A stretch of DNA of 64,000 bases from Sphingobium ummariense RL-3. GTDB lineage: Bacteria > Pseudomonadota > Alphaproteobacteria > Sphingomonadales > Sphingomonadaceae. The position numbers and the translations under genes are program-made. Positions within the stretch are counted from its first letter, which is position 1, and each line of letters opens with the position of its first letter. The notes beneath the pieces are model-generated. The model did no database searches. It was not told the DNA's origin and saw only the letters and a program-made list of their open reading frames with translations. Shown here piece by piece: positions 1 to 64,000 of this stretch. The DNA is taken from positions 62,001 through 126,000 of the forward strand of contig NZ_AUWY01000118.1 in assembly GCF_000447205.1 (NCBI RefSeq), in the 5' to 3' direction.

Positions 1-47
1 TGGGGATTGCTGACGCGCCCGCCCATTACAAGGTGCAGCTTGCTCAT
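1..47 (-). CDS. DUF4170-like protein, N-terminus only (runs off left edge)
   Basis: Only the first 15 codons are visible, on the minus strand: an ATG at 47 followed by a frame reading MSKLHLVMGGRVSNP, with no stop before the window edge. Small alphaproteobacterial DUF4170 proteins begin with a very similar M-(T/S)-K-L-H-L-V-x-G-G-R-V stretch, which is the basis for the call. A purine-rich GGGAGAA lies upstream, but its spacing from this ATG is long. DUF4170 proteins have no established function. The fragment is too short for certainty. Confidence 0.5.
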   Translation of the reverse strand, partial: MSKLHLVMGGRVSNP

Positions 48-142
48 GATGTTCCGATATTCTCCCATGGGTGAAGCGCGACAGTAGCAGTGCTGCCGCG
101 CCCATCCAAGGGGAACCGCCACTTTCAGCGGAAGGCCGGTGA

Positions 143-730
143 CTATCGGCGGGGCAGGCGCGCCCGCACGGCTTCGCTGAAGGCATCGATCCTGTCGGCG
201 ATGAGGGACGTCACATCCTCCGCAAGGCGCGACGCCTTGCCGCCGAGATCGGCCGAGGCGGCAGTGTCGCGGGCGGCGGAGACGGCATCGCCGGCATTTT
301 CCCTCGCGGCATCCAATACGGTGCCGGCGCTTTCCCTGATCGTCTGCGCGCCTTCCGTCGCTGCCGCCCGGGCGGCCATGGCCGCCTCGACCATGCGCGA
401 GCCGGCTGTCGTGGCCAGGGCAGGGATCGCCTTTATGACGGCCCGGCTCTTCGGGAACATCCATGCGATCACCGCCCCCGCGGCTACGGCGCCGGCGACG
501 GCTGCGATGGGATGTTCCTGGATGATCTCGTTCGCGCGGGTGGCAGCCCGCTGCGTGCGATCGCGTGCACCGGCATAGACGTCGCCAGCCTTGTCGCGGC
601 TCGTTTGCAGCAGGTCACCGGCGCCTTCTCGCGCCTTTTCGGTCGTTTCGCGGATTCGGCCGGATGCGGTTCCGGCGATGTCGTTGGCGGCCTCACGGGC
701 TCGATTCAGCTGCGTGCGAATATCAGACAT
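143..730 (-). CDS. DUF883/ElaB-like membrane-anchored helical protein
   Basis: A 195-residue Ala/Arg/Glu-rich protein. Most of it should be amphipathic helix, with repeated x-A-x-x-A-R-D/E segments. The middle carries IIQEHPIAAVAGAVAAGAV followed by hydrophobic residues, the single-helix anchor seen at the C-terminal end of DUF883/ElaB/YqjD-type proteins. In E. coli those proteins associate with ribosomes and the inner membrane in stationary phase; here the function is only inferred. The ATG at 730 (MSDIRT) overlaps the upstream stop by 8 bp, and a GTG two codons earlier (736) is possible. It is the last gene of a tight minus-strand group with the next two entries, so co-expression is likely. 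Unlike ElaB it continues about 110 residues beyond the hydrophobic helix. Confidence 0.6.
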   Translation of the reverse strand: MSDIRTQLNRAREAANDIAGTASGRIRETTEKAREGAGDLLQTSRDKAGDVYAGARDRTQRAATRANEIIQEHPIAAVAGAVAAGAVIAWMFPKSRAVIKAIPALATTAGSRMVEAAMAARAAATEGAQTIRESAGTVLDAARENAGDAVSAARDTAASADLGGKASRLAEDVTSLIADRIDAFSEAVRARLPRR

Positions 731-1025
731 CGTCACTCTCCGGTTTGCGGTTCCTCAGTCGAACGTACAGCCGTCCGAAAAGTGCCGCCAGCGGGCGACG
801 CGCCAGATAGGCCAGCAATGCGGCGGCCGCTGTTCCGATCGCGATCGGCCGCTGACGTGCCTTTGCGGCCATCCTGCCGACGACGTCGGCAGCCTGCGCC
901 TGGGCGTCTTGCTTGAGTCGGGCGGGGGTGATGCGATCTCTGGCCGCCTGGGCGCTGGTGAGGAAATGCGCCCGCGCTTCCCGGGCACGCGCGGTCGCCG
1001 CTTTGTAGTCCGCTTCCCCGCTCAT
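723..1025 (-). CDS. small hypothetical envelope protein, cationic C-terminus
   Basis: A 100-residue protein starting MSGEADYKAATARAREARAH. The frame is open further upstream, but the ATG at 1025 forms an ATGA overlap with the stop of the preceding gene, the arrangement expected for translational coupling, so I use it. The N-terminal 60 residues are charged and helical. They are followed by one Ala/Leu-rich hydrophobic stretch (IAIGTAAAALLAYLARRPLA) and a basic tail. Its size and position between a DUF883-like and a holin-X-like gene suggest a third component of the same envelope group. I do not recognise a named family, and the function is unknown. Confidence 0.6.
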   Translation of the reverse strand: MSGEADYKAATARAREARAHFLTSAQAARDRITPARLKQDAQAQAADVVGRMAAKARQRPIAIGTAAAALLAYLARRPLAALFGRLYVRLRNRKPESDDV

Positions 1026-1393
1026 GGCGTGATCGCTTTTTTCATACATTCGATCCGGGCCTTCGCCAATAGCAGAAGCACGAGCGTGGCCAGCAGGGTG
1101 CCACCAACCACGGCAAGGGTGGCCCATAGCGGGCCGATGCTACGTTCGAGGGTGAGGATCAATCCCACCAGCAACGCCACGATCGCGGAAAACAGGAGAA
1201 TGAGTGCCACGAGAGCGAGAACGGCTGCATCGCGCACGCCGGTGCCGAGGATGCCCGCCCGCAGCCTCTGTCGGTCCATTTCCGCAGAGGCGTAAGCCCG
1301 ACCGTCGGAATAGAGCCGGGCAAGGGTGTCCCGCACGGACTCGTCCAGCGCTTCAGCCTGCGGCATCGCCGGATCGGCTGCATCATCCGTCAA
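1022..1393 (-). CDS. phage holin-X/DUF1469-like integral membrane protein
   Basis: A 123-residue protein with a soluble, acidic N-terminus (about residues 1-50) and two strongly hydrophobic segments, roughly residues 55-80 and 88-110, separated by a short polar turn (LERSIGPLW). A short basic tail follows. This two-helix layout matches the Actinobacterial-Holin-X/DUF1469 group often found beside DUF883-like genes in Alphaproteobacteria. It is the first gene of the three-gene minus-strand group and overlaps the next by ATGA. The family name comes from topology and neighbourhood, so it is moderately secure. No enzymatic role is expected. Confidence 0.6.
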   Translation of the reverse strand: MTDDAADPAMPQAEALDESVRDTLARLYSDGRAYASAEMDRQRLRAGILGTGVRDAAVLALVALILLFSAIVALLVGLILTLERSIGPLWATLAVVGGTLLATLVLLLLAKARIECMKKAITP

Positions 1394-1455
1394 GAAAAAC
1401 CTCCGCCCTGCTTCTGGGATGCGTATGCGACCTGAAGCCGTGTCGGGCTTCTTCC

Positions 1456-2073
1456 TTAGTCGTTGTCGTCAGGGCCCTTGGCAAGCCGCATCAGGACGAA
1501 ACCGACCACAGCCGCCGCGCCGATTGCCACAGCGGGGCTCTTGCGGACGAAATCCCGCGCCTCCGCCATCAACTGATCGACATCCTTGCTGTCCAGCGTT
1601 TTGGCCGCGCCGGCCACCGATTCCGCCGCCTGCCGGGCATAGTCACCATATTGTGGACCCAGCTTGGCATCGACCGTGCCGGCCGTGTCGGAGATCAGCT
1701 TGGCCAAGCTCTGCATGGCCCCGCCGGTCTTGTCCTTCGCTACGGTTGCGGCTGACTTTGCGGTCTTGCCCGCCTGTTCCTTCAGCGGATCGATACGCGC
1801 CTTCCAGTCAACGGACTGCAGCTTTTCCGAGGCGGCCTTGGCGGCCTTTTCCGCCTGCGCCTTGAGCGGTGCGATCTGCGCCGCAAAGCTATGGGAGGCA
1901 GCGCCATTGCCGGACTTCGCCGCCGGAGCTTTGCGCGTGGCGGCCGTCTTGACGGGGGCAGCCTTCACCGGCGCTGGCGAGGTCCCGGCCTTGGCGGGCT
2001 TCGCTTTGGCGGGCTTGGCAGCGTCGGATTTCCTGCCGCGCTTGACGGGCGGCGTTTCCGGGGTGTCGGCCAT
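1456..2073 (-). CDS. Lys/Ala/Pro-rich, histone-H1-like protein with C-terminal membrane segment
   Basis: A 205-residue protein with the ATG at 2073. The first 60 residues are a low-complexity basic tail (KPAKAKPAKAG and similar). A helical Ala/Lys region follows in which 'PLK-x-QA-x-KAAK/KTAK' recurs. The C-terminus (SPAVAIGAAAVVGFVLMRLA) is a single hydrophobic anchor close to the end. The tail resembles histone-H1-like domains and phasin-type proteins, while the anchor resembles DUF883 proteins. It probably sits at the inner membrane with a cationic, possibly nucleic-acid-binding tail, but this is inference. It lies 62 bp upstream of the small-envelope operon in the same direction and is divergent from eno. 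The open frame continues past this start antisense to eno; that extension is treated as spurious. Confidence 0.7.
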   Translation of the reverse strand: MADTPETPPVKRGRKSDAAKPAKAKPAKAGTSPAPVKAAPVKTAATRKAPAAKSGNGAASHSFAAQIAPLKAQAEKAAKAASEKLQSVDWKARIDPLKEQAGKTAKSAATVAKDKTGGAMQSLAKLISDTAGTVDAKLGPQYGDYARQAAESVAGAAKTLDSKDVDQLMAEARDFVRKSPAVAIGAAAVVGFVLMRLAKGPDDND

Positions 2074-2247
2074 GGTCAAGAGTCTCCTTCCAGATCGGCA
2101 TGGCCCATCGCTGCATGAAGCAGCAGGGCCTTTCCTACCCCAATGCTTCGCGATGACGACAGTTCCGATGCCGTTACTATTTTGAGCATCGGCATTTTTG
2201 AGCGCCGCGCAACCCCCTGCATTGCCAAGCCGCAAGGTGGTGGCTAA

Positions 2248-3564
<1,317 letters not shown>

Positions 3565-3581
3565 ATAACATCCTGAATCGA

Positions 3582-3617
3582 CTGGCCGCACATTAACGCT
3601 TTTTCGCTTGCGGCCAG
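3582..3617 (+). terminator. hairpin between eno and the DivIC-like gene
   Basis: A perfect 9-bp stem (CTGGCCGCA at 3582-3590 with TGCGGCCAG at 3609-3617) closes an 18-nt loop 18 bp after the eno stop. No uridine run follows the right arm; the Ts lie in the loop. It could be a weak or Rho-assisted terminator or an RNA-processing structure that sets eno apart from downstream genes. Confidence 0.4.
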
Positions 3618-3642
3618 CCGAATCCTGTGATTCACCGGAAGT

Positions 3643-3954
3643 ATGGCGCAACTCGCTAAGCTTCGTTCCCTGCTTTTTTCGACATTCGGTCCGGCCGTCG
3701 CGGTTCTGCTCCTGCTGTTCTTCGCGGGATATGTCGTGCTGGGCTCGAACGGCGTGCTTGCTTGGGGCGATTATAGCCGCCAGCTGCGCAATGCCCGGCA
3801 GGAACTGAAGCGCGTCGAGGCGCATCGCGCTGAAATGCGCAATCGCGTCGATCTGCTGAATCCCAGGCGTGTCGACCCAGATCTGAGCGATGAACTGATC
3901 CGCCGGCAGCTGGGCGTCATCCATCATGACGAAGTGGTCGTTCCGCTCGGCTGA
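3643..3954 (+). CDS. septum formation initiator, FtsB/DivIC family
   Basis: A 103-residue bitopic membrane protein. A short basic cytoplasmic N-terminus is followed by one transmembrane helix (about residues 15-35) and then a coiled coil (LRNARQELKRVEAHRAEMRNRV). The C-terminal segment PDLSDELIRRQLGVIHHDEVVV is the characteristic end of alphaproteobacterial FtsB/DivIC proteins. In the divisome this family partners FtsL and FtsQ at the septum. It lies 79 bp after eno, on the same strand as pdhA. Confidence 0.85.
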   Translation: MAQLAKLRSLLFSTFGPAVAVLLLLFFAGYVVLGSNGVLAWGDYSRQLRNARQELKRVEAHRAEMRNRVDLLNPRRVDPDLSDELIRRQLGVIHHDEVVVPLG

Positions 3955-4049
3955 TCCCATCATGCGGGGCCGCAGGCGTTGCATTGCGGGTGCTTCTGCC
4001 TCTATATCGGGGGCCCTTCCATCCCTACCCACGCAAAAGGATAAGAGCC

Positions 4050-5123
4050 TTGGCGAAACCTACGACGCCGCGTCCTCCGCGCGCACAGGCAAAGGCAGAC
4101 AGCCCCGCCGCCGCGGACCATAACCGGCCTCGCCCCGCAGACCCTGCCGACTATGAAGCCACCAAGGAAGAGCTGCTGGAATTTTACCGGCAGATGGTGC
4201 TGATCCGCCGCTTCGAGGAAAAGGCCGGCCAGCTCTACGGCCTGGGCTTCATCGGCGGCTTTTGCCATCTCTACATCGGCCAGGAAGCGGTCGCCGTCGG
4301 CATCCAGTCGGCCTTGGAGGTCGGCAAGGACAGCGTTATCACCGGCTATCGCGATCACGGCCACATGCTGGCCTATGGCATCGATCCCAAGCTGATCATG
4401 GCGGAGCTGACCGGCCGCGAGGCGGGCATATCCAAGGGCAAGGGTGGCTCGATGCACATGTTCAGCGTCGAGCATAAGTTCTATGGCGGGCACGGCATTG
4501 TCGGCGCGCAGGTATCGCTCGGTGCCGGACTGGGCTTCGCTCACAAATATAATGGCGACGGTGGTGTGTGCGTCGCCTATTTCGGAGATGGCGCGGCGAA
4601 CCAGGGCCAGGTCTATGAAAGCTTCAACATGGCAGAGCTGTGGAAGCTTCCGATCATCTTCGTGATCGAGAACAACCAATATGCCATGGGCACCAGCGTC
4701 AATCGTTCTTCGGCCGAGGACCAGCTCTATCGCCGCGGCGAAAGCTTCCGCATACCCGGCATCCAGGTCAACGGCATGGATGTGCTGGCGGTGCGCGGCG
4801 CGACCGAGGAGGCGCTGCGCTGGGTGAAGGCGGGCAACGGCCCCATCCTGCTGGAGATGAAAACCTATCGCTATCGCGGTCACTCGATGTCCGACCCTGC
4901 CAAATATCGTTCGCGCGAGGAAGTGCAGGCGATGCGCGACAAGTCCGACCCGATCGAGGGCGTGAAGAAATATCTGGCCGAGGCGGGCGTCAGCGAGGAC
5001 GACCTCAAGAAGATCGACCAGGACATCCGCAAGATCGTGAGCGACGCCGCTGACTTCGCAGAAAGCTCGCCCGAGCCTGAAATGTCCGAACTCTATACCG
5101 ACGTGCTGGTGGAGCAATATTAA
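4050..5123 (+). CDS. pdhA: pyruvate dehydrogenase E1 component, alpha subunit
   Basis: With the TTG start at 4050 the protein is 357 residues, the usual length. AAAGGA sits about 8 bp upstream, and starts further upstream would add an unrelated basic leader. The E1-alpha core runs from [22 protein letters not shown]. It includes [13 protein letters not shown], the thiamine diphosphate motif [20 protein letters not shown] followed by ENN, and the phosphorylation-loop-type [16 protein letters not shown]. It forms the alpha2beta2 E1 that decarboxylates pyruvate and reductively acetylates E2. The stop overlaps the pdhB start (TAATG), so the two are translationally coupled. Confidence 0.96.
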
Positions 5124-6505
5124 TGGGTATCGCAATCAAGATGCCGGCGCTCTCGCCGACCATGGAAGAGGGCACGCTGGCCAAGTGGCTGGTGAAGGAA
5201 GGCGACGAGGTCAAGTCCGGTGACATCCTGGCCGAGATCGAGACCGACAAGGCGACGATGGAATTTGAGGCTGTCGACGAGGGCAAGATCGGCAAGATCG
5301 TCATTGCCGAAGGAACCGAGGGCGTGAAGGTCGGCACCGTCATCGCGGAAATGGCGGGCGAAGGCGGCGAAGCCGCTGCTGTGCCCAAGGCGGCGGAGAG
5401 TGCCCCGCCGGCCCAGCCGGAAGCAGCGCCCGAAGCGCCCAAGAAAGCCGAGAGCGGTACGTCCAAGCTCGCTTCGGAAGCCAAGGCGACCGTTGCCGAT
5501 CCGGACCTGCCCGAAGGCACGGAGTTCGTGAAGACCACCGTCCGCGAAGCATTGCGCGACGCCATGGCAGAAGAGATGCGCGCCGATGAGCGCGTTTTCG
5601 TGATGGGCGAAGAAGTCGCCGAATATCAGGGCGCCTACAAGGTCACGCAGGGCCTGCTGGAGGAATTCGGCGCCAAGCGCGTGATCGACACGCCGATCAC
5701 CGAATATGGCTTTGCCGGCATCGGCGCGGGCGCGGCGATGGGTGGCCTCAAGCCCATCGTCGAGTTCATGACGTTCAACTTCGCCATGCAGGCGATCGAC
5801 CACATCATCAACTCTGCAGCCAAGACCAACTATATGTCCGGCGGCCAGATGCGTTGCCCGATCGTCTTCCGCGGCCCCAACGGCGCGGCGAGCCGTGTCG
5901 CGGCCCAGCACAGCCAGAATTATGGTCCCTGGTACGCTGCCGTTCCCGGCCTGATCGTGATCGCGCCCTATGACGCCGCCGATGCCAAGGGCCTGCTCAA
6001 GGCGGCGATCCGTTCGGAGGATCCGGTCGTGTTCCTGGAGAACGAGCTGGTTTATGGCCGCAGCTTCGACGTGCCCAAGGTCGACGATTATGTCCTGCCG
6101 ATCGGCAAGGCGCGGATCGTGCGCGCGGGCAAGGACGTGACCCTGGTCAGCTATTCGATCGGCGTCGGCGTCGCGCTGGAAGCCGCCGAGAAGCTGGCGG
6201 GCGAGGGGATCGAGGCGGAGGTCATCGACCTGCGCACGCTGCGCCCGCTCGACACCGCGACGGTACTGGAAAGCCTGAAGAAGACCAACCGACTGGTAGT
6301 GGTCGAGGAAGGATGGCCGACCTGCTCGATCGCTTCGGAGATCGCAGCGGTGGTGATGGAGCAGGGCTTCGATGATCTCGATGCCCCGGTCCTGCGCGTC
6401 ACCAACGAGGATGTGCCGCTGCCTTATGCCGCCAACCTGGAGAAAGCCGCGCTGATCGACGCCGCCCGCGTGGTCGAGGCGGTGAAGAAGGTGACCTATC
6501 GGTAA
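5123..6505 (+). CDS. pdhB: pyruvate dehydrogenase E1 component, beta subunit with N-terminal lipoyl domain
   Basis: A 460-residue protein in three parts. Residues 1-80 are a lipoyl domain with the lipoylated lysine in [12 protein letters not shown] Pro/Ala/Lys-rich linker follows at about residues 85-130, then the transketolase-like E1-beta core ([20 protein letters not shown], through [16 protein letters not shown] and [10 protein letters not shown], to the C-terminal domain). The fused lipoyl domain on E1-beta is typical of Alphaproteobacteria. It is coupled to pdhA. Its usual downstream partners (E2, E3) are not next to it; an insertion sequence begins 20 bp after the stop. Confidence 0.96.
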
Positions 6506-6537
6506 AAAGGAGGAGGGGGTGGCTAAGGCCTGTGGAC

Positions 6538-6581
6538 ATTCAGGATTCCCACGCTGCCTGATTTCTGATTCAGGATTCCCA
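6538..6581 (+). repeat. subterminal 14-bp direct repeat inside the IS left end
   Basis: ATTCAGGATTCCCA occurs at 6538-6551 and again at 6568-6581, a 30-bp period, between the left inverted repeat and the transposase start. Subterminal repeats of this kind can be extra transposase-binding sites. They also place the transposase start (ATG at 6595) 14 bp after the second copy, so they may overlap its promoter. Confidence 0.7.
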
Positions 6582-6594
6582 AGGGGAGTTCTGA

Positions 6595-7352
6595 ATGGAC
6601 GAGCAGCGATTTGTGGTGACGGATGGGATATGGGCGCGCGTTGAACCCCACCTTCCCGGCAAGAAGAGCGATAGCGGTGTGACGGGTAAGGACAATCGCA
6701 TGTTTTTAGAGGCGGTTCTCTGGCGTGTGCGCACCGGTCTTCCATGGCGGGATCTGCCGCCGGAATTCGGCAATTGGAACAGCGTGTTCCGGCGCTTCCG
6801 ACGATGGGCGAAGGGTGGTGTTTTCGAACGTCTTTTCAGAGAGATCCGCGGCGAGCCGGATTTTGAATACGCGCTGATCGACGGTACTATCGTTCAGGCT
6901 CACCAGAAGGCGAGCGGCGCAAGGGGGGGACTCACGCTCAGGCCATCGGGCGCTCGCGCGGCGGACTGACCACCAAGATCGTGGCGCTGGTCGATGCGCT
7001 TGGAAACCTGTTCAACCTTGTTCTCCTGCCGGGTCAGGCTCATGACCTGAAAGGCGTCGCACCGCTGATCGAGGACGTAGCATTCGATGCGCTTCTGGCC
7101 GACAAGGCCTTCGATGCTGACTGGCTGCTTGCCGAGTTGGATGTGCGCGGCGCGAGCGCAGTCATTCCGCCCAAAGCGAACCGCAAGATCAAGCGCAATT
7201 ACGACCGGCATGCCTATAAGTGGCGACACCTGGTCGAGAACTTCTTCGCGAAGATCAAGGAGTTCCGAGCCATCGCTACGCGCTACGAGAAAACTGCCTG
7301 CAGTTACACCGCCAACTGGCACCTCGTCGCGACAATCCTCGCCGCGAAGTGA
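6595..7352 (+). CDS. IS5-family transposase, made by -1 frameshift
   Basis: The first frame (from 6595) carries the N-terminal part: the DUF4096-type region with RTGLPWRDLPPEFGNW, then the first catalytic Asp in ALIDGTIVQAHQKA. The second frame carries the rest: GLTTKIVALVDALGN, LLADKAFDADWLL (second Asp) and RHLVENFFAKIKEFRAIATRYEKT (catalytic Glu region). The frames meet at a run of seven G preceded by AA (6921-6929), a good slippery site, so a full DDE transposase would arise by programmed frameshift. The first frame alone stops at 6969. The stop of the second frame (7350-7352) lies inside the right terminal repeat. Confidence 0.85.
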
Positions 7353-7387
7353 ATGTCCACAGGCCTTAGATGGTCGCCCCCTTTTTC

Positions 7388-8050
7388 TTAGGACGTGAAA
7401 TAGTTGCAGGTCGCCTTTGCGTTTGCGGCAAGATTCTGGCCATTCTGCAGGGTCTGAAGCGTGCGGTCGCGGACCGAAAAGGCAGAGGTGTATTTGACCG
7501 TGCCGATGTTGAAGAAGCGCCGCGTCATCAAAGGCTGATAATCGTAGAAGATCTGCACGATGATAACCGGATTGCCAGGTTTGGCCGTGATTTGTCTGCC
7601 AGTTTCTCCGATCGGATTTGTCAGGACCGCACCTTCGGACCCTATGGTGTCGGCTGCAGGGACGTTGTTTTTCGTACCTTTGCAGCGCTGCCATGTGATT
7701 ACCTGATCCGTGGTGGGAGTGGTGGTGGCGGCATTGTCCTCCACGGTTGAGATGATGATCCGTCCGTTGGACGTCAGGTTAAGACTGCCGCTGGCGAGCT
7801 TGGCACCAGTGATGATGTCATTGATATCATTTTCGTCGATCCGGTCACGCACGCGCGCCACGCCGTCTGCGACCATGCTGGTAATCGAACTGATCCTTGC
7901 ATGGGTGATCGCTAGATTCGCCATTTCCGCGCCTCCGAGCGTCAGCAGGAGCATGAACGGCACCGCATAAGCGAATTCCACGAGAGCCAGACCGGCTTCA
8001 TCACGGCAAATCCTGCGCATCAGCATTGTGGCGGGCTGGATCGTCGCCAT
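7388..8050 (-). CDS. TadE-like pilus assembly pseudopilin
   Basis: A 220-residue protein starting at the ATG at 8050, which has GGAG about 8 bp upstream; an earlier ATG at 8065 overlaps the upstream gene. The N-terminus has the TadE signature: a short basic leader, then DEAGLALVEFAYAVPFMLLLTLGG, a hydrophobic helix with the conserved Glu that follows the prepilin-peptidase-type site. The remainder is a variable periplasmic domain with two cysteines. TadE/TadG minor pseudopilins act in the envelope in assembling Flp/Tad pili. It is the last of three genes in a minus-strand operon. No Flp pilin, ATPase or secretin gene is present here, so this is a satellite locus. Confidence 0.8.
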   Translation of the reverse strand: MATIQPATMLMRRICRDEAGLALVEFAYAVPFMLLLTLGGAEMANLAITHARISSITSMVADGVARVRDRIDENDINDIITGAKLASGSLNLTSNGRIIISTVEDNAATTTPTTDQVITWQRCKGTKNNVPAADTIGSEGAVLTNPIGETGRQITAKPGNPVIIVQIFYDYQPLMTRRFFNIGTVKYTSAFSVRDRTLQTLQNGQNLAANAKATCNYFTS

Positions 8051-8052
8051 CG

Positions 8053-8649
8053 TCAGACTCCGCATTTAATGGGCGGGTCGACGATGCCCGCATAGGGTTC
8101 GTTGCGCATGAAGGTCGTACGCGTGATTGTCACGGACCGGCTCATCCCTAACAGATAGGGAGCAGGGGAGATGCGGTCATACGTCACGCTCACCTGATAG
8201 CGAACAACATCCTCGGCGGTGCCGATCCCCGATGCGCCCTGACTTGCCGTATCGTAGACGTTGTTCCTGTTGTCGTCGATGAAACAGTCAGGTCCATTCT
8301 TATCGTACACGCCATTGCCATTGACATCCGTGGTCAGCTTCTCCGGCTTACCGATCTTGTTATAGGTCAGGAAGTTGGCCGAAGTGATCTGAATGTTCTG
8401 ACCGCTGGCGATGCCTTTCAGCTGTTGGTTGATATAGGCCTGGATGGTGGAAGCCGTCGCATCTTCGAGCGTGGCCATGCGCGCCGCGGAGTTGACCGTG
8501 CCTTGCACCAGCGCCGTCGCATAAGCCTGATAGGCAAGGTCGATGCCACCGAAGATCAGAAAGCATAGCGGCGCCGCGACCACGGCAAATTCCACCACCG
8601 TGACACCTCGTTGGTCGGAATGAAGCTGCCTGAACAGTGCGCGCATCAT
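8053..8649 (-). CDS. TadE-like pilus assembly pseudopilin
   Basis: A 198-residue protein whose ATG at 8649 overlaps the stop of the TadG-like gene by ATGA. After a short basic leader the segment SDQRGVTVVEFAVVAAPLCF is the processed-pseudopilin helix with the conserved Glu typical of TadE. The following region (DLAYQAYATALVQGTVNSAARMATLE) is the amphipathic continuation seen in the family. The C-terminal half contains DVNGNGVYDKNGPDCFIDDN, an Asp/Asn-rich, EF-hand-like loop that may bind calcium. It is two bp from the downstream TadE-like gene, forming one operon. Confidence 0.8.
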   Translation of the reverse strand: MMRALFRQLHSDQRGVTVVEFAVVAAPLCFLIFGGIDLAYQAYATALVQGTVNSAARMATLEDATASTIQAYINQQLKGIASGQNIQITSANFLTYNKIGKPEKLTTDVNGNGVYDKNGPDCFIDDNRNNVYDTASQGASGIGTAEDVVRYQVSVTYDRISPAPYLLGMSRSVTITRTTFMRNEPYAGIVDPPIKCGV

Positions 8650-10196
8650 TCGCCCAGCCTCAGATTGCCGACCTTGTCGGAAATGCGCTTGAATGCATTT
8701 GCCAGATCGGTCGCGTTGCTGACGTTGATATACTGGCTGGTGTTGGTCGCGCATGCCTTGACCTCCGCATCCGGCGTCGCGCCAGAAAGCACACCGATGA
8801 CCCAGACATCGATATTATAAGGGTCCGATTTCGCCATGGAGCAGATCAATTGAAGACGGCGTCTATGGATCGCCTCCAGATTGGTGTCCGATGTGCCGGC
8901 CGAAGCCGTCCTGCCCGCATATTTCGCGACGCCGTAGGCGGTGTAGGCATCCCTGAACGCCTGATAATTACCATCGGTCATCAAGACAATCGTGCGGCGG
9001 ACCTTCACATTATTGAACTTGTCGGGATTGTCCGCGCCGAAAATGCCGTCATTGGCGATCAGCCGGAGCCCCCATATCATGCCGATGTCATGGTAGGTGC
9101 CGCCGTCTCCCTGCGTAAGAGTATCGACCTGCCCGTCGAATTCCGCCTGGCTGGCCCATGCCTTCAGGCGCACGGCAGGCTTCGGGCAAGCGGCTTTATA
9201 ATAGCTCGAACCGGTTACAGATCCCATCGACTGTTCGCCCGACGTCGAAAAATCGTATGGCGCCCAGCGAGTGGCATCACTGTCCGGAATCTTTGATACG
9301 TTGAGATCGTACGCGTCGCTCGGAATGGTGGTGCTGGTCGAAGTGAGCGCAGTGGAGGTGCTTCGCTCCTCAATGCAACCACTCCAAGTGCTGTCCATCC
9401 AGGAAGTTGACCAAGAGGTGGCAGTCTTGAGGTTTCCGCTTCCATTCCGGTATCTGTAAGATGTCAGGACGTAGTCCGAATTAACGGCGCGTATCAGTTT
9501 CCCTACATTGGTCGTAATCGAGAAGGGGACGAAACCTATACGCATGCGAAGATTTTTCGATTCGAGCGCCAACTGCGCGGGCCGCAAATTGGTGTACAGC
9601 GTCTTCAACGCATTGCGCATCTCCAGCATCTTCGACTTGTCTGTGCCCGAAGTCGGCTTTTCCGTTTCCTGAGCGCAGTTAGTGTCCTTAAGATAGCAGT
9701 TCATCGAGCCCGTGGTGTCCAGCACCAGCATCAGGTCGGTGTTGACATAATACTCCTCGCCCAGGCACTCGACGCTCACGCGCATGTCGTTGATACCGAC
9801 GATCCGCAGCAGGGTAGTGGGAACGGAAGTCGTCGCTTCAAGGTGGAGCTGACCGTCTTGCAGGCTGGACGCGACGTGATTGGGGGCAGTCGCGTCCGTG
9901 GTGGACATGGCAGCGGATTCCATCAATCGGGTCGGGAAATTGAAGTTGAAATAGCGCAGAGCTTCGTCTTTATCGGCCTGGGTGAGTACCGTGCCACTCA
10001 TCGAACGCCGGCCCGCCAAGGCGCCGGCGTCGCAGGCCTGCTGCAAACGCGCCTTCACCAGGTAGGTTCGGCTGAAGTCGACGCCTGCGCCGACGACAGC
10101 GACCAGGGGGATCAGCGCCGCCGCAACGATGGCCAGCGTATTGCCTGCGCGATCGCGCATGAGCCGCGTGAGAAATCCCATATGATGCGTGTTCAT
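8646..10196 (-). CDS. TadG-like protein with von Willebrand factor A domain
   Basis: About 516 residues with the ATG at 10196 (MNTHHMGFL); an ATG five codons later (10181) is equally plausible. The N-terminal helix (RDRAGNTLAIVAAALIPLVA) is of the Flp-associated TadE/TadG type. A VWA domain begins at about residue 145 with the MIDAS-type segment LMLVLDTTGSMNC (D-T-T-G-S). Later TDGNYQAF supplies the second motif and DVWVIGVLSG the end of the fold. This is the standard build of TadG-type proteins, which are exposed in the periplasm and used in Flp-pilus-dependent adhesion. It is the first gene of the three-gene operon. Confidence 0.85.
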   Translation of the reverse strand: MNTHHMGFLTRLMRDRAGNTLAIVAAALIPLVAVVGAGVDFSRTYLVKARLQQACDAGALAGRRSMSGTVLTQADKDEALRYFNFNFPTRLMESAAMSTTDATAPNHVASSLQDGQLHLEATTSVPTTLLRIVGINDMRVSVECLGEEYYVNTDLMLVLDTTGSMNCYLKDTNCAQETEKPTSGTDKSKMLEMRNALKTLYTNLRPAQLALESKNLRMRIGFVPFSITTNVGKLIRAVNSDYVLTSYRYRNGSGNLKTATSWSTSWMDSTWSGCIEERSTSTALTSTSTTIPSDAYDLNVSKIPDSDATRWAPYDFSTSGEQSMGSVTGSSYYKAACPKPAVRLKAWASQAEFDGQVDTLTQGDGGTYHDIGMIWGLRLIANDGIFGADNPDKFNNVKVRRTIVLMTDGNYQAFRDAYTAYGVAKYAGRTASAGTSDTNLEAIHRRRLQLICSMAKSDPYNIDVWVIGVLSGATPDAEVKACATNTSQYINVSNATDLANAFKRISDKVGNLRLGE

Positions 10197-10357
10197 CTTG
10201 CCCATTTGCCCGCAACCACCCATGTCGCACCCATGCCCCCCTTGGAAATGGGCCGGGCAGCTTGCCGGCTTATGCATGGGCTCCGGTTAGAATCTGTATG
10301 AGGAAGATGGTTAAAGGTCCGATAATCTGCACAAGCGGCCCCGCATCGAGGTGTATT

Positions 10358-11017
10358 ATGAAGGTGCCTGACGACGCGCTTTCGCCGATGGGGGCGGTGC
10401 TTGCGGCATATGCGGGTGCTGGGGTGGATCCACATCGCGCCATATGGGCCTTTGATGCGCGTCTGGCGCAGGTAGTGCGAACCACCAAGGAAACCGCCAT
10501 TGGACAAATGCGGCTGGCTTGGTGGAACGATGTCCTGGACGACCCCGGCGGAAGCAAGGGGCGGGGCGAACCGCTGGTGGATGCGCTCCGGGCGACGGGC
10601 GTGATCGGCGCGGAGGGGCTGGTTGCGATGATCGACGGATGGGAAATCGTGCTGGTGGAGCCGGAGATGGATGCCGCATCCCTGCACGCTTATGCGGCTG
10701 GTCGGGGCGGCGGGTTGTTTCGCGCACTCGCCGATACATCGGACCCACCAAGCTGGCTGGATATTGCGGGGCAGGTTTGGGCACTCTGGGATCTGGCGGG
10801 CCATGTGGGTGACTCCGCGCTGGCGGGCGCGGCACTTGCGCTGGCGTCCGATCTCCTGCCGCAGGCAGCGGCTGCCCGATGGCCCAGTGCCTGGAAGCCG
10901 CTGCGCATTGCCTTCACGATGGCGCGGCAGGATGTGCTGGCAGGCTGTGGCGCTCCTACCGGCATGTCGCGTAGTCACGCGCTGCGGCTGCTGCGGATCG
11001 CTCTTGTCGGGCGCTAG
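10358..11017 (+). CDS. squalene/phytoene synthase-like protein
   Basis: A 219-residue protein with the ATG at 10358. The N-terminal half (HRAIWAFDARLAQVVRTTKE, then IGQMRLAWWNDVLDD) resembles the first part of trans-isoprenyl-diphosphate synthase (squalene/phytoene synthase) domains. The W-W-x-D-x-L region matches the short alphaproteobacterial paralogues related to mitochondrial NDUFAF6. The second Asp-rich motif of true synthases (D-x-x-x-D) is not evident, and the protein is about 60 residues shorter than catalytic members, so real prenyl condensation is doubtful. It is divergent from the Tad genes, and the next gene starts 35 bp later. Confidence 0.65.
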   Translation: MKVPDDALSPMGAVLAAYAGAGVDPHRAIWAFDARLAQVVRTTKETAIGQMRLAWWNDVLDDPGGSKGRGEPLVDALRATGVIGAEGLVAMIDGWEIVLVEPEMDAASLHAYAAGRGGGLFRALADTSDPPSWLDIAGQVWALWDLAGHVGDSALAGAALALASDLLPQAAAARWPSAWKPLRIAFTMARQDVLAGCGAPTGMSRSHALRLLRIALVGR

Positions 11018-11052
11018 CGCATCGGGATAGGCTCCTTTCGGGAGGACGAGGC

Positions 11053-11517
11053 ATGGGCAGAAGTCTGGCAGCCGGAATGGCGACCCTGCTGCTGGTGGCC
11101 GCTGGCCTCTTCTGGTGGCAGGGGCGTGCCCGAGAGCAGCCCATTCCGCCGTTTGTTGCCGCGGCCGCGCCTCCGCCCCCGGTCGAAGGGCTGCCCGAAG
11201 GCGATCCCGACGCGGTCGGGGACGCGCCGCCGATGCCGGGGGAAGCCAGCCCGCAGAGCCGGGAGCAGAAGCGCTTCGCCCGGTATGACCGCAATCGCGA
11301 CGGCGTGATTACCCGGATCGAGATGCTGGGCAGCCGCACCAGGGCGTTCAAGGTGCTCGACAAGGACGGCGACAATCTGCTGTCCTTCGAGGAGTGGGCT
11401 GTCGCCACCTCCGACCGTTTCGGTGCGGCCGATGCGGACAAGGACGGGAAGCTGACCCCTGCCGAATTCGCTGCCACGGCCCCGAAGCGCGTGGCGACGC
11501 CGAAATGCAGATGCTAG
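11053..11517 (+). CDS. exported EF-hand calcium-binding protein
   Basis: A 154-residue protein. A hydrophobic N-terminal segment (MATLLLVAAGLFWWQ) looks like a signal anchor. A Pro-rich linker follows, then three EF-hand loops: YDRNRDGVITRIE, LDKDGDNLLSFEE and ADADKDGKLTPAEF. Each shows the D-x-N/D-x-D-G pattern that coordinates Ca2+. Two-helix EF-hand proteins of this kind are common in sphingomonad periplasms and their roles are undefined. GGGAGGACGAGG provides a strong ribosome-binding site. The gene is convergent with trmFO, with only 6 bp between the stops. Confidence 0.8.
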   Translation: MGRSLAAGMATLLLVAAGLFWWQGRAREQPIPPFVAAAAPPPPVEGLPEGDPDAVGDAPPMPGEASPQSREQKRFARYDRNRDGVITRIEMLGSRTRAFKVLDKDGDNLLSFEEWAVATSDRFGAADADKDGKLTPAEFAATAPKRVATPKCRC

Positions 11518-11523
11518 CGGAGG

Positions 11524-12867
11524 TCAGGCGGTTTCCATCTCCCCCAGCCATTCGCCCAGCGATGCCCGCGCCCGCGCGGTATAGGCTTCCTTGCGGCTCT
11601 TCTTCTTGACGTCGGAGAGGGGCGGGAACAGGCCGAAATTGACGTTCATCGGCTGGTAGTCCGCGGTTTCGACATTGCCCGTCACATGGCCCAGCAGCGC
11701 GCCCAGCGCGGTGTCGGCGGGCGGCGGCGTCAGCATCCGCCCCAGCAACTCCGCCGCGGCGAAGCGGCCGGCGAGCAGGCCGATCGCGGCGCTCTCCACA
11801 TAACCTTCGCACCCCGTCATCTGGCCGGCGAAGCGGATATGGGGCGCTGACTTCAGGCGCAGCGTGGAATCGAGCAACTTGGGCGACTGGATGAAGGTGT
11901 TGCGGTGCAGGCCGCCGAGCCGGGCGAACTCCGCCTTCTCAAGGCCGGGGATGGTGCGGAACAGCGCCACCTGCGCGCCATGCTTCAGCTTGGTCTGGAA
12001 GCCGACCATGTTCCAGAGCGTGCCGCTGGCATTGTCCTGCCGCAGCTGGACCACGGCATAGGGCCAGCGCCCGGTGCGCGGGTCATCCAGGCCCATGGGC
12101 TTCATCGGGCCATGGCGCAACGTCTCCGGCCCGCGCGCCGCCATCACCTCGATCGGCATGCAGCCCTCGAAATAGGGGGTGCTGGCCTCCCATTCCTTGA
12201 ATTCGGTCTTCTCGCCGTCCAGCAGCCCCTGGACGAAGGCCTGATACTGGTCCTTCGTCATCGGGCAGTTGATATAGTCCTTGCCCTCGCCGCCGCCGGG
12301 GCCGACCTTGTCCCAGCGGTTCGCCATCCAGCATTTGTCCATGTCGATGCTGTCGAAATGGACCACTGGTGCGATCGCATCGAAGAAGGCGAGATGCCCC
12401 ATGCCAGCCGCTTGCCCGATGCTGTCGGCGAGCGCTGGCGTGGTCAGCGGGCCGGTAGCGACGATGGTCATGCCGTTCGCGGGGAGCGTGTCGATCCGCT
12501 CGCGCACGATCTCCACATTGGGGTGGTCGGCCAGCGCGCGGGTGACGCCATCGGAAAAGACATGGCGGTCGACGGCGAGCGCGGAGCCGGCGGGCACCTT
12601 GGCGGGCTCCGCCTGCGCCATGATGAGCGAGCCGAGCCGCCGCATTTCCTCATGCAGCAGGCCCACGGCATTCTTGTCGGCGTCGTCGGAGCGGAAGCTG
12701 TTGGAGCAGACGAGTTCGGCGAGGCCATCGGTCTGGTGCGCGGGGGTCATGTCGCCGCTGCCGCGCATTTCCGACAGGCGCACCCGGATGCCGGCCTGCG
12801 CCAGCTGCCACGCGGCTTCCGACCCGGCGAGGCCGCCGCCGATGATATGGACCTGATGGTGGGGCAC
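11524..12867 (-). CDS. trmFO: methylenetetrahydrofolate-tRNA-(uracil-54-C5)-methyltransferase (FAD-dependent)
   Basis: With the GTG start at 12867 the protein is 447 residues, normal for TrmFO. It reads [20 protein letters not shown], the FAD-binding Rossmann motif. The diagnostic TrmFO continuation follows ([20 protein letters not shown], then [11 protein letters not shown] with the conserved Cys), with [13 protein letters not shown] and [20 protein letters not shown] later. It makes m5U54 in tRNA with methylene-THF as carbon donor. The open frame extends upstream through the heptamer repeat, but that extension is repeat-derived and should not be annotated. It is convergent with the EF-hand gene. 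Confidence 0.95.
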
Positions 12868-13094
12868 GGTGATCTTCGGATCTCTCAATTGTTGACGGGC
12901 GCCCGCCGCCAGTGGAGCATCGCGCCGCCCGGAGCAAGGTTTAGCGGATCGAGGCGGTGTAGGACAGCGGCGAGTGACGGCGGTTCGGCGCTGCGAAGGC
13001 TGCGAAGTATACAGTGTTGCAGAGTTTGGAAATGCGTCGGAACGGGGTTGGCAGCCGCACTTCGCAATAGGAGATTTTTTGCGAAACGCACCTT

Positions 13095-13144
<50 letters not shown>

Positions 13145-13348
13145 AATGGCACAACTATGGCTAGGCCAGGCGCAAAAGCCGCTGGTCACGGTGATTAAAT
13201 GCGAGCTCGCTCTCGTGTCCTGTCCCATACCGATGAACCACAAAGAGGCTGCGCGGTGCTGTCAGGCGAACTGCACCAGACTTTGGGGTTATAGAGGATA
13301 GGGCGGCGGGATGCCCCGTCCTCGCAAGCCCGCCAGCCCATTTCGGTA

Positions 13349-13486
13349 CTTCAACTCCTCGCTGAATTGCAGGTGGCCAACAAGACGATGAAGGCCCTGT
13401 CAGGTCGGGACAAGGACGAAGTGCTGGAGATCTACACCGCCGATACGGATCAGATGAGACTAGCGGACCAGACTGTCACCATTGTT
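13349..13486 (+). pseudogene. possible C-terminal remnant of a tyrosine recombinase/integrase
   Basis: The frame reads LQLLAELQVANKTMKALSGR, continues DKDEVLEIYTADTDQMRLAD and ends QTVTIV. The order 'ALSGxxxxDEVLxIYTxxxDQxRLADQxV' resembles the end of phage-type integrases, where the last catalytic His/Trp region precedes the Tyr in '(R)YT' and a 'DQxRLA' tail. The upstream catalytic domain is missing and the frame then runs into unrelated sequence, so this would be a decayed fragment. Similarity is judged by eye over only 46 residues. Confidence 0.4.
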
Positions 13487-13887
13487 GGCGCGCTGGAAGA
13501 TGCACAAGAATCACCAGGCTGCTTCGAGCGAATATCGCTTCACGGCGCACGATTGATTCATCTCACCTTGGTTCAAGGTGAGAAAAATAACTGGGATGAG
13601 AAGCGCAGAAATACTAGGATTTCTGGAAGAGTGTGGCTCCCCTCGTGGGAGACATTTCGAACTTTTTCCGACTTCCAACTGTCGAGTCAAGGCAGTTGGT
13701 CGCGCGCTATCGCGCCGCATTTAAGAATGCCGCGTCCTAAAGATAATCATCATATTTAAAATTTGCGCGCTACACTCTACAAGTGTGGTGCGCCATTTGC
13801 ATTTTGTTGGGAAGAATCGAACTGTCCCTGCCTTGGCCGTCCGGAAAGGTTGTATTTTAAGCATGACTTGGCACATGACATTCCAGC

Positions 13888-14140
13888 GGCAGTTCAAGAC
13901 GCATTAGCATCCTGTAGCACGGTCCGCTCGAAGCCAAGGAGCCCTGTTGGACGAGAGCGGCAGTTCAGGCCCCTGGCGGAACTTGTGGCACATCCGTTCC
14001 CGAACCGCAGGCAACATGCCTCGTTCGTTCATCCAGTTCACATGTTCAAAGAGCAGGTCCGAGCCGGATGCGCTCGAAACCTGGACCATCTGATCGAACA
14101 GGCAGTTCAGAGCCCCGGAGGGTCTGTGGCACATCCGGCC
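13888..14140. repeat. degenerate repeat modules sharing GGCAGTTCA and TGTGGCACATCCG
   Basis: Two modules about 142 bp apart share a spaced pattern. GGCAGTTCAG starts at 13959 and 14101, in each case followed by a GC-rich stretch and then TGTGGCACATCCG (about 13984-13996 and 14126-14138). Both are preceded by a GCTCGAA-containing stretch. A third, partial copy (GGCAGTTCAA) begins at 13888. Short open frames on both strands are by-products of the repeat and resemble no family I know. Apart from this, the integrase-like scrap and the operators at the right end, I see nothing in 13145-14590. Confidence 0.55.
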
Positions 14141-14600
14141 TTTTCATCTGATCCATTAGCACCATGCAGCAGCCCGATTCGCGGCGCAAGGGGTAGGGCA
14201 CTGAAGTGCCGAATGTGCAGATTTCTGCCCTTTTGGGCCGGATGATGCGCATGTGCCGGATACGGTGCATTGGGGTGGGGTGGTGCCGAATGCGTGCCAG
14301 AAGGAATGTTGCGCGTCGGCGAGGATGAGGAAGCTATTCCTTTGATTCTGCCTCTGATCTGCTGGCGCGAGCGCAATGCGGCTTCTGCTGAAAACACAAG
14401 CAGGAGCAATGCGTTGGCAAGACCAGTAAGAGCATCGAGACGGTTCGGACGGCGGAGCGCCAGGGACATGAAGGTGCCCCATGCGCTTCGCGGCGGCCAA
14501 ATCTGACTGATATCTTCGTGATCTGCACCGTCTTTCGGAAGAAGATATGGTGGCACTTACTAACGAAAAAGCGCTCACAACCTCTCATCATTCCGCAATA

Positions 14601-14673
14601 TGGCATGCCAATGAGAAAAATGTCGGCGATATGTGAAGAATATTGCCCGATTGACTCTGTTAATGGCATGCCA
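14601..14673. promoter_or_regulatory. operator pair for the first TonB receptor/PQQ-ADH operon
   Basis: Two perfect TGGCATGCCA palindromes at 14601-14610 and 14664-14673, start-to-start distance 63 bp, both in an A/T-rich context. A possible -35 (TTGACT, 14651-14656) and a weak -10 (TAGGCT, 14674-14679) with a 17-bp spacer would place the second palindrome in the spacer, a repressing position. The TonB receptor start is 89 bp beyond the second site. The arrangement recurs at three other promoters in this island. Confidence 0.85.
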
Positions 14674-14752
14674 TAGGCTAGCGATGGGAAGGCCGTTACG
14701 AGCTTTCACACCAGAATGAAATGGTCCTGCGCTCGACGGGAGGGGGAGAAAA

Positions 14753-17056
14753 ATGAAGGGCTTTTCCATAGCCGGATTGGCTGCGACCTTGTGCGCATCT
14801 GCAAGTGGCATTTCGACCGGTGCATTTGCACAGTCTCGCGTGTCGGGAGTTGCCCCAGCTGAAGAGCAATCGACAACTGATGGCTCAGGCGTTTCCGAAA
14901 TTATCGTGACCGCGCAGCGGCGAGAGCAAAGCCTTCAGAAAGCGTCTCTGACAATTCAGGTGGTGCGAGGCGATGACCTGATCCGGTCCGGCGTCACCGA
15001 TGTCTCTTCGCTGCAGAAGCTGACCCCGGGCGTCAACATCGGCATGACGGGCGGTAATGGCCAGATATTCATCCGCGGGGTCGGGGATTTTTCCGTCAGT
15101 CCGCTTTCCAGTCCCGGCGTCGCGTTCAACGTCGATGGCGTTTATGTGGGCCGCCCCGATGGTGTAAACGGCTTCTTCTATGACGTTGCCCGCATCGAAG
15201 TTCTCAAAGGCCCGCAAGGCACTCTTTATGGCCGCAACGCGAACGGCGGATCGGTAAACCTGATAACCAACGATGCCCGGCTTGGCGCGCGCACGTTGGA
15301 CCTCAACATGCAGGCCGGCAATTACGACCTCATTCAGACCAGTGGAGCCGTCAACCTGCCCGTCGGACAGAATGCAGCGATCCGTGGCGCATTCAACTTT
15401 GTGCATCGTGACGGTTATCTCTCCGACGGCTCGAACGACGACGCGCAGCGGTCCGGCCGGCTGCGTTTCCTGTGGGAGCCCAATGCCGACATCACGGTCC
15501 GCCTGAGCGGAGATTACACGCATCTTGGCGGCAAGGGCAATGATATGGTGTATCTGCCTCGCCGTCCCGGAGCCAGCCCCTATGAAGCGCAGTCGTCGGC
15601 GGCGGCGAATGCTTACCTGGATACGCTTGGGCCGCTCGCTCCCCTGCTCAAGGACATTGCCGATGACAACTTTCGCGATACGACGCTGTACGATTTGAGC
15701 GCTCAGCTTGACTGGAAGCTTTCCTTTGCCACGCTCACCTTATTGCCCGCCTATCGTTACCTCGACTCGAACTATTCCGATCATTTCGCGGAGCGCTATG
15801 AATCGCGGGTCAAGACACGGCAGCGTTCGCTTGAAGCGCGTCTAGGCAATGCTTCTAGCGCGCTGACATGGGTTATCGGGGGATATTATTTTCGGGAAAG
15901 CTCGCCGGGCGGCGTCGTCCTGGTCGACGGCGGCAACATCCTCCAGAACTATCGGATACTCTACAAGCCTTTCACCGAATCCTACGCCGCGTTCGGCCAA
16001 GCGACGGTCAGCCTGACAGACTCCTTCCGCCTGATCGGCGGTATTCGCTACACCCATGAGAAGCGCTCGCTGTCAGGCTCGATCAACGATCAGGCACGTA
16101 CGCCTCCTGTCGTGCTCGAGAACTTCGGTGGCCGGAAGTCCTTCTCCGGAACAACCTACAAGGTCGGAGCCGAATTGGATCTCACACCACGGAACATGCT
16201 CTACGCCACATACAGCACCGGCTTCAAATCAGGCGGCTTTTCGCAGACGATCGAACCCCTCAACGTCTACAAGCCCGAACGATTGTTCGCGCTCGAGATC
16301 GGCTCGCGGAATCGCTTCCTTGATAATCGTCTTCAGGTGAACCTCAGTGCATTCCACTGGAAGTACAAGGATATCCAGGATTCGCGGGTCAACTTCGACG
16401 CCTTGAACAACGTCAATTTCATAACCTTCAATTCCGGCGATGCGACCCTTTATGGCGGTACCCTGGATATTGTGGCGCGTCCGTCCTCCTCGGATACTAT
16501 CACGTTGGCCGGCGAATATGTGCATTCGCGTTACGATCGCTTCTACTTCCGCACGCCGGTGCCCTTCTTGCAACCGGGCAGCACGGGTTGCCCGCTGAGC
16601 GGACCGTTCGCGCCGGGCGCTACTTTGCCCTATGCAGATCCCAGTGGGAGTACGACCAACAACGGGCCGCTGCCCGTGATCGTGGGCGACTGTCGCGGGT
16701 TCCAAATGGCAAGGGTACCAAAATTCACCGGAACCGCATCCTATCAGCATAATTTCGCGATGCCCAATTCGGCCAACCTGACGCTCGGCGGAAGCGTCAC
16801 CTATTCCTCGGGGCGCTGGATCACCATCGACTTCATTCCCGCCGCGCGGCAGGATGCCTATGCTGTCGTCGATGCCGACCTCACCTATCACGCCGCCGAT
16901 GACCGTTGGTCCGTCGGCATATTCGGCCGGAATTTGACGAAAACCGTCTATTATAATGGCGGCGTTCAGGCGAGTTTCGTCGGTGGACTTTTGGCAGCGG
17001 ATATCGCCGCCCCGCGCACCTACGGCATCCGCGCCAACTTTCGGTTCGGATCCTGA
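14753..17056 (+). CDS. TonB-dependent outer-membrane receptor
   Basis: A 767-residue protein. A signal peptide of about 26 residues ends ...STGAFAQ. The TonB box region (SEIIVTAQRREQSLQKASLT) comes next, then the plug domain with IFIRGVGDF and VARIEVLKGPQGTLYGRNANGG. A 22-strand-type barrel follows, ending YGIRANFRFGS. AGGGGGAGAA is an excellent ribosome-binding site. Receptors of this FecA/BtuB-like sphingomonad expansion import substrates other than siderophores. Its position, 6 bp before a PQQ alcohol dehydrogenase and behind the shared operator pair, argues that it imports the pathway substrate or PQQ (inference). Confidence 0.92.
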   Translation: MKGFSIAGLAATLCASASGISTGAFAQSRVSGVAPAEEQSTTDGSGVSEIIVTAQRREQSLQKASLTIQVVRGDDLIRSGVTDVSSLQKLTPGVNIGMTGGNGQIFIRGVGDFSVSPLSSPGVAFNVDGVYVGRPDGVNGFFYDVARIEVLKGPQGTLYGRNANGGSVNLITNDARLGARTLDLNMQAGNYDLIQTSGAVNLPVGQNAAIRGAFNFVHRDGYLSDGSNDDAQRSGRLRFLWEPNADITVRLSGDYTHLGGKGNDMVYLPRRPGASPYEAQSSAAANAYLDTLGPLAPLLKDIADDNFRDTTLYDLSAQLDWKLSFATLTLLPAYRYLDSNYSDHFAERYESRVKTRQRSLEARLGNASSALTWVIGGYYFRESSPGGVVLVDGGNILQNYRILYKPFTESYAAFGQATVSLTDSFRLIGGIRYTHEKRSLSGSINDQARTPPVVLENFGGRKSFSGTTYKVGAELDLTPRNMLYATYSTGFKSGGFSQTIEPLNVYKPERLFALEIGSRNRFLDNRLQVNLSAFHWKYKDIQDSRVNFDALNNVNFITFNSGDATLYGGTLDIVARPSSSDTITLAGEYVHSRYDRFYFRTPVPFLQPGSTGCPLSGPFAPGATLPYADPSGSTTNNGPLPVIVGDCRGFQMARVPKFTGTASYQHNFAMPNSANLTLGGSVTYSSGRWITIDFIPAARQDAYAVVDADLTYHAADDRWSVGIFGRNLTKTVYYNGGVQASFVGGLLAADIAAPRTYGIRANFRFGS

Positions 17057-17061
17057 TCCTC

Positions 17062-19179
17062 ATGCACTATCGCATCACCGCGTCGCGGCGGCCAGCTTTG
17101 GCGGCGGGGCGGCCAGTCGCGGCCGCTCTCCTGCTCGCACTGGCCGCCTGCTCCCCAGCGAATGTCGACTGGGCCGAACATGGCAACGGCCCGGAGGAAC
17201 AGCGTTTCAGCCGGTTGGACGATATCAATGCGGAGTCGGTCGATCGTCTGGGACTGGACTGGTTCGCCGATCTCGACACAGACCGCGGGCAGGAGGCGAC
17301 GCCGATCGCGGTCGGAGGAAAGCTGTATGTGTCGACGGCGTGGAGCATGGTCAAAGCATTCGACGGCAGGACCGGCAAGCTCCTATGGGCCTATGATCCC
17401 AAAGTGCCCCGTGAATGGGCGGTCAATGCCTGTTGCGACGTGGTCAACCGCGGCGTGGCGGTTAGCAAGGGGCGGGTATTTGTCGGCACGCTCGATGGCC
17501 GGCTTGTTGCGCTGGACGCGGCGACGGGCAGGCCGGTCTGGTCGACGCTGACCATCGATCCGGCCAAACCATACACGATCACGGGCGCGCCGCGCGTCGT
17601 GAAAGGCAAGGTCATCATCGGCAATGGTGGCGCGGAATATGGCGTGCGTGGCTATGTGTCGGCCTACGACGCGGATACGGGCAAACTCGCTTGGCGCTTC
17701 TATACCGTTCCGGGCGATCCTTCGAAGCCCTTCGAAATGCCCATCCTTGCCCGGGCTGCCCGAACCTGGGCGGGAACATGGTGGAAGATGGGCGGCGGCG
17801 GTACCGTGTGGGATTCGATGGCCTATGATCCGACCTTGGATCTGCTCTACATCGGTACGGGTAATGGATCGCCCTGGAACCGCCGGATACGTAGTGCGGG
17901 GAAGGGCGACAATCTGTTCCTGTCCTCGATCATCGCCTTGCGGCCGGAGACTGGCGCATATGTATGGCATTATCAGGTGACGCCGGGGGACGAGTGGGAT
18001 TTTACTGCCACCCAACCCATCATGCTTGCGGACCTGACGTTCGACGGAAAACCTCGTAAAGTGCTGATGCAGGCACCCAAGAACGGTTTTTTCTATGTTT
18101 TGGATCGGGCGACGGGGAAGCTCCTGTCGGCCAAGGCTTTCGCGCCTGTGACATGGGCCAGCGGGATCGATCTCAAGACGGGTCGGCCGATCGAGAATCC
18201 CGCCGCGCGTTACAGTGAAACCGGGAAACCGTTTCTTCAGATGCCCGGTCCTCTGGGGGCCCATAGCTGGTACCCGATGTCGTTCAACCCGGGTACGGGC
18301 CTTGTCTACCTGCCCACGCAGACCTTCCCTTTCCTTTATGCCCCGGACGGCGAATATCGCCACAATCGCAGGGGGTGGAACCTGGGCGCGCAAATGGGTA
18401 CGCCGGCGCTTCCGGACGCCCACGGCGCCCTTGCCGCCATCCGCTCCACGATCAAGGGCGCTCTGGTTGCCTGGGACCCGGTGCGGCAGAGGGAAGTCTG
18501 GCGCGTCGATTACGGTGAGGCGTTCAACGGCGGGACGCTGGCCACCGCCGGCGATCTCGTCTTCCAAGGCAATGCTTCCGGTCGCTTCGTCGCATATAAG
18601 GCCGATGACGGCAGGCGGATGTGGAGCTTCGACGCCCAGAGCGGCATCATGGCGGCTCCTGTAACCTACGCGGTCGCGGGCAAGCAGTATATCGCGGTTA
18701 TGGCCGGCTATGGCGGGGTCGGAGGCATGGGGCCGGGCGCATTGACCAACCCCGATCGCAGCAAGCGGAATATCAGCCGGCTGCTGGTATTCAGCCTTGA
18801 GGGCAAAGCGCATCTGCCGCCGGCTCCGCCAGTGGCTGCCCTGCCTTCTCCCGCGCCGCCGGTCGATCTGTCCGCCAACGCCGATCTCGAATCCGGGCGG
18901 CGGCTTTATGAGCGGAGCTGTGGCACATGCCACGGCAGCGCCGCCATCAGCGCTGGGATAGCGCCGGACCTTCGATATAGTCAGATGCTGGCGAAGGAGG
19001 CATTCCACGCCGTCGTCCTGGACGGCGCGTTGAGGGATGCGGGCATGGCAGGATTTGCCGGCACGCTGTCGGCTGCTGAAGTCGAGAATGTGAGGGCGTA
19101 TCTGGTAGCGCGCGCAAAGCTGGCACTCGCGTTGAGGCGCGCCACCCATGCGGCATCGCCGCAAGGCCATGCGCCGTGA
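17062..19179 (+). CDS. PQQ-dependent alcohol dehydrogenase with C-terminal cytochrome c domain (quinohemoprotein), predicted lipoprotein
   Basis: A 705-residue protein. The signal sequence ends LLLALAAC with a lipobox Cys at residue 30, so the enzyme is probably lipid-anchored. The eight-bladed propeller carries the vicinal Cys124-Cys125 pair of the PQQ pocket, YIGTGNGSPWN, and the catalytic Asp in GDEWDFTATQP. The position two residues after that Asp is Thr, not the extra Asp of lanthanide-dependent XoxF-type enzymes, so a Ca2+ enzyme is more likely. The C-terminal domain has one heme site (CGTCH). It would oxidise an alcohol in the periplasm and pass electrons to the respiratory chain. A decayed aldehyde dehydrogenase overlaps its stop (TGATG). 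Confidence 0.93.
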   Translation: MHYRITASRRPALAAGRPVAAALLLALAACSPANVDWAEHGNGPEEQRFSRLDDINAESVDRLGLDWFADLDTDRGQEATPIAVGGKLYVSTAWSMVKAFDGRTGKLLWAYDPKVPREWAVNACCDVVNRGVAVSKGRVFVGTLDGRLVALDAATGRPVWSTLTIDPAKPYTITGAPRVVKGKVIIGNGGAEYGVRGYVSAYDADTGKLAWRFYTVPGDPSKPFEMPILARAARTWAGTWWKMGGGGTVWDSMAYDPTLDLLYIGTGNGSPWNRRIRSAGKGDNLFLSSIIALRPETGAYVWHYQVTPGDEWDFTATQPIMLADLTFDGKPRKVLMQAPKNGFFYVLDRATGKLLSAKAFAPVTWASGIDLKTGRPIENPAARYSETGKPFLQMPGPLGAHSWYPMSFNPGTGLVYLPTQTFPFLYAPDGEYRHNRRGWNLGAQMGTPALPDAHGALAAIRSTIKGALVAWDPVRQREVWRVDYGEAFNGGTLATAGDLVFQGNASGRFVAYKADDGRRMWSFDAQSGIMAAPVTYAVAGKQYIAVMAGYGGVGGMGPGALTNPDRSKRNISRLLVFSLEGKAHLPPAPPVAALPSPAPPVDLSANADLESGRRLYERSCGTCHGSAAISAGIAPDLRYSQMLAKEAFHAVVLDGALRDAGMAGFAGTLSAAEVENVRAYLVARAKLALALRRATHAASPQGHAP

Positions 19180-19495
19180 TGCTCCGGCACAGCATCAATG
19201 GTGAGTACGTCAACGGCGAACGCTCGATCGGGGTTGTTGTCCTGGCTACTGGACAGATACTTGCGCAACGCGTCATCGCGGAAGAGGCGCAGCTGCCGCC
19301 GGCGGCGGCAGCAGAGGTCTACTTTTCCCGCTGGCCGTGGCCGCTCTCAAGGATCGTTCAGCGACGATACTCTGCATGGACGCAATAAAGTTCGGTGCCG
19401 AAAAATCGGGTCGAATGCCGACGGTCGAGCAAGGCGGGCCGCTGGACTATACCCGTTTTCGAAGCAGGGGGCTGCGGTCAGGCTTCGCGCCTTAG
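19179..19495 (+). pseudogene. decayed N-terminal fragment of an aldehyde dehydrogenase
   Basis: From the ATG at 19179 (overlapping the alcohol dehydrogenase stop) the frame reads MLRHSINGEYVNGERSIGVV then VLATGQILAQRVIAEEAQLP, which matches the usual ALDH opening 'INGEYVxGER...xxPATGxxLAxVxxA'. Similarity then jumps to the -1 frame from about 19346: LKDRSATILCMDAIKFGAEK followed by SGRMPTVEQGGPL, like the ALDH 'R...L..ADxIExxxxExxxxxTxEQGKPL' stretch. That frame ends at 19493-19495. Nothing of the catalytic Cys/Glu domain remains. The frameshift plus truncation means no activity. Confidence 0.65.
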
Positions 19496-19650
19496 TCGCC
19501 GCACGGTGATAATGATCGCCTGCTCGAACTCTCCTCCTTGCCTTTAAATCTGGACCGGATCCTGTCGCTCGTCTGAAGGCGGCGAGCTGTGGCTCAGCAC
19601 GGATGGGCGGCGAGGTTTTTGGCACTTGAGATCAGCTTTGGTAAAACTTG

Positions 19651-19723
19651 TTGTATGCCAAATATGAGTATATTCGAGAATAATGGGGAAAAATGACTTG
19701 ATTATCCCCTTTATGGCATGCCA
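19651..19723. promoter_or_regulatory. operator pair for the FAD monooxygenase operon
   Basis: A perfect TGGCATGCCA at 19714-19723 is preceded 63 bp upstream by a diverged copy, TTGTATGCCA (19651-19660, 8 of 10 matches). The proximal site ends 57 bp before the ATG of the flavoprotein hydroxylase. TTGATT at 19698 is a possible -35. The remaining interval (19496-19780) holds no other feature I can support. Confidence 0.8.
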
Positions 19724-19780
19724 TTTGAAGCGGCGGCTGTTATCGGAACAGCGATCGAGCCACACGGGAGATGAACGGAT

Positions 19781-21496
19781 ATGGGGGCGGAGTTTCTGGA
19801 TCTTCTCATCGTCGGCGCGGGGCCATCGGGGCTCCTGGCCTCGTCGATCGCTTCCGCCCTCGGCCTTAGTCATCAGGTCATCGAGAAGCGGAGCAGCCTT
19901 CACACCGAACCGTCGGCCCATGTGCTCAAGACGCATACGATGGAGGTTTACAGGCGCATCGGCGTCGCAGACGAGATCTTCCGATTGTGCACGCCGCCCG
20001 AGCTTCAGACCTGCATCGTCTGGTGCGAAAGCATCGGAGGGCTCACCTACGGCCGGCTGGATCTCACCAATCGCCGGGGCAAGGTGCCTCGGTTCATGAA
20101 CATCAGTCCGGTTCATTCGGCCAACTTGCCGCAGAGCGTCGTGGAGCCCCTCCTTCACGAACGGGCGAAGGTCTTGGCGGGGCATGATCCCGTGTCGTTC
20201 GGCGCGGCATTCGAAGATTTCACCCAGGATGCCGAGGGCGTCACCGTCACCGTCAGTCAACAGAGCGGCAGGCGGCAACTGCGCGCGCGCTACCTGATCG
20301 GTGCAGATGGGGCCGCAAGCGCCGTGCGCCGGCAGGCGGGTTTGCGCATGGACGGGCCGCAGGCACTCGCGCATTTCCTGGCGATCCATATCAAATCGGA
20401 CATGATGCCTTTTCTGGCACAGGACCCGGCGCTCATTTTCTTCATCCGGTCAGCCGGGCTTGAAGGCTTCTTCATCGTCCATCAACCGGTCGGGTCACAG
20501 GTATTCATGATGCGCTTCGATCCGGATAGCGCGCCCTTCGAAACCTTTGACGAAGCGCGATGCCGCAGCATCATGGAGGAGGTGTTCGGCCGTCCGCACG
20601 TCTTTTCGATCGCGGCCATCGATCGCTGGGCCATGTCCGCGCAAGTCGCGTCGGGCTATCGCAACGGCCGGGCATTCCTCGTCGGTGATGCCGGGCATCG
20701 CTTTCCGCCCACGGGCGGCCTCGGCCTCAACACCGGGGTCGAGGATGTGGAGAATCTGATCTGGAAGCTCGGCGCGGTCTTGCGCGGGGAGGCGGGCGAG
20801 ACGTTGCTGGACAGTTACGAAATGGAGTGCCGGCCCACAGCCGTGCGCAATACCAACCAGTCCGTACTGAACCATTCGCGCATGAGCGAGGTCGATCACT
20901 CGATCGGCTTCGATGGCGGCCCCACACCTTTTCAGGCGATCCTTGAGCAGTTGAAGGCCGACCCCGATGACGCTCGCTTTGCAAAAATTCAGGCTGCCAT
21001 CAACGGACAAATGCCCCATTTCTCCTTCCTGAAGCTGGAAGTCGCAGCATCGCCGAAGGAGGGGGCGTTCTTGCGGGCGGGCCGCGCCATCCCTCAGCCC
21101 GTGCCTGAGAACGAAGGCTATCAGCCCTCCTTCACGCCGGGCAGCCATCTGCCGCATTTCTGGGTTACAGCGGAATGTGCGTCCCTGGACACCCTCGCCT
21201 ATGACAGGCTGACGCTGTTCGTCCCCCGCGACCTGCAGGAGGTTTGGCGCGCTGCTGTGGGCGCGCTGCCGGTCGATTGGATGGCGGTGAAGATTGTGCC
21301 GCTTGATGCCGAGATGCGAAGCCCTCTAACCAGCGTCGGCGATTTCTGGGGAGGAACGCCCTTCGCCATGCTCGTGAGGCCGGACGGACGGATCGCCTGG
21401 GTCGAACCGGATGAGCCCGGCGACCGTGACGTGGAACTCGCGCGCGCCGTCGCCGAAATAACCGGCCGGCAGAGCGAGGGGACGTCTGCATTATGA
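19781..21496 (+). CDS. FAD-dependent aromatic monooxygenase (PheA/TfdB/MhpA-type flavoprotein hydroxylase)
   Basis: A 571-residue group A flavoprotein monooxygenase. The dinucleotide motif is LLIVGAGPSGLLASSIAS near the N-terminus. The D-G motif is YLIGADGAASAVRRQAG, and the second FAD motif FLVGDAGHRFPPTGGLGLNT is near residue 300. A C-terminal thioredoxin-like domain ends with a segment (LVRPDGRIAWVEP) typical of phenol-hydroxylase/MhpA-type members. It uses NAD(P)H and O2 to hydroxylate a phenolic ring in the cytoplasm. It heads an operon and overlaps the acyl-CoA dehydrogenase by ATGA. A close paralogue lies at 34967-36688. The exact substrate is unknown. Confidence 0.9.
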   Translation: MGAEFLDLLIVGAGPSGLLASSIASALGLSHQVIEKRSSLHTEPSAHVLKTHTMEVYRRIGVADEIFRLCTPPELQTCIVWCESIGGLTYGRLDLTNRRGKVPRFMNISPVHSANLPQSVVEPLLHERAKVLAGHDPVSFGAAFEDFTQDAEGVTVTVSQQSGRRQLRARYLIGADGAASAVRRQAGLRMDGPQALAHFLAIHIKSDMMPFLAQDPALIFFIRSAGLEGFFIVHQPVGSQVFMMRFDPDSAPFETFDEARCRSIMEEVFGRPHVFSIAAIDRWAMSAQVASGYRNGRAFLVGDAGHRFPPTGGLGLNTGVEDVENLIWKLGAVLRGEAGETLLDSYEMECRPTAVRNTNQSVLNHSRMSEVDHSIGFDGGPTPFQAILEQLKADPDDARFAKIQAAINGQMPHFSFLKLEVAASPKEGAFLRAGRAIPQPVPENEGYQPSFTPGSHLPHFWVTAECASLDTLAYDRLTLFVPRDLQEVWRAAVGALPVDWMAVKIVPLDAEMRSPLTSVGDFWGGTPFAMLVRPDGRIAWVEPDEPGDRDVELARAVAEITGRQSEGTSAL

Positions 21497-22638
21497 GCCT
21501 CGATCCGGAAACGTTCGAGCTTCTGCTTGCCGCCGTTAGACGTTTCGTCGATGAACGGTTGCGCCCGCTCGAAGCGGAGGTCGAGGCCCAGGACGCGGTC
21601 CCCGACGAGGTCATCGAGGAGATGCGAGCGCTCGGCCTGTTCGGCATGTCGATCGACCCGCAATATGGTGGCCTTGGGCTCTCGATGGTTGAGGAAGTCC
21701 ATGTGGCGATGGCTTTCGGCCATGCCACGCCGGCTTTCCGGTCCGTCTTCGGGACCAATGTGGGGATTGGCAGTCAGGGCCTGGTCATGGCCGGTTCGGA
21801 TGATCAGAAAGCGCGGTGGCTGCCGCTGATCGCGGCCGGCCAGATCATCACCAGCTTCGCGCTGACCGAGCCGGATGTGGGTTCGGACTCAGGGGCGGTG
21901 AAGACCAGGGCAAGGCGCGAAGGGGACGTCTATCGGCTTACGGGCACGAAGCGCTTCATCACCAATGCCGACAAGGCTTCCCTGTTCACGGTCATGGCGC
22001 GCACCGGCGATGCGCCGGGGGCAAAGGGCGTGACCGCTTTCCTCGTGCCGCGCGACCTTCCCGGCCTGTCGGTGGGCGAGCCGGAACGAAAGATGGGGCA
22101 GCGCGGGGCGAAAGTCGCGGATGTGATGTTCGATGACGTGGCCGTCCCGCTCGACAACAGGCTCGGCGCGGAGGGGGAAGGGTTCAGGATCGCGATGCGG
22201 GTGCTCGACCGCGGCCGCCTGCACATGGCTGCGCTTGCGGTAGGCCTTGCCGAGCGGCTGATCGAGGACAGCGTGGCTTACGCCCTGCAGCGCAGGCAGT
22301 TCGGAAAGCCTATTGCGGAACATCAGCTTGTCCAGGCGATGATCGCGGACTCCAAGACGGAAGCGCTCGCCGCGCGCGCCCTGGTGCTGGAAACGGCAGC
22401 GGCGAAGGATGCGGGGCGCGACGTCGTGCTGGAATGCGCATCGAGCAAGCTGTTCGCGACCGAGATGGTGGGGCGTGTGGCTGACCGCGCGGTCCAGATC
22501 TTCGGCGGGGCCGGCTATATAGCGGATTATGGCATCGAACGTCTGTATCGCGATGTGCGGCTGTTGCGGCTCTACGAGGGGACGAGCCAGATTCAGCAAT
22601 TGATCGTTGCCCGGGAGACGCTGCGTCGTGGCGGCTAA
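21493..22638 (+). CDS. acyl-CoA dehydrogenase
   Basis: A 381-residue protein of classical length. It shows the N-terminal helical domain (DEVIEEMRALGLFGMSIDPQ), the FAD/substrate segment FALTEPDVGSDSGAVKTRA, KRFITNADKA, and the C-terminal bundle with RRQFGKPIAEHQLVQAMIAD and YEGTSQIQQLIVARE. The last segment sits where many family members have the catalytic Glu. It introduces the 2,3-double bond in an acyl-CoA, with electrons passing to ETF. It is coupled to the hydroxylase upstream and adjoins a FadB/J-like gene, so the operon processes a CoA-linked side chain or ring-cleavage product. Confidence 0.92.
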   Translation: MSLDPETFELLLAAVRRFVDERLRPLEAEVEAQDAVPDEVIEEMRALGLFGMSIDPQYGGLGLSMVEEVHVAMAFGHATPAFRSVFGTNVGIGSQGLVMAGSDDQKARWLPLIAAGQIITSFALTEPDVGSDSGAVKTRARREGDVYRLTGTKRFITNADKASLFTVMARTGDAPGAKGVTAFLVPRDLPGLSVGEPERKMGQRGAKVADVMFDDVAVPLDNRLGAEGEGFRIAMRVLDRGRLHMAALAVGLAERLIEDSVAYALQRRQFGKPIAEHQLVQAMIADSKTEALAARALVLETAAAKDAGRDVVLECASSKLFATEMVGRVADRAVQIFGGAGYIADYGIERLYRDVRLLRLYEGTSQIQQLIVARETLRRGG

Positions 22639-22668
22639 ACTCAAATCGGACACCCCGGGGAGGCCGGT

Positions 22669-24717
22669 ATTTTAACGGTCGAGTATAGCCTCGAAGGGAC
22701 TGTCGCGGTCATCCAAATAAATAGTCCGCCTGTTAACGCGCTCTCGCATGGCGTGCGTTCCGGATTGATGCGGGCGATCACTCGTGCCCTCGCTGAAGAC
22801 GCGGTCGAAGCCATCGTCATTGCCGGATCTCAGAAGATTTTCTCGGGCGGCGCGGACATTCGCGAGTTCGGCCAGCCCGCCCAATACCCCTCGCTCGTGG
22901 ATGTGATCGATGCGATCGAGCAGTCGCCCAAGCCCGTGGTGGCTGCGATCCACGGCGTGGCTCTCGGCGGCGGACTGGAACTGACATTGGCCTGCCATGG
23001 CAGGCTTGCCGCTGACGGCGCACGGCTTGGCTTGCCTGAGGTCACGTTGGGTCTGATCCCCGGCGCGGGTGGCACGCAGCGCCTGCCGCGCCTTGTTCCG
23101 CTAACGCAGGCCCTGCCGATGCTGGTGCTGGGCGAGCCGGTGGACGCCTCATCTGCTGCTGCGTGCGGCTTGATCGATCGAGCCGTCGAGCCGGAAGCCC
23201 TGTTTAAAGCGACCCAAGACTTGGCGCTCGATTTGGCGCGACGGCCTTTGCGGATGACGCGTGATCTACCGGTCAGGGCGATCGGCGACGCCAACGCGCT
23301 GATCGAGGCCTTCTCACTAAAGCACGAAGCCCGTATAAAGGGGCGTGACGCGCCGGCGGCGGCGCTAGCGGCCTTGCGTGATGCCGTGTCCCAGCCCGTT
23401 GAGACCGCACTGGCCCGCGAGCGGGCCGTTTCCCTCGACCTGCGCGCGGGGGCGCAGTCGCGCGCGCTCAGGCACCTCCATTTCGCGGAAAGGCAGGTGT
23501 TCCGCTATCCCGGGCTCGAATCGGCTTCACCACGCGCGATCGAACGGGTCGGGATCGTCGGCGCCGGCACCATGGGGAGGGGCATCGCTCTCTCGATGAT
23601 TTCCGCAGGCTTGCCGGTCACGCTGGTCGAGCCGAAGGCCGACATTCTGGGCCATGCGCGCACCGCTATCGCGAATAGCCTGGCCAGCAGCGTCGCCAAG
23701 GGCAGGATGCTGGAGGCCGATGGGGTTGCCGCCTCGCAGCGCCTGACCTGCGCGGCCGACCTTGCAAGTCTGGACGATGCCGATCTCATCGTGGAAGCGG
23801 CCTATGAGCGGATGGAGGTCAAGCAGGACATTTTCGCGAGACTCGACCAAGTGGCGAGGCCGGGCGCGATGTTGGCCTCCAACACGTCTTATCTGGATAT
23901 CGACGCGATCGCCTCTGCTACCCGCCGTCCGCAAGACGTCGTGGGATTGCACTTTTTTTCACCCGCCAACCTCATGAGGCTGCTGGAGATCGTGCGCGGC
24001 GACCGAACGGCGCCGGATGTCCTTGCGACCAGCCTGGCTCTGGCCCGGCGGATCGCGAAAATTCCGGTGGTGGCGGGCAACTGCCATGGATTTATCGGCA
24101 ACCGCATGCTGGCCGTGCGCCGGGCGCAGGCGGAAGCGATGCTCACCGAGGGCGCCGACATCGGCGAGATGGACGAGGTGGTCGAATCTTTCGGGTTTCC
24201 GATGGGGCCGTTCCGCATGGCGGACCTCGCCGGACTCGATCTGGGCTGGAGCGCGGCCATCTCGCGCGGAGCCTCGATCCGCGAACGGTTAAACGAGGCG
24301 GGTCGGCACGGACAAAAGGCCGGAGCCGGCTTCTACGACTATGACGCGGCGGGAAAGCCGAGCCCGTCCTCAGTGGTGATGGACCTTGTTCGAGGATTTG
24401 CGGCGGCGCGTGGGATAGTCCAGCGCCGGATCGGCCGGGACGAGATGCGCACGCGGTTGTTCCTGCCGATGATCGATGAAGGCGTCCGTATCCTCGCCGA
24501 AGGCATCGCGCTGCGCCCGGGGGACATCGATGTGGTGTGGGTCAATGGCTATGGCTGGCCCCGTCATACCGGCGGGCCTATGCACTATGCCGAGGCAATG
24601 GGGCTCGCCGAGGTGGCGAACGGCCTGAGCGCTATTGGACTGAAACCGTCCCGGGCGTTGAGCGACCTTGTCGCGGCCGGAGCGCCGCTCGCCAGCTTGG
24701 CGCATCCAGAGGCCTGA
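22669..24717 (+). CDS. bifunctional enoyl-CoA hydratase/3-hydroxyacyl-CoA dehydrogenase (FadB/FadJ-like)
   Basis: The crotonase homology begins before any ATG, GTG or TTG: the frame after the preceding stop reads ILTVEYSLEGTVAVIQINSP then PVNALSHGVRSGL. The strongest ribosome site, GGGGAGG (22657-22663), lies 5 bp before an ATT at 22669, which I take as a rare start giving 682 residues. A GTG at 22753 would delete the first crotonase strands. The crotonase half has SGGADIREFG and ALGGGLELTLACHGRLA. The dehydrogenase half starts RVGIVGAGTMGRGIALSMIS, with NTSYLDIDAIA and LHFFSPANLMRLLEIVRG later. It performs two successive beta-oxidation steps. The ATT start is unproven. Confidence 0.85.
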   Translation: MLTVEYSLEGTVAVIQINSPPVNALSHGVRSGLMRAITRALAEDAVEAIVIAGSQKIFSGGADIREFGQPAQYPSLVDVIDAIEQSPKPVVAAIHGVALGGGLELTLACHGRLAADGARLGLPEVTLGLIPGAGGTQRLPRLVPLTQALPMLVLGEPVDASSAAACGLIDRAVEPEALFKATQDLALDLARRPLRMTRDLPVRAIGDANALIEAFSLKHEARIKGRDAPAAALAALRDAVSQPVETALARERAVSLDLRAGAQSRALRHLHFAERQVFRYPGLESASPRAIERVGIVGAGTMGRGIALSMISAGLPVTLVEPKADILGHARTAIANSLASSVAKGRMLEADGVAASQRLTCAADLASLDDADLIVEAAYERMEVKQDIFARLDQVARPGAMLASNTSYLDIDAIASATRRPQDVVGLHFFSPANLMRLLEIVRGDRTAPDVLATSLALARRIAKIPVVAGNCHGFIGNRMLAVRRAQAEAMLTEGADIGEMDEVVESFGFPMGPFRMADLAGLDLGWSAAISRGASIRERLNEAGRHGQKAGAGFYDYDAAGKPSPSSVVMDLVRGFAAARGIVQRRIGRDEMRTRLFLPMIDEGVRILAEGIALRPGDIDVVWVNGYGWPRHTGGPMHYAEAMGLAEVANGLSAIGLKPSRALSDLVAAGAPLASLAHPEA

Positions 24718-24745
24718 TATCCATCTGACCCAATGGAGATACAGC

Positions 24746-25399
24746 ATGACAATTACGCTTTACCACTTTCCTGCCGCTTGCTCGCGCGTGACGATGAACG
24801 CGCTCGAGGAAATCGGCCTCGCCTATCAGGACATCGCCGTTAACATGCGGACATCCGAACAGAAGAGCCTCGACTATCTGTCGATCAATCCCAAGGGTAA
24901 GGTGCCGGCGCTGGATGTCGACGGGCGAATCATGACCGAGAATGCGGCAATCCTTTGGTTTCTCCATACACGCTACCCGGATGCGGCTCTCTTGCCTGCC
25001 GATGACGATCCACGCGTTGCGCACCAGGGACTGATCGACCTGGTCTGGTGTTCCGGGACGATCCATCCGATGGTGCGACAGATCCGCATGCCTGCCAAAT
25101 GGACCACGGACGATCCGGCTGGGGTGAAGGTTGATGGCATGGAGAAGCTCGCCCAGGAGTGCTCGGCGATCGCGGATCGCATAGGAGAGGACTGGTGGTA
25201 TGGCTCCCGCTGGTCGATTATCGACACCTATATCTACTGGGCCTACAGCACGGCTGCGAAGGGCGGCTTCGCGCTGGACCGTTATCCCACGCTGCTGGCG
25301 CATGCGGAGCGGGTTCGAGCGCGCCCGGCCTTCCTGCGCGCGCTGGCCCGCGAGCAGGCGGCGCTGGACGGCATGGGCGTCGCCGACCTCATGCTCTGA
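24746..25399 (+). CDS. glutathione S-transferase family protein
   Basis: A 217-residue protein with the ATG at 24746 preceded by GGAG. The N-terminal thioredoxin fold starts MTITLYHFPAACSRVTMNAL, where the Cys-Ser is in the glutathione-activating position. It continues with LSINPKGKVPALDVDG, which contains the cis-Pro, and TENAAILWFL. The C-terminal helical domain (residues 90-217) includes GSRWSIIDTYIYWAY, the N-capping-box-like motif. In ring-cleavage operons GSTs often isomerise maleyl-type intermediates or remove substituents; which applies here is inference. It is the last gene of the operon beginning at 19781. Confidence 0.88.
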   Translation: MTITLYHFPAACSRVTMNALEEIGLAYQDIAVNMRTSEQKSLDYLSINPKGKVPALDVDGRIMTENAAILWFLHTRYPDAALLPADDDPRVAHQGLIDLVWCSGTIHPMVRQIRMPAKWTTDDPAGVKVDGMEKLAQECSAIADRIGEDWWYGSRWSIIDTYIYWAYSTAAKGGFALDRYPTLLAHAERVRARPAFLRALAREQAALDGMGVADLML

Positions 25400-25515
25400 G
25401 TGCTTCCCGAAACGCCTGCTCCTGCGCACTGGTGCTCCGATCGACGATGACAGGGGTTCGGCGCGGCCTAGGCCATTCATGACGCGCGAGCGGCAGCAAT
25501 TGCTTCGACAAATTT

Positions 25516-25588
25516 AGGCATGCCAAATTCGCAGGATAATATTAAAAAGCGCAAGATTGTCGTTGCATAATCCTAATATGGCATGCCA
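25516..25588. promoter_or_regulatory. operator pair for the second TonB receptor/GntR regulator unit
   Basis: AGGCATGCCA at 25516-25525 (9 of 10 matches) and a perfect TGGCATGCCA at 25579-25588, again 63 bp start to start. A candidate -35 (TTGCAT, 25563-25568) and -10-like CATAAG (25587-25592) would put the proximal palindrome across the spacer and -10. The receptor ATG is 52 bp after the proximal site. The rest of the 240-bp gap after the GST gene shows nothing else. Confidence 0.85.
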
Positions 25589-25639
25589 TAAGCTGTGTGC
25601 ACCGTCCAGAGAGACGCGGCATATTGGAGGGGCAGAGAG

Positions 25640-27967
25640 ATGAAGCCTTCGCGCAAGACATTGATGATCGGCACCGCAATCCTGGCAATGGCGACAACCC
25701 GTGCCGGGGCCACTGAGGCAGCAGTCGACAACCAGAATGTGTCGCCGACAGCTCCGGACGCTCAAGCGGATGCAAGTGTCGCGGATATCGTCGTGACCGC
25801 CAACAAGAGGTCCGAAAGCATTCAGCGGGTGCCGATATCCGTCGTCGCCATCGCTCCACAGATATTGAAAGAGGCTGGCGTCGTCAGCACCATCCAGCTT
25901 CAGCAGACGGTGCCGGGCATATCCTTCTCTCCATCCGGGGAGTCCAAGCTTAATAGCTTTTATGTCCGCGGCGTGGGCACCTATGCGCTCGCCTCCACGC
26001 TTGAATCTTCGGTTGGCGTCGCTGTCGATGGCGTGCCATTGGCGCGGGTGGGCGGCAGCATATCCGATCTGGTCGATATCGAGCGGGTCGAGGTCTTGAA
26101 GGGCCCTCAGGGCATGCTGTTTGGCAAGAACGCGACGGCCGGCCTGATCAGCATCGTGACCCGCAAGCCCGAACTGGGCGTCAATGGCGGCGCGATCAAC
26201 CTGTCCTACGGCTCCCATAACGAGTTCAATATCGACGCGACCGTCAACATGGCCCTTGGCGAGAAGGCAGCCCTGCGGATGAGTGCGTGGCGATTTGGGC
26301 ATGACGGCTTCGTGAAGGGGCTGGATGGGCGCGAATATCTCGACAAGAACAGCTATGGTTTCCGCGCCGCCCTGACGCTCGCGCCGTCCGATCGGGTGCG
26401 CATCACGCTGATGGGTCAGTTCGACGGGAAAGACGAGCATGGCACGGCCTTCACCTATCGAAAGTTCAACAACACGCCGCCGTTCGGATCAATCGTGGAA
26501 GCATGGGAGACATCGCGCGGCATCGTTCCGTCGCCGACCAATCTGGTCGCCGATCCGGGACCTCGGCCCCGTGCCGCTGCGAAAAACTATTATCTGACCG
26601 GATTGATCGATGTCGATCTGGGCGGCGGATACTCGCTCGCGTCCGTGACATCCTATCGCAAGGTCAACAGCAGTGGCCAGATGGACCCTTTCCTGTCGAC
26701 CTCGCCGCTCGTCCGTTTGCTGCGGCTGGACGATCAGGAAATCTATCACCAGATCACGCAGGAGTTGCGGGTCGCATCGCCAACGGACCAGCCGCTGAGC
26801 TTTGTCGCGGGTCTGTTCTATTATTATTTCAGCGACAAGGACGTGCAGCACCAGACCTTCTTCGGCGTGCCGGTGCCCGGCGTTTCCTCCTATGGCCGAC
26901 GTATCCAGGTCGACAACACCCTACGCAACATCGCCGCGTTCGGCGAATTGACCTATCGGATCACACCGGGCCTTCGCATCATCGCTGGCGTGCGGCAGTC
27001 GCATGACTCCATCAGCGGTTCGCTGGACCGTTCAAGGATCGGCGTCGATGCCGGCCCGGTTCCGGCGAGCAATAGCGTCTTCGCCTACACGCCCAAGGAT
27101 CGGGGCTACAGCGCGACCTCCTATCGCGTCGGCGTCCAAGCCGATCTGGCGCGCGATGTCATGGCCTACGCCACCGCGTCGCGCGGCTACAAGGCTCCCG
27201 GCTACAACCTGACCCAGACCTTGGCGGCCGGTACTGTCGTCAACGATACGCGGGTGGATGCGGAGATCGCCAAATCCTATGAAATCGGGATCAAATCGCA
27301 ATTTTTCGACCGGCGCCTGACCGTCAATGTGGCAGCATTCCATTCGATCTTCAGCAATTTCCAGACGACCGTCGGCCTGCCCACGACCCCGCAGATATTC
27401 GTCATCCAGAATGCGGGTGAACTGAAATCAAGCGGTGTCGAATTCGACATCTCAGCGCGTCCGACGGCCGGTCTGTCCTTGGGGATCAACGGCGCCTATA
27501 TCAACGCGCGTTACACCGACTTCAACAATGCGGCCTGCTATCCCACGCAGCCGACGCTGCCGGCAGGAAGCGCCCTGCAGCCCGGCTTCTGCGTGGGCGG
27601 GGTGCAGACGCTGAATGGCTGGACGCTGGCGCAATCACCCAAATGGAGCTTCAATGCGTCGGCGCGGTACCAGACAGCGCTTGGCGACAACTTTAAAGGT
27701 TTCATCGGCGGCAACTATTCCTTTCGCAGTCGCACCTATTACGAAGCTGCCCGCAATCCGGGCGAAGTGCAGGATCCTTACGGCTTTTTCAACCTGACCG
27801 TGGGGGTGGGGCCGTCGGACGAGCGCTGGACCCTGTCTTTCTATGCGAGAAACCTGTTCAAGGAGAATTTCGTCGCCCGCGTCCGGCAGAATTTCAACAG
27901 CTTCTACCAAATGCCCGCCTGGGAGGCGCAGCGGCGCTTTGGCGCGCAATTGTCGGCGCGTTTTTGA
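25640..27967 (+). CDS. TonB-dependent outer-membrane receptor
   Basis: A 775-residue protein with the ATG at 25640, preceded by GGAGGGGCAGAGAG. The signal peptide ends near TTRAGA. A TonB box (ADIVVTANKRSESIQRVPIS) is followed by a plug with FYVRGVGTYA and IERVEVLKGPQGMLFGKNAT. The barrel ends in QLSARF with a terminal aromatic residue. It lies behind a shared-type operator pair and just upstream of the cluster's GntR regulator (68 bp). It is therefore probably the second import route for the substrate or a metabolite of this island. It does not resemble siderophore receptors as much as the receptor at 45008 does. Confidence 0.92.
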   Translation: MKPSRKTLMIGTAILAMATTRAGATEAAVDNQNVSPTAPDAQADASVADIVVTANKRSESIQRVPISVVAIAPQILKEAGVVSTIQLQQTVPGISFSPSGESKLNSFYVRGVGTYALASTLESSVGVAVDGVPLARVGGSISDLVDIERVEVLKGPQGMLFGKNATAGLISIVTRKPELGVNGGAINLSYGSHNEFNIDATVNMALGEKAALRMSAWRFGHDGFVKGLDGREYLDKNSYGFRAALTLAPSDRVRITLMGQFDGKDEHGTAFTYRKFNNTPPFGSIVEAWETSRGIVPSPTNLVADPGPRPRAAAKNYYLTGLIDVDLGGGYSLASVTSYRKVNSSGQMDPFLSTSPLVRLLRLDDQEIYHQITQELRVASPTDQPLSFVAGLFYYYFSDKDVQHQTFFGVPVPGVSSYGRRIQVDNTLRNIAAFGELTYRITPGLRIIAGVRQSHDSISGSLDRSRIGVDAGPVPASNSVFAYTPKDRGYSATSYRVGVQADLARDVMAYATASRGYKAPGYNLTQTLAAGTVVNDTRVDAEIAKSYEIGIKSQFFDRRLTVNVAAFHSIFSNFQTTVGLPTTPQIFVIQNAGELKSSGVEFDISARPTAGLSLGINGAYINARYTDFNNAACYPTQPTLPAGSALQPGFCVGGVQTLNGWTLAQSPKWSFNASARYQTALGDNFKGFIGGNYSFRSRTYYEAARNPGEVQDPYGFFNLTVGVGPSDERWTLSFYARNLFKENFVARVRQNFNSFYQMPAWEAQRRFGAQLSARF

Positions 27968-28035
27968 AAATGACCGTTTCCGCGCTACTCGACTCGCGGC
28001 CGCATCTGTTGCGCGCGCCCGAAAGGAGTGGATCA

Positions 28036-28788
28036 ATGTCGACACGCGGAGAAGCCGTTACCCTGAAGCTGCGGGAGATGATCGTCGCGCGGGAATTGCC
28101 TCCCGGGTCACGCGTGACCGAACGGGATTTGGCGGCGGCGCTCGGTGTATCGCGCACGCCGGTGCGCGTGGCGCTGGGCATATTGGAGGCGGAGGGGCTG
28201 GTGTCCGGCTCCCCCAACAAGGGCTTCATCGTCAATGATTTCAGCATCGACGATATCTTGTCCGCCTTCGACGTGCGCGGCGCGCTGGAAGGGCTGGCGG
28301 CCAGCACGGCGATCGAGCGCGGCCTATCTCCCGACGCGCTTGAGAAGCTGGAAGCGTGCGTGCGTGAAGGAGACGCGCTGGTGCGGTCGGGGCTGTGCGG
28401 GGCGGACGACATGCGGCGGTGGTCGCTGGCGAACGAAACCTTCCACCGGACGCTGATCGAGGCGGCGGGTCTGCCTACCCTGGAAAAGGTGCACGCCTTC
28501 ATGTCGCGCATGCCGCTGGTTGCGCCGGTCGCGATCATGTTCACCAGCGACAAGCGGGACGACGCCCATGCGCGCATGTGCGACGCGCACAGCGACCACA
28601 TGCACATCATGGACGCGATCCGGCAGGGGCAATCGGCGCGCGCCGATTTTTTGATGCGCGAACATATGCACCGTTCCCGCGAGCATTTGGGCAGGCTCCT
28701 GAACATGGGGGCCAAGGCTGGGGCGCAAACGGACCGCGAGCCAGCCAAGCGGAGGCGAAAAGTTAAAATGGCTGTGGATGGCGATTGA
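28036..28788 (+). CDS. GntR-family transcriptional regulator, FCD (FadR) subfamily
   Basis: A 250-residue protein. The start at 28036 has AAAGGAG 7 bp upstream; an in-frame start at 27970 lacks one. The winged helix is near residues 10-65: LKLREMIVARELPPGSRVTE then RDLAAALGVSRTPVRVALGI. The C-terminal FCD helical domain carries metal/ligand-type His residues in NETFHRTLIEAAG and HSDHMHIMDAI and in REHMHRSREHL. The family responds to small organic acids or acyl-CoAs. It is the only DNA-binding regulator in the 30-kb island and sits in the transcript driven by one of the palindrome pairs. It is thus the best candidate to bind TGGCATGCCA, with feedback on itself (inference). Confidence 0.9.
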   Translation: MSTRGEAVTLKLREMIVARELPPGSRVTERDLAAALGVSRTPVRVALGILEAEGLVSGSPNKGFIVNDFSIDDILSAFDVRGALEGLAASTAIERGLSPDALEKLEACVREGDALVRSGLCGADDMRRWSLANETFHRTLIEAAGLPTLEKVHAFMSRMPLVAPVAIMFTSDKRDDAHARMCDAHSDHMHIMDAIRQGQSARADFLMREHMHRSREHLGRLLNMGAKAGAQTDREPAKRRRKVKMAVDGD

Positions 28789-28884
28789 TGTGGTTGGCCG
28801 GTCCGTCGGGGGCGAAGGCAGGGCGACGATGCAATCGTTCGCTCCAAAAAAATTCGGGCTGCGCGATGGCCAAGGAGTGAAAGC

Positions 28885-29898
28885 ATGAACAAGGCAGGCG
28901 CGTCGGCGATGAAGGCGGTGGAAATCCGCAGGATCGGCGATCATTTCGAGCTTGCGCCAACGACCCGGCCGGTGCCGGTGGCGGGCGCTGGGGAAGTGCT
29001 GATCCGCGTCCATGCGGCGGGCGTCAACGGACATGACGTGCATCAAGTACACAATGGCGGGCACCCGGTCCTGCCCGGTGAAACGGATCTGCCCGGACTA
29101 GAAGTGTCCGGCACGGTCGTGGACGCGGGACCGGACGTTACCCGCTGGAAGGCCGGTGACCGGGTCTGCGCCCTGCTGCGTGGCGGAGGCTACGCGGAAT
29201 TCGCCGTGGCGCCGGAAGGCAACTGCCTGCCGATCCCCGGCGCGCTCGGCTGGGCCGAGGCGGCGGTGCTGTCGGAGACATTCTTCACCGTCTGGAGCAA
29301 CGTCTTTGTCGATGCCGGCCTGTCGGCGGGCGAAAGCTTCCTGATGAACGGCGGGACGAGTGGGATCGGCGTGGCGGCGATCCAGATCGCCTCCGTCCTC
29401 GGGCACAGGGTCTTCGCGACGGCAAGGGGGGCGGCGAAGGTGGCACTATGCGCGCGCTTGGGGGCGTCGCGGGCGATCGATTACGAAACGGAGGATTTCG
29501 CGGAGGTCATCCAGACGGAGACCGGGGGGCGGGGGGTAGACGTCATCCTGGACATCGTCGCGGGCGACTATCTGGAAAAGGACATAGCGGCGTTGGCCGA
29601 GGGCGGCAGGTTGGTGTTCATCGGCGGAGCGAGAGGCTTTCGCACCGAGATCGACCTGCGGCAGCTGATGCGCAAGCGATTGACCGTGGGCGGCAGCCTG
29701 CTGCGGCCGCGCAGCAACGCGTTCAAAGCGCAGGTCGCGGCGGAACTGGAGCGGAAAATCTGGCCGCATGTCGCATCGGGGCGCATAGAACCGATGCTGG
29801 ATCGCACCTTCCAGCTGGACAAGGCGGCGGACGCGATCGCCTGCCTGGAGAAGCGTCGCCACATCGGCAAGGTCGCCCTGCTGGTCGGGGAGCCCTGA
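28885..29898 (+). CDS. zinc-independent quinone oxidoreductase (MDR superfamily)
   Basis: A 337-residue medium-chain dehydrogenase/reductase. It shows the GroES-like domain (AGEVLIRVHAAGVNGHDVHQ, LPGLEVSGTVVDAGPDV, WKAGDRVCALL) and the NADPH Rossmann motif in FLMNGGTSGIGVAAIQIA. The catalytic/structural zinc Cys sets of alcohol dehydrogenases are absent, and the order matches the PIG3/TP53I3-type NAD(P)H quinone oxidoreductase group. A role in reducing a quinone or enone intermediate of the aromatic pathway is plausible. It overlaps nothing but is one base from the MFS gene downstream, beginning a long operon that runs to 33993. Confidence 0.88.
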   Translation: MNKAGASAMKAVEIRRIGDHFELAPTTRPVPVAGAGEVLIRVHAAGVNGHDVHQVHNGGHPVLPGETDLPGLEVSGTVVDAGPDVTRWKAGDRVCALLRGGGYAEFAVAPEGNCLPIPGALGWAEAAVLSETFFTVWSNVFVDAGLSAGESFLMNGGTSGIGVAAIQIASVLGHRVFATARGAAKVALCARLGASRAIDYETEDFAEVIQTETGGRGVDVILDIVAGDYLEKDIAALAEGGRLVFIGGARGFRTEIDLRQLMRKRLTVGGSLLRPRSNAFKAQVAAELERKIWPHVASGRIEPMLDRTFQLDKAADAIACLEKRRHIGKVALLVGEP

Positions 29899-29899
29899 C

Positions 29900-31279
29900 A
29901 TGGCGAGCCTGGCGAAGGCCGATGGGCAGGAGAGGGGCGGCGAACGGGTGACGACACCACGACGTGCGGCCCTGCTGGTGCTAGCGCTGATGCTTGCCCT
30001 GACATTGTCTTTCATCGACCGTCAGATATTGGCGCTGCTGGTCGAGCCGATAAAGGCCGAGCTGCGGATAGACGACACGCGGTTCGGGGTGTTGCAGGGC
30101 ACGGCCTTCGCCCTGTTCTACATTGGTTTTGGCATACCGCTCGGCCGGCTGGCGGATCGGGGGAGCAGGCGGAACCTGATCATCGCCGGCATCATCCTGT
30201 GGAGCCTGACCACCATGGCCTGCGGAACGGCGTCATCGTTCGCGGCCCTGTTCGCCTGGAGGGCCGGGGTGGGCATTGGCGAGGCGGCGCTGTCGCCGGC
30301 GGCCTATTCAATGATCACCGACGTCGTGCCCAAGCGAAACCTATCCCTGGCGCTCGGCGTGTACAATATGGGCGTTTATCTGGGATCGGGCCTCGCCCTG
30401 CTGGTGGGCGGCGCACTGCTGCACTGGCTGAAGACTGCAGATCTGAGCGCGCTCGCCTTTCTTCCTTCCGCCGCGCCCTGGCGCGTGGTTTTCCTCTGCG
30501 TGGGCATCCCCGGTCTGGTGGTAGCGATCGGTTTTAGCTTTATCAGAGAGCCCCGGCGCACGGACTTCGATGTGTCGGCGGAGACGGCCATGCCGTCGAT
30601 CGGCGAGACGGCGCGCTTCATCGTCTCCGAACGGCGGCTATTCGCCAGCCTCGTGCTGGGATTTGCGTGCCACAATAGCTCCCTTTACGCGCTCCTGAAC
30701 TGGATTCCTGCCTTTCTTGGCCGCCACCATCATCTGATGCCTGCCCATGTCGGCCTGCTGCTGGGCGTGTCGACACTGATCGGCGGCGGCGTCGGCCTGA
30801 TCGGCGGAGGCATGCTGAGCGACCGGCTGTTCGCCGCCAAAAGGGGCGACGCCCCCCTGATCGTCGGCATGATCGGGTCTGTGGGCATCGCGCTCGGCAC
30901 GCTGCTGACCGTCGGCGCGCCGAGTCCGCAACTGGCCGCAACTGCCTTCGCCTTCCTCATCATGGCGGTTGCGTTGCCGATCGGTTCAGCGTCCGCTGCG
31001 CTTCAGCTGGTCGTGCCGAACCGCTTTCGCGGGCAGGTCTCCGCATTCTATCTGGTATCCATATCGCTGGCGGGCCTGACGATCGGCCCCATCGTACCGC
31101 CTCTGATCAGCGATCATCTGTTCCATGACCCCAGCCGGATCGGGCAGGCGGTAGCTGTGACGGTGGTCGGCGCCGCAATGCTTTCCATCATTCTCTTTCT
31201 GATCGGCCGCCCCGCCTATGCGCGGCGCTATGCGGCCATCCATTTGACGCCCCGCGCGCAACAGGAGACGAGCCTATGA
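29900..31279 (+). CDS. MFS transporter, spinster-like
   Basis: A 459-residue protein with 12 predicted membrane helices. After a basic leader, LSFIDRQILALLVEPIKAEL then FALFYIGFGIPLGRLADRGS contains the MFS loop 2-3 signature. Such spinster-like carriers are common in sphingomonad aromatic-catabolism clusters and are presumed to move aromatic acids or their products across the inner membrane. Its stop overlaps the FAH-family gene by ATGA. The substrate is not deducible. Confidence 0.9.
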   Translation: MASLAKADGQERGGERVTTPRRAALLVLALMLALTLSFIDRQILALLVEPIKAELRIDDTRFGVLQGTAFALFYIGFGIPLGRLADRGSRRNLIIAGIILWSLTTMACGTASSFAALFAWRAGVGIGEAALSPAAYSMITDVVPKRNLSLALGVYNMGVYLGSGLALLVGGALLHWLKTADLSALAFLPSAAPWRVVFLCVGIPGLVVAIGFSFIREPRRTDFDVSAETAMPSIGETARFIVSERRLFASLVLGFACHNSSLYALLNWIPAFLGRHHHLMPAHVGLLLGVSTLIGGGVGLIGGGMLSDRLFAAKRGDAPLIVGMIGSVGIALGTLLTVGAPSPQLAATAFAFLIMAVALPIGSASAALQLVVPNRFRGQVSAFYLVSISLAGLTIGPIVPPLISDHLFHDPSRIGQAVAVTVVGAAMLSIILFLIGRPAYARRYAAIHLTPRAQQETSL

Positions 31280-32121
31280 AAATGATCAGCTTTGCCCGCA
31301 ACGGGCGTGAGGGATATGGCTTGCTGAAAGAGGGCGGCGTCATCGACGCGGGCGGCCGTCTGCCCGACTATCCAGACCTCACTTCCCTGCTCGCCGATCC
31401 CGCACCGCTCCGCGCGCTGGAGGGATTGCCCGCCGACTTCGCGGAGGAGGATGTGACGACCCTGCCGCCGATCCCCCGATCCGGCCGCATCATCTGCATC
31501 GGCCTCAACTATAAGAGCCACATCGCGGAGACGGGCAACGATACGCCCGCTTATCCCATCCTCTTCCCCAGATATCCGAGCTCGCTGGTGGCGAACGGCG
31601 CGCCCATGGAAAAGTCGTCGCTGTCGGAACGCTTCGATTTCGAGGGGGAGTTGGCGTTCGTCATCGGTCGTCCGGGCCGGCACATCCCTAAAGAGCGTGC
31701 GCTGGAGCATGTTGCTGGCTATGCCTGTTTCAACGATGGGTCGATCCGGGATTTCCAGCGGCACACGTCTCAGTTCCTGCCCGGCAAGAATTTCGAGCGA
31801 TCGGGCGCGTTCGGCCCCTGGCTCGTGACCCCGGACGAGGTCGGCGACGTAAACGCGCTCAAGCTGACGACCCGATTGAACGGGGAGGTCGTCCAGCAGG
31901 CGGACATCGACGATTTGCTGTTCGGCGTCGAAGATCTGATCGCCTATATTTCGCAGATATGGACGGTCCAGCCCGGCGATGTCGTCGCCACTGGCACCAC
32001 CGGTGGCGTCGGAGCGCTTCGCAAGCCGCCGCTGTGGATGAAACCGGGCGATCGCGTCGAGGTGGAGATCGACCGCCTGGGCCTTCTGTCCAATCCGATC
32101 ATCGAAGAGGTGCAAGCATGA
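31276..32121 (+). CDS. fumarylacetoacetate hydrolase (FAH) family protein
   Basis: A 281-residue protein. The FAH core starts at about residue 70 (RIICIGLNYKSHIAETG). The metal ligands are in FDFEGELAFVIG (E-x-E) with the later Asp in CFNDGSIRDFQ, and the closing motif is QPGDVVATGTTGGVG then KPPLWMKPGDRVEVEI. Family members hydrolyse acylpyruvates or decarboxylate/hydrate 2-oxo-dienoates after ring fission. It overlaps both neighbours by 4 bp in a transporter/FAH/VOC/CoA-transferase operon, which fits hydrolysis of an acylpyruvate-like product to pyruvate plus an acid. A decayed relative lies at 44405. Confidence 0.9.
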   Translation: MKMISFARNGREGYGLLKEGGVIDAGGRLPDYPDLTSLLADPAPLRALEGLPADFAEEDVTTLPPIPRSGRIICIGLNYKSHIAETGNDTPAYPILFPRYPSSLVANGAPMEKSSLSERFDFEGELAFVIGRPGRHIPKERALEHVAGYACFNDGSIRDFQRHTSQFLPGKNFERSGAFGPWLVTPDEVGDVNALKLTTRLNGEVVQQADIDDLLFGVEDLIAYISQIWTVQPGDVVATGTTGGVGALRKPPLWMKPGDRVEVEIDRLGLLSNPIIEEVQA

Positions 32122-32648
32122 CAGCCCCGATGAAACTGGCCCATATCGTTTTTCGCACCAACGATCTGCCGGCCATGCAGCAATGGTATTGCACCGTCCT
32201 CGACGCTCACGTCGTCTTCGGCAATGATCGCATCGCCTTCCTGACCTATGATAAGGAACATCATCGTATCGCCCTGGTCGCCGCTGGACCTTTCGCCGCC
32301 AGACCCAAGGAGCCAGCGGTGGGCTTCTATCACGCGGCCTTTGCCTATCGCGACCTGCGCGAGCTGCTGGACAATCATGATCGGCTGCTTGCGCTAGGGA
32401 TCAAGCCTTGGCGAGTCATCAACCATGGGCTCACCATCTCCTGCTATTATGCCGATCCGGACGGCAATGACATCGAATTTCAGGTCGATCGTTTCGAGGA
32501 CGCCGAAGACGCCAAGATCTGGATGACGGGCGATGCGTTCGCCAACAACCCCGTCGGCTTAGAAGTCGATCCGGATGCGTTGCGTCGGCGATTGGATTCG
32601 GGTGAACCGATCGAATCCATCATGCGCCGCGCCGACGAAATCCAATGA
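32118..32648 (+). CDS. one-domain VOC protein, probable extradiol ring-cleavage dioxygenase
   Basis: A 176-residue protein starting in an ATGA overlap with the FAH gene. The vicinal-oxygen-chelate metal triad is visible: His9 (KLAHIVFRT), His72 (GFYHAAFAY) and Glu120 (DPDGNDIEFQVD). The C-terminal pattern NHGLTISCYYADPDGN resembles small type I extradiol dioxygenases of the catechol/biphenyldiol type rather than glyoxalases. I infer Fe(II)-dependent meta-cleavage of a catechol-like intermediate made by the flavoprotein or Rieske oxygenases. Because no other ring-cleavage gene is in the island, this is the best candidate for that step. Confidence 0.78.
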   Translation: MTAPMKLAHIVFRTNDLPAMQQWYCTVLDAHVVFGNDRIAFLTYDKEHHRIALVAAGPFAARPKEPAVGFYHAAFAYRDLRELLDNHDRLLALGIKPWRVINHGLTISCYYADPDGNDIEFQVDRFEDAEDAKIWMTGDAFANNPVGLEVDPDALRRRLDSGEPIESIMRRADEIQ

Positions 32649-33358
32649 TCGACAAGATTTGCGCCGCCGCCGACGCCCTGCGCGACGTTGCGGACGGCGC
32701 GACCATCCTGATCGGCGGATTCGGCGAGGCGGGAAGCCCGACCGAACTCATCCACGCATTGATCGACCAAGGCGCCAGCGGGCTGACGTTAGTCACCAAC
32801 AATGCCGGCAATGGCGAGATAGGGCTGGCGCGGCTGATTCAGCGGGGGCGCGTCCGCAAGCTGATCTGCTCCTATCCCCGCAGCGCGCATGGCTATGTCT
32901 TTGACGGGCTTTACCGGCAGGGCAGGATCGAGCTGGAACTGGTTCCGCAAGGAACGCTGGCCGAACGTATTCGCGCGGGCGGTGCGGGCATTCCCGCCTT
33001 CTTCACGCCGACGGCGGCGGGAACCGACCTGGCGCAGGGCAAGGAAAGCCGCATGTTCAACGGGCGACCCCATATTCTGGAACAGGCGATCCGGGCCGAT
33101 GTGGCGCTGATCAAGGCGGAGGCGGGCGACCGCTGGGGCAACCTGATTTATCGGAAGGCAGCGAGAAATTTCGGGCCGGCGATGGCGACGGCGGCCGATC
33201 TGACCGTGGCGCAGGTGTGCCGGGTCGAACCTCTGGGCGCGATCGACCCCGAAGCGATCGTGACGCCCTCCATCTTCGTGCAGAAGGTGGTGCACATTCC
33301 CGATCCGATCAGCGAACGGGCGCATATCAAAGAGCTTGCGGCGGGGCAGAGAACATGA
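32645..33358 (+). CDS. 3-oxoacid CoA-transferase, subunit A
   Basis: A 237-residue protein of family I CoA-transferases. It begins with DGATILIGGFGEAGSPTELI, the glycine-rich signature of the alpha subunit, followed by LTLVTNNAGNGEIGL and FFTPTAAGTDLAQGKE. It pairs with the next gene, with which it overlaps by 4 bp. Typical reactions transfer CoA from succinyl-CoA to 3-oxoadipate or acetoacetate. In this operon it would activate the carboxylic acid released after ring cleavage for thiolysis or beta-oxidation. PcaI, ScoA and AtoD cannot be separated by eye. Confidence 0.92.
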   Translation: MIDKICAAADALRDVADGATILIGGFGEAGSPTELIHALIDQGASGLTLVTNNAGNGEIGLARLIQRGRVRKLICSYPRSAHGYVFDGLYRQGRIELELVPQGTLAERIRAGGAGIPAFFTPTAAGTDLAQGKESRMFNGRPHILEQAIRADVALIKAEAGDRWGNLIYRKAARNFGPAMATAADLTVAQVCRVEPLGAIDPEAIVTPSIFVQKVVHIPDPISERAHIKELAAGQRT

Positions 33359-33993
33359 GCGGCTGGACTCTCGACGAGATGGCGGCGCGCGCCGCCGCCG
33401 ATATCCCGGAAGGCTCTTTCGTCAATCTGGGCATCGGCCAGCCCGAACGGGTCGCCAATCATATCCCGCCCGGTTTCGAGATCATCCTGCACAGCGAGAA
33501 CGGGATATTGGGCATGGGGCCAAGCCCCGATCCCGAGCAGGAGGACATGGACCTCATCAACGCGGGCAAGAAGCCGGTGACGCTGATACCGGGCGGCGCG
33601 TTTTTCCATCATGCCGACAGTTTCGCGATGATCCGGGGCGGCCATGTCGATGTCTGCATTCTGGGCGCGTTTGAAGTGGCGTGCACGGGCGACATCGCCA
33701 ACTGGTCGAGCGGCAAGGACGGAGTGCCGGCGGTCGGCGGCGCCATGGATCTGGCCGCTGGTGCTAAGAGCCTGCGGGTCATCACGTCCCATGTGACCCG
33801 GTCGGGGAGTCCCAAGCTGCTGTCCCAACTGACCCTGCCTGCTACGGGCCGTGGCGTCATCGACCGCATCTACACCGATCTGGGCGTCCTGGACCCCAAG
33901 GGCGATCATTTTCGCCTCGTCGAGATGGCGCCGGGCGTCACCGTCGACGATATCCGCCGCCAGACCGGCGCGCCGATCGAAGGATCCGCATAG
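33355..33993 (+). CDS. 3-oxoacid CoA-transferase, subunit B
   Basis: A 212-residue beta subunit with the ATG at 33355 overlapping the A subunit. SFVNLGIGQPERVANHIPPG is followed by the catalytic segment LHSENGILGMGP, with Glu48 as the expected nucleophile. GGAFFHHADSFAMIRGGHVD and the GDIANW segment complete the fold. It ends the operon that starts at 28885, and a strong hairpin follows 7 bp after the stop. The pair would act in the cytoplasm as an alpha/beta heteromer. Confidence 0.93.
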   Translation: MSGWTLDEMAARAAADIPEGSFVNLGIGQPERVANHIPPGFEIILHSENGILGMGPSPDPEQEDMDLINAGKKPVTLIPGGAFFHHADSFAMIRGGHVDVCILGAFEVACTGDIANWSSGKDGVPAVGGAMDLAAGAKSLRVITSHVTRSGSPKLLSQLTLPATGRGVIDRIYTDLGVLDPKGDHFRLVEMAPGVTVDDIRRQTGAPIEGSA

Positions 33994-33999
33994 CAGGTC

Positions 34000-34030
34000 C
34001 GGGCGCGGCGGATTTGCTCCGGCGCGCCCG
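34000..34030. terminator. hairpin between convergent CoA-transferase and NmrA-like genes
   Basis: An 8-bp GC-only stem (CGGGCGCG at 34000-34007 with CGCGCCCG at 34023-34030) and a 15-nt loop fill the 42-bp gap between two converging genes. There is no T run, but the position and symmetry suit a bidirectional terminator. Confidence 0.5.
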
Positions 34031-34035
34031 CCCGA

Positions 34036-34926
34036 TCAGGTCACCGGCACACCGAGCAGCGGCAATTCCCGGCGCAGATATTGTTCGAACGTTATTGGCT
34101 TGCGGCCCAGGAACCATTCCAGGATGTTGGAATTGCCGACGAACTCATGATCAGAATACCAGGCCGCGATGGATGTCAGGACGCGGTGAATGCCCTGATT
34201 TTGTGGCGTGATCTCGGATGAACCCCATCGGTGCGCGATGGCTTCGTCCACATTGCTCTGGACGACCGGAATCTCCTTGCCCATCACGCGCGAAAATATC
34301 CGCGCCATTTCGCGCGAGGTCAGCTTGTCCGTACCCGACAACTCATAGCTGGCATAGAAATGCCTGGACCCCTCGACCAGAACCTTGGCGGCGACGTCGG
34401 TCAGGTCCTCGACGTCGATCAGCGATCCCCTTCGTCCTTCGCGCACTTTCCAGAACACCCTGAGTTCGCCGGTCGCGAGGACCGGGCCGAACTGCATGGC
34501 CGGGATCATGAAGTCGCACGGCTTGAGCACGGTATAGGGAAGGCCGGATTCATAGAGCTTTTCCTCTATGTCCCGCTTAAAGCGATGCTGGACGATGTCG
34601 ATAATCGAATGGAGCACCGAACTGAACACCACATGCGGCGTGCGGCAACGGCGGGCCGCTTCTATCATGGAGTGTCCCATCTCCAGTTCGGTCCAGCGCC
34701 CTGCCGGCCCGATATGATAGACGGCATCGCAACCCTCGAGCGCGCGGGTGTAGAAGTCGACGTCGGTAAGATCGCCGATAAGCACTTCCGAGGCACCCAG
34801 CGCTCGCGTTTCCGCTTCCTTGTCGCCCGACACGCGGACGGCCCGCACCTGATGTCCCATTGCCGACAGTTTGGGGATCAACCTTCGTGACTGATTGCCG
34901 CCCGCAGCGGTCACCAATATCTTCAT
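34036..34926 (-). CDS. NmrA/SDR-family NAD(P)-binding protein
   Basis: A 296-residue protein with the ATG at 34926 and GGGAGAG upstream. The Rossmann entry MKILVTAAGGNQSRRLIPKL has the NmrA-like form of the glycine motif (VTAAGGNQSR). DLTDVDFYTRALEGCDAVYH and FSSVLHSIIDIVQHRFKRDI occupy the usual SDR positions, but the Tyr-x-x-x-Lys catalytic pair is not clear. NmrA-like proteins sense NAD(P) or reduce quinone-like substrates. It is transcribed with, and lies 40 bp downstream of, the second flavoprotein hydroxylase on the minus strand. The function in the pathway is unknown. Confidence 0.8.
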   Translation of the reverse strand: MKILVTAAGGNQSRRLIPKLSAMGHQVRAVRVSGDKEAETRALGASEVLIGDLTDVDFYTRALEGCDAVYHIGPAGRWTELEMGHSMIEAARRCRTPHVVFSSVLHSIIDIVQHRFKRDIEEKLYESGLPYTVLKPCDFMIPAMQFGPVLATGELRVFWKVREGRRGSLIDVEDLTDVAAKVLVEGSRHFYASYELSGTDKLTSREMARIFSRVMGKEIPVVQSNVDEAIAHRWGSSEITPQNQGIHRVLTSIAAWYSDHEFVGNSNILEWFLGRKPITFEQYLRRELPLLGVPVT

Positions 34927-34966
34927 TTTCACTCTCCCGGGTTGATGTTTCAGCCGACCGAGCCGA

Positions 34967-36688
34967 TCACGCCGCCTCCTTAATGTCGACGATCGTCCCT
35001 GCGAGAACACACGTCATCGCCTTGGCCAACGCGGCGCCCGCATCCGGCAAGGTTCCAGGTTCCACCCATGCGATCCGTCCATCGGGACGCACCAGCAGAG
35101 CGAAAGGCGTCTCACCCCAATAGTCCGCCGCGCTGGCCTTTTCCGACCGGGCATCTCGGCGGAGCGGCACTAAGGAGACGGGCATTCCGCCACGTGGGAG
35201 CGCGGCTATGGCGCGCTGCCACATCGCGCTGTGCTGCTCGGGCGCAAACAGGGTGAAGCGATCGAAGGCAAGGCAATCGATCGTCGATCGCTCCGGCTCG
35301 ACCCAGAGATGTGGTACAGGATGCCCCGGCGCGAAGCAGGGTTGATAGCCTTCTTCATCGGGCACTGGCAGAGCAATCGCCCGCTTCGGCTCGATGAAAG
35401 CGCCCTTCGCGGCTACGGCGGCCATCTCCAGTTCGAGGAAGGCGAAGTGCCGGACCTGTGCGTCGATGGCGGCCTGGACCGCCAACCGCCGGGGATGGTC
35501 CGGTGATGAGGCCAGCTCTCGTATCGCGGTCGCGAATATATCATTGCCGTCCTGACAACCCAGGGCGTCGTCAACCTCGCGGGTGCGCGCATGATTGCTG
35601 ACCGACTGGGCGGTGTTGCGTAATGCTATCGGCCTGCATTCCACCTCATAGCTGTCCAACAATCCATCGCTGGCCTGCCCGCGCAACACCGCGCCCAACT
35701 TCCAGATCAGATTCTCGACATCCTCGACCCCTGTGTTGAGACCCAGCCCTCCTGTCGGCGGAAAGCGGTGCCCGGCGTCGCCGATCAGGAAGACCCGGCC
35801 TTTGCGGTACCGCGCGGCGATCTGCGCCGACATGGCCCATGTATCGATCGCCGCCAGCGAATAGGCGTGCGGCGCGCCCATCACTTCGTCCATGATGGCC
35901 TTGCACTTTGTCTCGTCGAAGCTTTCAAAGGGTGTCACTTTGGGATCGTATCGCATCATGAAGACCTGCGAGCCAACGGGCTGGTGCATGATGAAGAAGC
36001 CCTCGCGGCCGATCGATCGGACGAAGAACACGACCCCCGGATTGCGCTCGAGAAACGGACGCATATCGGACTTGATGTGAATCGCTAGAAACTGAGCGAT
36101 AAGGGACGGCCCTTCCATCGGGATGCCGGCTGCCCGGCGAACGCCGCTGGCGGCGCCGTCCGCGCCTATCAGATAGCGCGCGCGGACCGTTTCCTCCCGG
36201 CCGTTGGCTAGAATAGTCGCGCTGACCAGCGTGTCTTCTTCGGTATAGGTTTGAAACTTGCTGTTGAAATGAACCGGGTCGACGCCTCCGGCCAGTTCGA
36301 TTGCGCGGGCATGAAGCAGGGGTTCCAGCAAGCTCTGCGGCAGATTCTCGGAGTGGACCGGGCTGATGTCGGTAAAACGGGCGACCCGGCCCTTCTTGCC
36401 GGTAAGGTCCAGCCTGCCATAAGTGAGGCCGCCGATGCTCTCGCACCAGGGGATGCAGCGCTGGAGCTCGACCGGGGTGCTGAGACAGGAAATCTTGTCC
36501 GCGATCCCGATGCGACGATATATTTCCATCGTATGGGTTTTGAGAACATGGGCCGAAGGCTCGGTATGGAGCCCGGAGCGGGCCTCTGCCACCCTGTGTG
36601 AGAGGCCGAGTTTGGAGGCGATGCAGGAGGCGAGAAGGCCCGCCGGGCCGGCTCCTACGATAAGCAGGTCAAGTGGTTCAATCGACAT
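34967..36688 (-). CDS. FAD-dependent aromatic monooxygenase, paralogue of the protein at 19781
   Basis: A 573-residue flavoprotein hydroxylase with the same architecture as the one at 19781. It has LLIVGAGPAGLLASCIASKL, YLIGADGAASGVRRAAG, FLIGDAGHRFPPTGGLGLNT and a C-terminal thioredoxin-like domain ending LVRPDGRIAWVEPG. Long blocks are nearly identical between the two, such as HTEPSAHVLKTHTMEIYRRI here, so they arose by duplication. They may hydroxylate successive intermediates or alternative substrates. It is divergent from the Rieske oxygenase across a 430-bp gap containing an operator pair. The palindromes are more than 320 bp from this start, so control of this gene by them is uncertain. 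Confidence 0.9.
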   Translation of the reverse strand: MSIEPLDLLIVGAGPAGLLASCIASKLGLSHRVAEARSGLHTEPSAHVLKTHTMEIYRRIGIADKISCLSTPVELQRCIPWCESIGGLTYGRLDLTGKKGRVARFTDISPVHSENLPQSLLEPLLHARAIELAGGVDPVHFNSKFQTYTEEDTLVSATILANGREETVRARYLIGADGAASGVRRAAGIPMEGPSLIAQFLAIHIKSDMRPFLERNPGVVFFVRSIGREGFFIMHQPVGSQVFMMRYDPKVTPFESFDETKCKAIMDEVMGAPHAYSLAAIDTWAMSAQIAARYRKGRVFLIGDAGHRFPPTGGLGLNTGVEDVENLIWKLGAVLRGQASDGLLDSYEVECRPIALRNTAQSVSNHARTREVDDALGCQDGNDIFATAIRELASSPDHPRRLAVQAAIDAQVRHFAFLELEMAAVAAKGAFIEPKRAIALPVPDEEGYQPCFAPGHPVPHLWVEPERSTIDCLAFDRFTLFAPEQHSAMWQRAIAALPRGGMPVSLVPLRRDARSEKASAADYWGETPFALLVRPDGRIAWVEPGTLPDAGAALAKAMTCVLAGTIVDIKEAA

Positions 36689-37012
36689 TGGACTTTCATT
36701 TCCTAAATCGCCGTCGCCCCGGGACGGGGAATTCCGCGATGGTGGTGGAGTGGAGCAATCGCGCCAGATGACAGTGCGAACGATGCGCGTGTTCTCGCAG
36801 CAGGCTAGCGGCCGTGGCCATCGCGGTTCCCGAGACCAGGGAAGTCGGGACGTTTGCGCCAGAGCCTATGTCGCTCATCGGCTGGGCGGGGCTGCCCCTT
36901 TACAGCAGCCGAGCACGCCAAACATTCCGACGAGATTGCCAGTCGCTGCTGCATTTCCTCTCATCCCTTCTCCTAAATCCAAGTCCGCCACTCACGCTAT
37001 CTCTAAGCCATA
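36689..37012. other. intergenic leader region with no supported gene
   Basis: This stretch between the minus-strand hydroxylase and the operator pair contains a 60-codon open frame on the minus strand (36696-36878). It has no recognisable domain and no convincing ribosome site. It could be a leader peptide or a long 5' untranslated region; I see no promoter I would defend for the minus-strand gene. Confidence 0.4.
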
Positions 37013-37086
37013 TGGCATGCCAAAATGCCAGTTTGCAATAAGAATCCTTGCAATGCTCCTGCTATTACTTAGTATATGGCATGCCG
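37013..37086. promoter_or_regulatory. operator pair in the divergent Rieske/hydroxylase region
   Basis: A perfect TGGCATGCCA at 37013-37022 and TGGCATGCCG at 37077-37086 (9 of 10), 64 bp start to start. A possible promoter, TTGCAA (37048-37053) with TAGTAT (37070-37075), would place the proximal palindrome at the transcription start. The Rieske gene ATG is 31 bp after it. This is the fourth pair in the island and the only one with 64 rather than 63 bp. Confidence 0.85.
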
Positions 37087-37117
37087 TAAAAGATTGCAGG
37101 CACAGAGGAGGGCGTCC

Positions 37118-38167
37118 ATGTTCATCACTAACGGCTGGTATTGCGCGGCCTTCGCAAGCGAGATGGGGGCACCGTTCGCGCGGAGGATCTTGGGCCAACC
37201 GGTCTTGCTGGTGAGAGACGCGAGCGGAGCGCCGCACGCGATGGGAGACCGCTGCCCCCATCGATTTGCGCCGCTGCACAAGGGCTCCGTGATCGACGAC
37301 CGGATCGAATGTCCGTATCACGGCTTGCAATTCGGCATGGACGGGCGCTGCGTTCATAATCCGCATGGCGATGGGCGAATTCCAGGCGCGGCGAAGGTTC
37401 CGGTTTATCCCGTGGTGGAGCGCGATGGGCTGATCTGGATATGGATGGGACATCCGGAAGCGGCCGATCCCTCCTCGCTCCCGGACCTGCACTTGATCGA
37501 CCGCAGCTCCCGGCCGATCGTGGGCGGCCACATCATGATGGACGTCGATTATCGGCTGGTGCTCGATAACCTGACGGATTTGAGCCACGCGGCCTATATC
37601 CATGCGGGAACGCTCTCGCCATCGCGCGCGAAGCGGGAGAGCACCAACGAAGCGACCAGTCATTCGGTGGCTGTTCACACCGTGATGCGCGGCGTACCGA
37701 CGCCGTCGAGTCAGGCGCTCTATTTCGATCAGCCTGTCGGCGACTATCATTCCGACATCGAATGGATCGCGCCGGGAATTGTGCGCCAGCAGCTCGCGAT
37801 GACGGCCTGTGGGGAGGATGCCGATGCTGGCGCCGTGACACGCAACGTCCACCTGATCACGCCAGCCACGGCCACGAGCACGCATTATTTCTGGATGCAT
37901 ACGCGCAATCGGTTGATGGATGATCGCTCGATCGACGAGCAGACCGTCGCCATCATCACCAACGCGTTCACCACCGAAGACGAGCCCATGATGGCGGCGT
38001 GCCAGGACTATATGGGCGGCAAGGCCTTCTTCTCTCTCAAGCCGCTGTATCTCGCGACGGACTTCGCCGGAACGCGCTGCCGGCGTATCGTCGAAGGGCT
38101 GATCGCGGCGGAGAACGGCGAAGGCGGGCATGCTGATGCGGACGCCATGACCGACGAAATAGCATGA
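37118..38167 (+). CDS. Rieske non-heme iron oxygenase, VanA-type O-demethylase/hydroxylase
   Basis: A 349-residue oxygenase component of VanA/ring-demethylase length, with the ATG at 37118 (GAGGAGGG upstream). The Rieske [2Fe-2S] ligands are Cys46-x-His48 and Cys65-x-x-His68. The mononuclear iron site is NLTDLSHAAYIH, with bridging Asp154 and His157/His162. Such enzymes demethylate methoxy-aromatics or hydroxylate rings using electrons from a VanB-type reductase. No reductase gene is in the window, so it must borrow one encoded elsewhere. It starts the operon leading to the GcdH-like dehydrogenase, thiolase and 2-oxoacid dehydrogenase. Confidence 0.9.
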   Translation: MFITNGWYCAAFASEMGAPFARRILGQPVLLVRDASGAPHAMGDRCPHRFAPLHKGSVIDDRIECPYHGLQFGMDGRCVHNPHGDGRIPGAAKVPVYPVVERDGLIWIWMGHPEAADPSSLPDLHLIDRSSRPIVGGHIMMDVDYRLVLDNLTDLSHAAYIHAGTLSPSRAKRESTNEATSHSVAVHTVMRGVPTPSSQALYFDQPVGDYHSDIEWIAPGIVRQQLAMTACGEDADAGAVTRNVHLITPATATSTHYFWMHTRNRLMDDRSIDEQTVAIITNAFTTEDEPMMAACQDYMGGKAFFSLKPLYLATDFAGTRCRRIVEGLIAAENGEGGHADADAMTDEIA

Positions 38168-38245
38168 TCGTCGCCTGACAATATTCGCAGGCGCGGCTCG
38201 GCAGGGAGGGGCTTCCCGCCAGGGCGTTCACTATAAAGAGAAAGG

Positions 38246-39427
38246 ATGCGGATGTCTGAGTTTGACTGCCAGGATTTCTTCGCGCTCGATGACCAACTGA
38301 CCGATGTCGAACGGATGATACGTGACACGGCGCGCGCCTATGCGTCGGAAAAACTCGCGCCGCGCGTTCTCGATGCCTTTGTTGCGGAGAAAACGGACCC
38401 CGCCATCTTCCGCGAAATGGGGGAGCTCGGGCTGCTGGGATCGACCCTGCCGGCCGAATATGGCGGGGTAGGGGCGAATTATGTCTCCTATGGCCTGATC
38501 GCTCGTGAGATCGAGCGGATCGACAGTGGCTACCGTTCGATGATGAGCGTGCAGTCCAGCCTCGTCATGCACCCGATCCACGCTTATGGCTCCGAAGCAC
38601 AGCGGCGGGAATATCTGCCTCGGCTGGCGTCGGGGGAATGGATCGGCTGCTTCGGCCTGACCGAACCCGATGCCGGTTCCGATCCCGGCGGCATGACCAC
38701 GCGAGCGGTGAAAATCGACGGCGGATATTTGCTCAATGGGGCCAAAACCTGGATTTCCAATGCGCCGATCGCCGACATTTTCGTCGTCTGGGCAAAGTCG
38801 GACGCCCATGGCGGGGCGATCAGAGGCTTCGTGCTGCGCAAGGGGATGAAGGGGCTGTCGGCGCCCAAGATAGAGGGCAAGCTGTCCTTGCGCGCATCGA
38901 TCACGGGGATGATCGTCCTGGATGACGTGGAGGTGGGCGAGGATGCGCTGCTGCCCAACGTCGAGGGGTTGAAGGGGCCATTCGGCTGTCTCAACCGGGC
39001 GCGTTACGGGATCGGATGGGGCGCGATGGGCGCGGCTGAATTCTGCTATGCCGCGGCGCGCCAATATGGCCTGGATCGGCATCAGTTCGGCAGGCCGCTG
39101 GCCGCCACGCAATTATACCAGAAGAAGCTCGCGGACATGGCGACCGAGATCACGCTTGGCCTTCAGGCCTGCCTACGCGTGGGCCGGCTGATGGACGAAA
39201 AACGCGCCGCGCCGCCGCTCATCTCCCTCCTCAAGCGGAACAATGTCGGCAAGGCGCTCGATATCGCGCGCATGAGCCGCGACATGCATGGCGGCAACGG
39301 CATCTCGGCGGAATATCAGGTCATGCGGCATGCGATGAACCTGGAAACCGTCAATACCTATGAGGGCGCGCATGACGTGCATGCGCTGATCCTTGGCCGG
39401 GCGATCACCGGCATCGCCGCCTTCTGA
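38246..39427 (+). CDS. glutaryl-CoA dehydrogenase-like acyl-CoA dehydrogenase
   Basis: A 393-residue protein with the GcdH signature set: [53 protein letters not shown], and [20 protein letters not shown] with [20 protein letters not shown] at the end. The Glu of TYEG is the expected catalytic base. GcdH oxidatively decarboxylates glutaryl-CoA to crotonyl-CoA, so a C5 dicarboxyl-CoA (or a branched analogue) may be an intermediate. An alternative start codon lies two codons downstream (MSEF). It is 78 bp after the Rieske gene, 36 bp before the thiolase. Confidence 0.92.
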
Positions 39428-39463
39428 TCGACCGCTCGCCGACACGCACCTCTGGAGTCTTTT

Positions 39464-40660
39464 ATGCGGGAAGCCGTCATCATCTCTACCGCCCGTACCG
39501 GAATCGGCAGGGCCAATCGCGGATATTTCAACGCTACCGAAGCGCCTGTTCTCGGCGGCCACGTCATGCACGCCGCGATCGACCGCGCGGGCATTGATCC
39601 CCGGCAGATCGATGACATTTTTTTCGGAGCCGGCAACCAGTGGGGCACGCAGGGCGCCAATCTGGCGCGCATGAGCGTGTTTGCGGCAGGCCTGCCTATC
39701 GAAACGCCCGCTTTCACGCTTGATCGCAAATGCGGGTCGGGCCTGACCGCCATCGCGCTGGCGAGCCGCTCGATCATCGCCGGAGACATCGACGTCGCGC
39801 TGGCGGGGGGCATGGAATCGATCAGCCTGACGACGAAGCAGGCGGCTGCGCCCTACCACAACATGTCGGTCACCGATTTCAAGCCACATGCCTATATGAC
39901 GATGATCGAAACCGCTGAAATCGTCGCCGAACGCTATGGGATCAGTCGCGCTCAGCAGGACCAATTCGCTGCCATCAGCCAGCAGCGCGCCTTCGCCGGA
40001 CTGCGAAATGGCGCCTTCCGCGAGGAGATCGTTCCGATCACCGTCGACAAGGCGCTCTACGATGCGGACGGCAACCGGGCCGGAACGGAACAGGTCACCG
40101 TCACGCAGGACGAAGGGATCAGGGGCGATACCACAGCCGAGCGGCTGGCGGGGCTGCGTCCGGTTTTCAAGGACGGCATGGTGGTGAAGGAGGGCAAGCA
40201 TGTCACGGCCGGGAACGCCAGTCAGCTTTCCGACGGCGCATCCGCCCAGATCATCATGGAGCGAAGCGAGGCGCAAGCACAGGGCAAGGAGATTTTGGGC
40301 ATCTATCGCGGATTCCAGGCGGCCGGTTGCGAGCCCGACGAGATGGGCATCGGCCCGGTCTTCGCGATCCCAAAACTTCTGAAGCGCGCGGGCCTGCGGA
40401 TCGAGGACATAGGATTATGGGAAATCAACGAGGCCTTCGCCAGCCAGTGCCTCTATTGCAGGGACCATCTGGGCATCGATCCAGCCATTTATAACGTCAA
40501 TGGGGGCGCCATCGCCGTTGGCCATCCCTTCGGCATGACCGGTAGTCGGCTCGTTGGCCATGCGTTGATCGAAGGACGCAGGCGCGGCGTGCGCTATGTC
40601 GTCGTATCGATGTGCACGGCGGGCGGCATGGGCGCGGCCGGGCTGTTTGAAATCCCCTAA
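39464..40660 (+). CDS. acetyl-CoA C-acyltransferase (thiolase)
   Basis: A 398-residue thiolase. The acyl-accepting Cys90 sits in LDRKCGSGLTAIALASR. Then come LWEINEAFASQ, NVNGGAIAVGHPFGMTGSR with the active-site His, and MCTAGGMGAAGLFE with the second catalytic Cys. It cleaves a 3-oxoacyl-CoA with CoA, releasing acetyl-CoA, and completes the CoA branch served by the CoA-transferase, FadB/J-like protein and dehydrogenases of the island. The gene order Rieske-GcdH-thiolase-E1-E2 suggests one transcript, although a 90-bp gap with GGAG precedes the E1 gene. Confidence 0.94.
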   Translation: MREAVIISTARTGIGRANRGYFNATEAPVLGGHVMHAAIDRAGIDPRQIDDIFFGAGNQWGTQGANLARMSVFAAGLPIETPAFTLDRKCGSGLTAIALASRSIIAGDIDVALAGGMESISLTTKQAAAPYHNMSVTDFKPHAYMTMIETAEIVAERYGISRAQQDQFAAISQQRAFAGLRNGAFREEIVPITVDKALYDADGNRAGTEQVTVTQDEGIRGDTTAERLAGLRPVFKDGMVVKEGKHVTAGNASQLSDGASAQIIMERSEAQAQGKEILGIYRGFQAAGCEPDEMGIGPVFAIPKLLKRAGLRIEDIGLWEINEAFASQCLYCRDHLGIDPAIYNVNGGAIAVGHPFGMTGSRLVGHALIEGRRRGVRYVVVSMCTAGGMGAAGLFEIP

Positions 40661-40750
40661 AGTTGAGCCCCGCCACAATATGCCGCTGACGCTCGTCTCC
40701 GATGCCACGCGTTGCACTGTCACGCGCTCCTATCCCTGGAGAATATGATC

Positions 40751-43093
40751 ATGGCCACTTTAGTTCCAAGCCGCAAGGAAGAGCTTATCAACACCCTGGA
40801 AATGCTTGATAGCCGCCTGCTCTGGCTGTCATCGTGGATGATCCACAACGCGAACTATATTCGTGAGAAGCGGGACGGATTGAAGGTTGGCGGGCATCAG
40901 GCGAGTTGCGCATCGATGACCGCGATCATGTCGGCGCTGTACTTCCACGCCTTACGTCCGCAGGACAAGGTCGCGGTCAAGCCGCACGCAGGGCCGCTTC
41001 TGCACGCAGTCCACTATCTGCTTGGCAACCAGAGCCTTGATCGCATGCAGCGTTTTCGCGGGCTGGGTGGTGTGCAGAGCTATCCGAGCCGCACCAAGGA
41101 CGCGATCCCCGTCGATTTCTCCACCGGTTCGGTCGGTCTTGGCGTCGCGATCACCGCTTTCACCTCGCTAGTGCAGGACTATCTGATCGCGCATGGACAG
41201 GTGCGGGAGGAAGACGCCGGTCGCATGATCGCTCTCATGGGCGATGCCGAACTGGATGAGGGCAATATCTACGAATGCCTGATCGAAGGTTATAAGCACG
41301 ACCTGCGCAATTGCTGGTGGATCGTCGACTATAATCGCCAGTCGCTCGACGCGACGACGGCCGATCGCATGTTCCGCCGGTTCGACGATATATTCGAGAC
41401 CTGCGGTTGGCGGGTCGTGACGCTGAAATATGGCAAGCTCCAGCAGGAGGCGTTCAGTCGGCCCGGCGGGAAGTCGCTGGAAGAATGGATCGACGGCTGT
41501 CCCAACGCGGAGTTCGCCGCGCTCACCTATCAGGGCGGCGCCGCCTGGCGGGAACGGTTGCTGAACGACATCGGTAGCAAGCCGCATGTCAGGACGTTGC
41601 TGGACAGCTTCAAGGATGATGCGCTCGCGCGGCTGATGACGAATCTGGGCGGCCACTGCGTCGAAACGCTGGTGGAGGCCTTCGACGGCGCCAATGACGA
41701 CAAGCCGACGCTTTTCATCGCCTATACGGTGAAGGGCCATGGCCTGCCCCTGGCGGGTCACAAGGACAATCATTCGGGCATGATGAACCCGCCTCAGATG
41801 GAGCAGTTTCGCGCCAGCCTGGGCATCAGGAAAGGGGAGGAATGGGAGCCTTGGGGCGGGCTCGGCGACAATGTCGCGACGCAACTCCAGGCTTTTGTAG
41901 ATTCGAGCCCGCTGGCTCGGAAGAATACCGAACCCGTCGCACCCCCCGTGCCAGTTCCCGCGCGCCTGCCGGTTCCGGAGGGCGGCGAGCAATCCACGCA
42001 GGGGGCGTTCGGGCGCATTCTTCTTGACCTCGCCAAATCCCGGGAAGAGCTTGCCGACCGCATCGTCACGACGGCGCCGGACGTCACGCAGACCACCAAT
42101 CTCGGGGCGTTCGTCAACCAACGCGGGCTGTTTCGCCGTCAGGAACTCGCCGACGTCTTCCACAAGGCGAAGATACCCTCGGCCCAGAAATGGGCGCAGC
42201 ACGCTGCGGGCCAGCATGTCGAGCTGGGCATCGCAGAAAACAACTTCTTCCTGATGCTAACGTCGCTGGGCCTTGCCGCGCCGCATTTCGGCACGCGGCT
42301 GCTGCCGGTCGGGACGGTCTATGATCCCTTCATCGCCCGCGGCCTGGATGCGCTCAACTATGGTTGTTACTCGGACTCGCGCTTTCTGCTTATCGGCACG
42401 CCGTCGGGTCTGACCCTTGCCGCCGAGGGTGGCGCGCACCAATCGATCAACACGCCGCTGATCGGCATGGGCCAGCCCAACCTCACCTATTTCGAGCCGG
42501 CCTATGCCGATGAACTGGCGTTGATGATGCGCTGGGCGTTCGACTATATGCAGCGTCCCGAGGGCAGCTCGGTCTATCTGCGCCTGACCACCAGATCGAT
42601 ACCACAACTGGATCGCGACGACCGCGACTGGGAGGCCGATGCGCTCAGGGGCGGCTACTGGCTGTGCAAGCCGGCGCCCGGATCGGACGTCGCGATCGCC
42701 TTTACCGGCGTGGTCGCCCCAGAAGCCCTGGCGGCCTGGGAGCAGCTGGCCGAGGATATCCCCGGGATCGGCCTTCTCAACGTCACCTCGCCCGATTTAC
42801 TGCATCGCGGATGGTCGGCGAGACGGGCGGCGCGCTGGTCGGGCGGGCAAAGCGAACCTTCTCATGCGGAAAAGCTGCTTTCCGTGCTGACGCCCGGCGC
42901 GGGACTCGTGACCGTCCTCGACGGCGCGCCGGGTGCCTTATCCTGGCTCGGCGGGGTGACGGGCATGCGGGTCAGTCCGCTGGGCGTGGATCGCTTCGGC
43001 CAGACGGGCGACCAGCCCGATCTCTATCGTACCTACCGGCTGGATGCCGACGCCATCGTCGAGGCCGCCGCCGAACTTTTCCTGGGGGACTGA
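40751..43093 (+). CDS. AceE-like homodimeric 2-oxoacid dehydrogenase E1 component
   Basis: A 780-residue protein (ATG at 40751, GGAG 9 bp upstream; ATG at 40745 is too close). It belongs to the homodimeric E1 type and is unlike pdhA/pdhB in this window. HNANYIREKRDGLKVGGHQA and MGDAELDEGNIYECL (thiamine diphosphate site) with VDYNRQSLD lie in the first half. FIAYTVKGHGLPLAGHKDNH and the C-terminal transketolase domains follow. It is about 100 residues shorter than E. coli AceE. Relatives such as MdeB act on 2-oxobutyrate in catabolic operons. It sits directly before a lipoyl E2 gene, so it likely oxidises a 2-oxo acid from this pathway to acyl-CoA. Confidence 0.85.
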   Translation: MATLVPSRKEELINTLEMLDSRLLWLSSWMIHNANYIREKRDGLKVGGHQASCASMTAIMSALYFHALRPQDKVAVKPHAGPLLHAVHYLLGNQSLDRMQRFRGLGGVQSYPSRTKDAIPVDFSTGSVGLGVAITAFTSLVQDYLIAHGQVREEDAGRMIALMGDAELDEGNIYECLIEGYKHDLRNCWWIVDYNRQSLDATTADRMFRRFDDIFETCGWRVVTLKYGKLQQEAFSRPGGKSLEEWIDGCPNAEFAALTYQGGAAWRERLLNDIGSKPHVRTLLDSFKDDALARLMTNLGGHCVETLVEAFDGANDDKPTLFIAYTVKGHGLPLAGHKDNHSGMMNPPQMEQFRASLGIRKGEEWEPWGGLGDNVATQLQAFVDSSPLARKNTEPVAPPVPVPARLPVPEGGEQSTQGAFGRILLDLAKSREELADRIVTTAPDVTQTTNLGAFVNQRGLFRRQELADVFHKAKIPSAQKWAQHAAGQHVELGIAENNFFLMLTSLGLAAPHFGTRLLPVGTVYDPFIARGLDALNYGCYSDSRFLLIGTPSGLTLAAEGGAHQSINTPLIGMGQPNLTYFEPAYADELALMMRWAFDYMQRPEGSSVYLRLTTRSIPQLDRDDRDWEADALRGGYWLCKPAPGSDVAIAFTGVVAPEALAAWEQLAEDIPGIGLLNVTSPDLLHRGWSARRAARWSGGQSEPSHAEKLLSVLTPGAGLVTVLDGAPGALSWLGGVTGMRVSPLGVDRFGQTGDQPDLYRTYRLDADAIVEAAAELFLGD

Positions 43094-43096
43094 CCA

Positions 43097-44374
43097 ATGG
43101 CCATCGAACTCAAGATGCCGGCCCTTTCGCCGACCATGGAAAAGGGCACGCTGGCCAAATGGCTGGTAGCCGAGGGCGACATGGTCAAAGCCGGCGATCT
43201 CATCGCGGAGATCGAGACCGACAAGGCGACCATGGAGGTTGAAGCCACCGATGATGGCCGTGTCGCCGGGCTTGTCGTCGCCGAGGGGACGGATGATGTC
43301 GCCGTGGGCACGGTGATCGCCCTGCTGGCTGGGGAAGACGAAGCCGCGCCGGATCCTGCGGCGGCCGGCATGATCGCCGGCCCCGCTATGGCGCCGATGC
43401 CTGCCGCCGCGTGGTGGCCCGAGCCGGTTCAACCCGAAGTCGCGCCGGCGGTTTCCGACCCGCTCACACGCCTCCCTCCATCAGAACGGCTCAACGCGAG
43501 TCCGCTAGCCCAGCGCATCGCCGAAGCGAGGGGCATCCGCCTGGACGCTATTGTCGGTACTGGGGCGAATGGCCGCGTCACCCGATCCGACCTTGGCGTT
43601 GTGCCGCTCACTGCGTCGTATCCCGCCACGCCTGCTGCGGATACAGCGCCAGCCGACGCCGTCATCGCGCCGCCGCCGGCGGGGGTGCCAGTGGAGACGG
43701 TCAAACTCAGCGCGATGCGCAGGACGATCGCGCGGCGACTGACCGAATCCAAGCAGACCATCCCGCATTTCTATTTGACCGCGCGTTGCAACATCGATGC
43801 TCTGCTGGCCTTGCGAGTCAAGCTGAATGCTGCTCTCGCCGAACGCGGCATCAAGATCAGCGTCAACGACATGGTGTTGAAGGCGATGGCGCTGGCCATC
43901 GTCGAGGTGCCCGACGCCAATGTGCAGTTCGGCGGAGAAGCGCTGCACCGCTTTGGCCGCGCGGACATCGCGGTGGCCGTGGCGATCGAGGGAGGGCTTG
44001 TCACGCCGGTCATACGCGATGCGGGGGCGCTGTCGCTGTCGGCGATCTCCCAGGCGAGCAAGGTGCTCGCGGCCAAGGCGCGTGACGGCAAGCTGGCGCA
44101 CGAGGAATTTCAGGGCGGCACTGCCTCTCTCTCCAACCTCGGCATGTTCGGCATCGACGAAATGGTGCCGGTGATCAATCCGCCGCAGGCTCTCATCCTC
44201 GGCATCGGCGCCGGGGTCGAGCAGCCGTGGAAGGTCGATGGCCAGCTCGGCCTGGCCACCGTCGTGACGGCAACAGCCAGCTTCGACCATCGCGCGATTG
44301 ACGGCGCGGTCGCGGCCGCTTTTATGGCCGCCTTTCGCCGCTATGTCGAAGCGCCGCTTCTCATGGTTAGCTGA
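43097..44374 (+). CDS. dihydrolipoyl acyltransferase (E2) of a 2-oxoacid dehydrogenase complex
   Basis: A 425-residue E2. Residues 1-78 form a lipoyl domain with the lysine in [11 protein letters not shown], closely matching the domain fused to pdhB. A linker leads to the peripheral-subunit-binding domain ([20 protein letters not shown] then [12 protein letters not shown]), then the catalytic domain with its C-terminal FDHRAIDGA (His and Asp of HxxxD). It transfers the acyl group to CoA. It begins 3 bp after the E1 stop. An E3 is not encoded nearby and is presumably shared. The complex may use pyruvate or a short 2-oxo acid. Confidence 0.93.
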
Positions 44375-44404
44375 CGTCACGTCATTCCTTCTCGGATTGT
44401 CGAG

Positions 44405-44680
44405 TCAGGCGGCGATTTCGTCCCTGATGCTGTTGGTAAGCCTGCCCATGCGATCGATCCCCACCTCGACCGTGTCGCCCAGCTTTATTCAAATTGGCGG
44501 CTCGCGGAACAGGCCGACGCCGCCCGTGGTGGCCGTGGCGACGACATCGCCTGGCTGAAGGGGTATGATGGTCGAAAGATACGTGGACCCAATGGTGCCC
44601 AGGATGAATTCCATCTCGCCGCAGCCGCCCAAAACCTGCGCAAGCTCGCCAAGATCAGCCTGGCCAGGCAGCCGGCCATG
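44405..44680 (-). pseudogene. decayed FAH-family hydrolase, C-terminal part
   Basis: On the minus strand the closing block of FAH proteins is readable: IIPLQPGDVVATATTGGVGL, then FREPPI, an in-frame TGA (44489-44491), then IKLGDTVEVGIDRMGRLTNS and IRDEIAA before a true stop at 44405. The intact protein at 31276 has the same order (QPGDVVATGT...PPLWMKPGDRVEVEIDRLG). The in-frame stop and the loss of the metal-binding half upstream make it non-functional. It faces the E2 gene tail to tail. The remaining interval to 45007 holds no gene I can support. Confidence 0.75.
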
Positions 44681-45007
44681 ACCTGACGTCGGGCATCCGC
44701 GCGCGTCCGTTTCAATCAGGACCCTCCGCATCAACCAAAAGGCGACTTTTTCAACGGCATCATGACAAAACCGGCCATTCGACGCACTCCTCACGAACGG
44801 CAGGAAAGTCCCACGACGCGGCATACGCTGCCGGCAACCATCGACCCATTCCGGTCATTAAGAGCTCGAATTTCGCTCCTCGGATGCGGCCGGCTAACAG
44901 CTGCCCCTGGGGGTGGGCCCGTTCGGATTTAATGACCCTTGCGCCGACGATTATGCCTCTCTATTGCAAATAGATCGCATTAGCGAATCTGTTGATAGGG
45001 GGCTGAT

Positions 45008-47113
45008 TTGTCTTTCATTCGCGTGGCGCTGCTCGCGTCCGCTTCTCTCTGCACCACCATGGCATATGCTGAGCAGATACCTGTTCCCTCCACGGAAGTT
45101 GTTGAGGGGGGCCAGATCATCGTTACCGGCCGCGCCCAACGCCTGTACCGCACCGAAACCACGACGGTAGGCAAGAGCGCGCAAGACCCGCTCGATATTC
45201 CGCAGGCATTGCAGGTGATCAACAAGGACCTGTTCGCCGATCAGGGCGCGCGCGATGCGACAGATATTTATCGCAACATCTCGGGCGTCAGCTTCTTCAG
45301 CTATGCCGGCGTCACCTTCCGCGGCTTCCGGCAGGATCAGTCCTTCTACGACGGCATGCGGGGCAACCCTTTCATCGGCTTTTCGGTGCCCCAGCTCTTC
45401 AACATTGAGCGCGTCGAGGTGCTGAAAGGTCCGGCGGGCCTCTTCTTCGGGCCGGGCTCACCCGGCGGCATCATAAACTATGTGTCGAAGGTGCCGGATA
45501 CCAAGACAGCAATGCGGCTTGTGGCGACCGGCGGCAATTACGACCGGCGCGGCATATCGGCCGAAGCGACCGGCCCAATCGACAGCGACGGCATCGTCAC
45601 CTATCGCCTTGGCGGCTTCTATGAAGCCATGAACCCGTATCGCCTGAACACGAAAAATGTGTCGCTGATCGGCGATGGCGGCGTTGCGATCCGGACGAAC
45701 GAAGGCGGCAAGCTGACGCTGCAGGCGACGGTCTACCACAATGACCTGCAAGCGAACCGGCTGCGCGGCGTACTGACCGACAATGCTGGCAACTTTCTGA
45801 CCGACATTCGCTGGAACGCCAATGAACCCACCGACTTCCTGCATCTGAAGTCGCAGGCCTATCAAGCGCGCTACGCCACGGCGATCGGCGATGCCGTCAC
45901 GTTCGACGCTGGCGTGCGCTATTTCAAGGCGACCGAGACACAGCAATATCACGAACCGCGCGGCTTCGTGGCGGGAAGCACCGATCTGGTCGCGCGCGAG
46001 TTTCGCGACCAGATCCGCGATGTGGATGGGCTTTCCTTCTCCGCCAATCTCACCGCACGCCTGGACCTGCTCGGTATGGAGCATAAGGTCCAGGCTGGCG
46101 CGGACTGGTACGACGAAACCAGCGTGCTCAATAGCCGCATCCTGCGCGCGGGTGTGACGCCGCTCAGTCTCAGCAACCCGGTCTATACCAATAGCGCGCG
46201 CGATGCGGCTCGGGCGGCGCTGCTGCCCTTCACCGTCACCGATACCCGCACCAAGCGCAAAGGCGCCTATCTGCAGGACCAGATCAGCCTGACCGAGAGG
46301 GTCATACTTGTGGGTGGCGTTCGGTATGACAAGTTCGAGGACGGCGTGGTCGGCAACCGGTTTTATACCGATGATGACGTCACCTTCCGCACGGGCGCCA
46401 TCTTCAAGCCGCGTAAGGACGTTTCGGTCTATGTGAGCTGGTCGCAGAGTTTCGAGCCACAGAGCGCGTCGAGCCAGACGGTCGACGCGGGAGGCCCCTT
46501 CGCCCCGGTAACGGGCGATCAGTTCGAGGGCGGGGTCAAGACGGACCTGTTCGACGGCCGCCTTCAGGCCAATTTCGCCGCCTACCGGATCGTGCGCAAA
46601 AACATTCTGCAAGCAGACCCGACCCTGCCTCCGGTCAACGGCCAGGATCAGTTGCGTCCGATCGGCGAGGTCACGAGCAAGGGGTTCGAGGTCGACCTAT
46701 CGACCGACATCACGGCCAATTGGGTCGCGCTGGTTAACTATGGCTATAACGATACGAAGATAACCGGAACGATTGCGGGGCAGGCGATCACCAATGCCGT
46801 AGGGGATCGCTTCGCCAATGCGCCCAAGCACAAGCTCGGCTTCTGGACCCGCTATCAGGTGCCTGCGATCGACGCGGCCTTCGCCGTCGGCGGGGAATAT
46901 GTGTCGCGACGCGTCAGCCTGTCCGGGCAGGGCGTGAAGCCCTACACGATCTTCGATGCGTCCATAACCAAGGGGCTGGGCTTTGCCGAACTGATGCTGC
47001 GCGTCGACAACATCTTCGACAAGGTCTACGCGGCCTCCGGCTTTTCCGCGCAAAGCGGGCATTTCCCTGGGGAGCCTCGCACCTTCCTCGCCGAACTACG
47101 CTTCAGCTTCTGA
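45008..47113 (+). CDS. TonB-dependent siderophore receptor
   Basis: A 701-residue protein starting at TTG 45008, preceded by TAGGGGGC. A signal peptide ends SLCTTMAYA. The TonB box region (GGQIIVTGRAQRLYR) follows, then a plug typical of ferric-siderophore receptors: LDIPQALQVINKDLFADQGA, FRGFRQDQ, IERVEVLKGPAGLFFGPGSP. The barrel ends FLAELRFSF with a C-terminal Phe. The adjacent PepSY-type membrane protein (3 bp after the stop) is the usual partner for intracellular or periplasmic siderophore handling. No palindrome of the upstream regulon is present, so it is probably iron-controlled and not part of the catabolic island. Confidence 0.92.
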   Translation: MSFIRVALLASASLCTTMAYAEQIPVPSTEVVEGGQIIVTGRAQRLYRTETTTVGKSAQDPLDIPQALQVINKDLFADQGARDATDIYRNISGVSFFSYAGVTFRGFRQDQSFYDGMRGNPFIGFSVPQLFNIERVEVLKGPAGLFFGPGSPGGIINYVSKVPDTKTAMRLVATGGNYDRRGISAEATGPIDSDGIVTYRLGGFYEAMNPYRLNTKNVSLIGDGGVAIRTNEGGKLTLQATVYHNDLQANRLRGVLTDNAGNFLTDIRWNANEPTDFLHLKSQAYQARYATAIGDAVTFDAGVRYFKATETQQYHEPRGFVAGSTDLVAREFRDQIRDVDGLSFSANLTARLDLLGMEHKVQAGADWYDETSVLNSRILRAGVTPLSLSNPVYTNSARDAARAALLPFTVTDTRTKRKGAYLQDQISLTERVILVGGVRYDKFEDGVVGNRFYTDDDVTFRTGAIFKPRKDVSVYVSWSQSFEPQSASSQTVDAGGPFAPVTGDQFEGGVKTDLFDGRLQANFAAYRIVRKNILQADPTLPPVNGQDQLRPIGEVTSKGFEVDLSTDITANWVALVNYGYNDTKITGTIAGQAITNAVGDRFANAPKHKLGFWTRYQVPAIDAAFAVGGEYVSRRVSLSGQGVKPYTIFDASITKGLGFAELMLRVDNIFDKVYAASGFSAQSGHFPGEPRTFLAELRFSF

Positions 47114-47116
47114 TCC

Positions 47117-48301
47117 ATGGGCAAGGCGCACGCCAAGAAGGGCCGCTCGCTCTGGTGGGTAGTGCATAGCTGGATCGGGCTCAAGCTCTCCATCTTCCTG
47201 ACCTTCATCCTCGCGACCGGTACGCTCGCGGTCTTCGCCCATGAGATCGACTGGCTGGTGACGCCCTCCATGCGGGTATCGCCGCGCCCGGAGCCGATCG
47301 CCTCCTGGGGCGCCTTGGCGGACGCGGTGACGCGCGCAGCGCCGCAGGCGCGGCTTCAGACGCTCTACGCACCCATCGATCCGTGGTTCGCGGCCGAAGC
47401 ATGGGTCAGCCTTGGCAAGGGTGCGCCGGAGCGGATCTTTGTCGATCCCTGGACGGCAGAGGTGACCGGCCGGCATGGGTGGGCCAATGTCCACCGCTTC
47501 CTGCGGCAGGTGCATCGCCATCTCATGTTGCCGACGAAGATCGGCATTCCGCTTGTGTCTTCACTGGCTCTGTTGCTGATGCTGTCGCTGATATCCGGAA
47601 TCGTCACGTACAAGAAATGGTGGCGCGGCTTCTTTCGCGCACCGCGCGGTGGTGACACTCGTCGCCTGACCGGCGACCTGCATCGCCTGATCGGCTTGTG
47701 GAGTCTCTGGTTCGTTGCGCTCATCGCGCTGACAGGCGTTTGGTATCTGGTGGAAACGTTGGGCGGGAACGCGCAAGTGCCGGAATTGCCGCAGGTTGCC
47801 GCCGGTACTCCCCCGGTCGGTGCCCGGCTGGATCGCCTCGTGGCGATCGCCCGACGATCAGACCCGAAGCTCGACATTCGGGAAATCCGCTTCACGCCGG
47901 AGCATGGCGTCATACTCCTGGGGCAGTCGTCTGCCTGGCTTGTGCGCGATCGCGCCAATGGCGCCGCGATCGATCCGGCAACCCAGAGGGTGATTGCCCG
48001 ACTGGATGGGCGCAATCTCAGTGTCCATCAGCGCCTTTCCGAAATGGCCGACCCGCTGCACTTCGGCACGTTCGGCGGGCTTTGGACGAAGGTAATCTGG
48101 TTCCTCTTCGGCGCGGCGCTCACCGCCATGGCAGTGACTGGCACCGTGATCTACGCGACCCGGTTGACAAAGATCGCTCGGCTGGATGCAAATGGCTGGA
48201 AGCTAGCTTGGCGCGGCATGGGGATATGGGCCTATATCGGCATTGCGCTCGTCCTGATGGCTCTGGCGCTCACGCCAGGCGCTATCGGCGGTGCGAGTTG
48301 A
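47117..48301 (+). CDS. PepSY-associated transmembrane protein (iron-uptake type)
   Basis: A 394-residue protein of the PepSY_TM family. It begins LWWVVHSWIGLKLSIFLTFI with the first membrane helix and early His. A periplasmic PepSY region with VHRFLRQVHRHLMLP follows, then helix pairs near residues 150-170, 195-215, 325-345 and 370-392. His residues in helices (LHRLIGLWSLWFVALIALTG) suggest heme-like ligands. These proteins accompany siderophore receptors and are thought to reduce or release iron from ferric complexes. It forms a two-gene operon with the receptor. Confidence 0.88.
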   Translation: MGKAHAKKGRSLWWVVHSWIGLKLSIFLTFILATGTLAVFAHEIDWLVTPSMRVSPRPEPIASWGALADAVTRAAPQARLQTLYAPIDPWFAAEAWVSLGKGAPERIFVDPWTAEVTGRHGWANVHRFLRQVHRHLMLPTKIGIPLVSSLALLLMLSLISGIVTYKKWWRGFFRAPRGGDTRRLTGDLHRLIGLWSLWFVALIALTGVWYLVETLGGNAQVPELPQVAAGTPPVGARLDRLVAIARRSDPKLDIREIRFTPEHGVILLGQSSAWLVRDRANGAAIDPATQRVIARLDGRNLSVHQRLSEMADPLHFGTFGGLWTKVIWFLFGAALTAMAVTGTVIYATRLTKIARLDANGWKLAWRGMGIWAYIGIALVLMALALTPGAIGGAS

Positions 48302-48363
48302 GAATATCGACCCATGTCGAACACTCAACACCCAGTCTTCACTCCCCAATTCCGGACGGTCAG

Positions 48364-49398
48364 CTATTCTGCGATCCGACCGGACGACCGGCGCGGGATC
48401 AGGGTTGGAGCTACAAGCATCTTAGTCTGTTTGCCAGCCGCCAGTGGCATATCCAACAGCTCAAGTGCCGCTGCAGCAATTTGATCGAACGGCACCCGCA
48501 TCGTTGTCAGTGGCGTCGGCAGATGGCTGACAATCGGGATATCGTTGTAGCCGACCAGTGAGATGTCGCCGGGCACGGCAATTCCCATGTTGGTGAGCTT
48601 CGAGAGTGCACCGATGGCGGTATTGTCGTTCACCGCGAATATGGCGGTAGGCCGCTGGTCCAGAGCCATGATTGCCTCGGCGGCCTCGGCACCCGCCTCG
48701 ATGCTGAAACTGGATTCCACCACGAGCGATGGGTCGACCGAAATCGATGCTTCTTCCAACGCCTGCTTATAGCCAGCTAATCGATCGCGGCTACTCGATG
48801 CAAAGGAGGGACCGGCGATGATCGCGATCCGCCGGTGGCCGAGATCGATGAGGTGTCGGGTTGCGAGGTAGCCGCCCAGACGATCATCGCCGATCGCGGA
48901 CGGGCTATGTCCGTCCGTGCGCAGCGCCAGCACATGAGGCACCCCACGCTTTTCAAGCTTATCTGGCAGATCGTCACCGGTTCGCGCCGTGGCCAGGATC
49001 AAGCCATCGACCCCACGCTGGATCAACGTCTCGGCCGCGCGCTCATCGGCATCGATATTGTCATCGGTCGTTGCAACCAGCGCGATCCGCCCGCTCTTTG
49101 CGCAGGCCTTGGCAATCGCTTCATATAGCATCGCCATAACCGTGTCGGTCAGACGCGGGACGATCACGCCGATCGCCATCGTCTTACCCCGCCGCAGGCT
49201 CGAAGCGGAAATATCACGGATATAACCAAGATCTGCCGCCACCTGCCGCACCCGACGTGCGGTCTCGTTGTCAGAGTGGGGCAGCCGTTCGTCGAGAATG
49301 CGTGAAACCGTCGATTTCGATACGCCGGCTGCCGCGGCAACACTGTGCAGCGTGACCCGGCCGCCGCGTCCTTCCAAATCCCTGCCCATCAGCGCCAT
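48364..49398 (-). CDS. LacI-family transcriptional regulator
   Basis: A 344-residue protein. The helix-turn-helix is TLHSVAAAAGVSKSTVSRIL near residues 15-35, with a hinge-helix region around ADLGYIRDISASSLRRGKT. The periplasmic-binding-protein-like sensor begins AIGVIVPRLTDTVMAMLYEA and contains PTAIFAVNDNTAIGAL and VGYNDIPIVSHL. It is divergent from a DHDPS-family gene whose promoter holds a perfect palindrome at 49499-49510, the expected operator. The start may be 49398 or the ATG three codons later. It should repress the aldolase/MFS/porin genes until a sugar or sugar-acid ligand is present. Confidence 0.93.
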   Translation of the reverse strand: MALMGRDLEGRGGRVTLHSVAAAAGVSKSTVSRILDERLPHSDNETARRVRQVAADLGYIRDISASSLRRGKTMAIGVIVPRLTDTVMAMLYEAIAKACAKSGRIALVATTDDNIDADERAAETLIQRGVDGLILATARTGDDLPDKLEKRGVPHVLALRTDGHSPSAIGDDRLGGYLATRHLIDLGHRRIAIIAGPSFASSSRDRLAGYKQALEEASISVDPSLVVESSFSIEAGAEAAEAIMALDQRPTAIFAVNDNTAIGALSKLTNMGIAVPGDISLVGYNDIPIVSHLPTPLTTMRVPFDQIAAAALELLDMPLAAGKQTKMLVAPTLIPRRSSGRIAE

Positions 49399-49468
49399 TT
49401 CCCTTCAATCTTACCTGCTCTCTTCATCGCGCCGATAGCCCGCTTTGTATCTTGCCGCAAAATCCGCC

Positions 49469-49510
49469 TTGACACCAGCGATGATTCGAAACGATAACGG
49501 GAACGTTCCC
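49469..49510 (+). promoter_or_regulatory. sigma70-type promoter with LacI-type operator
   Basis: TTGACA (49469-49474) and GATAAC (49493-49498) are spaced by 18 bp. The perfect 12-bp palindrome GGGAACGTTCCC (49499-49510) begins right after the -10, over the transcription start. The aldolase ATG is 27 bp further on, with AGGAGAG before it. The central CG and dyad are typical LacI-family sites, and the divergent LacI gene makes the pairing natural. Confidence 0.85.
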
Positions 49511-49537
49511 ATCAACGTTTTCATATAGGAGAGTTTC

Positions 49538-50500
49538 ATGAGCCTTTACGATCCTGCGCCCAACAAGCGTCCTGCCCCCGCCAATGTCATCGACCTGCGC
49601 GGCCTCAATCCTGCGCCCGTCACTGTGTTTGACAGCGAAGGCAAGGTTGACTGGGCCGCTAATGCTGACCTCGCCAAATGGCTGGCCGGTAAGGAGGGCG
49701 TGAAGAGCCTCGTGATTCTGGGGCATGCCGGTGAAGGCACCTTCCTCACCACCGAAGAGCAGGTCCGCCTGATCGAAGTCTATGTCGAAGCGCTGGACGG
49801 CAATATCCCGGTCATCGCCGGCATCACCGGTGAAGGCACCGAGGTCGCCGCCAAGGAAGCCAAGCGCGCGGCCGACGCCGGCGCGATCGGCGCGCTGGTT
49901 TATCCCTCGCATGGCTGGCTGCGCTTTGGCTATCAGGACGGTGCCCCGCAGGATCGCTACAAGGCGATCTACGAGGAATCGGGCCTACAGTGCATCCTGT
50001 TTCAATATCCCGACGCCACCAAGGCGACCTACAACCTCAAGACCCAGCTTGAAATCGCCGCGCAGCCGGGCGTCGTCGCTACTAAGAATGGCGTGCGCAA
50101 CATGAAGCGCTGGGACACGGAAATCCCCGTTCTGCGCAAGGAATTCCCGGACCTGCAGATACTGACCTGCCATGACGAATATCTGCTGCACACCATGTTC
50201 GACGTCGACGGCGCGCTGGTCGGCTATGGCAATATCGCTCCCGAACTGCTTTTCGCGCTGATCCAAGCCGGCAAGGCCAAGGACTACGCCAAGGCCCGCG
50301 CCATCCATGATCAGCTGCTGCCGGTGACGAAGAATGTCTATCACCGTGGCTCGCATATGGAGGGCACCGTCGCTCTCAAGATCGCGCTGCGCGCTCGTGG
50401 CGTACTGAAGGACGCCACTGTGCGCTCCCCGCTGATCGACCTGTCGAGTCAAGCCGAACAGGAAATCGAAGCTGCGATGAAGGAAGCCGGCATCGTCTGA
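49538..50500 (+). CDS. dihydrodipicolinate synthase (DHDPS/NAL) family aldolase or dehydratase
   Basis: A 320-residue TIM-barrel protein of the class I aldolase type. GHAGEGTFLTTEEQVRLIEV is the substrate-binding 'G-(x)-G-E-xxxLTxEE' loop, CILFQYPDAT holds the conserved Tyr, and GVVATKNGVRNM the Schiff-base Lys. Family members act on 2-keto-3-deoxy sugar acids, 5-dehydro-4-deoxyglucarate, N-acetylneuraminate or aspartate semialdehyde. The LacI/MFS/porin neighbourhood points to a carbohydrate-derived acid rather than lysine synthesis. It is the first gene behind the operator. Confidence 0.88.
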   Translation: MSLYDPAPNKRPAPANVIDLRGLNPAPVTVFDSEGKVDWAANADLAKWLAGKEGVKSLVILGHAGEGTFLTTEEQVRLIEVYVEALDGNIPVIAGITGEGTEVAAKEAKRAADAGAIGALVYPSHGWLRFGYQDGAPQDRYKAIYEESGLQCILFQYPDATKATYNLKTQLEIAAQPGVVATKNGVRNMKRWDTEIPVLRKEFPDLQILTCHDEYLLHTMFDVDGALVGYGNIAPELLFALIQAGKAKDYAKARAIHDQLLPVTKNVYHRGSHMEGTVALKIALRARGVLKDATVRSPLIDLSSQAEQEIEAAMKEAGIV

Positions 50501-50697
50501 CACTGTCGCTGGACGCCTTTTCGGTCCGGGGCGGACCGACTGAAATGGAAGGAAGTTGATCTGCCCCGGCGGAAAGGCCCTGACACGGCATAGGCGGTTC
50601 CTGCTTTTGGGCAGGACAGCCTATCGCCATCGACCCAACAGAACAGACGCGCAGGCTTTCCAAGTCCCAGATAAGCGCGCAAATGGGAGAGGCTCAG

Positions 50698-52110
50698 ATG
50701 AATGCTTCGATTGCATCTACCATGACGGCCGACCGCGTCAACGCGACGGCCATTGCCAGCGACAGCGGTGCAGCGCTGATCGCGCGGCTTGAGCGCCTGC
50801 CGGTGACCCGCCCCGTGCTATGGGCACGAGGCTGCGTCGGCATGGCCACCTTTTTCGACGGATATACCACAATCGCGCTCGCCTATGCGATGCCGATCCT
50901 GGCTAAGGAATGGAGCCTCGCCCCGTCTATGACGGCGGCGATCATCTCTTCGGGCTATTTGGGGCAATTGATCGGCGCGATCTTCTTCGGTTGGCTGGCC
51001 GAACGGATCGGTCGCCTGCCGGTATTGGCCATCGCCATCGGCATCTTCGCGGCGATGAGTGCCGCGTGCATCTTCGCCTGGGGGCCACAGTCCCTTATCC
51101 TGTTCCGCTTCCTGCAAGGGATAGGCACGGGCGGTGAGGTTCCGGTCGCCAGCGCCTATGTCAATGAACTGTCCGGCGCAAAAAGGCGCGGACGTTTCTT
51201 CCTGCTTTACGAACTCCTGTTCCTGGTCGGCCTGACCGCCGCCGGTGCGATCGGCTATACCATGGTGCCCAGCCTTGGTTGGCAGTCCATGTTCATCGTC
51301 GGCATGGTGCCGGTGGCGCTGGTGATCCCGCTGCGTTTCTTCCTGTCGGAAAGCCCACGCTGGCTCATCAATCGCGGCCGCTTCGCCGAAGCCGACAAGG
51401 TGATCCGCCGGCTGGAGGATAGCGCCATTCGTTATGGCCAGGCGCTACCCGAACCCCGCGCGGCGACTGCCATTCTGGTTCAGGCAAAGCCGGCTGGGTC
51501 GATCCGCGAAATGTTCGGCCCGCTTTATGGCCCACGCACGCTGTTGCTCTGGGGCATGTGGTTTGGCGCCTATATGATCAATAATGGCCTGCTAACTTGG
51601 CTGCCAACCCTCTATCGAACGGTGTTCGACCTGCCGATCGATCAAGCCATCGGCTATGGTTTTGCCATGACCGGGGTGGCACTGATCGCATCTTTCATTT
51701 GCGCCCTGACGATTGACCGGGTCGGTCGCCGCCGCTGGTACACCGGCGCCCTGCTGTTCGCGGCCGTGCCGCTGACGGCGCTTTACCTGCTCGGCGCGTC
51801 AACACCGGTCATGGTCTTTGCCCTGGCGACGCCGGCCTTTGCGGCGCTCCAGACCGTTACCTATTCGCTCTACCTCTATTCCGGCGAGCTTTATCCGACT
51901 CGATTGCGCTCGGTGGGCGCTGGGTTAGGATCAGCATGGTTGCGGGCAGGATCGATTGCAGGTCCTTGGGTAATTGGACTTGTCATGTCGGGCGGTCCGA
52001 TCGCACCGGTCTTCCTTGCTTTTGCAGCGGTCGCGGTCCTGACCGGCTTTGCAGTGCTGTGCTGGGCGCCGGAAACCAGCGGCAAGTCTTTGGAAGAACT
52101 CTCTCCCTGA
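50698..52110 (+). CDS. MFS transporter, sugar/organic-acid porter type
   Basis: A 470-residue protein using the ATG at 50698, which has GGGAGAGG 5 bp upstream (an ATG at 50683 has none). It has twelve predicted helices. GWLAERIGRLPVLAIAIGIF is the loop 2-3 signature, RFLQGIGTGGEVPVASAYVN the helix 4 motif, and ESPRWLINRGRFAEADKVIR the sugar-porter-like segment after helix 6, with DRVGRRRW near helix 9. It resembles the sugar porter and aromatic-acid/H+ symporter branches. It follows the aldolase by 197 bp and would import the substrate of that module. Confidence 0.9.
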   Translation: MNASIASTMTADRVNATAIASDSGAALIARLERLPVTRPVLWARGCVGMATFFDGYTTIALAYAMPILAKEWSLAPSMTAAIISSGYLGQLIGAIFFGWLAERIGRLPVLAIAIGIFAAMSAACIFAWGPQSLILFRFLQGIGTGGEVPVASAYVNELSGAKRRGRFFLLYELLFLVGLTAAGAIGYTMVPSLGWQSMFIVGMVPVALVIPLRFFLSESPRWLINRGRFAEADKVIRRLEDSAIRYGQALPEPRAATAILVQAKPAGSIREMFGPLYGPRTLLLWGMWFGAYMINNGLLTWLPTLYRTVFDLPIDQAIGYGFAMTGVALIASFICALTIDRVGRRRWYTGALLFAAVPLTALYLLGASTPVMVFALATPAFAALQTVTYSLYLYSGELYPTRLRSVGAGLGSAWLRAGSIAGPWVIGLVMSGGPIAPVFLAFAAVAVLTGFAVLCWAPETSGKSLEELSP

Positions 52111-52212
52111 GCCCTTCCTCCTCGCCGCCTGCGCCCTGACCCGCCGGCGGCCCTTTTCCCGTCATATTCGGGCACGCGCACGCAGAATGCCGGCCCGATG
52201 AGAGGATGATCC

Positions 52213-53676
52213 ATGACCTATAGGTTCCTGGCATGCGCCGTTGCGACGCTGCCCTTCACACCCCTGTCTTGCGCCCATGCCCAGACCGCCAACATTACGG
52301 CCGATCGGCAGGCAGTGGAGGGGAATATACTGCCTCCGCACGTCGTGACTACAATCGCATCGGCCAATTATCCCAAGCCGCAGGTCCAGTTTTCGCAAGT
52401 CCCGCTACCCGAAGGAAAGACGCTCATCGGGCCGCTTGCCCCGCTCAGTCGTTTACTTGCCGACAAGGGTATCTATCTTCGTTTCCTGGCGGTCGACGAA
52501 TTTGCCGGCAGCGTCAGCGGTGGACAGGGGCGCGGCGTCGGCAACTCCTATGCCCTGCCATTCGGCGCCGATCTCGACCTCGATCGGATGATCGGCCTCA
52601 AGGGCAGCTTTATCCATGTGTCGATGAACGTCTCGAAGGGCACATCGCTGTCCGCAGATCATGCCGGCAACGCGATCAGCTTCCAGACGCGATACAAAGC
52701 TTTCCAGAATTTGCGGCTCGCGGCGCTCGCGATCGAGCAGAATCTGTTCGACGGCAAGCTCAACATTTCAGGCGGGCGCGTGTCGCCGCTGACCTATTTC
52801 AATCAGTCCAACATCTATTGCACCTTCCAGACTAACTCGGTCTGCTTCAACCCGGCGGTCGTGCCGATCCAGGATCGGGCACTCGGTTTCTTTCCCTACG
52901 GAACTTGGGGCGGCCGGATAAAGCTGGCGCCGACCAAGGGTTTCTATTTCCAGGCAGGGCTGTTCGAAGCCAATCCCTCGCTCAATTCAACCAATGGGTT
53001 CGATTGGTCGACCCACGCATCGACCGGACATCAGACCGCGGTGGAACTGGGCTTCCAGTCATCTTCGCCCAAGGCACGTAGGCCGTGGCATCTGCGCATT
53101 GGCGGCTATCACAATACATCGGACGTCACCGATCCCTACCTCGACAGCGATCATCAACCGCGCCTTGCGACCGGGGGCACGCCACTCCAGCATGATGGTC
53201 AGGCTGGCTGGTACGTCATGGGCGACGCTGTCACAGGCCACCTCCATGACGACGTCAAGCGGCCGGTGACGGTATTTGGCGGACTGATCGGTTCGACGGA
53301 AAACTATGTCCCGTTCAAGGAGCAGGCGATCGCCGGCGTCATCCTCACCGGCCCGCTCGCCGTACGCCCGCGCGATACGCTGGGCCTCGTAGGCAGCTAT
53401 ATCCGGATCAGCGACCGGCAGGTCAATTATCTCCAGGCGTCCCGCATTGCAGCCGGGGGCACCGACCGTGTCCACCGGGGAGAAGCGATCTTCGAACTCA
53501 ACTATGGCATGGCGGTCGGCCGCAATGTGCGGATCAGCCCCAATATCCAATATGTCGTCAATCCCGACAATTTCCTGCAGCCGCGCGCCAGGAAGCAGTC
53601 AGGCGACATATTGGCCTTCGGTCTGCGCATCTCAGTGGATATTGCGGGCTTGCTAGGCATGCCGGCAATGAAGTGA
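52213..53676 (+). CDS. carbohydrate porin, OprB family
   Basis: A 487-residue outer-membrane protein. A signal peptide ends SCAHAQ. The OprB order is visible from LADKGIYLRFLAVDEFAGSV through FGADLDLDRMIGLKGSFIHV, PLTYFNQSNIYCTFQTNSVC, and LGFFPYGTWGGRIKLAPTKG with FYFQAGLFEANPSL. The C-terminal strand ends GLRISVDIAGLLGMPAMK. OprB-type porins let sugars diffuse through the outer membrane, completing a transport/catabolic set with the MFS carrier and aldolase. It lies 102 bp after the MFS gene. Confidence 0.88.
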   Translation: MTYRFLACAVATLPFTPLSCAHAQTANITADRQAVEGNILPPHVVTTIASANYPKPQVQFSQVPLPEGKTLIGPLAPLSRLLADKGIYLRFLAVDEFAGSVSGGQGRGVGNSYALPFGADLDLDRMIGLKGSFIHVSMNVSKGTSLSADHAGNAISFQTRYKAFQNLRLAALAIEQNLFDGKLNISGGRVSPLTYFNQSNIYCTFQTNSVCFNPAVVPIQDRALGFFPYGTWGGRIKLAPTKGFYFQAGLFEANPSLNSTNGFDWSTHASTGHQTAVELGFQSSSPKARRPWHLRIGGYHNTSDVTDPYLDSDHQPRLATGGTPLQHDGQAGWYVMGDAVTGHLHDDVKRPVTVFGGLIGSTENYVPFKEQAIAGVILTGPLAVRPRDTLGLVGSYIRISDRQVNYLQASRIAAGGTDRVHRGEAIFELNYGMAVGRNVRISPNIQYVVNPDNFLQPRARKQSGDILAFGLRISVDIAGLLGMPAMK

Positions 53677-53954
53677 CGACCCTTGTCGGACTCTCAGCAG
53701 CTAATTTTCACTCCCCAAGTGCGGAAGGTCCGCTTTCTCGGCGGCTGTCGACCAATTGCAGTCATAGCCCCCGTCAGCTGTCCAACTCGAAGGTGGCCGC
53801 TCGCTCCCTTTGGCTTCGAAGGATTGAAGCGGGCGAGATCCAGAAATTCAAGGGGCTATATGCTCTTAGGCAAAGTCGGAGCAAAGGGGGCATGCATTGG
53901 AGGCTATGTGCTGACGGTCTGGAACTGTGTTCCCGTTCAGTCATTGCTCGACCC
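53677..53954 (+). other. intergenic region with a short GC hairpin
   Basis: The 278 bp between the porin and the ExoD-like gene are open in two plus-strand frames but encode nothing recognisable. At 53721-53733 GCGGA-AGG-TCCGC forms a 5-bp hairpin followed by TTTC, a weak terminator candidate. The segment TTCACTCCCCAA just before it also occurs near 48334, downstream of the PepSY gene, so it may belong to a small dispersed repeat. Confidence 0.45.
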
Positions 53955-54569
53955 ATGGTGAATGAGGTCAAGAGCGTCGACGACATTCTCGATCGCATCG
54001 AGGATATCGCAAGGAGTGAGGAAAAGGTCCGCCTCGACCGGATTGTCGAGGCGCTTGGCAACAGAAGCTACGGCCCGTTTCTGCTGATCCCGGCTCTCAT
54101 CGACATATCGCCAGTTGGCGGCATTCCAGGCCTGCCCACTGCGCTTGCAACCGTGATCGTCCTTGTGGCTGCCCAAATCATGTTCGGGCGAAAGCATCTC
54201 TGGCTACCTCGCTTCCTGTCCAAGCGCGGCTTGTCGGTAGAGAAGGCCTGCAAGGCGACGCACAAGCTTCGCGGCGTAGCCCGTTTCCTCGACCGTTGGT
54301 TTCACGGACGATATATAAGTCTGACCCAAGGCATATTCGTGAAACTGGCAGCGGCTTGTTGCATCATTCTTGCGCTGACGGTGCCTCCGCTCGAGCTCCT
54401 GCCGTTTGCGACCACGGTTCCGATGGCCGCGATTGCTGCCTTCGGGCTTGCGCTATTGGTGCGCGACGGCTTGCTGATGATCATCGCCATGCTGCTGGCG
54501 GCCGCAGCACTTGCTCTCGGCGTGGGTCTGCTGGGGGGTGTCGGCAGCTCGCGCCAGCCCGCCAGTTGA
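53955..54569 (+). CDS. exopolysaccharide synthesis ExoD-like membrane protein
   Basis: A 204-residue protein taken from the ATG at 53955. The open frame extends to the porin stop, but that leader is unlike the family. ExoD features are the N-terminal helix pair (DILDRIEDIARSEEKVRLDR), RSYGPFLLIPALIDISPVGG with IPGLPTALA, and the hydrophobic C-terminal segments around 130-155, 160-175 and 180-200. ExoD was named for exopolysaccharide and alkali-tolerance phenotypes in rhizobia; its molecular role is unknown. It is monocistronic as far as I can see and converges with the antiporter gene. Confidence 0.85.
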   Translation: MVNEVKSVDDILDRIEDIARSEEKVRLDRIVEALGNRSYGPFLLIPALIDISPVGGIPGLPTALATVIVLVAAQIMFGRKHLWLPRFLSKRGLSVEKACKATHKLRGVARFLDRWFHGRYISLTQGIFVKLAAACCIILALTVPPLELLPFATTVPMAAIAAFGLALLVRDGLLMIIAMLLAAAALALGVGLLGGVGSSRQPAS

Positions 54570-54635
54570 CGTTCGGAGACGTTCCATGGCGGAAGCCGCA
54601 CACACTTGTCGCGGTGTTCAGGCCACACGCGTTCG

Positions 54636-55664
54636 CTAAACCGTGGCCATCGTCCCGATACCCAGGATGAAGATGACGAGTGCGGCGACGGCATCATACC
54701 CCATGCGGAGCACCGTTCGATCGCGTCGCTCCAGCAACCCAATTACAAACGCGCCGGTCATCATGAGCGCCACGAGCGCACCCAGTACCTCGAAGATCCC
54801 GGCCGTCGCCAGCACCGGTTCGCCGGGGCTGAGCAGATCGACGACGAGCAGCAGCGCAACGTTGAACAAATTGGTGCCGAAAATATCGCCCACTGCGAGC
54901 TCATATCGCTCGGTTCGCACCGCCGCAGTGACCGAACTCAGTTCGGGAAGGGACGTGGCGAAAGCAACCAGCAGAAATCCGACCATCCCCGAAGACATGC
55001 CTATCTTACCCGCGATACCGTCAGCAGATAGGGATAGCAGCGCGCCAGCGGTCAGAATCAGAGCGCCAAGCAATGCCAGGCCGAGCAGCAAGCGACCTGT
55101 CGAACGCGGATCGGGGTCACTCTCCTTCGATCCGGTCTCATCGTCTTCGGTGCGTCGCCACACATCGCGATGCTCGAAGCCGGACGAAATCCGCATTGCG
55201 AACAGACAGGCCGCGGCCACCCCGACCGAACCAGCGCCTATGCCTGCGATTGCGTAGTCACCCCACAGCACCACAGCGGCTACCGCGCTGAGAAGCATCA
55301 TGCCGAGCACGCCCTGCATCAGCGTTCCTGGCTGTGCAGCGGCCCGCGTCAGCGCGTCGCGCCCGAACACCACATCCGCTAGCACCAGCAGCAGCACGTT
55401 CACCGCCGCGCTGCCGAGCAGATTATTGACCGCGAGCGTCGCATCGCCGCTCAAGGAAGCGGTGCTCACCGCGGCGAGCTCCGGCAGCGACGTGATGCCG
55501 CCCAGGAGCAGCATGCCCGCAAATGCCTGTCCCAATTCGAAGCGTCGGGCGACCTCATCGACATGCGCCGTCAGCCGCGTTCCCGCCCACCATACGATGA
55601 CGGCGGCGATGGCGAAGAGTGCAGCGAGCGCGGGGAGCGGCAGGCTGGCGGCGGTCTCTGTCAT
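54636..55664 (-). CDS. Na+/Ca2+ exchanger-family cation antiporter
   Basis: A 342-residue membrane protein made of two inverted repeats of about five helices each. The paired alpha motifs are MLLLGGITSLPELAAVSTA followed by GDATLAVNNLLGSAAVN, and FATSLPELSSVTAAV followed by ELAVGDIFGTNLFN. The acidic residues in these 'TSLPE' motifs bind the cations. A soluble acidic loop (about residues 160-190, EDDETGSKESDPDP) separates the halves. It would exchange Ca2+ or another cation for Na+/H+ across the inner membrane. Confidence 0.92.
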   Translation of the reverse strand: MTETAASLPLPALAALFAIAAVIVWWAGTRLTAHVDEVARRFELGQAFAGMLLLGGITSLPELAAVSTASLSGDATLAVNNLLGSAAVNVLLLVLADVVFGRDALTRAAAQPGTLMQGVLGMMLLSAVAAVVLWGDYAIAGIGAGSVGVAAACLFAMRISSGFEHRDVWRRTEDDETGSKESDPDPRSTGRLLLGLALLGALILTAGALLSLSADGIAGKIGMSSGMVGFLLVAFATSLPELSSVTAAVRTERYELAVGDIFGTNLFNVALLLVVDLLSPGEPVLATAGIFEVLGALVALMMTGAFVIGLLERRDRTVLRMGYDAVAALVIFILGIGTMATV

Positions 55665-55758
55665 CGATTTTCTCCAAACAGATGAGGGATCAACGCCGTC
55701 AAAGCCGGTCCGTCACCGTGCTCCGCAGCAACGCCCGTTCTTGAAGGAACTGGCTGCT

Positions 55759-56844
55759 CTAAGACGCTCGGCGGCTTCCCGCCTCAGCCGCTGGAACGAT
55801 GCCTTCGGCGAGCAGCCGATGCAGCGCACCCACATGGCCGCTATCGCGCGCAGCATCGGATTGCGAGGTCATGACGACGGTAAGTGCGAGGCCCGGCAGC
55901 ACGTAGAGCATCTGTCCGCCATAACCCCAGGCAAAGCGGACGGGATGGCCGCGGACATCGCCCAGGAACCAGCCATAGCCATAGGCATTGCCGCTCCAGG
56001 GCGAGGTGGTGCGCGGCTCCCAGCTTTCCCTGATCCATCGGGCTGGCACGACCTGGCGCTGGCCGACCTTGCCCCCGTTGCGGTACAGTTCACCAAAGCT
56101 GGCAAGATCGCGGGGCGACATCAGCATGTCGTTACCCCCAAAATAGATCCCCTGCGGATCGCGCGGCCAGGGTGCGATGCGGATGCCGAGCGGCGTGCCG
56201 AGCCAATCTTGGGCAAGTTGCTGCGTGGTGCGCCCCGACGCCTTCGTCAGCGCCGCCGAGAGCAGGTGCGAACTGCCGGTGGAATACAGCATCCGGCCGC
56301 CCGGTACTTCGACGAAGGGGCGCGACAGTGCATAGCGTACCCAGTTCGGACTCGACACCCAACGGCCATAATATTCCCCGGACGTTCGTTCCAGACCGGC
56401 GCGCATCGAGAGCAGATGGCCGATGGTCACTTGGGCAAGCCGGGGGTCGGGATCGGCTGGCGCGTCCTGCCGCAGGATCGGCAGGATGGGCTGCTCCGTG
56501 CCAGTCAGGACACCGCGATCGATGGCAATGCCAGTGACAGCCGAGAGGATGGTCTTCGAGGCAGACTTGATGTTCACCGGGCGATCGAGCGCCGGACCGC
56601 CGTTGAAGCGCTGTTCGACCAGCGTTTCACCATGACGTAAGATTACGAGCGAACGCAGCCGGGGCAGTTGCCGTGCCTGCTCGATCGTTCGTGCGAGGTG
56701 TGTGGGATCAAGCCCGCGCGTCGTGACTTTCGGTGCTTCGGTCCGGTCCGGCGAGCTCGAAGGCGCTTGTGCTGAGCAACTGGCGAGTGGAACGCCGAGC
56801 AAGGCCGAAGCCAGCAACGTGAGGCCGAGCGGACGTCGCTTCAT
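55759..56844 (-). CDS. class C beta-lactamase-family serine hydrolase, predicted lipoprotein
   Basis: About 361 residues from the ATG at 56844 (another at 56856). The signal sequence ends LLGVPLASC, a lipobox, so it is probably lipid-anchored. The serine hydrolase motif SASK (S-x-x-K) lies near residue 80 in RPVNIKSASKTILSAVTGIA. RMLYSTGSSHLLSAAL supplies the Tyr motif, and a Gly-rich GYGGQM takes the place of the KTG box. Members of this family include esterases and peptidases as well as beta-lactamases; resistance should not be assumed. Orientation is the same as the oxidase genes upstream, but a 138-bp gap intervenes. Confidence 0.85.
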   Translation of the reverse strand: MKRRPLGLTLLASALLGVPLASCSAQAPSSSPDRTEAPKVTTRGLDPTHLARTIEQARQLPRLRSLVILRHGETLVEQRFNGGPALDRPVNIKSASKTILSAVTGIAIDRGVLTGTEQPILPILRQDAPADPDPRLAQVTIGHLLSMRAGLERTSGEYYGRWVSSPNWVRYALSRPFVEVPGGRMLYSTGSSHLLSAALTKASGRTTQQLAQDWLGTPLGIRIAPWPRDPQGIYFGGNDMLMSPRDLASFGELYRNGGKVGQRQVVPARWIRESWEPRTTSPWSGNAYGYGWFLGDVRGHPVRFAWGYGGQMLYVLPGLALTVVMTSQSDAARDSGHVGALHRLLAEGIVPAAEAGSRRAS

Positions 56845-56982
56845 TGCAAATGGCATTACCGGCTAACGCCCCACATTCAGTCAGGCTCCCGCCTCTCGCG
56901 CTACGCCGCCGTTGCCGGCAGTGCTGGATGGATGGTCAACGAAAGGGAGCCCTGCCGTTCCTAGCCTCGCGCACGATCCTGT

Positions 56983-57267
56983 TCACACAAGCAGTGCCGG
57001 CAGCGCCTGCCACACGATCGCAACGCCACCGACGCCCATCCCCAGCAGCGCAACCGCCCGCACCCAGCTATCCGTGGCTGTCTCTATTTCGATCCGTCGC
57101 GCTTTGAAGGCCAGAAACGCAATCGCGCCGAGGCAGGCGAGCGTTATCAACATCGTCAGGGTGCGAGCGAGGGGGGGCGTCAGGAAGACGCTTGCCATGA
57201 TGTAGAGCGTGAAAAAGTGCACCGCCCAGATGACGAGCCCACCAAGCAGGAATGCCCAGGTCCGCAC
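56983..57267 (-). CDS. small membrane protein of the cytochrome oxidase locus
   Basis: A 94-residue protein with three hydrophobic helices: MRTWAFLLGGLVIWAVHFFT, LTMLITLACLGAIAFLAF and AVALLGMGVGGVAIVW. It begins 3 bp after the CoxI-III stop on the same strand and ends the operon. No family is recognised with certainty. Position and size suggest a subunit IV-like or accessory protein of the caa3-type oxidase. Confidence 0.7.
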   Translation of the reverse strand: MRTWAFLLGGLVIWAVHFFTLYIMASVFLTPPLARTLTMLITLACLGAIAFLAFKARRIEIETATDSWVRAVALLGMGVGGVAIVWQALPALLV

Positions 57268-57270
57268 GAC

Positions 57271-59802
57271 TCAGCCGCCGACCGCGCGGGTCAGCACCGC
57301 GGTCAATGCGCCCTGACCGGCGGTGTAGATCACCCATAGCACGCACAGGTCGAGGCTGTTGTTGTGCGGCCGAACGATCATGCCGCGGCTGTTGCGGGCC
57401 GAGATATAGCCGGCCATCAGCAAACCGATCGCCGCAAGCATCGCCTCGAGGCCGAGCAGCGCATAGACGGTTGCGCCTTGACCGCTGGCGTCCGGTCTCA
57501 AGCCGGAGGCGATCCAGCTCCACAGATCGGCGCCGATCCCCGTGGCGAGCGCGATCGCGCCGCACAGGAACAGCACCCCGGGTGTCCAGAGCTCGGTCGC
57601 CTCGCGCGCCAGCATATATCTTGCGAGCCATGCCAGCCCCGAGGCAGCGCCATAGGCCGGCAGAACCATCGCGAGCGACCAGAGGTCGGCCGGCGCAACC
57701 CAGAAGCGCGGCTGGACGCCATAGAGATAGAAGAAGCTGAACACGCCCATCACGAAGATCATGCCGACCACGATCAGCAGGATCATCATCGCCCACCAGC
57801 CATGGCTGTCCGGTCCCGTGACATAGGTCGGCAGGCGGATGCCGGCACCGACATCGACGTCCGGCTCCTTCACTAGCCGGTCGGTGTCCCATAGCCAGCG
57901 CAGCACACAGATTACCGCCAGGATGCCGCAGGCGAAGGATGGTATATAGGCCTGGACTGTCAGCAGGATGAAGAAGCCGGCCGTGAACACCGCGCCAAGG
58001 AATGGCCACGCCGAGGGACCCGGCATGATCTGCAGATATTGCGGTTCGGCGCGCAACGGGCTGGTGATGATCGTCTCGCGCAGGCCGGTGGCGGAGCCAG
58101 GCAGGAAATAGCGGCCTGCTTCGACATCTTCCGCGAGCTTGGGATCGTCCCATAACGGTTCGCGGCTTTTGACCACGGGGATGCTGCGCGTCGAATAAAG
58201 CCCTGTCGGCAACCATTCGAGCGTGCCGCCGCCATAGACGTTCCCCGCATCACTGTCGGTGGTAAAGCGGAAGTTGCGCGCGACATCGATCAGGAATGCG
58301 AGCACGCCGGCAGCCAGCGTGAATGCGCCGACGGTCGAGATCATGTTGATGACCTCCCATTCGCGTCCGGGCAGATAGGTGTAGACGCGGCGGGGCATGC
58401 CCATCAGGCCCACCAGGTGCATCGGCCAGAATGTCACCTGCATGCCGGTGAACATCAGCCAGAAGGCCCATTTGCCCAGCTGCTCGGACAAGGCCCGGCT
58501 GCTGGTCATCGGGGTCCAGTAGTAGAAGGCTGCGAACATCGGGAACACCATGCCGCCGATCAGCACATGATGGAGGTGCGCGACGATGAAGTAGCTGTCG
58601 TGCGCCTGCCAGTCGAACGGCACCATCGCCACCATCACCCCGGTGAGACCGCCGATCACGAAGGTGACGATGCCGCCCAGGAGGAAGAGCGTCGGCACGT
58701 TGTAGCGCGGTTTGCCCACGGCGAAGGTTGCGATCCACGAGAAGACCTGGATGCCGGCGGGCACGCTCACCGCCATGCTGGCGGCGGAGAAGAAGCCGAT
58801 CGACAGGTTGGGCATGCCCGTCGTGAACATGTGGTGCGCCCATACGCCGAAGCTGATGAACCCGGTGGCCAGGAACGCCAGCACGATGAGGTAGTGGCCG
58901 ACCAGCGGCGTACGCGTCATCGTCGCCACCATCATCGAAACCAGGCCTGAGGCTGGCAGGAAGATGATGTAGACCTCCGGATGCCCGAAGAACCAGAACA
59001 GGTGCTGCCACAACAGCGCGTCGCCCCCGCGGGTGGGATCGAAGAATGGCCAGTTGAACGCGCGCTCCAGCTCCAGCAACAGCGTGCCGAGGATCACTGA
59101 CGGAAAGGCGATGATGATCATCACGCCGAACACCAGCATCGCCCACGCGTAGATCGGCATCTTGTCGAGCGTCATGCCCGGCGCGCGGGTGCGCAGCACG
59201 CCGACCACGATCTCGATGGCGCCGGCGATCGCGCTGATCTCGATAAAGCCGATGCCGAGCAGCCAGAAATCGGCGTTGATCCCGGGCGAATAGGTGATGC
59301 TCGTATAGGGTGGATACATGAACCAGCCGCCGTCCGGCGCCAGGCCAAAGAACAGCGACGTGAAGAAGCATAGCCCGCCGACGAAATAGGCCCAGAAGGC
59401 ATAGGCGGACAGGCGCGGGAAAGGCAGGTCGCGCGCCGCCAGCATTTGCGGCAGCAGCAGCACCCCAATCGCCTCGACCATCGGCACGGCAAACAGGAAC
59501 ATCATCACTGTGCCGTGCATGGTGAAGAACTGATTGTAGGTGTCCTGCGGCAGCACGCCCTGGAGCGGCAGCGCGAGTTGCACGCGCATCACCAGCGCGA
59601 GGATGCCCGCGAGCAGGAAGAACAGGAACGCGGCGGCGACGTAGAAGAAGCCGATATAGTTGTTGTTGACTGCGGTCAGCAGCTGCCAGCCCCTGGGCGC
59701 GCACCAGATCCGCTCCAGCTCCTCCAGCTCACCTTCGGGCCGTTCGCCTGGCGTCGGGAAGCGAGCGTAGAGCGCCGGGTCGAACCCGGTTTCCGACTTC
59801 AC
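57271..59802 (-). CDS. cytochrome c oxidase subunit I-III fusion
   Basis: An 843-residue protein. GTG at 59802 overlaps the CoxII stop (GTGA). Residues about 1-600 are subunit I. FTMHGTVMMFLF has a heme a ligand; WFFGHPEVYIIFLP has the CuB His with the cross-linked Tyr; WAHHMFTTG carries the His pair; FIVAHLHHVLIGGMVF holds the heme ligands of helix X. The C-terminal 200 residues (SHGWWAMMILLIVVGMIFVM onward to LDLCVLWVIYTAGQGALTAV) form a subunit III domain with five helices. This fusion is known in caa3-type oxidases. It reduces O2 to water while pumping protons. Confidence 0.93.
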   Translation of the reverse strand: MKSETGFDPALYARFPTPGERPEGELEELERIWCAPRGWQLLTAVNNNYIGFFYVAAAFLFFLLAGILALVMRVQLALPLQGVLPQDTYNQFFTMHGTVMMFLFAVPMVEAIGVLLLPQMLAARDLPFPRLSAYAFWAYFVGGLCFFTSLFFGLAPDGGWFMYPPYTSITYSPGINADFWLLGIGFIEISAIAGAIEIVVGVLRTRAPGMTLDKMPIYAWAMLVFGVMIIIAFPSVILGTLLLELERAFNWPFFDPTRGGDALLWQHLFWFFGHPEVYIIFLPASGLVSMMVATMTRTPLVGHYLIVLAFLATGFISFGVWAHHMFTTGMPNLSIGFFSAASMAVSVPAGIQVFSWIATFAVGKPRYNVPTLFLLGGIVTFVIGGLTGVMVAMVPFDWQAHDSYFIVAHLHHVLIGGMVFPMFAAFYYWTPMTSSRALSEQLGKWAFWLMFTGMQVTFWPMHLVGLMGMPRRVYTYLPGREWEVINMISTVGAFTLAAGVLAFLIDVARNFRFTTDSDAGNVYGGGTLEWLPTGLYSTRSIPVVKSREPLWDDPKLAEDVEAGRYFLPGSATGLRETIITSPLRAEPQYLQIMPGPSAWPFLGAVFTAGFFILLTVQAYIPSFACGILAVICVLRWLWDTDRLVKEPDVDVGAGIRLPTYVTGPDSHGWWAMMILLIVVGMIFVMGVFSFFYLYGVQPRFWVAPADLWSLAMVLPAYGAASGLAWLARYMLAREATELWTPGVLFLCGAIALATGIGADLWSWIASGLRPDASGQGATVYALLGLEAMLAAIGLLMAGYISARNSRGMIVRPHNNSLDLCVLWVIYTAGQGALTAVLTRAVGG

Positions 59803-60728
59803 TTCCGCGCCTCGAGATAGGCGGCGAGCGCCTGAAGGTCGGCGGCGGAGAGCGTCTTGTAGGGCGGCATGCGGTTGCCCGGCTTGATCGCCTGACTATC
59901 GCCTATCCAGCCCGCCAGAGTACCGCGATTGTTGGGCAGGATGCCGGCGCCGAGCGAGCGGCGCGAGCCGACATGGGTCAGGTCCGGACCAGCCATGCCG
60001 TTGGCTTCGGTGCCCGCGATGCGATGGCAGGCCGCGCAGCCGGTTGAGCGGAACAGTTGCCGCCCGCGTTCGTCGGGAACCGGGCGTGGCGCGCGTCGCG
60101 CTGCCATCATGCGATCGAAGGCCGCGGGCTCGTGCGCGATCACCACAAACCCCATGAGCGCATGCGGCCCGCCGCAATATTCGGCGCATTGGCCGGCAAA
60201 CACCCCGGGCCCGTCCGCCTGAATCGGCAACGTGTTGCGGCGCCCCGGGACCATGTCGAGCTTGCCTGAAAGCCGCGGCACCCAGAAGCTGTGGATCACG
60301 TCGTTCGATTCGAGCTCGAGCAGCACCGGACGCCCAGCCGGAATGTGCAGCTCGTTGGCGTCCAGCATGAACGGTCGCCCCGAGGGATCGAGATAGGCGA
60401 CACGCCACCACCACATCTCGCCGGTGATGCGCACCCGCATCGCATCCTGCGGCATTGGAGCTGTCAGGTGACGGGTGAGCGTCAGACCATAAACCAGGAG
60501 CGCCGTCAGCACGACGACCGGAAAGCCGATCCCGCCGATCCAGATCGCACGCGTGCCGCCGAGCCTTGCCTTGAGTCGCCCGCTCCCGCGCAGCGCGATC
60601 CACAGCGCGGCGATCACGACCGCAAGCACCGCAACGAACATCGCGATCAGCACCCAGGCAAGGGTCGTGATGGAACCGGCATAGGGGCCTGCGGGGTCAA
60701 AGACGGCGAAGATCGAGCCGCTTGTCAT
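59799..60728 (-). CDS. cytochrome c oxidase subunit II with C-terminal cytochrome c domain
   Basis: A 309-residue protein with the ATG at 60728. It has two N-terminal helices, then the cupredoxin domain. GEMWWWRVAYLD precedes the aromatic electron-entry region, and the CuA ligands are in GQCAEYCGGPHALM with the upstream His in NDVIHSFWVPRL. A cytochrome c domain follows with CAACHRIAG and the distal Met in NRMPPYKTL. The covalent cytochrome marks a caa3-type enzyme. It starts 1 bp after the small cytochrome c stop and overlaps the CoxI-III start, one operon of four genes. Confidence 0.93.
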   Translation of the reverse strand: MTSGSIFAVFDPAGPYAGSITTLAWVLIAMFVAVLAVVIAALWIALRGSGRLKARLGGTRAIWIGGIGFPVVVLTALLVYGLTLTRHLTAPMPQDAMRVRITGEMWWWRVAYLDPSGRPFMLDANELHIPAGRPVLLELESNDVIHSFWVPRLSGKLDMVPGRRNTLPIQADGPGVFAGQCAEYCGGPHALMGFVVIAHEPAAFDRMMAARRAPRPVPDERGRQLFRSTGCAACHRIAGTEANGMAGPDLTHVGSRRSLGAGILPNNRGTLAGWIGDSQAIKPGNRMPPYKTLSAADLQALAAYLEARK

Positions 60729-60729
60729 C

Positions 60730-61098
60730 TCAACGCTTGCCTGAGGCATAGAGATAGGCGGCGACATCGCGCGCTTCGCCATCGGTGAGCGGCATCGCCG
60801 GCATGGTCGTGCCGGGCAGCGTTGCCGGTGCGTTGCGCACATAAGCGACAAGCAAATCGGGACGGTTCGGCAGCCGCCCTGCGATCAGCCCCTGATCGGC
60901 AAAGCCCTCGAGCGAAGGGCCGCTTTGCCCCTGTGGCCAGCGCAGGCCCGGAACGACATGACACGCGCCGCAGCCGGCGCGCACGATCGCCTGCTTGCCG
61001 CGCACCGGATCCGCCTGCGGCATGTGCTGCGCCTCGTCGGGCGGCGGCTTGCATCCCGCGGTCAGCAGCAGGGGCAGCAAGGCGCGGACCGTATGCAA
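60730..61098 (-). CDS. monoheme cytochrome c lipoprotein
   Basis: A 122-residue protein. The signal sequence ends LLPLLLTAGC, a lipobox-type Cys, so it is probably tethered to the membrane. One heme-binding motif, CGACH, lies near residue 43, and the likely axial Met is in TTMPAMPLTD near the C-terminus. It is the first gene of the oxidase operon and would supply electrons to CoxII. It is divergent from the diheme cytochrome gene, with 75 bp between the starts. Confidence 0.88.
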   Translation of the reverse strand: MHTVRALLPLLLTAGCKPPPDEAQHMPQADPVRGKQAIVRAGCGACHVVPGLRWPQGQSGPSLEGFADQGLIAGRLPNRPDLLVAYVRNAPATLPGTTMPAMPLTDGEARDVAAYLYASGKR

Positions 61099-61173
61099 TC
61101 ATCCCCCCTTTTTGGCGTGCCGGCAGCGTTTCACCTTCGGAACCATTGCGGGACGGCAGCGGTTCCATCCGAG

Positions 61174-61920
61174 ATGGATTTCCGCTCAACATCGGCAGTC
61201 GTGCTGCTCGCTGCTGGGCTGGCCGCCTGCGGCTCGGTGGAACGCGGGGCGGCGGACCAGTTCACCGCCACGGGCGAGTTGATCGCACTGAGCGGTGGCG
61301 ATGCCGGGGCGCCGAATGCGTGTGTCACCTGTCATGGTCTAAACGGAGAGGGTAACGGCGCGGGCACGCCGCGGCTCGCCGGCCTCGACCGCGGCTACAT
61401 GACCGCGCAGCTCGAAGCCTATGCAAGCGGTCGTCGCCGCCATCCCGAAATGGAATCGATTGCGCGGAAGTTGACGGCGGTTCAGCAGGATGCGGTGTCG
61501 GCTTACTACGCCCTGCGGCCCTACGTGGCGAACGTTGCGCGCCCCGCCGGCACAGTTGAAGCGGTCAGGCTTTATCACCATGGTGATCCTGCCCGGCGGC
61601 TTGCCGCCTGTGCTGCCTGCCACGGGGTTCATGGCGAGGGCGCCGGCCCGGCCAACCCGCCGCTCGGCGGCCAGCCTTCCGCTTATCTGGCCGAGCAGTT
61701 GGAGCAGTGGCGTCAGGGTGCCAGGCGCAACGATCCGCAAGGCGTGATGCTGCGCATCAGCCAGGCGCTCTCTCGTCGCGAAGCTGCGGCTCTCGCGGGT
61801 TATGCTGCGTCGCTTCCCGGGGATCCTCCGCGTCCGGGATCTCTGGCAGCATCCCCCGCAGCACGTCGTGACGATCCCAGAAATGGTGCTTCAACGCCGC
61901 GCCGACATGCAGCGGAATGA
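61174..61920 (+). CDS. diheme cytochrome c (c4-like) lipoprotein
   Basis: A 248-residue protein from the ATG at 61174; earlier starts would overlap the divergent gene's promoter. The signal sequence ends VLLAAGLAACG, a lipobox. There are two cytochrome c domains, CVTCHGLNGEG and CAACHGVHGEG, each followed by a Pro/Gly-rich loop. The recognisable fold ends at about GYAASLP (near 61817). The last 34 residues are Pro/Arg-rich and overlap the 3' end of the cytochrome b561 gene on the other strand by 164 bp in all. It likely shuttles electrons between the cytochrome bc1 complex or b561 and the oxidase. Confidence 0.85.
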   Translation: MDFRSTSAVVLLAAGLAACGSVERGAADQFTATGELIALSGGDAGAPNACVTCHGLNGEGNGAGTPRLAGLDRGYMTAQLEAYASGRRRHPEMESIARKLTAVQQDAVSAYYALRPYVANVARPAGTVEAVRLYHHGDPARRLAACAACHGVHGEGAGPANPPLGGQPSAYLAEQLEQWRQGARRNDPQGVMLRISQALSRREAAALAGYAASLPGDPPRPGSLAASPAARRDDPRNGASTPRRHAAE

Positions 61921-62428
61921 CGAGCAGCAGGGTGACCACGAGGATCAGATGGATATCCTCGGCCAGATCCATGATCCGCCAGCGCGTCGTCAGCGGCAGT
62001 TGGTCAAATGGCAATTGCGGCCAAGGCACCACACCGGCGAGGTACAGCGGCCCCGGCTCGGCAATCGAAGACCACATCGCCCAGCCGGAAAGCGGCAGCC
62101 CGAAAAAGGCGATGTAGAACACATAATGCATCGCATAGGCGATCTGAGTCTGCCAACCCTGCCGATCGGCGTCGTTCTCGGGACCTGGGATCATCAACCG
62201 CCAGCCAAAGCGCGCGATCGCCAGCAGCAGGATCGGCAATCCGACCGCGCTATGCACTTCATAGGCATGCAGCTTGTCGCCGCCGGCCGGCAGCCAGCTC
62301 GAATAATAGCCCCAGCCGATCTGGAACATGACAAGGAACGCCATGATCCAGTGGAAGGCGATGCCTACCGGCGAATAGCGGCTGCGTTCGGTGTGGGTCC
62401 GCGCCCATTTGCGCAACGCACGGATCAT
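61757..62428 (-). CDS. cytochrome b561 family membrane protein
   Basis: A 223-residue protein with four predicted helices and the His ligands of the family. The helices carry VGIAFHWIMAFLVMFQIGWG, HAYEVHSAVGLPILLLAIAR, YAMHYVFYIAFFGLPLSGW and EDIHLILVVTLLLVIPLHVG. The ATG at 62428 overlaps the CtaG stop (ATGA). It would carry two b hemes and move electrons from the quinol pool or a periplasmic donor. Its hydrophilic C-terminal tail (from about residue 190) is antisense to the end of the diheme cytochrome gene. Confidence 0.9.
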   Translation of the reverse strand: MIRALRKWARTHTERSRYSPVGIAFHWIMAFLVMFQIGWGYYSSWLPAGGDKLHAYEVHSAVGLPILLLAIARFGWRLMIPGPENDADRQGWQTQIAYAMHYVFYIAFFGLPLSGWAMWSSIAEPGPLYLAGVVPWPQLPFDQLPLTTRWRIMDLAEDIHLILVVTLLLVIPLHVGAALKHHFWDRHDVLRGMLPEIPDAEDPREATQHNPREPQLRDERAPG

Positions 62429-63168
62429 GCCGGACGGGACGTCGCGGCCTGCTCTGCCGAGAACCAGCGCGCCAGGATGGTCAGCGCTGCCGCGAGGTAG
62501 AGACCGGCGCCGGGCGCCCACATGATAAGCCCGGCCAGCTGCTGATCCTCGAGCGGGCTCAATCCCCAGGCGAGTGGCGCCAACGCGTGCGGCGCATAGA
62601 ATGGCGTGGCGGAGAAGGTGAGTAACGCACCGAGCAGCCCCATCTGCACCATCGTCGCGAGCAGGGCGAAGATCGCGCCGGTGGGCGGCGCCGCGCGTAC
62701 TGCACGCCACAGCGCGAGCGCGGTCAGCAGCAGGCTGGCCTGCATCAGCCAATAAACGGCATGGCTGGACAATGCCGCTTCATAGGCGGGTGGCGCATGC
62801 CACAGCCAGAGGGTGGCGGCATGCACGCCTGCCCACAAACCCCAGCCACCCGGTACGCTCCGGACGGGCAATGCCGCTGCAAGCAGCGGCGCGGCAAGCG
62901 CTGTCAGCGACAGATGATGCACGGTCCGGGCGGAAAACAGGGCTGAAGTCAGTGCGCAGAAGGGCGAGACAAACAGCAGGAACAGCAGGGCCATTGCCAG
63001 CACGAAGCGCCATCGCAGGGCGGGCGAGGCAGCGCTGAAGCGCAACCCCAAAAACGCCGCAATGGTCAGCGCGCCGAGGAGGATCGGATCGAAATTCCAG
63101 CGCGCGGCAAGCTCCGCCGGCAATGGGGCGGCGCCGCAATAGGGTATCCAGACGGCGCTTTCGCTCAA
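62425..63168 (-). CDS. caa3-type cytochrome c oxidase assembly protein CtaG family
   Basis: A 247-residue protein starting at TTG 63168, which has GGAGGGG 9 bp upstream; the longer open frame lacks family similarity. It has about seven helices. The caa3_CtaG features include WIPYCGAAPLPAELAARWNF at the N-terminus, SARTVHHLSLTALAAPLLAA and WHAPPAYEAALSSHAVYWLM with conserved His/Pro, and DQQLAGLIMWAPGAGLYLAA. It probably helps deliver copper during assembly of the neighbouring oxidase. It overlaps b561 by 4 bp and is divergent from the glucose dehydrogenase gene. Confidence 0.88.
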   Translation of the reverse strand: MSESAVWIPYCGAAPLPAELAARWNFDPILLGALTIAAFLGLRFSAASPALRWRFVLAMALLFLLFVSPFCALTSALFSARTVHHLSLTALAAPLLAAALPVRSVPGGWGLWAGVHAATLWLWHAPPAYEAALSSHAVYWLMQASLLLTALALWRAVRAAPPTGAIFALLATMVQMGLLGALLTFSATPFYAPHALAPLAWGLSPLEDQQLAGLIMWAPGAGLYLAAALTILARWFSAEQAATSRPA

Positions 63169-63248
63169 TGTTCGACGCCCCTCCGACAAATCTGCCTCAA
63201 CCGGAACCGATCGGAGCGGGGTCGGTTCCCCTGCGCAAGGAGACTCCC

Positions 63249-64000
63249 ATGCCGCAAAGCGATGTCCTGCGTCCGCGAAACCGTTCGTTGCTGGCAATGG
63301 TGGTCGGTGCCCTCCTCGTCCTGGCCGGTCTGGTGCTGGCGATCGGCGGCACTTGGCTCGTGTTCCTGGGCGGCTCGCCTTTCTACCTGCTCGCCGGTGT
63401 GGGGCTGACCGTGGCTGGCGTGCTGTTGATCCGCGGCAGGGTGCTGGGCGTGTGGGTCTATGTTGCGACCTTCCTGCTGTCGCTGGTCTGGGGCCTCGCC
63501 GAAGCCGGCACCGACGGCTGGGGCCTCATCCCCTTCGTCGCTGGACCTGCCATCCTGCTGATCCCGACGCTGTTGATGCTGCCGATCCTGCAGCCGGAAC
63601 GCTGGCGCTGGCGAATGCCGCTCGGCGCGATCGGTGTCGTGTTCGCCGTGCTGGTGATTGCCGGCTTCACCCTCTCGCGCATCAATCAGCCCGAATCAGG
63701 CGCGCTCCCGGCGATGATCGCCTCGACCATCGCCGATCCATCCCCGCTCCGTCCAGGAACCGACTGGCCGGCCTATGGCGGGAGCTACGCCGCGCAGCGC
63801 TATTCGCCCCTTGGGCAGATCACGCCCGGCAATGTCGGTCGGCTCGAACGCGCCTGGGTCTATCATACCGGCGACATGCCGAAACGCGATCCCAAGGAAA
63901 GCAAATACGGTGCCGAGACGACGCCGCTCAAGGTCGGCGATACGCTTTATCTGTGCTCAGCAACGAATATTCTGATCGCGCTGGATCCGGAGACCGGCAA
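63249..64000 (+). CDS. gcd: membrane-bound PQQ-dependent glucose dehydrogenase, N-terminal part (runs off right edge)
   Basis: The ATG at 63249 has AAGGAG 5 bp upstream, and 250 codons are present without a stop. Residues 1-145 hold five membrane helices, from LAMVVGALLVLAGLVLAIGG to IGVVFAVLVIAGF. The periplasmic propeller then begins with GTDWPAYGGSYAAQRYSPLG followed by QITPGNVGRLERAWVYHTGD. AETTPLKVGDTLYLCSATNI is the first blade pattern of Gcd. It oxidises glucose (or other aldoses) in the periplasm and reduces ubiquinone. Alternative: another membrane-anchored quinoprotein of the same group; the C-terminus is needed to decide. Confidence 0.85.
   Translation, partial: MPQSDVLRPRNRSLLAMVVGALLVLAGLVLAIGGTWLVFLGGSPFYLLAGVGLTVAGVLLIRGRVLGVWVYVATFLLSLVWGLAEAGTDGWGLIPFVAGPAILLIPTLLMLPILQPERWRWRMPLGAIGVVFAVLVIAGFTLSRINQPESGALPAMIASTIADPSPLRPGTDWPAYGGSYAAQRYSPLGQITPGNVGRLERAWVYHTGDMPKRDPKESKYGAETTPLKVGDTLYLCSATNILIALDPETG

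Follow-up and report, generated by a model that had tools for sequence, protein, structure and literature searches.

The closest described systems are GntR-type regulators, in part of the VanR group. Atu1419 of Agrobacterium fabrum, an FCD-type member (PDB 6z74, 6za0, 6za3, 6za7 and 6zab), is a tetramer organized as a dimer of dimers, with DNA looping seen by electron microscopy (PMC7797058). It recognizes a 10-bp palindrome, ATGTATACAT, with an essential G3; one copy lies between −10 and −35, the site distances are 190 and 109 bp, and the repressor is autoregulated and controls catabolic genes, a folate being the reported effector (PMC7797058). VanR2 of Pseudomonas sp. NGC7 represses a VanA-type O-demethylase operon, is autoregulated and has several identical palindromes; the three GGGATCCC repeats are bound independently, control of the operon resting on a single one of them (PMC12314914). 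Mutation of IR-V1 or IR-V3 left promoter activity unchanged and the upstream operator is dispensable, which speaks against looping as essential in this relative (PMC12314914). AlkR, a repressor of the same group, is reported as a dimer on one palindrome, and its titration stoichiometry is interpreted in its source as one tetramer per fragment. BusR of Streptococcus agalactiae is a GntR-type tetramer that gauges how far apart two same-face sites lie (three turns), and a 5-bp insertion abolishes binding (PMC8517857). In 29 divergons of the FadR subfamily, two sites at roughly constant distance were interpreted as cooperative (PMC4494728).

The window, i.e., the whole 64,000-nucleotide stretch analyzed here, contains a catabolic island in which four promoters (P1–P4) each carry a pair of TGGCATGCCA-like palindromes (Table 1). 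Start-to-start spacing is 63 bp at P1, P2 and P3 and 64 bp at P4, about six helical turns, so that both sites lie on the same side of the DNA. The initial annotation had listed these eight sites, and all were recovered with the match quality it gave (five perfect, two with one mismatch, one with two); its placement of them in non-coding DNA holds if the likely ATG starts read from the sequence (14753, 19781, 25640 and 37118) are right. P2 and P3 occupy same-strand gaps and P4 separates divergent genes, and the sequences between paired sites appear unrelated among the four promoters. Besides P1–P4, the window holds no pair 20–120 bp apart with total mismatches ≤2; dinucleotide shuffles yielded a mean of 0.047 such pairs, and a 62–64-bp pair occurred in one of 150 shuffled windows. 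Enrichment of the single motif was discarded as evidence: at ≤2 mismatches, 43 copies were seen versus 47 expected in window shuffles, so the signal resides in the pairing, not in motif count.

Table 1. Candidate operators and island genes, in positions of the window
Feature	Position	Strand	Remarks
P1 distal operator (candidate)	14601..14610	.	TGGCATGCCA, perfect
P1 proximal operator (candidate)	14664..14673	.	TGGCATGCCA, perfect; spacing 63
TonB-dependent receptor 1	14753..17056	+	First gene behind P1; Pfam
PQQ-dependent alcohol dehydrogenase with cytochrome c domain	17062..19179	+	Behind P1; Pfam
P2 distal operator (candidate)	19651..19660	.	TTGTATGCCA, 2 mismatches
P2 proximal operator (candidate)	19714..19723	.	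TGGCATGCCA, perfect; spacing 63; gene upstream on same strand
P2 genes: FAD aromatic hydroxylase, acyl-CoA dehydrogenase, enoyl-CoA hydratase/3-hydroxyacyl-CoA dehydrogenase, glutathione S-transferase (24668-25399)	19781..25399	+	Pfam
P3 distal operator (candidate)	25516..25525	.	AGGCATGCCA, 1 mismatch
P3 proximal operator (candidate)	25579..25588	.	TGGCATGCCA, perfect; spacing 63; gene upstream on same strand
TonB-dependent receptor 2	25640..27967	+	Behind P3; likely start 25640; Pfam
GntR/FCD regulator, VanR group	28036..28788	+	Behind P3; Pfam; closest solved protein 6z74
Further P3 genes: quinone oxidoreductase/ADH, MFS transporter, FAA hydrolase, VOC (extradiol-type) protein, 3-oxoacid CoA-transferase A and B	28885..33993	+	Pfam, NCBIfam
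Divergent block: second hydroxylase and NmrA-like gene	34036..36688	-	
NmrA-like gene	34036-35010	-	Divergent from P4; Pfam
Second FAD aromatic hydroxylase	34967-36688	-	Divergent from P4; Pfam
P4 distal operator (candidate)	37013..37022	.	TGGCATGCCA, perfect
P4 proximal operator (candidate)	37077..37086	.	TGGCATGCCG, 1 mismatch; spacing 64
VanA-type Rieske oxygenase	37118..38167	+	First gene behind P4; likely start 37118; Pfam
After the Rieske gene: acyl-CoA dehydrogenase, thiolase, pyruvate-dehydrogenase-E1/transketolase-like, 2-oxoacid acyltransferase	38246, 39464, 40712, 43097	+	Same strand; Pfam

By the patterns searched, the pairs are confined to the island. Two pair patterns, each with a reversed-pattern control, were run against the genome (4,747,364 bases, 139 contigs): the 63-bp pattern with ≤3 mismatches matched only the three 63-bp window pairs, and exact GGCATGCC-N42..72-GGCATGCC picked out those beginning at 14601, 25516 and 37013 and no others, with 0 matches in both controls. 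Exact TGGCATGCCA occurs nine times in the genome, five times inside pairs and four times elsewhere, the latter with no partner (≤2 mismatches) within 30–130 bp. By the initial annotation, many such pairs upstream of unrelated genes genome-wide would have spoken against its joint regulon; neither search found a pair beyond the window, which supports one island-specific regulon.

The GntR gene is the only recognized transcription factor among the tested genes from 14.7 to 44.4 kb; a LacI-type gene lies elsewhere in the window (48364-49398). Its product combines an N-terminal winged helix (PF00392, 60.4 bits; cut-off 27) with a C-terminal FCD domain (PF07729, 62.6 bits; cut-off 24.3), placing it in the FCD (FadR) subfamily of the GntR superfamily. 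Its closest relative of solved structure is Atu1419 (6z74, E 2.2e-30; runner-up 5e-17). DNA-contact residues E29, R40, T41 and R44 correspond to Atu1419 E34, R45, T46 and R49, and metal ligands N133, H137, H188 and H210 to N137, H141, H192 and H214; each is present in 48–53 of the 53 clade members, and R40, the G3-contact arginine, in all 53. By sequence, TGGCATGCCA in turn fits a 10-bp VanR-group palindrome with G3 and C8. The protein is the best candidate binder of all eight sites. An AlphaFold2 model from the single sequence (mean pLDDT 61) is unreliable in the C-terminal part, where the question of a six-helix domain arises. For the island enzymes, no NCBIfam match among those listed lies above cut-off for the hydroxylases, VOC protein, FAA hydrolase or Rieske protein.

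Motif and regulator travel together in the nearest relatives. In a genome of another genus (G281), a GntR orthologue 70% identical accompanies a cluster whose receptor, hydroxylase, ADH, MFS, FAH, VOC and CoA-transferase genes are 53–69% identical; a 63-bp pair precedes the orthologue of receptor 2 (61% identical), a 62-bp pair precedes a GST gene, and one lone site lies in the gntR/Rieske gene interval. Martelella plasmid pMM593 encodes a GntR 52.6% identical; its gntR promoter holds a 62-bp pair, and a lone site precedes GST. This shared occurrence argues for the GntR protein that the initial annotation had proposed as the binder. At greater distance the TGGCATGCCA pair was absent from all 40 loci inspected: 0/18 FCD loci of the family, 0/9 plasmid FCD loci and 0/13 loci of the class (36–43% identical). 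A GntR query against the collection of genome contigs returned a single relative, from Marinovum (30%), which was left out of the later comparisons. Across 397 family genomes, the 63-bp pattern (≤2 mismatches) matched five, namely the genome itself, G281, G341, G101 and G196, and its reversed control matched two. The G101 and G196 matches were set aside as probable chance. In G341, found by pattern, the similar 63-bp pair precedes an FCD gene merely 31% identical, so the coupling between motif and orthology is not strict.

We then surveyed spacing upstream of FCD genes irrespective of the palindrome. The PF07729 sample comprised 30 given loci and the next 100 places among the matches listed; 200 FCD genes were recognized in 198 loci, 169 remained after dropping those >80% identical, and 167 were used, two having too short upstream DNA. 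Sixteen loci carried a similar palindrome pair 40–100 bp apart, with spacings of 51–52, 62–64 or 72–74 bp (5, 6 or 7 helical turns) in 16/16 and a Rayleigh z of 13.6 at 10.5 bp. The palindrome class, NKGNATNCMN, was picked after the training hits had been viewed, so the training p-value is unfair and the fair test is the held-out one, for which score, class and windows were fixed in advance. Among 34 non-redundant new homologues (from 52 loci), 10/15 pairs fell inside the fixed windows (p 2.0e-4). A count of one pair per locus gave 9/11 (p 3.3e-5); this count, like the collapse of same-genus couples, was added after the pre-fixed pair-level one. The exceptions lie at 40 and 94 bp, joined by 41, 69 and 88 bp when all pairs are taken, and the palindromes differ among held-out pairs. 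Whole-turn spacing often persists where the palindrome changes in related repressors, and the roughly six-turn spacing singled out in the initial annotation recurs in related clusters (62–63 bp) and also in a wider circle of related regulators.

The strength of this signal depends on the class and the threshold. Two pairs from the coding controls of the training set fell within the windows, at 51 and 73 bp. Without the G3/C8 class the overall contrast is weaker (23 real versus 10 coding and 9.35 shuffled), with 7 versus 0 coding and 0.45 shuffled in the 61–65-bp bin; with the class omitted, a composite score of 18 brought no surplus overall (78 upstream versus 120 coding), and at a laxer score of 16 the phasing in the training set was weaker, with z 5.7 at 10.5 bp. 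A phased pair lies upstream of the own gene in 14/53 clade members at this stringency, and on the clade tree this label showed no significant clustering (47/500 shuffles as low). In 27 survey loci inspected by open frames, the majority appear divergent.

The best reading is a new VanR-group regulon with a single tetramer on two in-phase operators. We consider it probable that the eight palindromes are operators of the local GntR regulator and that one tetramer grips both sites of a promoter until released by an inducer. As long as inducer is lacking, a single tetramer, built like Atu1419 from two dimers, would hold both palindromes, and bending or looping of the DNA between them would keep RNA polymerase out. 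This would silence both receptor genes together with the hydroxylase and Rieske operons, given readthrough along each predicted operon, and a catabolic intermediate would free the tetramer. Since its own gene lies behind P3, the regulator is presumably autoregulated; we infer that the divergent hydroxylase and NmrA-like genes may share the P4 distal operator.

Two GntR dimers might instead bind independently, one site repressing and the other being spare or serving another start, with spacing inherited by duplication. VanR2, which handles three repeats independently with one controlling the operon (PMC12314914), and AlkR, described as a dimer on a single site, are precedents, and site quality is unequal at P2 and P3. 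We nevertheless hold this to be unlikely: the spacing is kept at four window promoters around unrelated-looking intervening sequence and again in G281 and the Martelella plasmid, and whole-turn spacing occurs in loci with different palindromes, the held-out set included. The palindromes could also be bound by a regulator other than the island GntR, whose binding is a prediction, and the LacI-type gene lies in the same window. In both G281 and Martelella, however, motif and spacing accompany the GntR orthologue, in Martelella also at its own promoter, and TGGCATGCCA suits the 10-bp site of the VanR group, ATGTATACAT, in having G3 and C8; binding by another regulator is therefore extremely improbable.

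Promoter positions bear on a further possibility, a dual regulator whose proximal site represses while the distal one takes a class-I activator position, its phase dictated by RNA polymerase and not by its partner site. With the proximal site in the −35/−10 spacer, distal sites 52, 63 or 73 bp upstream would lie at about −71, −82 and −92, where phased activators classically bind. By eye, P1 offers TTGACT (14651)-17-TAGGCT (14674) with the proximal site in between. A consensus scan, however, detected a promoter at neither P1 nor P4, and its plus-strand candidates at P2 (19655-19684) and P3 (25542-25571) both lie upstream of the proximal site; the scan does not support the overlap of proximal site and core promoter proposed in the initial annotation. 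Resting on such tentative positions, and with VanR2, AlkR and Atu1419 all reported as repressors, a dual role appears very unlikely.

For an island of aromatic/acyl-CoA catabolism, reading the pairs as in-phase operators of one tetramer supplies a likely regulator, a regulon and the layout of its operators. A broader idea, to which we give slightly less than an even chance, is that this GntR clade acts as a phase ruler: a tetramer would read two 10-bp palindromes 5, 6 or 7 whole turns apart, six being commonest, with the ruler ancestral and conserved and the palindrome (GCATGC, GTATAC or GGATCC cores) drifting with a recognition-helix residue. The survey suggests a link between one such residue and the palindrome core. 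If true, spacing would find operator pairs of uncharacterized members with no need of the motif, and half-turn insertions should abolish repression.

Among the literature matches listed, none reported helically phased FCD operator pairs, and none for TGGCATGCCA appears to concern this operator. Neither helical phasing of pairs nor VanR was found in the accessible text on FadR/HutC double-site regulation (PMC4494728), which treats divergons only, whereas P2 and P3 are same-strand promoters. BusR differs as a c-di-AMP-dependent GntR-RCK_C protein, not FCD, whose coiled-coil ruler spans sites 22 bp apart; the window protein has an FCD domain, and its listed Pfam families include no match to RCK_C, the effector domain that BusR combines with a tetrameric coiled coil. 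VanR2 resembles the island in its identical palindromes and VanA-type gene but differs in motif (GGGATCCC) and in needing one repeat only. Like the Atu1419 site, the window palindrome spans 10 bp and carries G3 and C8; unlike it, the motif is TGGCATGCCA rather than ATGTATACAT, the spacing is 63–64 rather than 190 or 109 bp, and the pathway is another. The fixed short in-phase pair, not found for Atu1419 in the accessible part of PMC7797058, is present in the window, and would turn the looping proposed for FCD tetramers there into a wider and quantitative prediction: operator pairs at whole turns, mostly six.

Each of four island promoters (P1–P4) carries a distal and a proximal palindrome, and the eight sites and their spacings were all as the initial annotation had stated. 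Allowing separations of 20–120 bp and no more than two mismatches over both sites, an exhaustive scan of the window retrieved P1–P4 and no other pair; dinucleotide shuffles yielded 0.047 chance pairs each, with one at 62–64 bp across 150 shuffles. Scanning the genome for further pairs had also been suggested, and the two pattern searches run found none beyond the island. When as many as three mismatches were allowed, the 63-bp pattern had no match in the 139 contigs (4.75 Mb) apart from P1, P2 and P3, the window pairs with that spacing. The exact GGCATGCC pair with gaps of 42–72 matched only P1, P3 and P4; reversed-pattern controls of both searches gave zero matches. Nine exact copies of TGGCATGCCA occur genome-wide, and the four outside pairs have no partner with ≤2 mismatches within 30–130 bp. 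The paired sites are real and, in the searches run, restricted to the island. P2 and P3 are preceded by same-strand genes, so the second site there cannot be explained by a divergent partner; P4 is divergent with a second FAD hydroxylase gene.

Coordinates of paired sites and associated features
Feature	Position	Spacing (bp)	Genes downstream
P1	14601/14664	63	TonB receptor, PQQ alcohol dehydrogenase
P2	19651/19714	63	FAD hydroxylase, acyl-CoA dehydrogenase, hydratase/dehydrogenase genes, glutathione S-transferase
P3	25516/25579	63	second TonB receptor, gntR, then quinone oxidoreductase, MFS, FAA hydrolase, VOC, CoA-transferase genes
P4	37013/37077	64	VanA-type Rieske oxygenase, acyl-CoA dehydrogenase, thiolase, dehydrogenase-complex genes
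Window gntR	28036-28788 (+)		
G341 pair (locus L014)	13742/13805	63	gntR/FCD gene
G281 Rieske orthologue (locus L013)	10730-11220		

Among the genes tested at 14.7–44.4 kb, the gntR product was the only recognised transcription factor; by sequence it classifies as a VanR-group FCD repressor, a known type. In G281, a genome of another genus in the same family, a GntR 70% identical to the window protein sits inside an orthologous cluster, with perfect pairs at the TonB-receptor orthologue (63 bp) and the GST gene (62 bp) and one single site between gntR and the Rieske gene. The Rieske orthologue matches the window protein over 145 residues only (41–185) in this otherwise orthologous cluster and therefore looks truncated or frameshifted. 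Plasmid pMM593 of Martelella mediterranea encodes a GntR with 52.6% identity across the aligned portion; a 62-bp pair (0 + 1 mismatches) lies in the promoter of this gntR itself, and the adjoining GST gene is preceded by a single site. The TGGCATGCCA pair was absent from the controls, comprising 18 further family loci, 9 further plasmid loci and 13 class loci at 36–43% identity. GntR had been put forward as the binder; pairs accompanying its orthologues in G281 and pMM593 speak for this, whereas genome G341 (loci L009/L014) is a contrary exception, with a pair (2 mismatches) directly upstream of a gntR/FCD gene only 31% identical and divergent from a TonB receptor 41% identical to window receptor 1. 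The local GntR is very likely the binder of the paired sites.

At three GntR loci of 38–39% identity, pairs of the TTGCATGCAA type precede the regulator's own gene with spacings of 62, 62 and 63 bp, and FCD genes were therefore surveyed. Family, plasmid and class hits together with PF07729 hits (among the matches listed) in 17 genomes gave a training set of 167 non-redundant FCD genes with sufficient upstream DNA, in which pairs of class NKGNATNCMN with a composite similarity of at least 18/20 were sought in stretches of ≤370 bp around the gene 5′ end. This yielded 26 pairs distributed over 20 loci; coding stretches of equal length contained 2 (spaced 51 and 73 bp) and shuffles 0.4. Taking one pair per locus at 40–100 bp, all 16 of 16 loci fell at 51–52, 62–64 or 72–74 bp, with a Rayleigh z of 13.6 at 10.5 bp (16 loci; relatedness partly removed).

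Since class and windows had been picked on the training set, they were fixed and then applied to a fresh set of 34 non-redundant homologues sampled across the phylum. This held-out set contained 22 pairs at 13 loci (coding, 0; shuffles, 0.125). Ten of 15 pairs at 40–100 bp lay inside the fixed windows, against 3.2 expected (p = 2.0e-4; relatedness partly removed); the others were at 40, 41, 69, 88 and 94 bp. Two counts added afterwards gave 9/11 with one pair per locus (p = 3.3e-5) and 7/9 with two same-genus couples collapsed (p = 4.8e-4). Helically phased pairs recur among related regulators with differing palindromes; the spacing outlives the sequence. Upstream of gntR, locus L222 has three perfect TTGGATCCAA copies at steps of 52 and 62 bp (114 in all), possibly a triple operator combining five- and six-turn steps, and L074, with TTGGATCCCA, TAGGATCCCA and TGGGATCCCA at steps of 74 and 62 bp (136 in all), could be another.

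A tree of 169 FCD proteins placed the window protein in a 53-row clade (support 100) that holds 14 of the 16 phased loci; the trait occurs in 2 of the other 116 rows. The phased-pair label is scattered, requiring 14 changes versus 15.5 in shuffles, with 47 of 500 shuffles as low, which does not establish fine-scale inheritance. Two FCD matches on different contigs of one genome (G000:C26:23083 and G000:C101:1289) have the same score and the same open-frame length of 164 aa, which may reflect an assembly overlap or a repeated element. The recognition-helix residue after SRTPxR is glutamate in 97/116 other FCD proteins and mostly L, A, T, V or N within the clade (V45 in the window GntR). Across 33 loci with pairs at 25–150 bp from either set, a small, phylogenetically linked sample, this residue varies with palindrome position 4: A in 7/11 loci with T (GTATAC cores), L in 5/10 with C (GCATGC cores), T, L, I or M in 9/11 with G (GGATCC cores), and E in the sole locus with A.

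The closest protein of solved structure is Atu1419, which, in the excerpted account (PMC7797058), is a tetramer with each dimer on one 10-bp palindrome, reads the essential G3 through Arg45, has operators within or close to the core promoter, and formed loops joining sites 190 bp apart by electron microscopy. Because this tetramer and its loops are the closest precedent, and the window GntR retains the DNA-contact and metal-ligand residues, the simplest reading is that one GntR tetramer grips two in-phase operators, bridging the six turns between them. Counting against it, VanR2 binds its repeats independently, and one upstream repeat is dispensable (excerpts of PMC12314914). AlkR, for which a dimer occupying a single palindrome is described, likewise counts against a bridging tetramer, yet in the partial account its titration stoichiometry is tetramer-like. 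Recurrence of helically phased operator pairs across related regulators with different palindromes was not found in the literature searched, among the matches listed. Distance reading is already known in the GntR family from BusR (excerpts of PMC8517857), which, unlike the window GntR, belongs to a different subfamily and uses a three-turn ruler.
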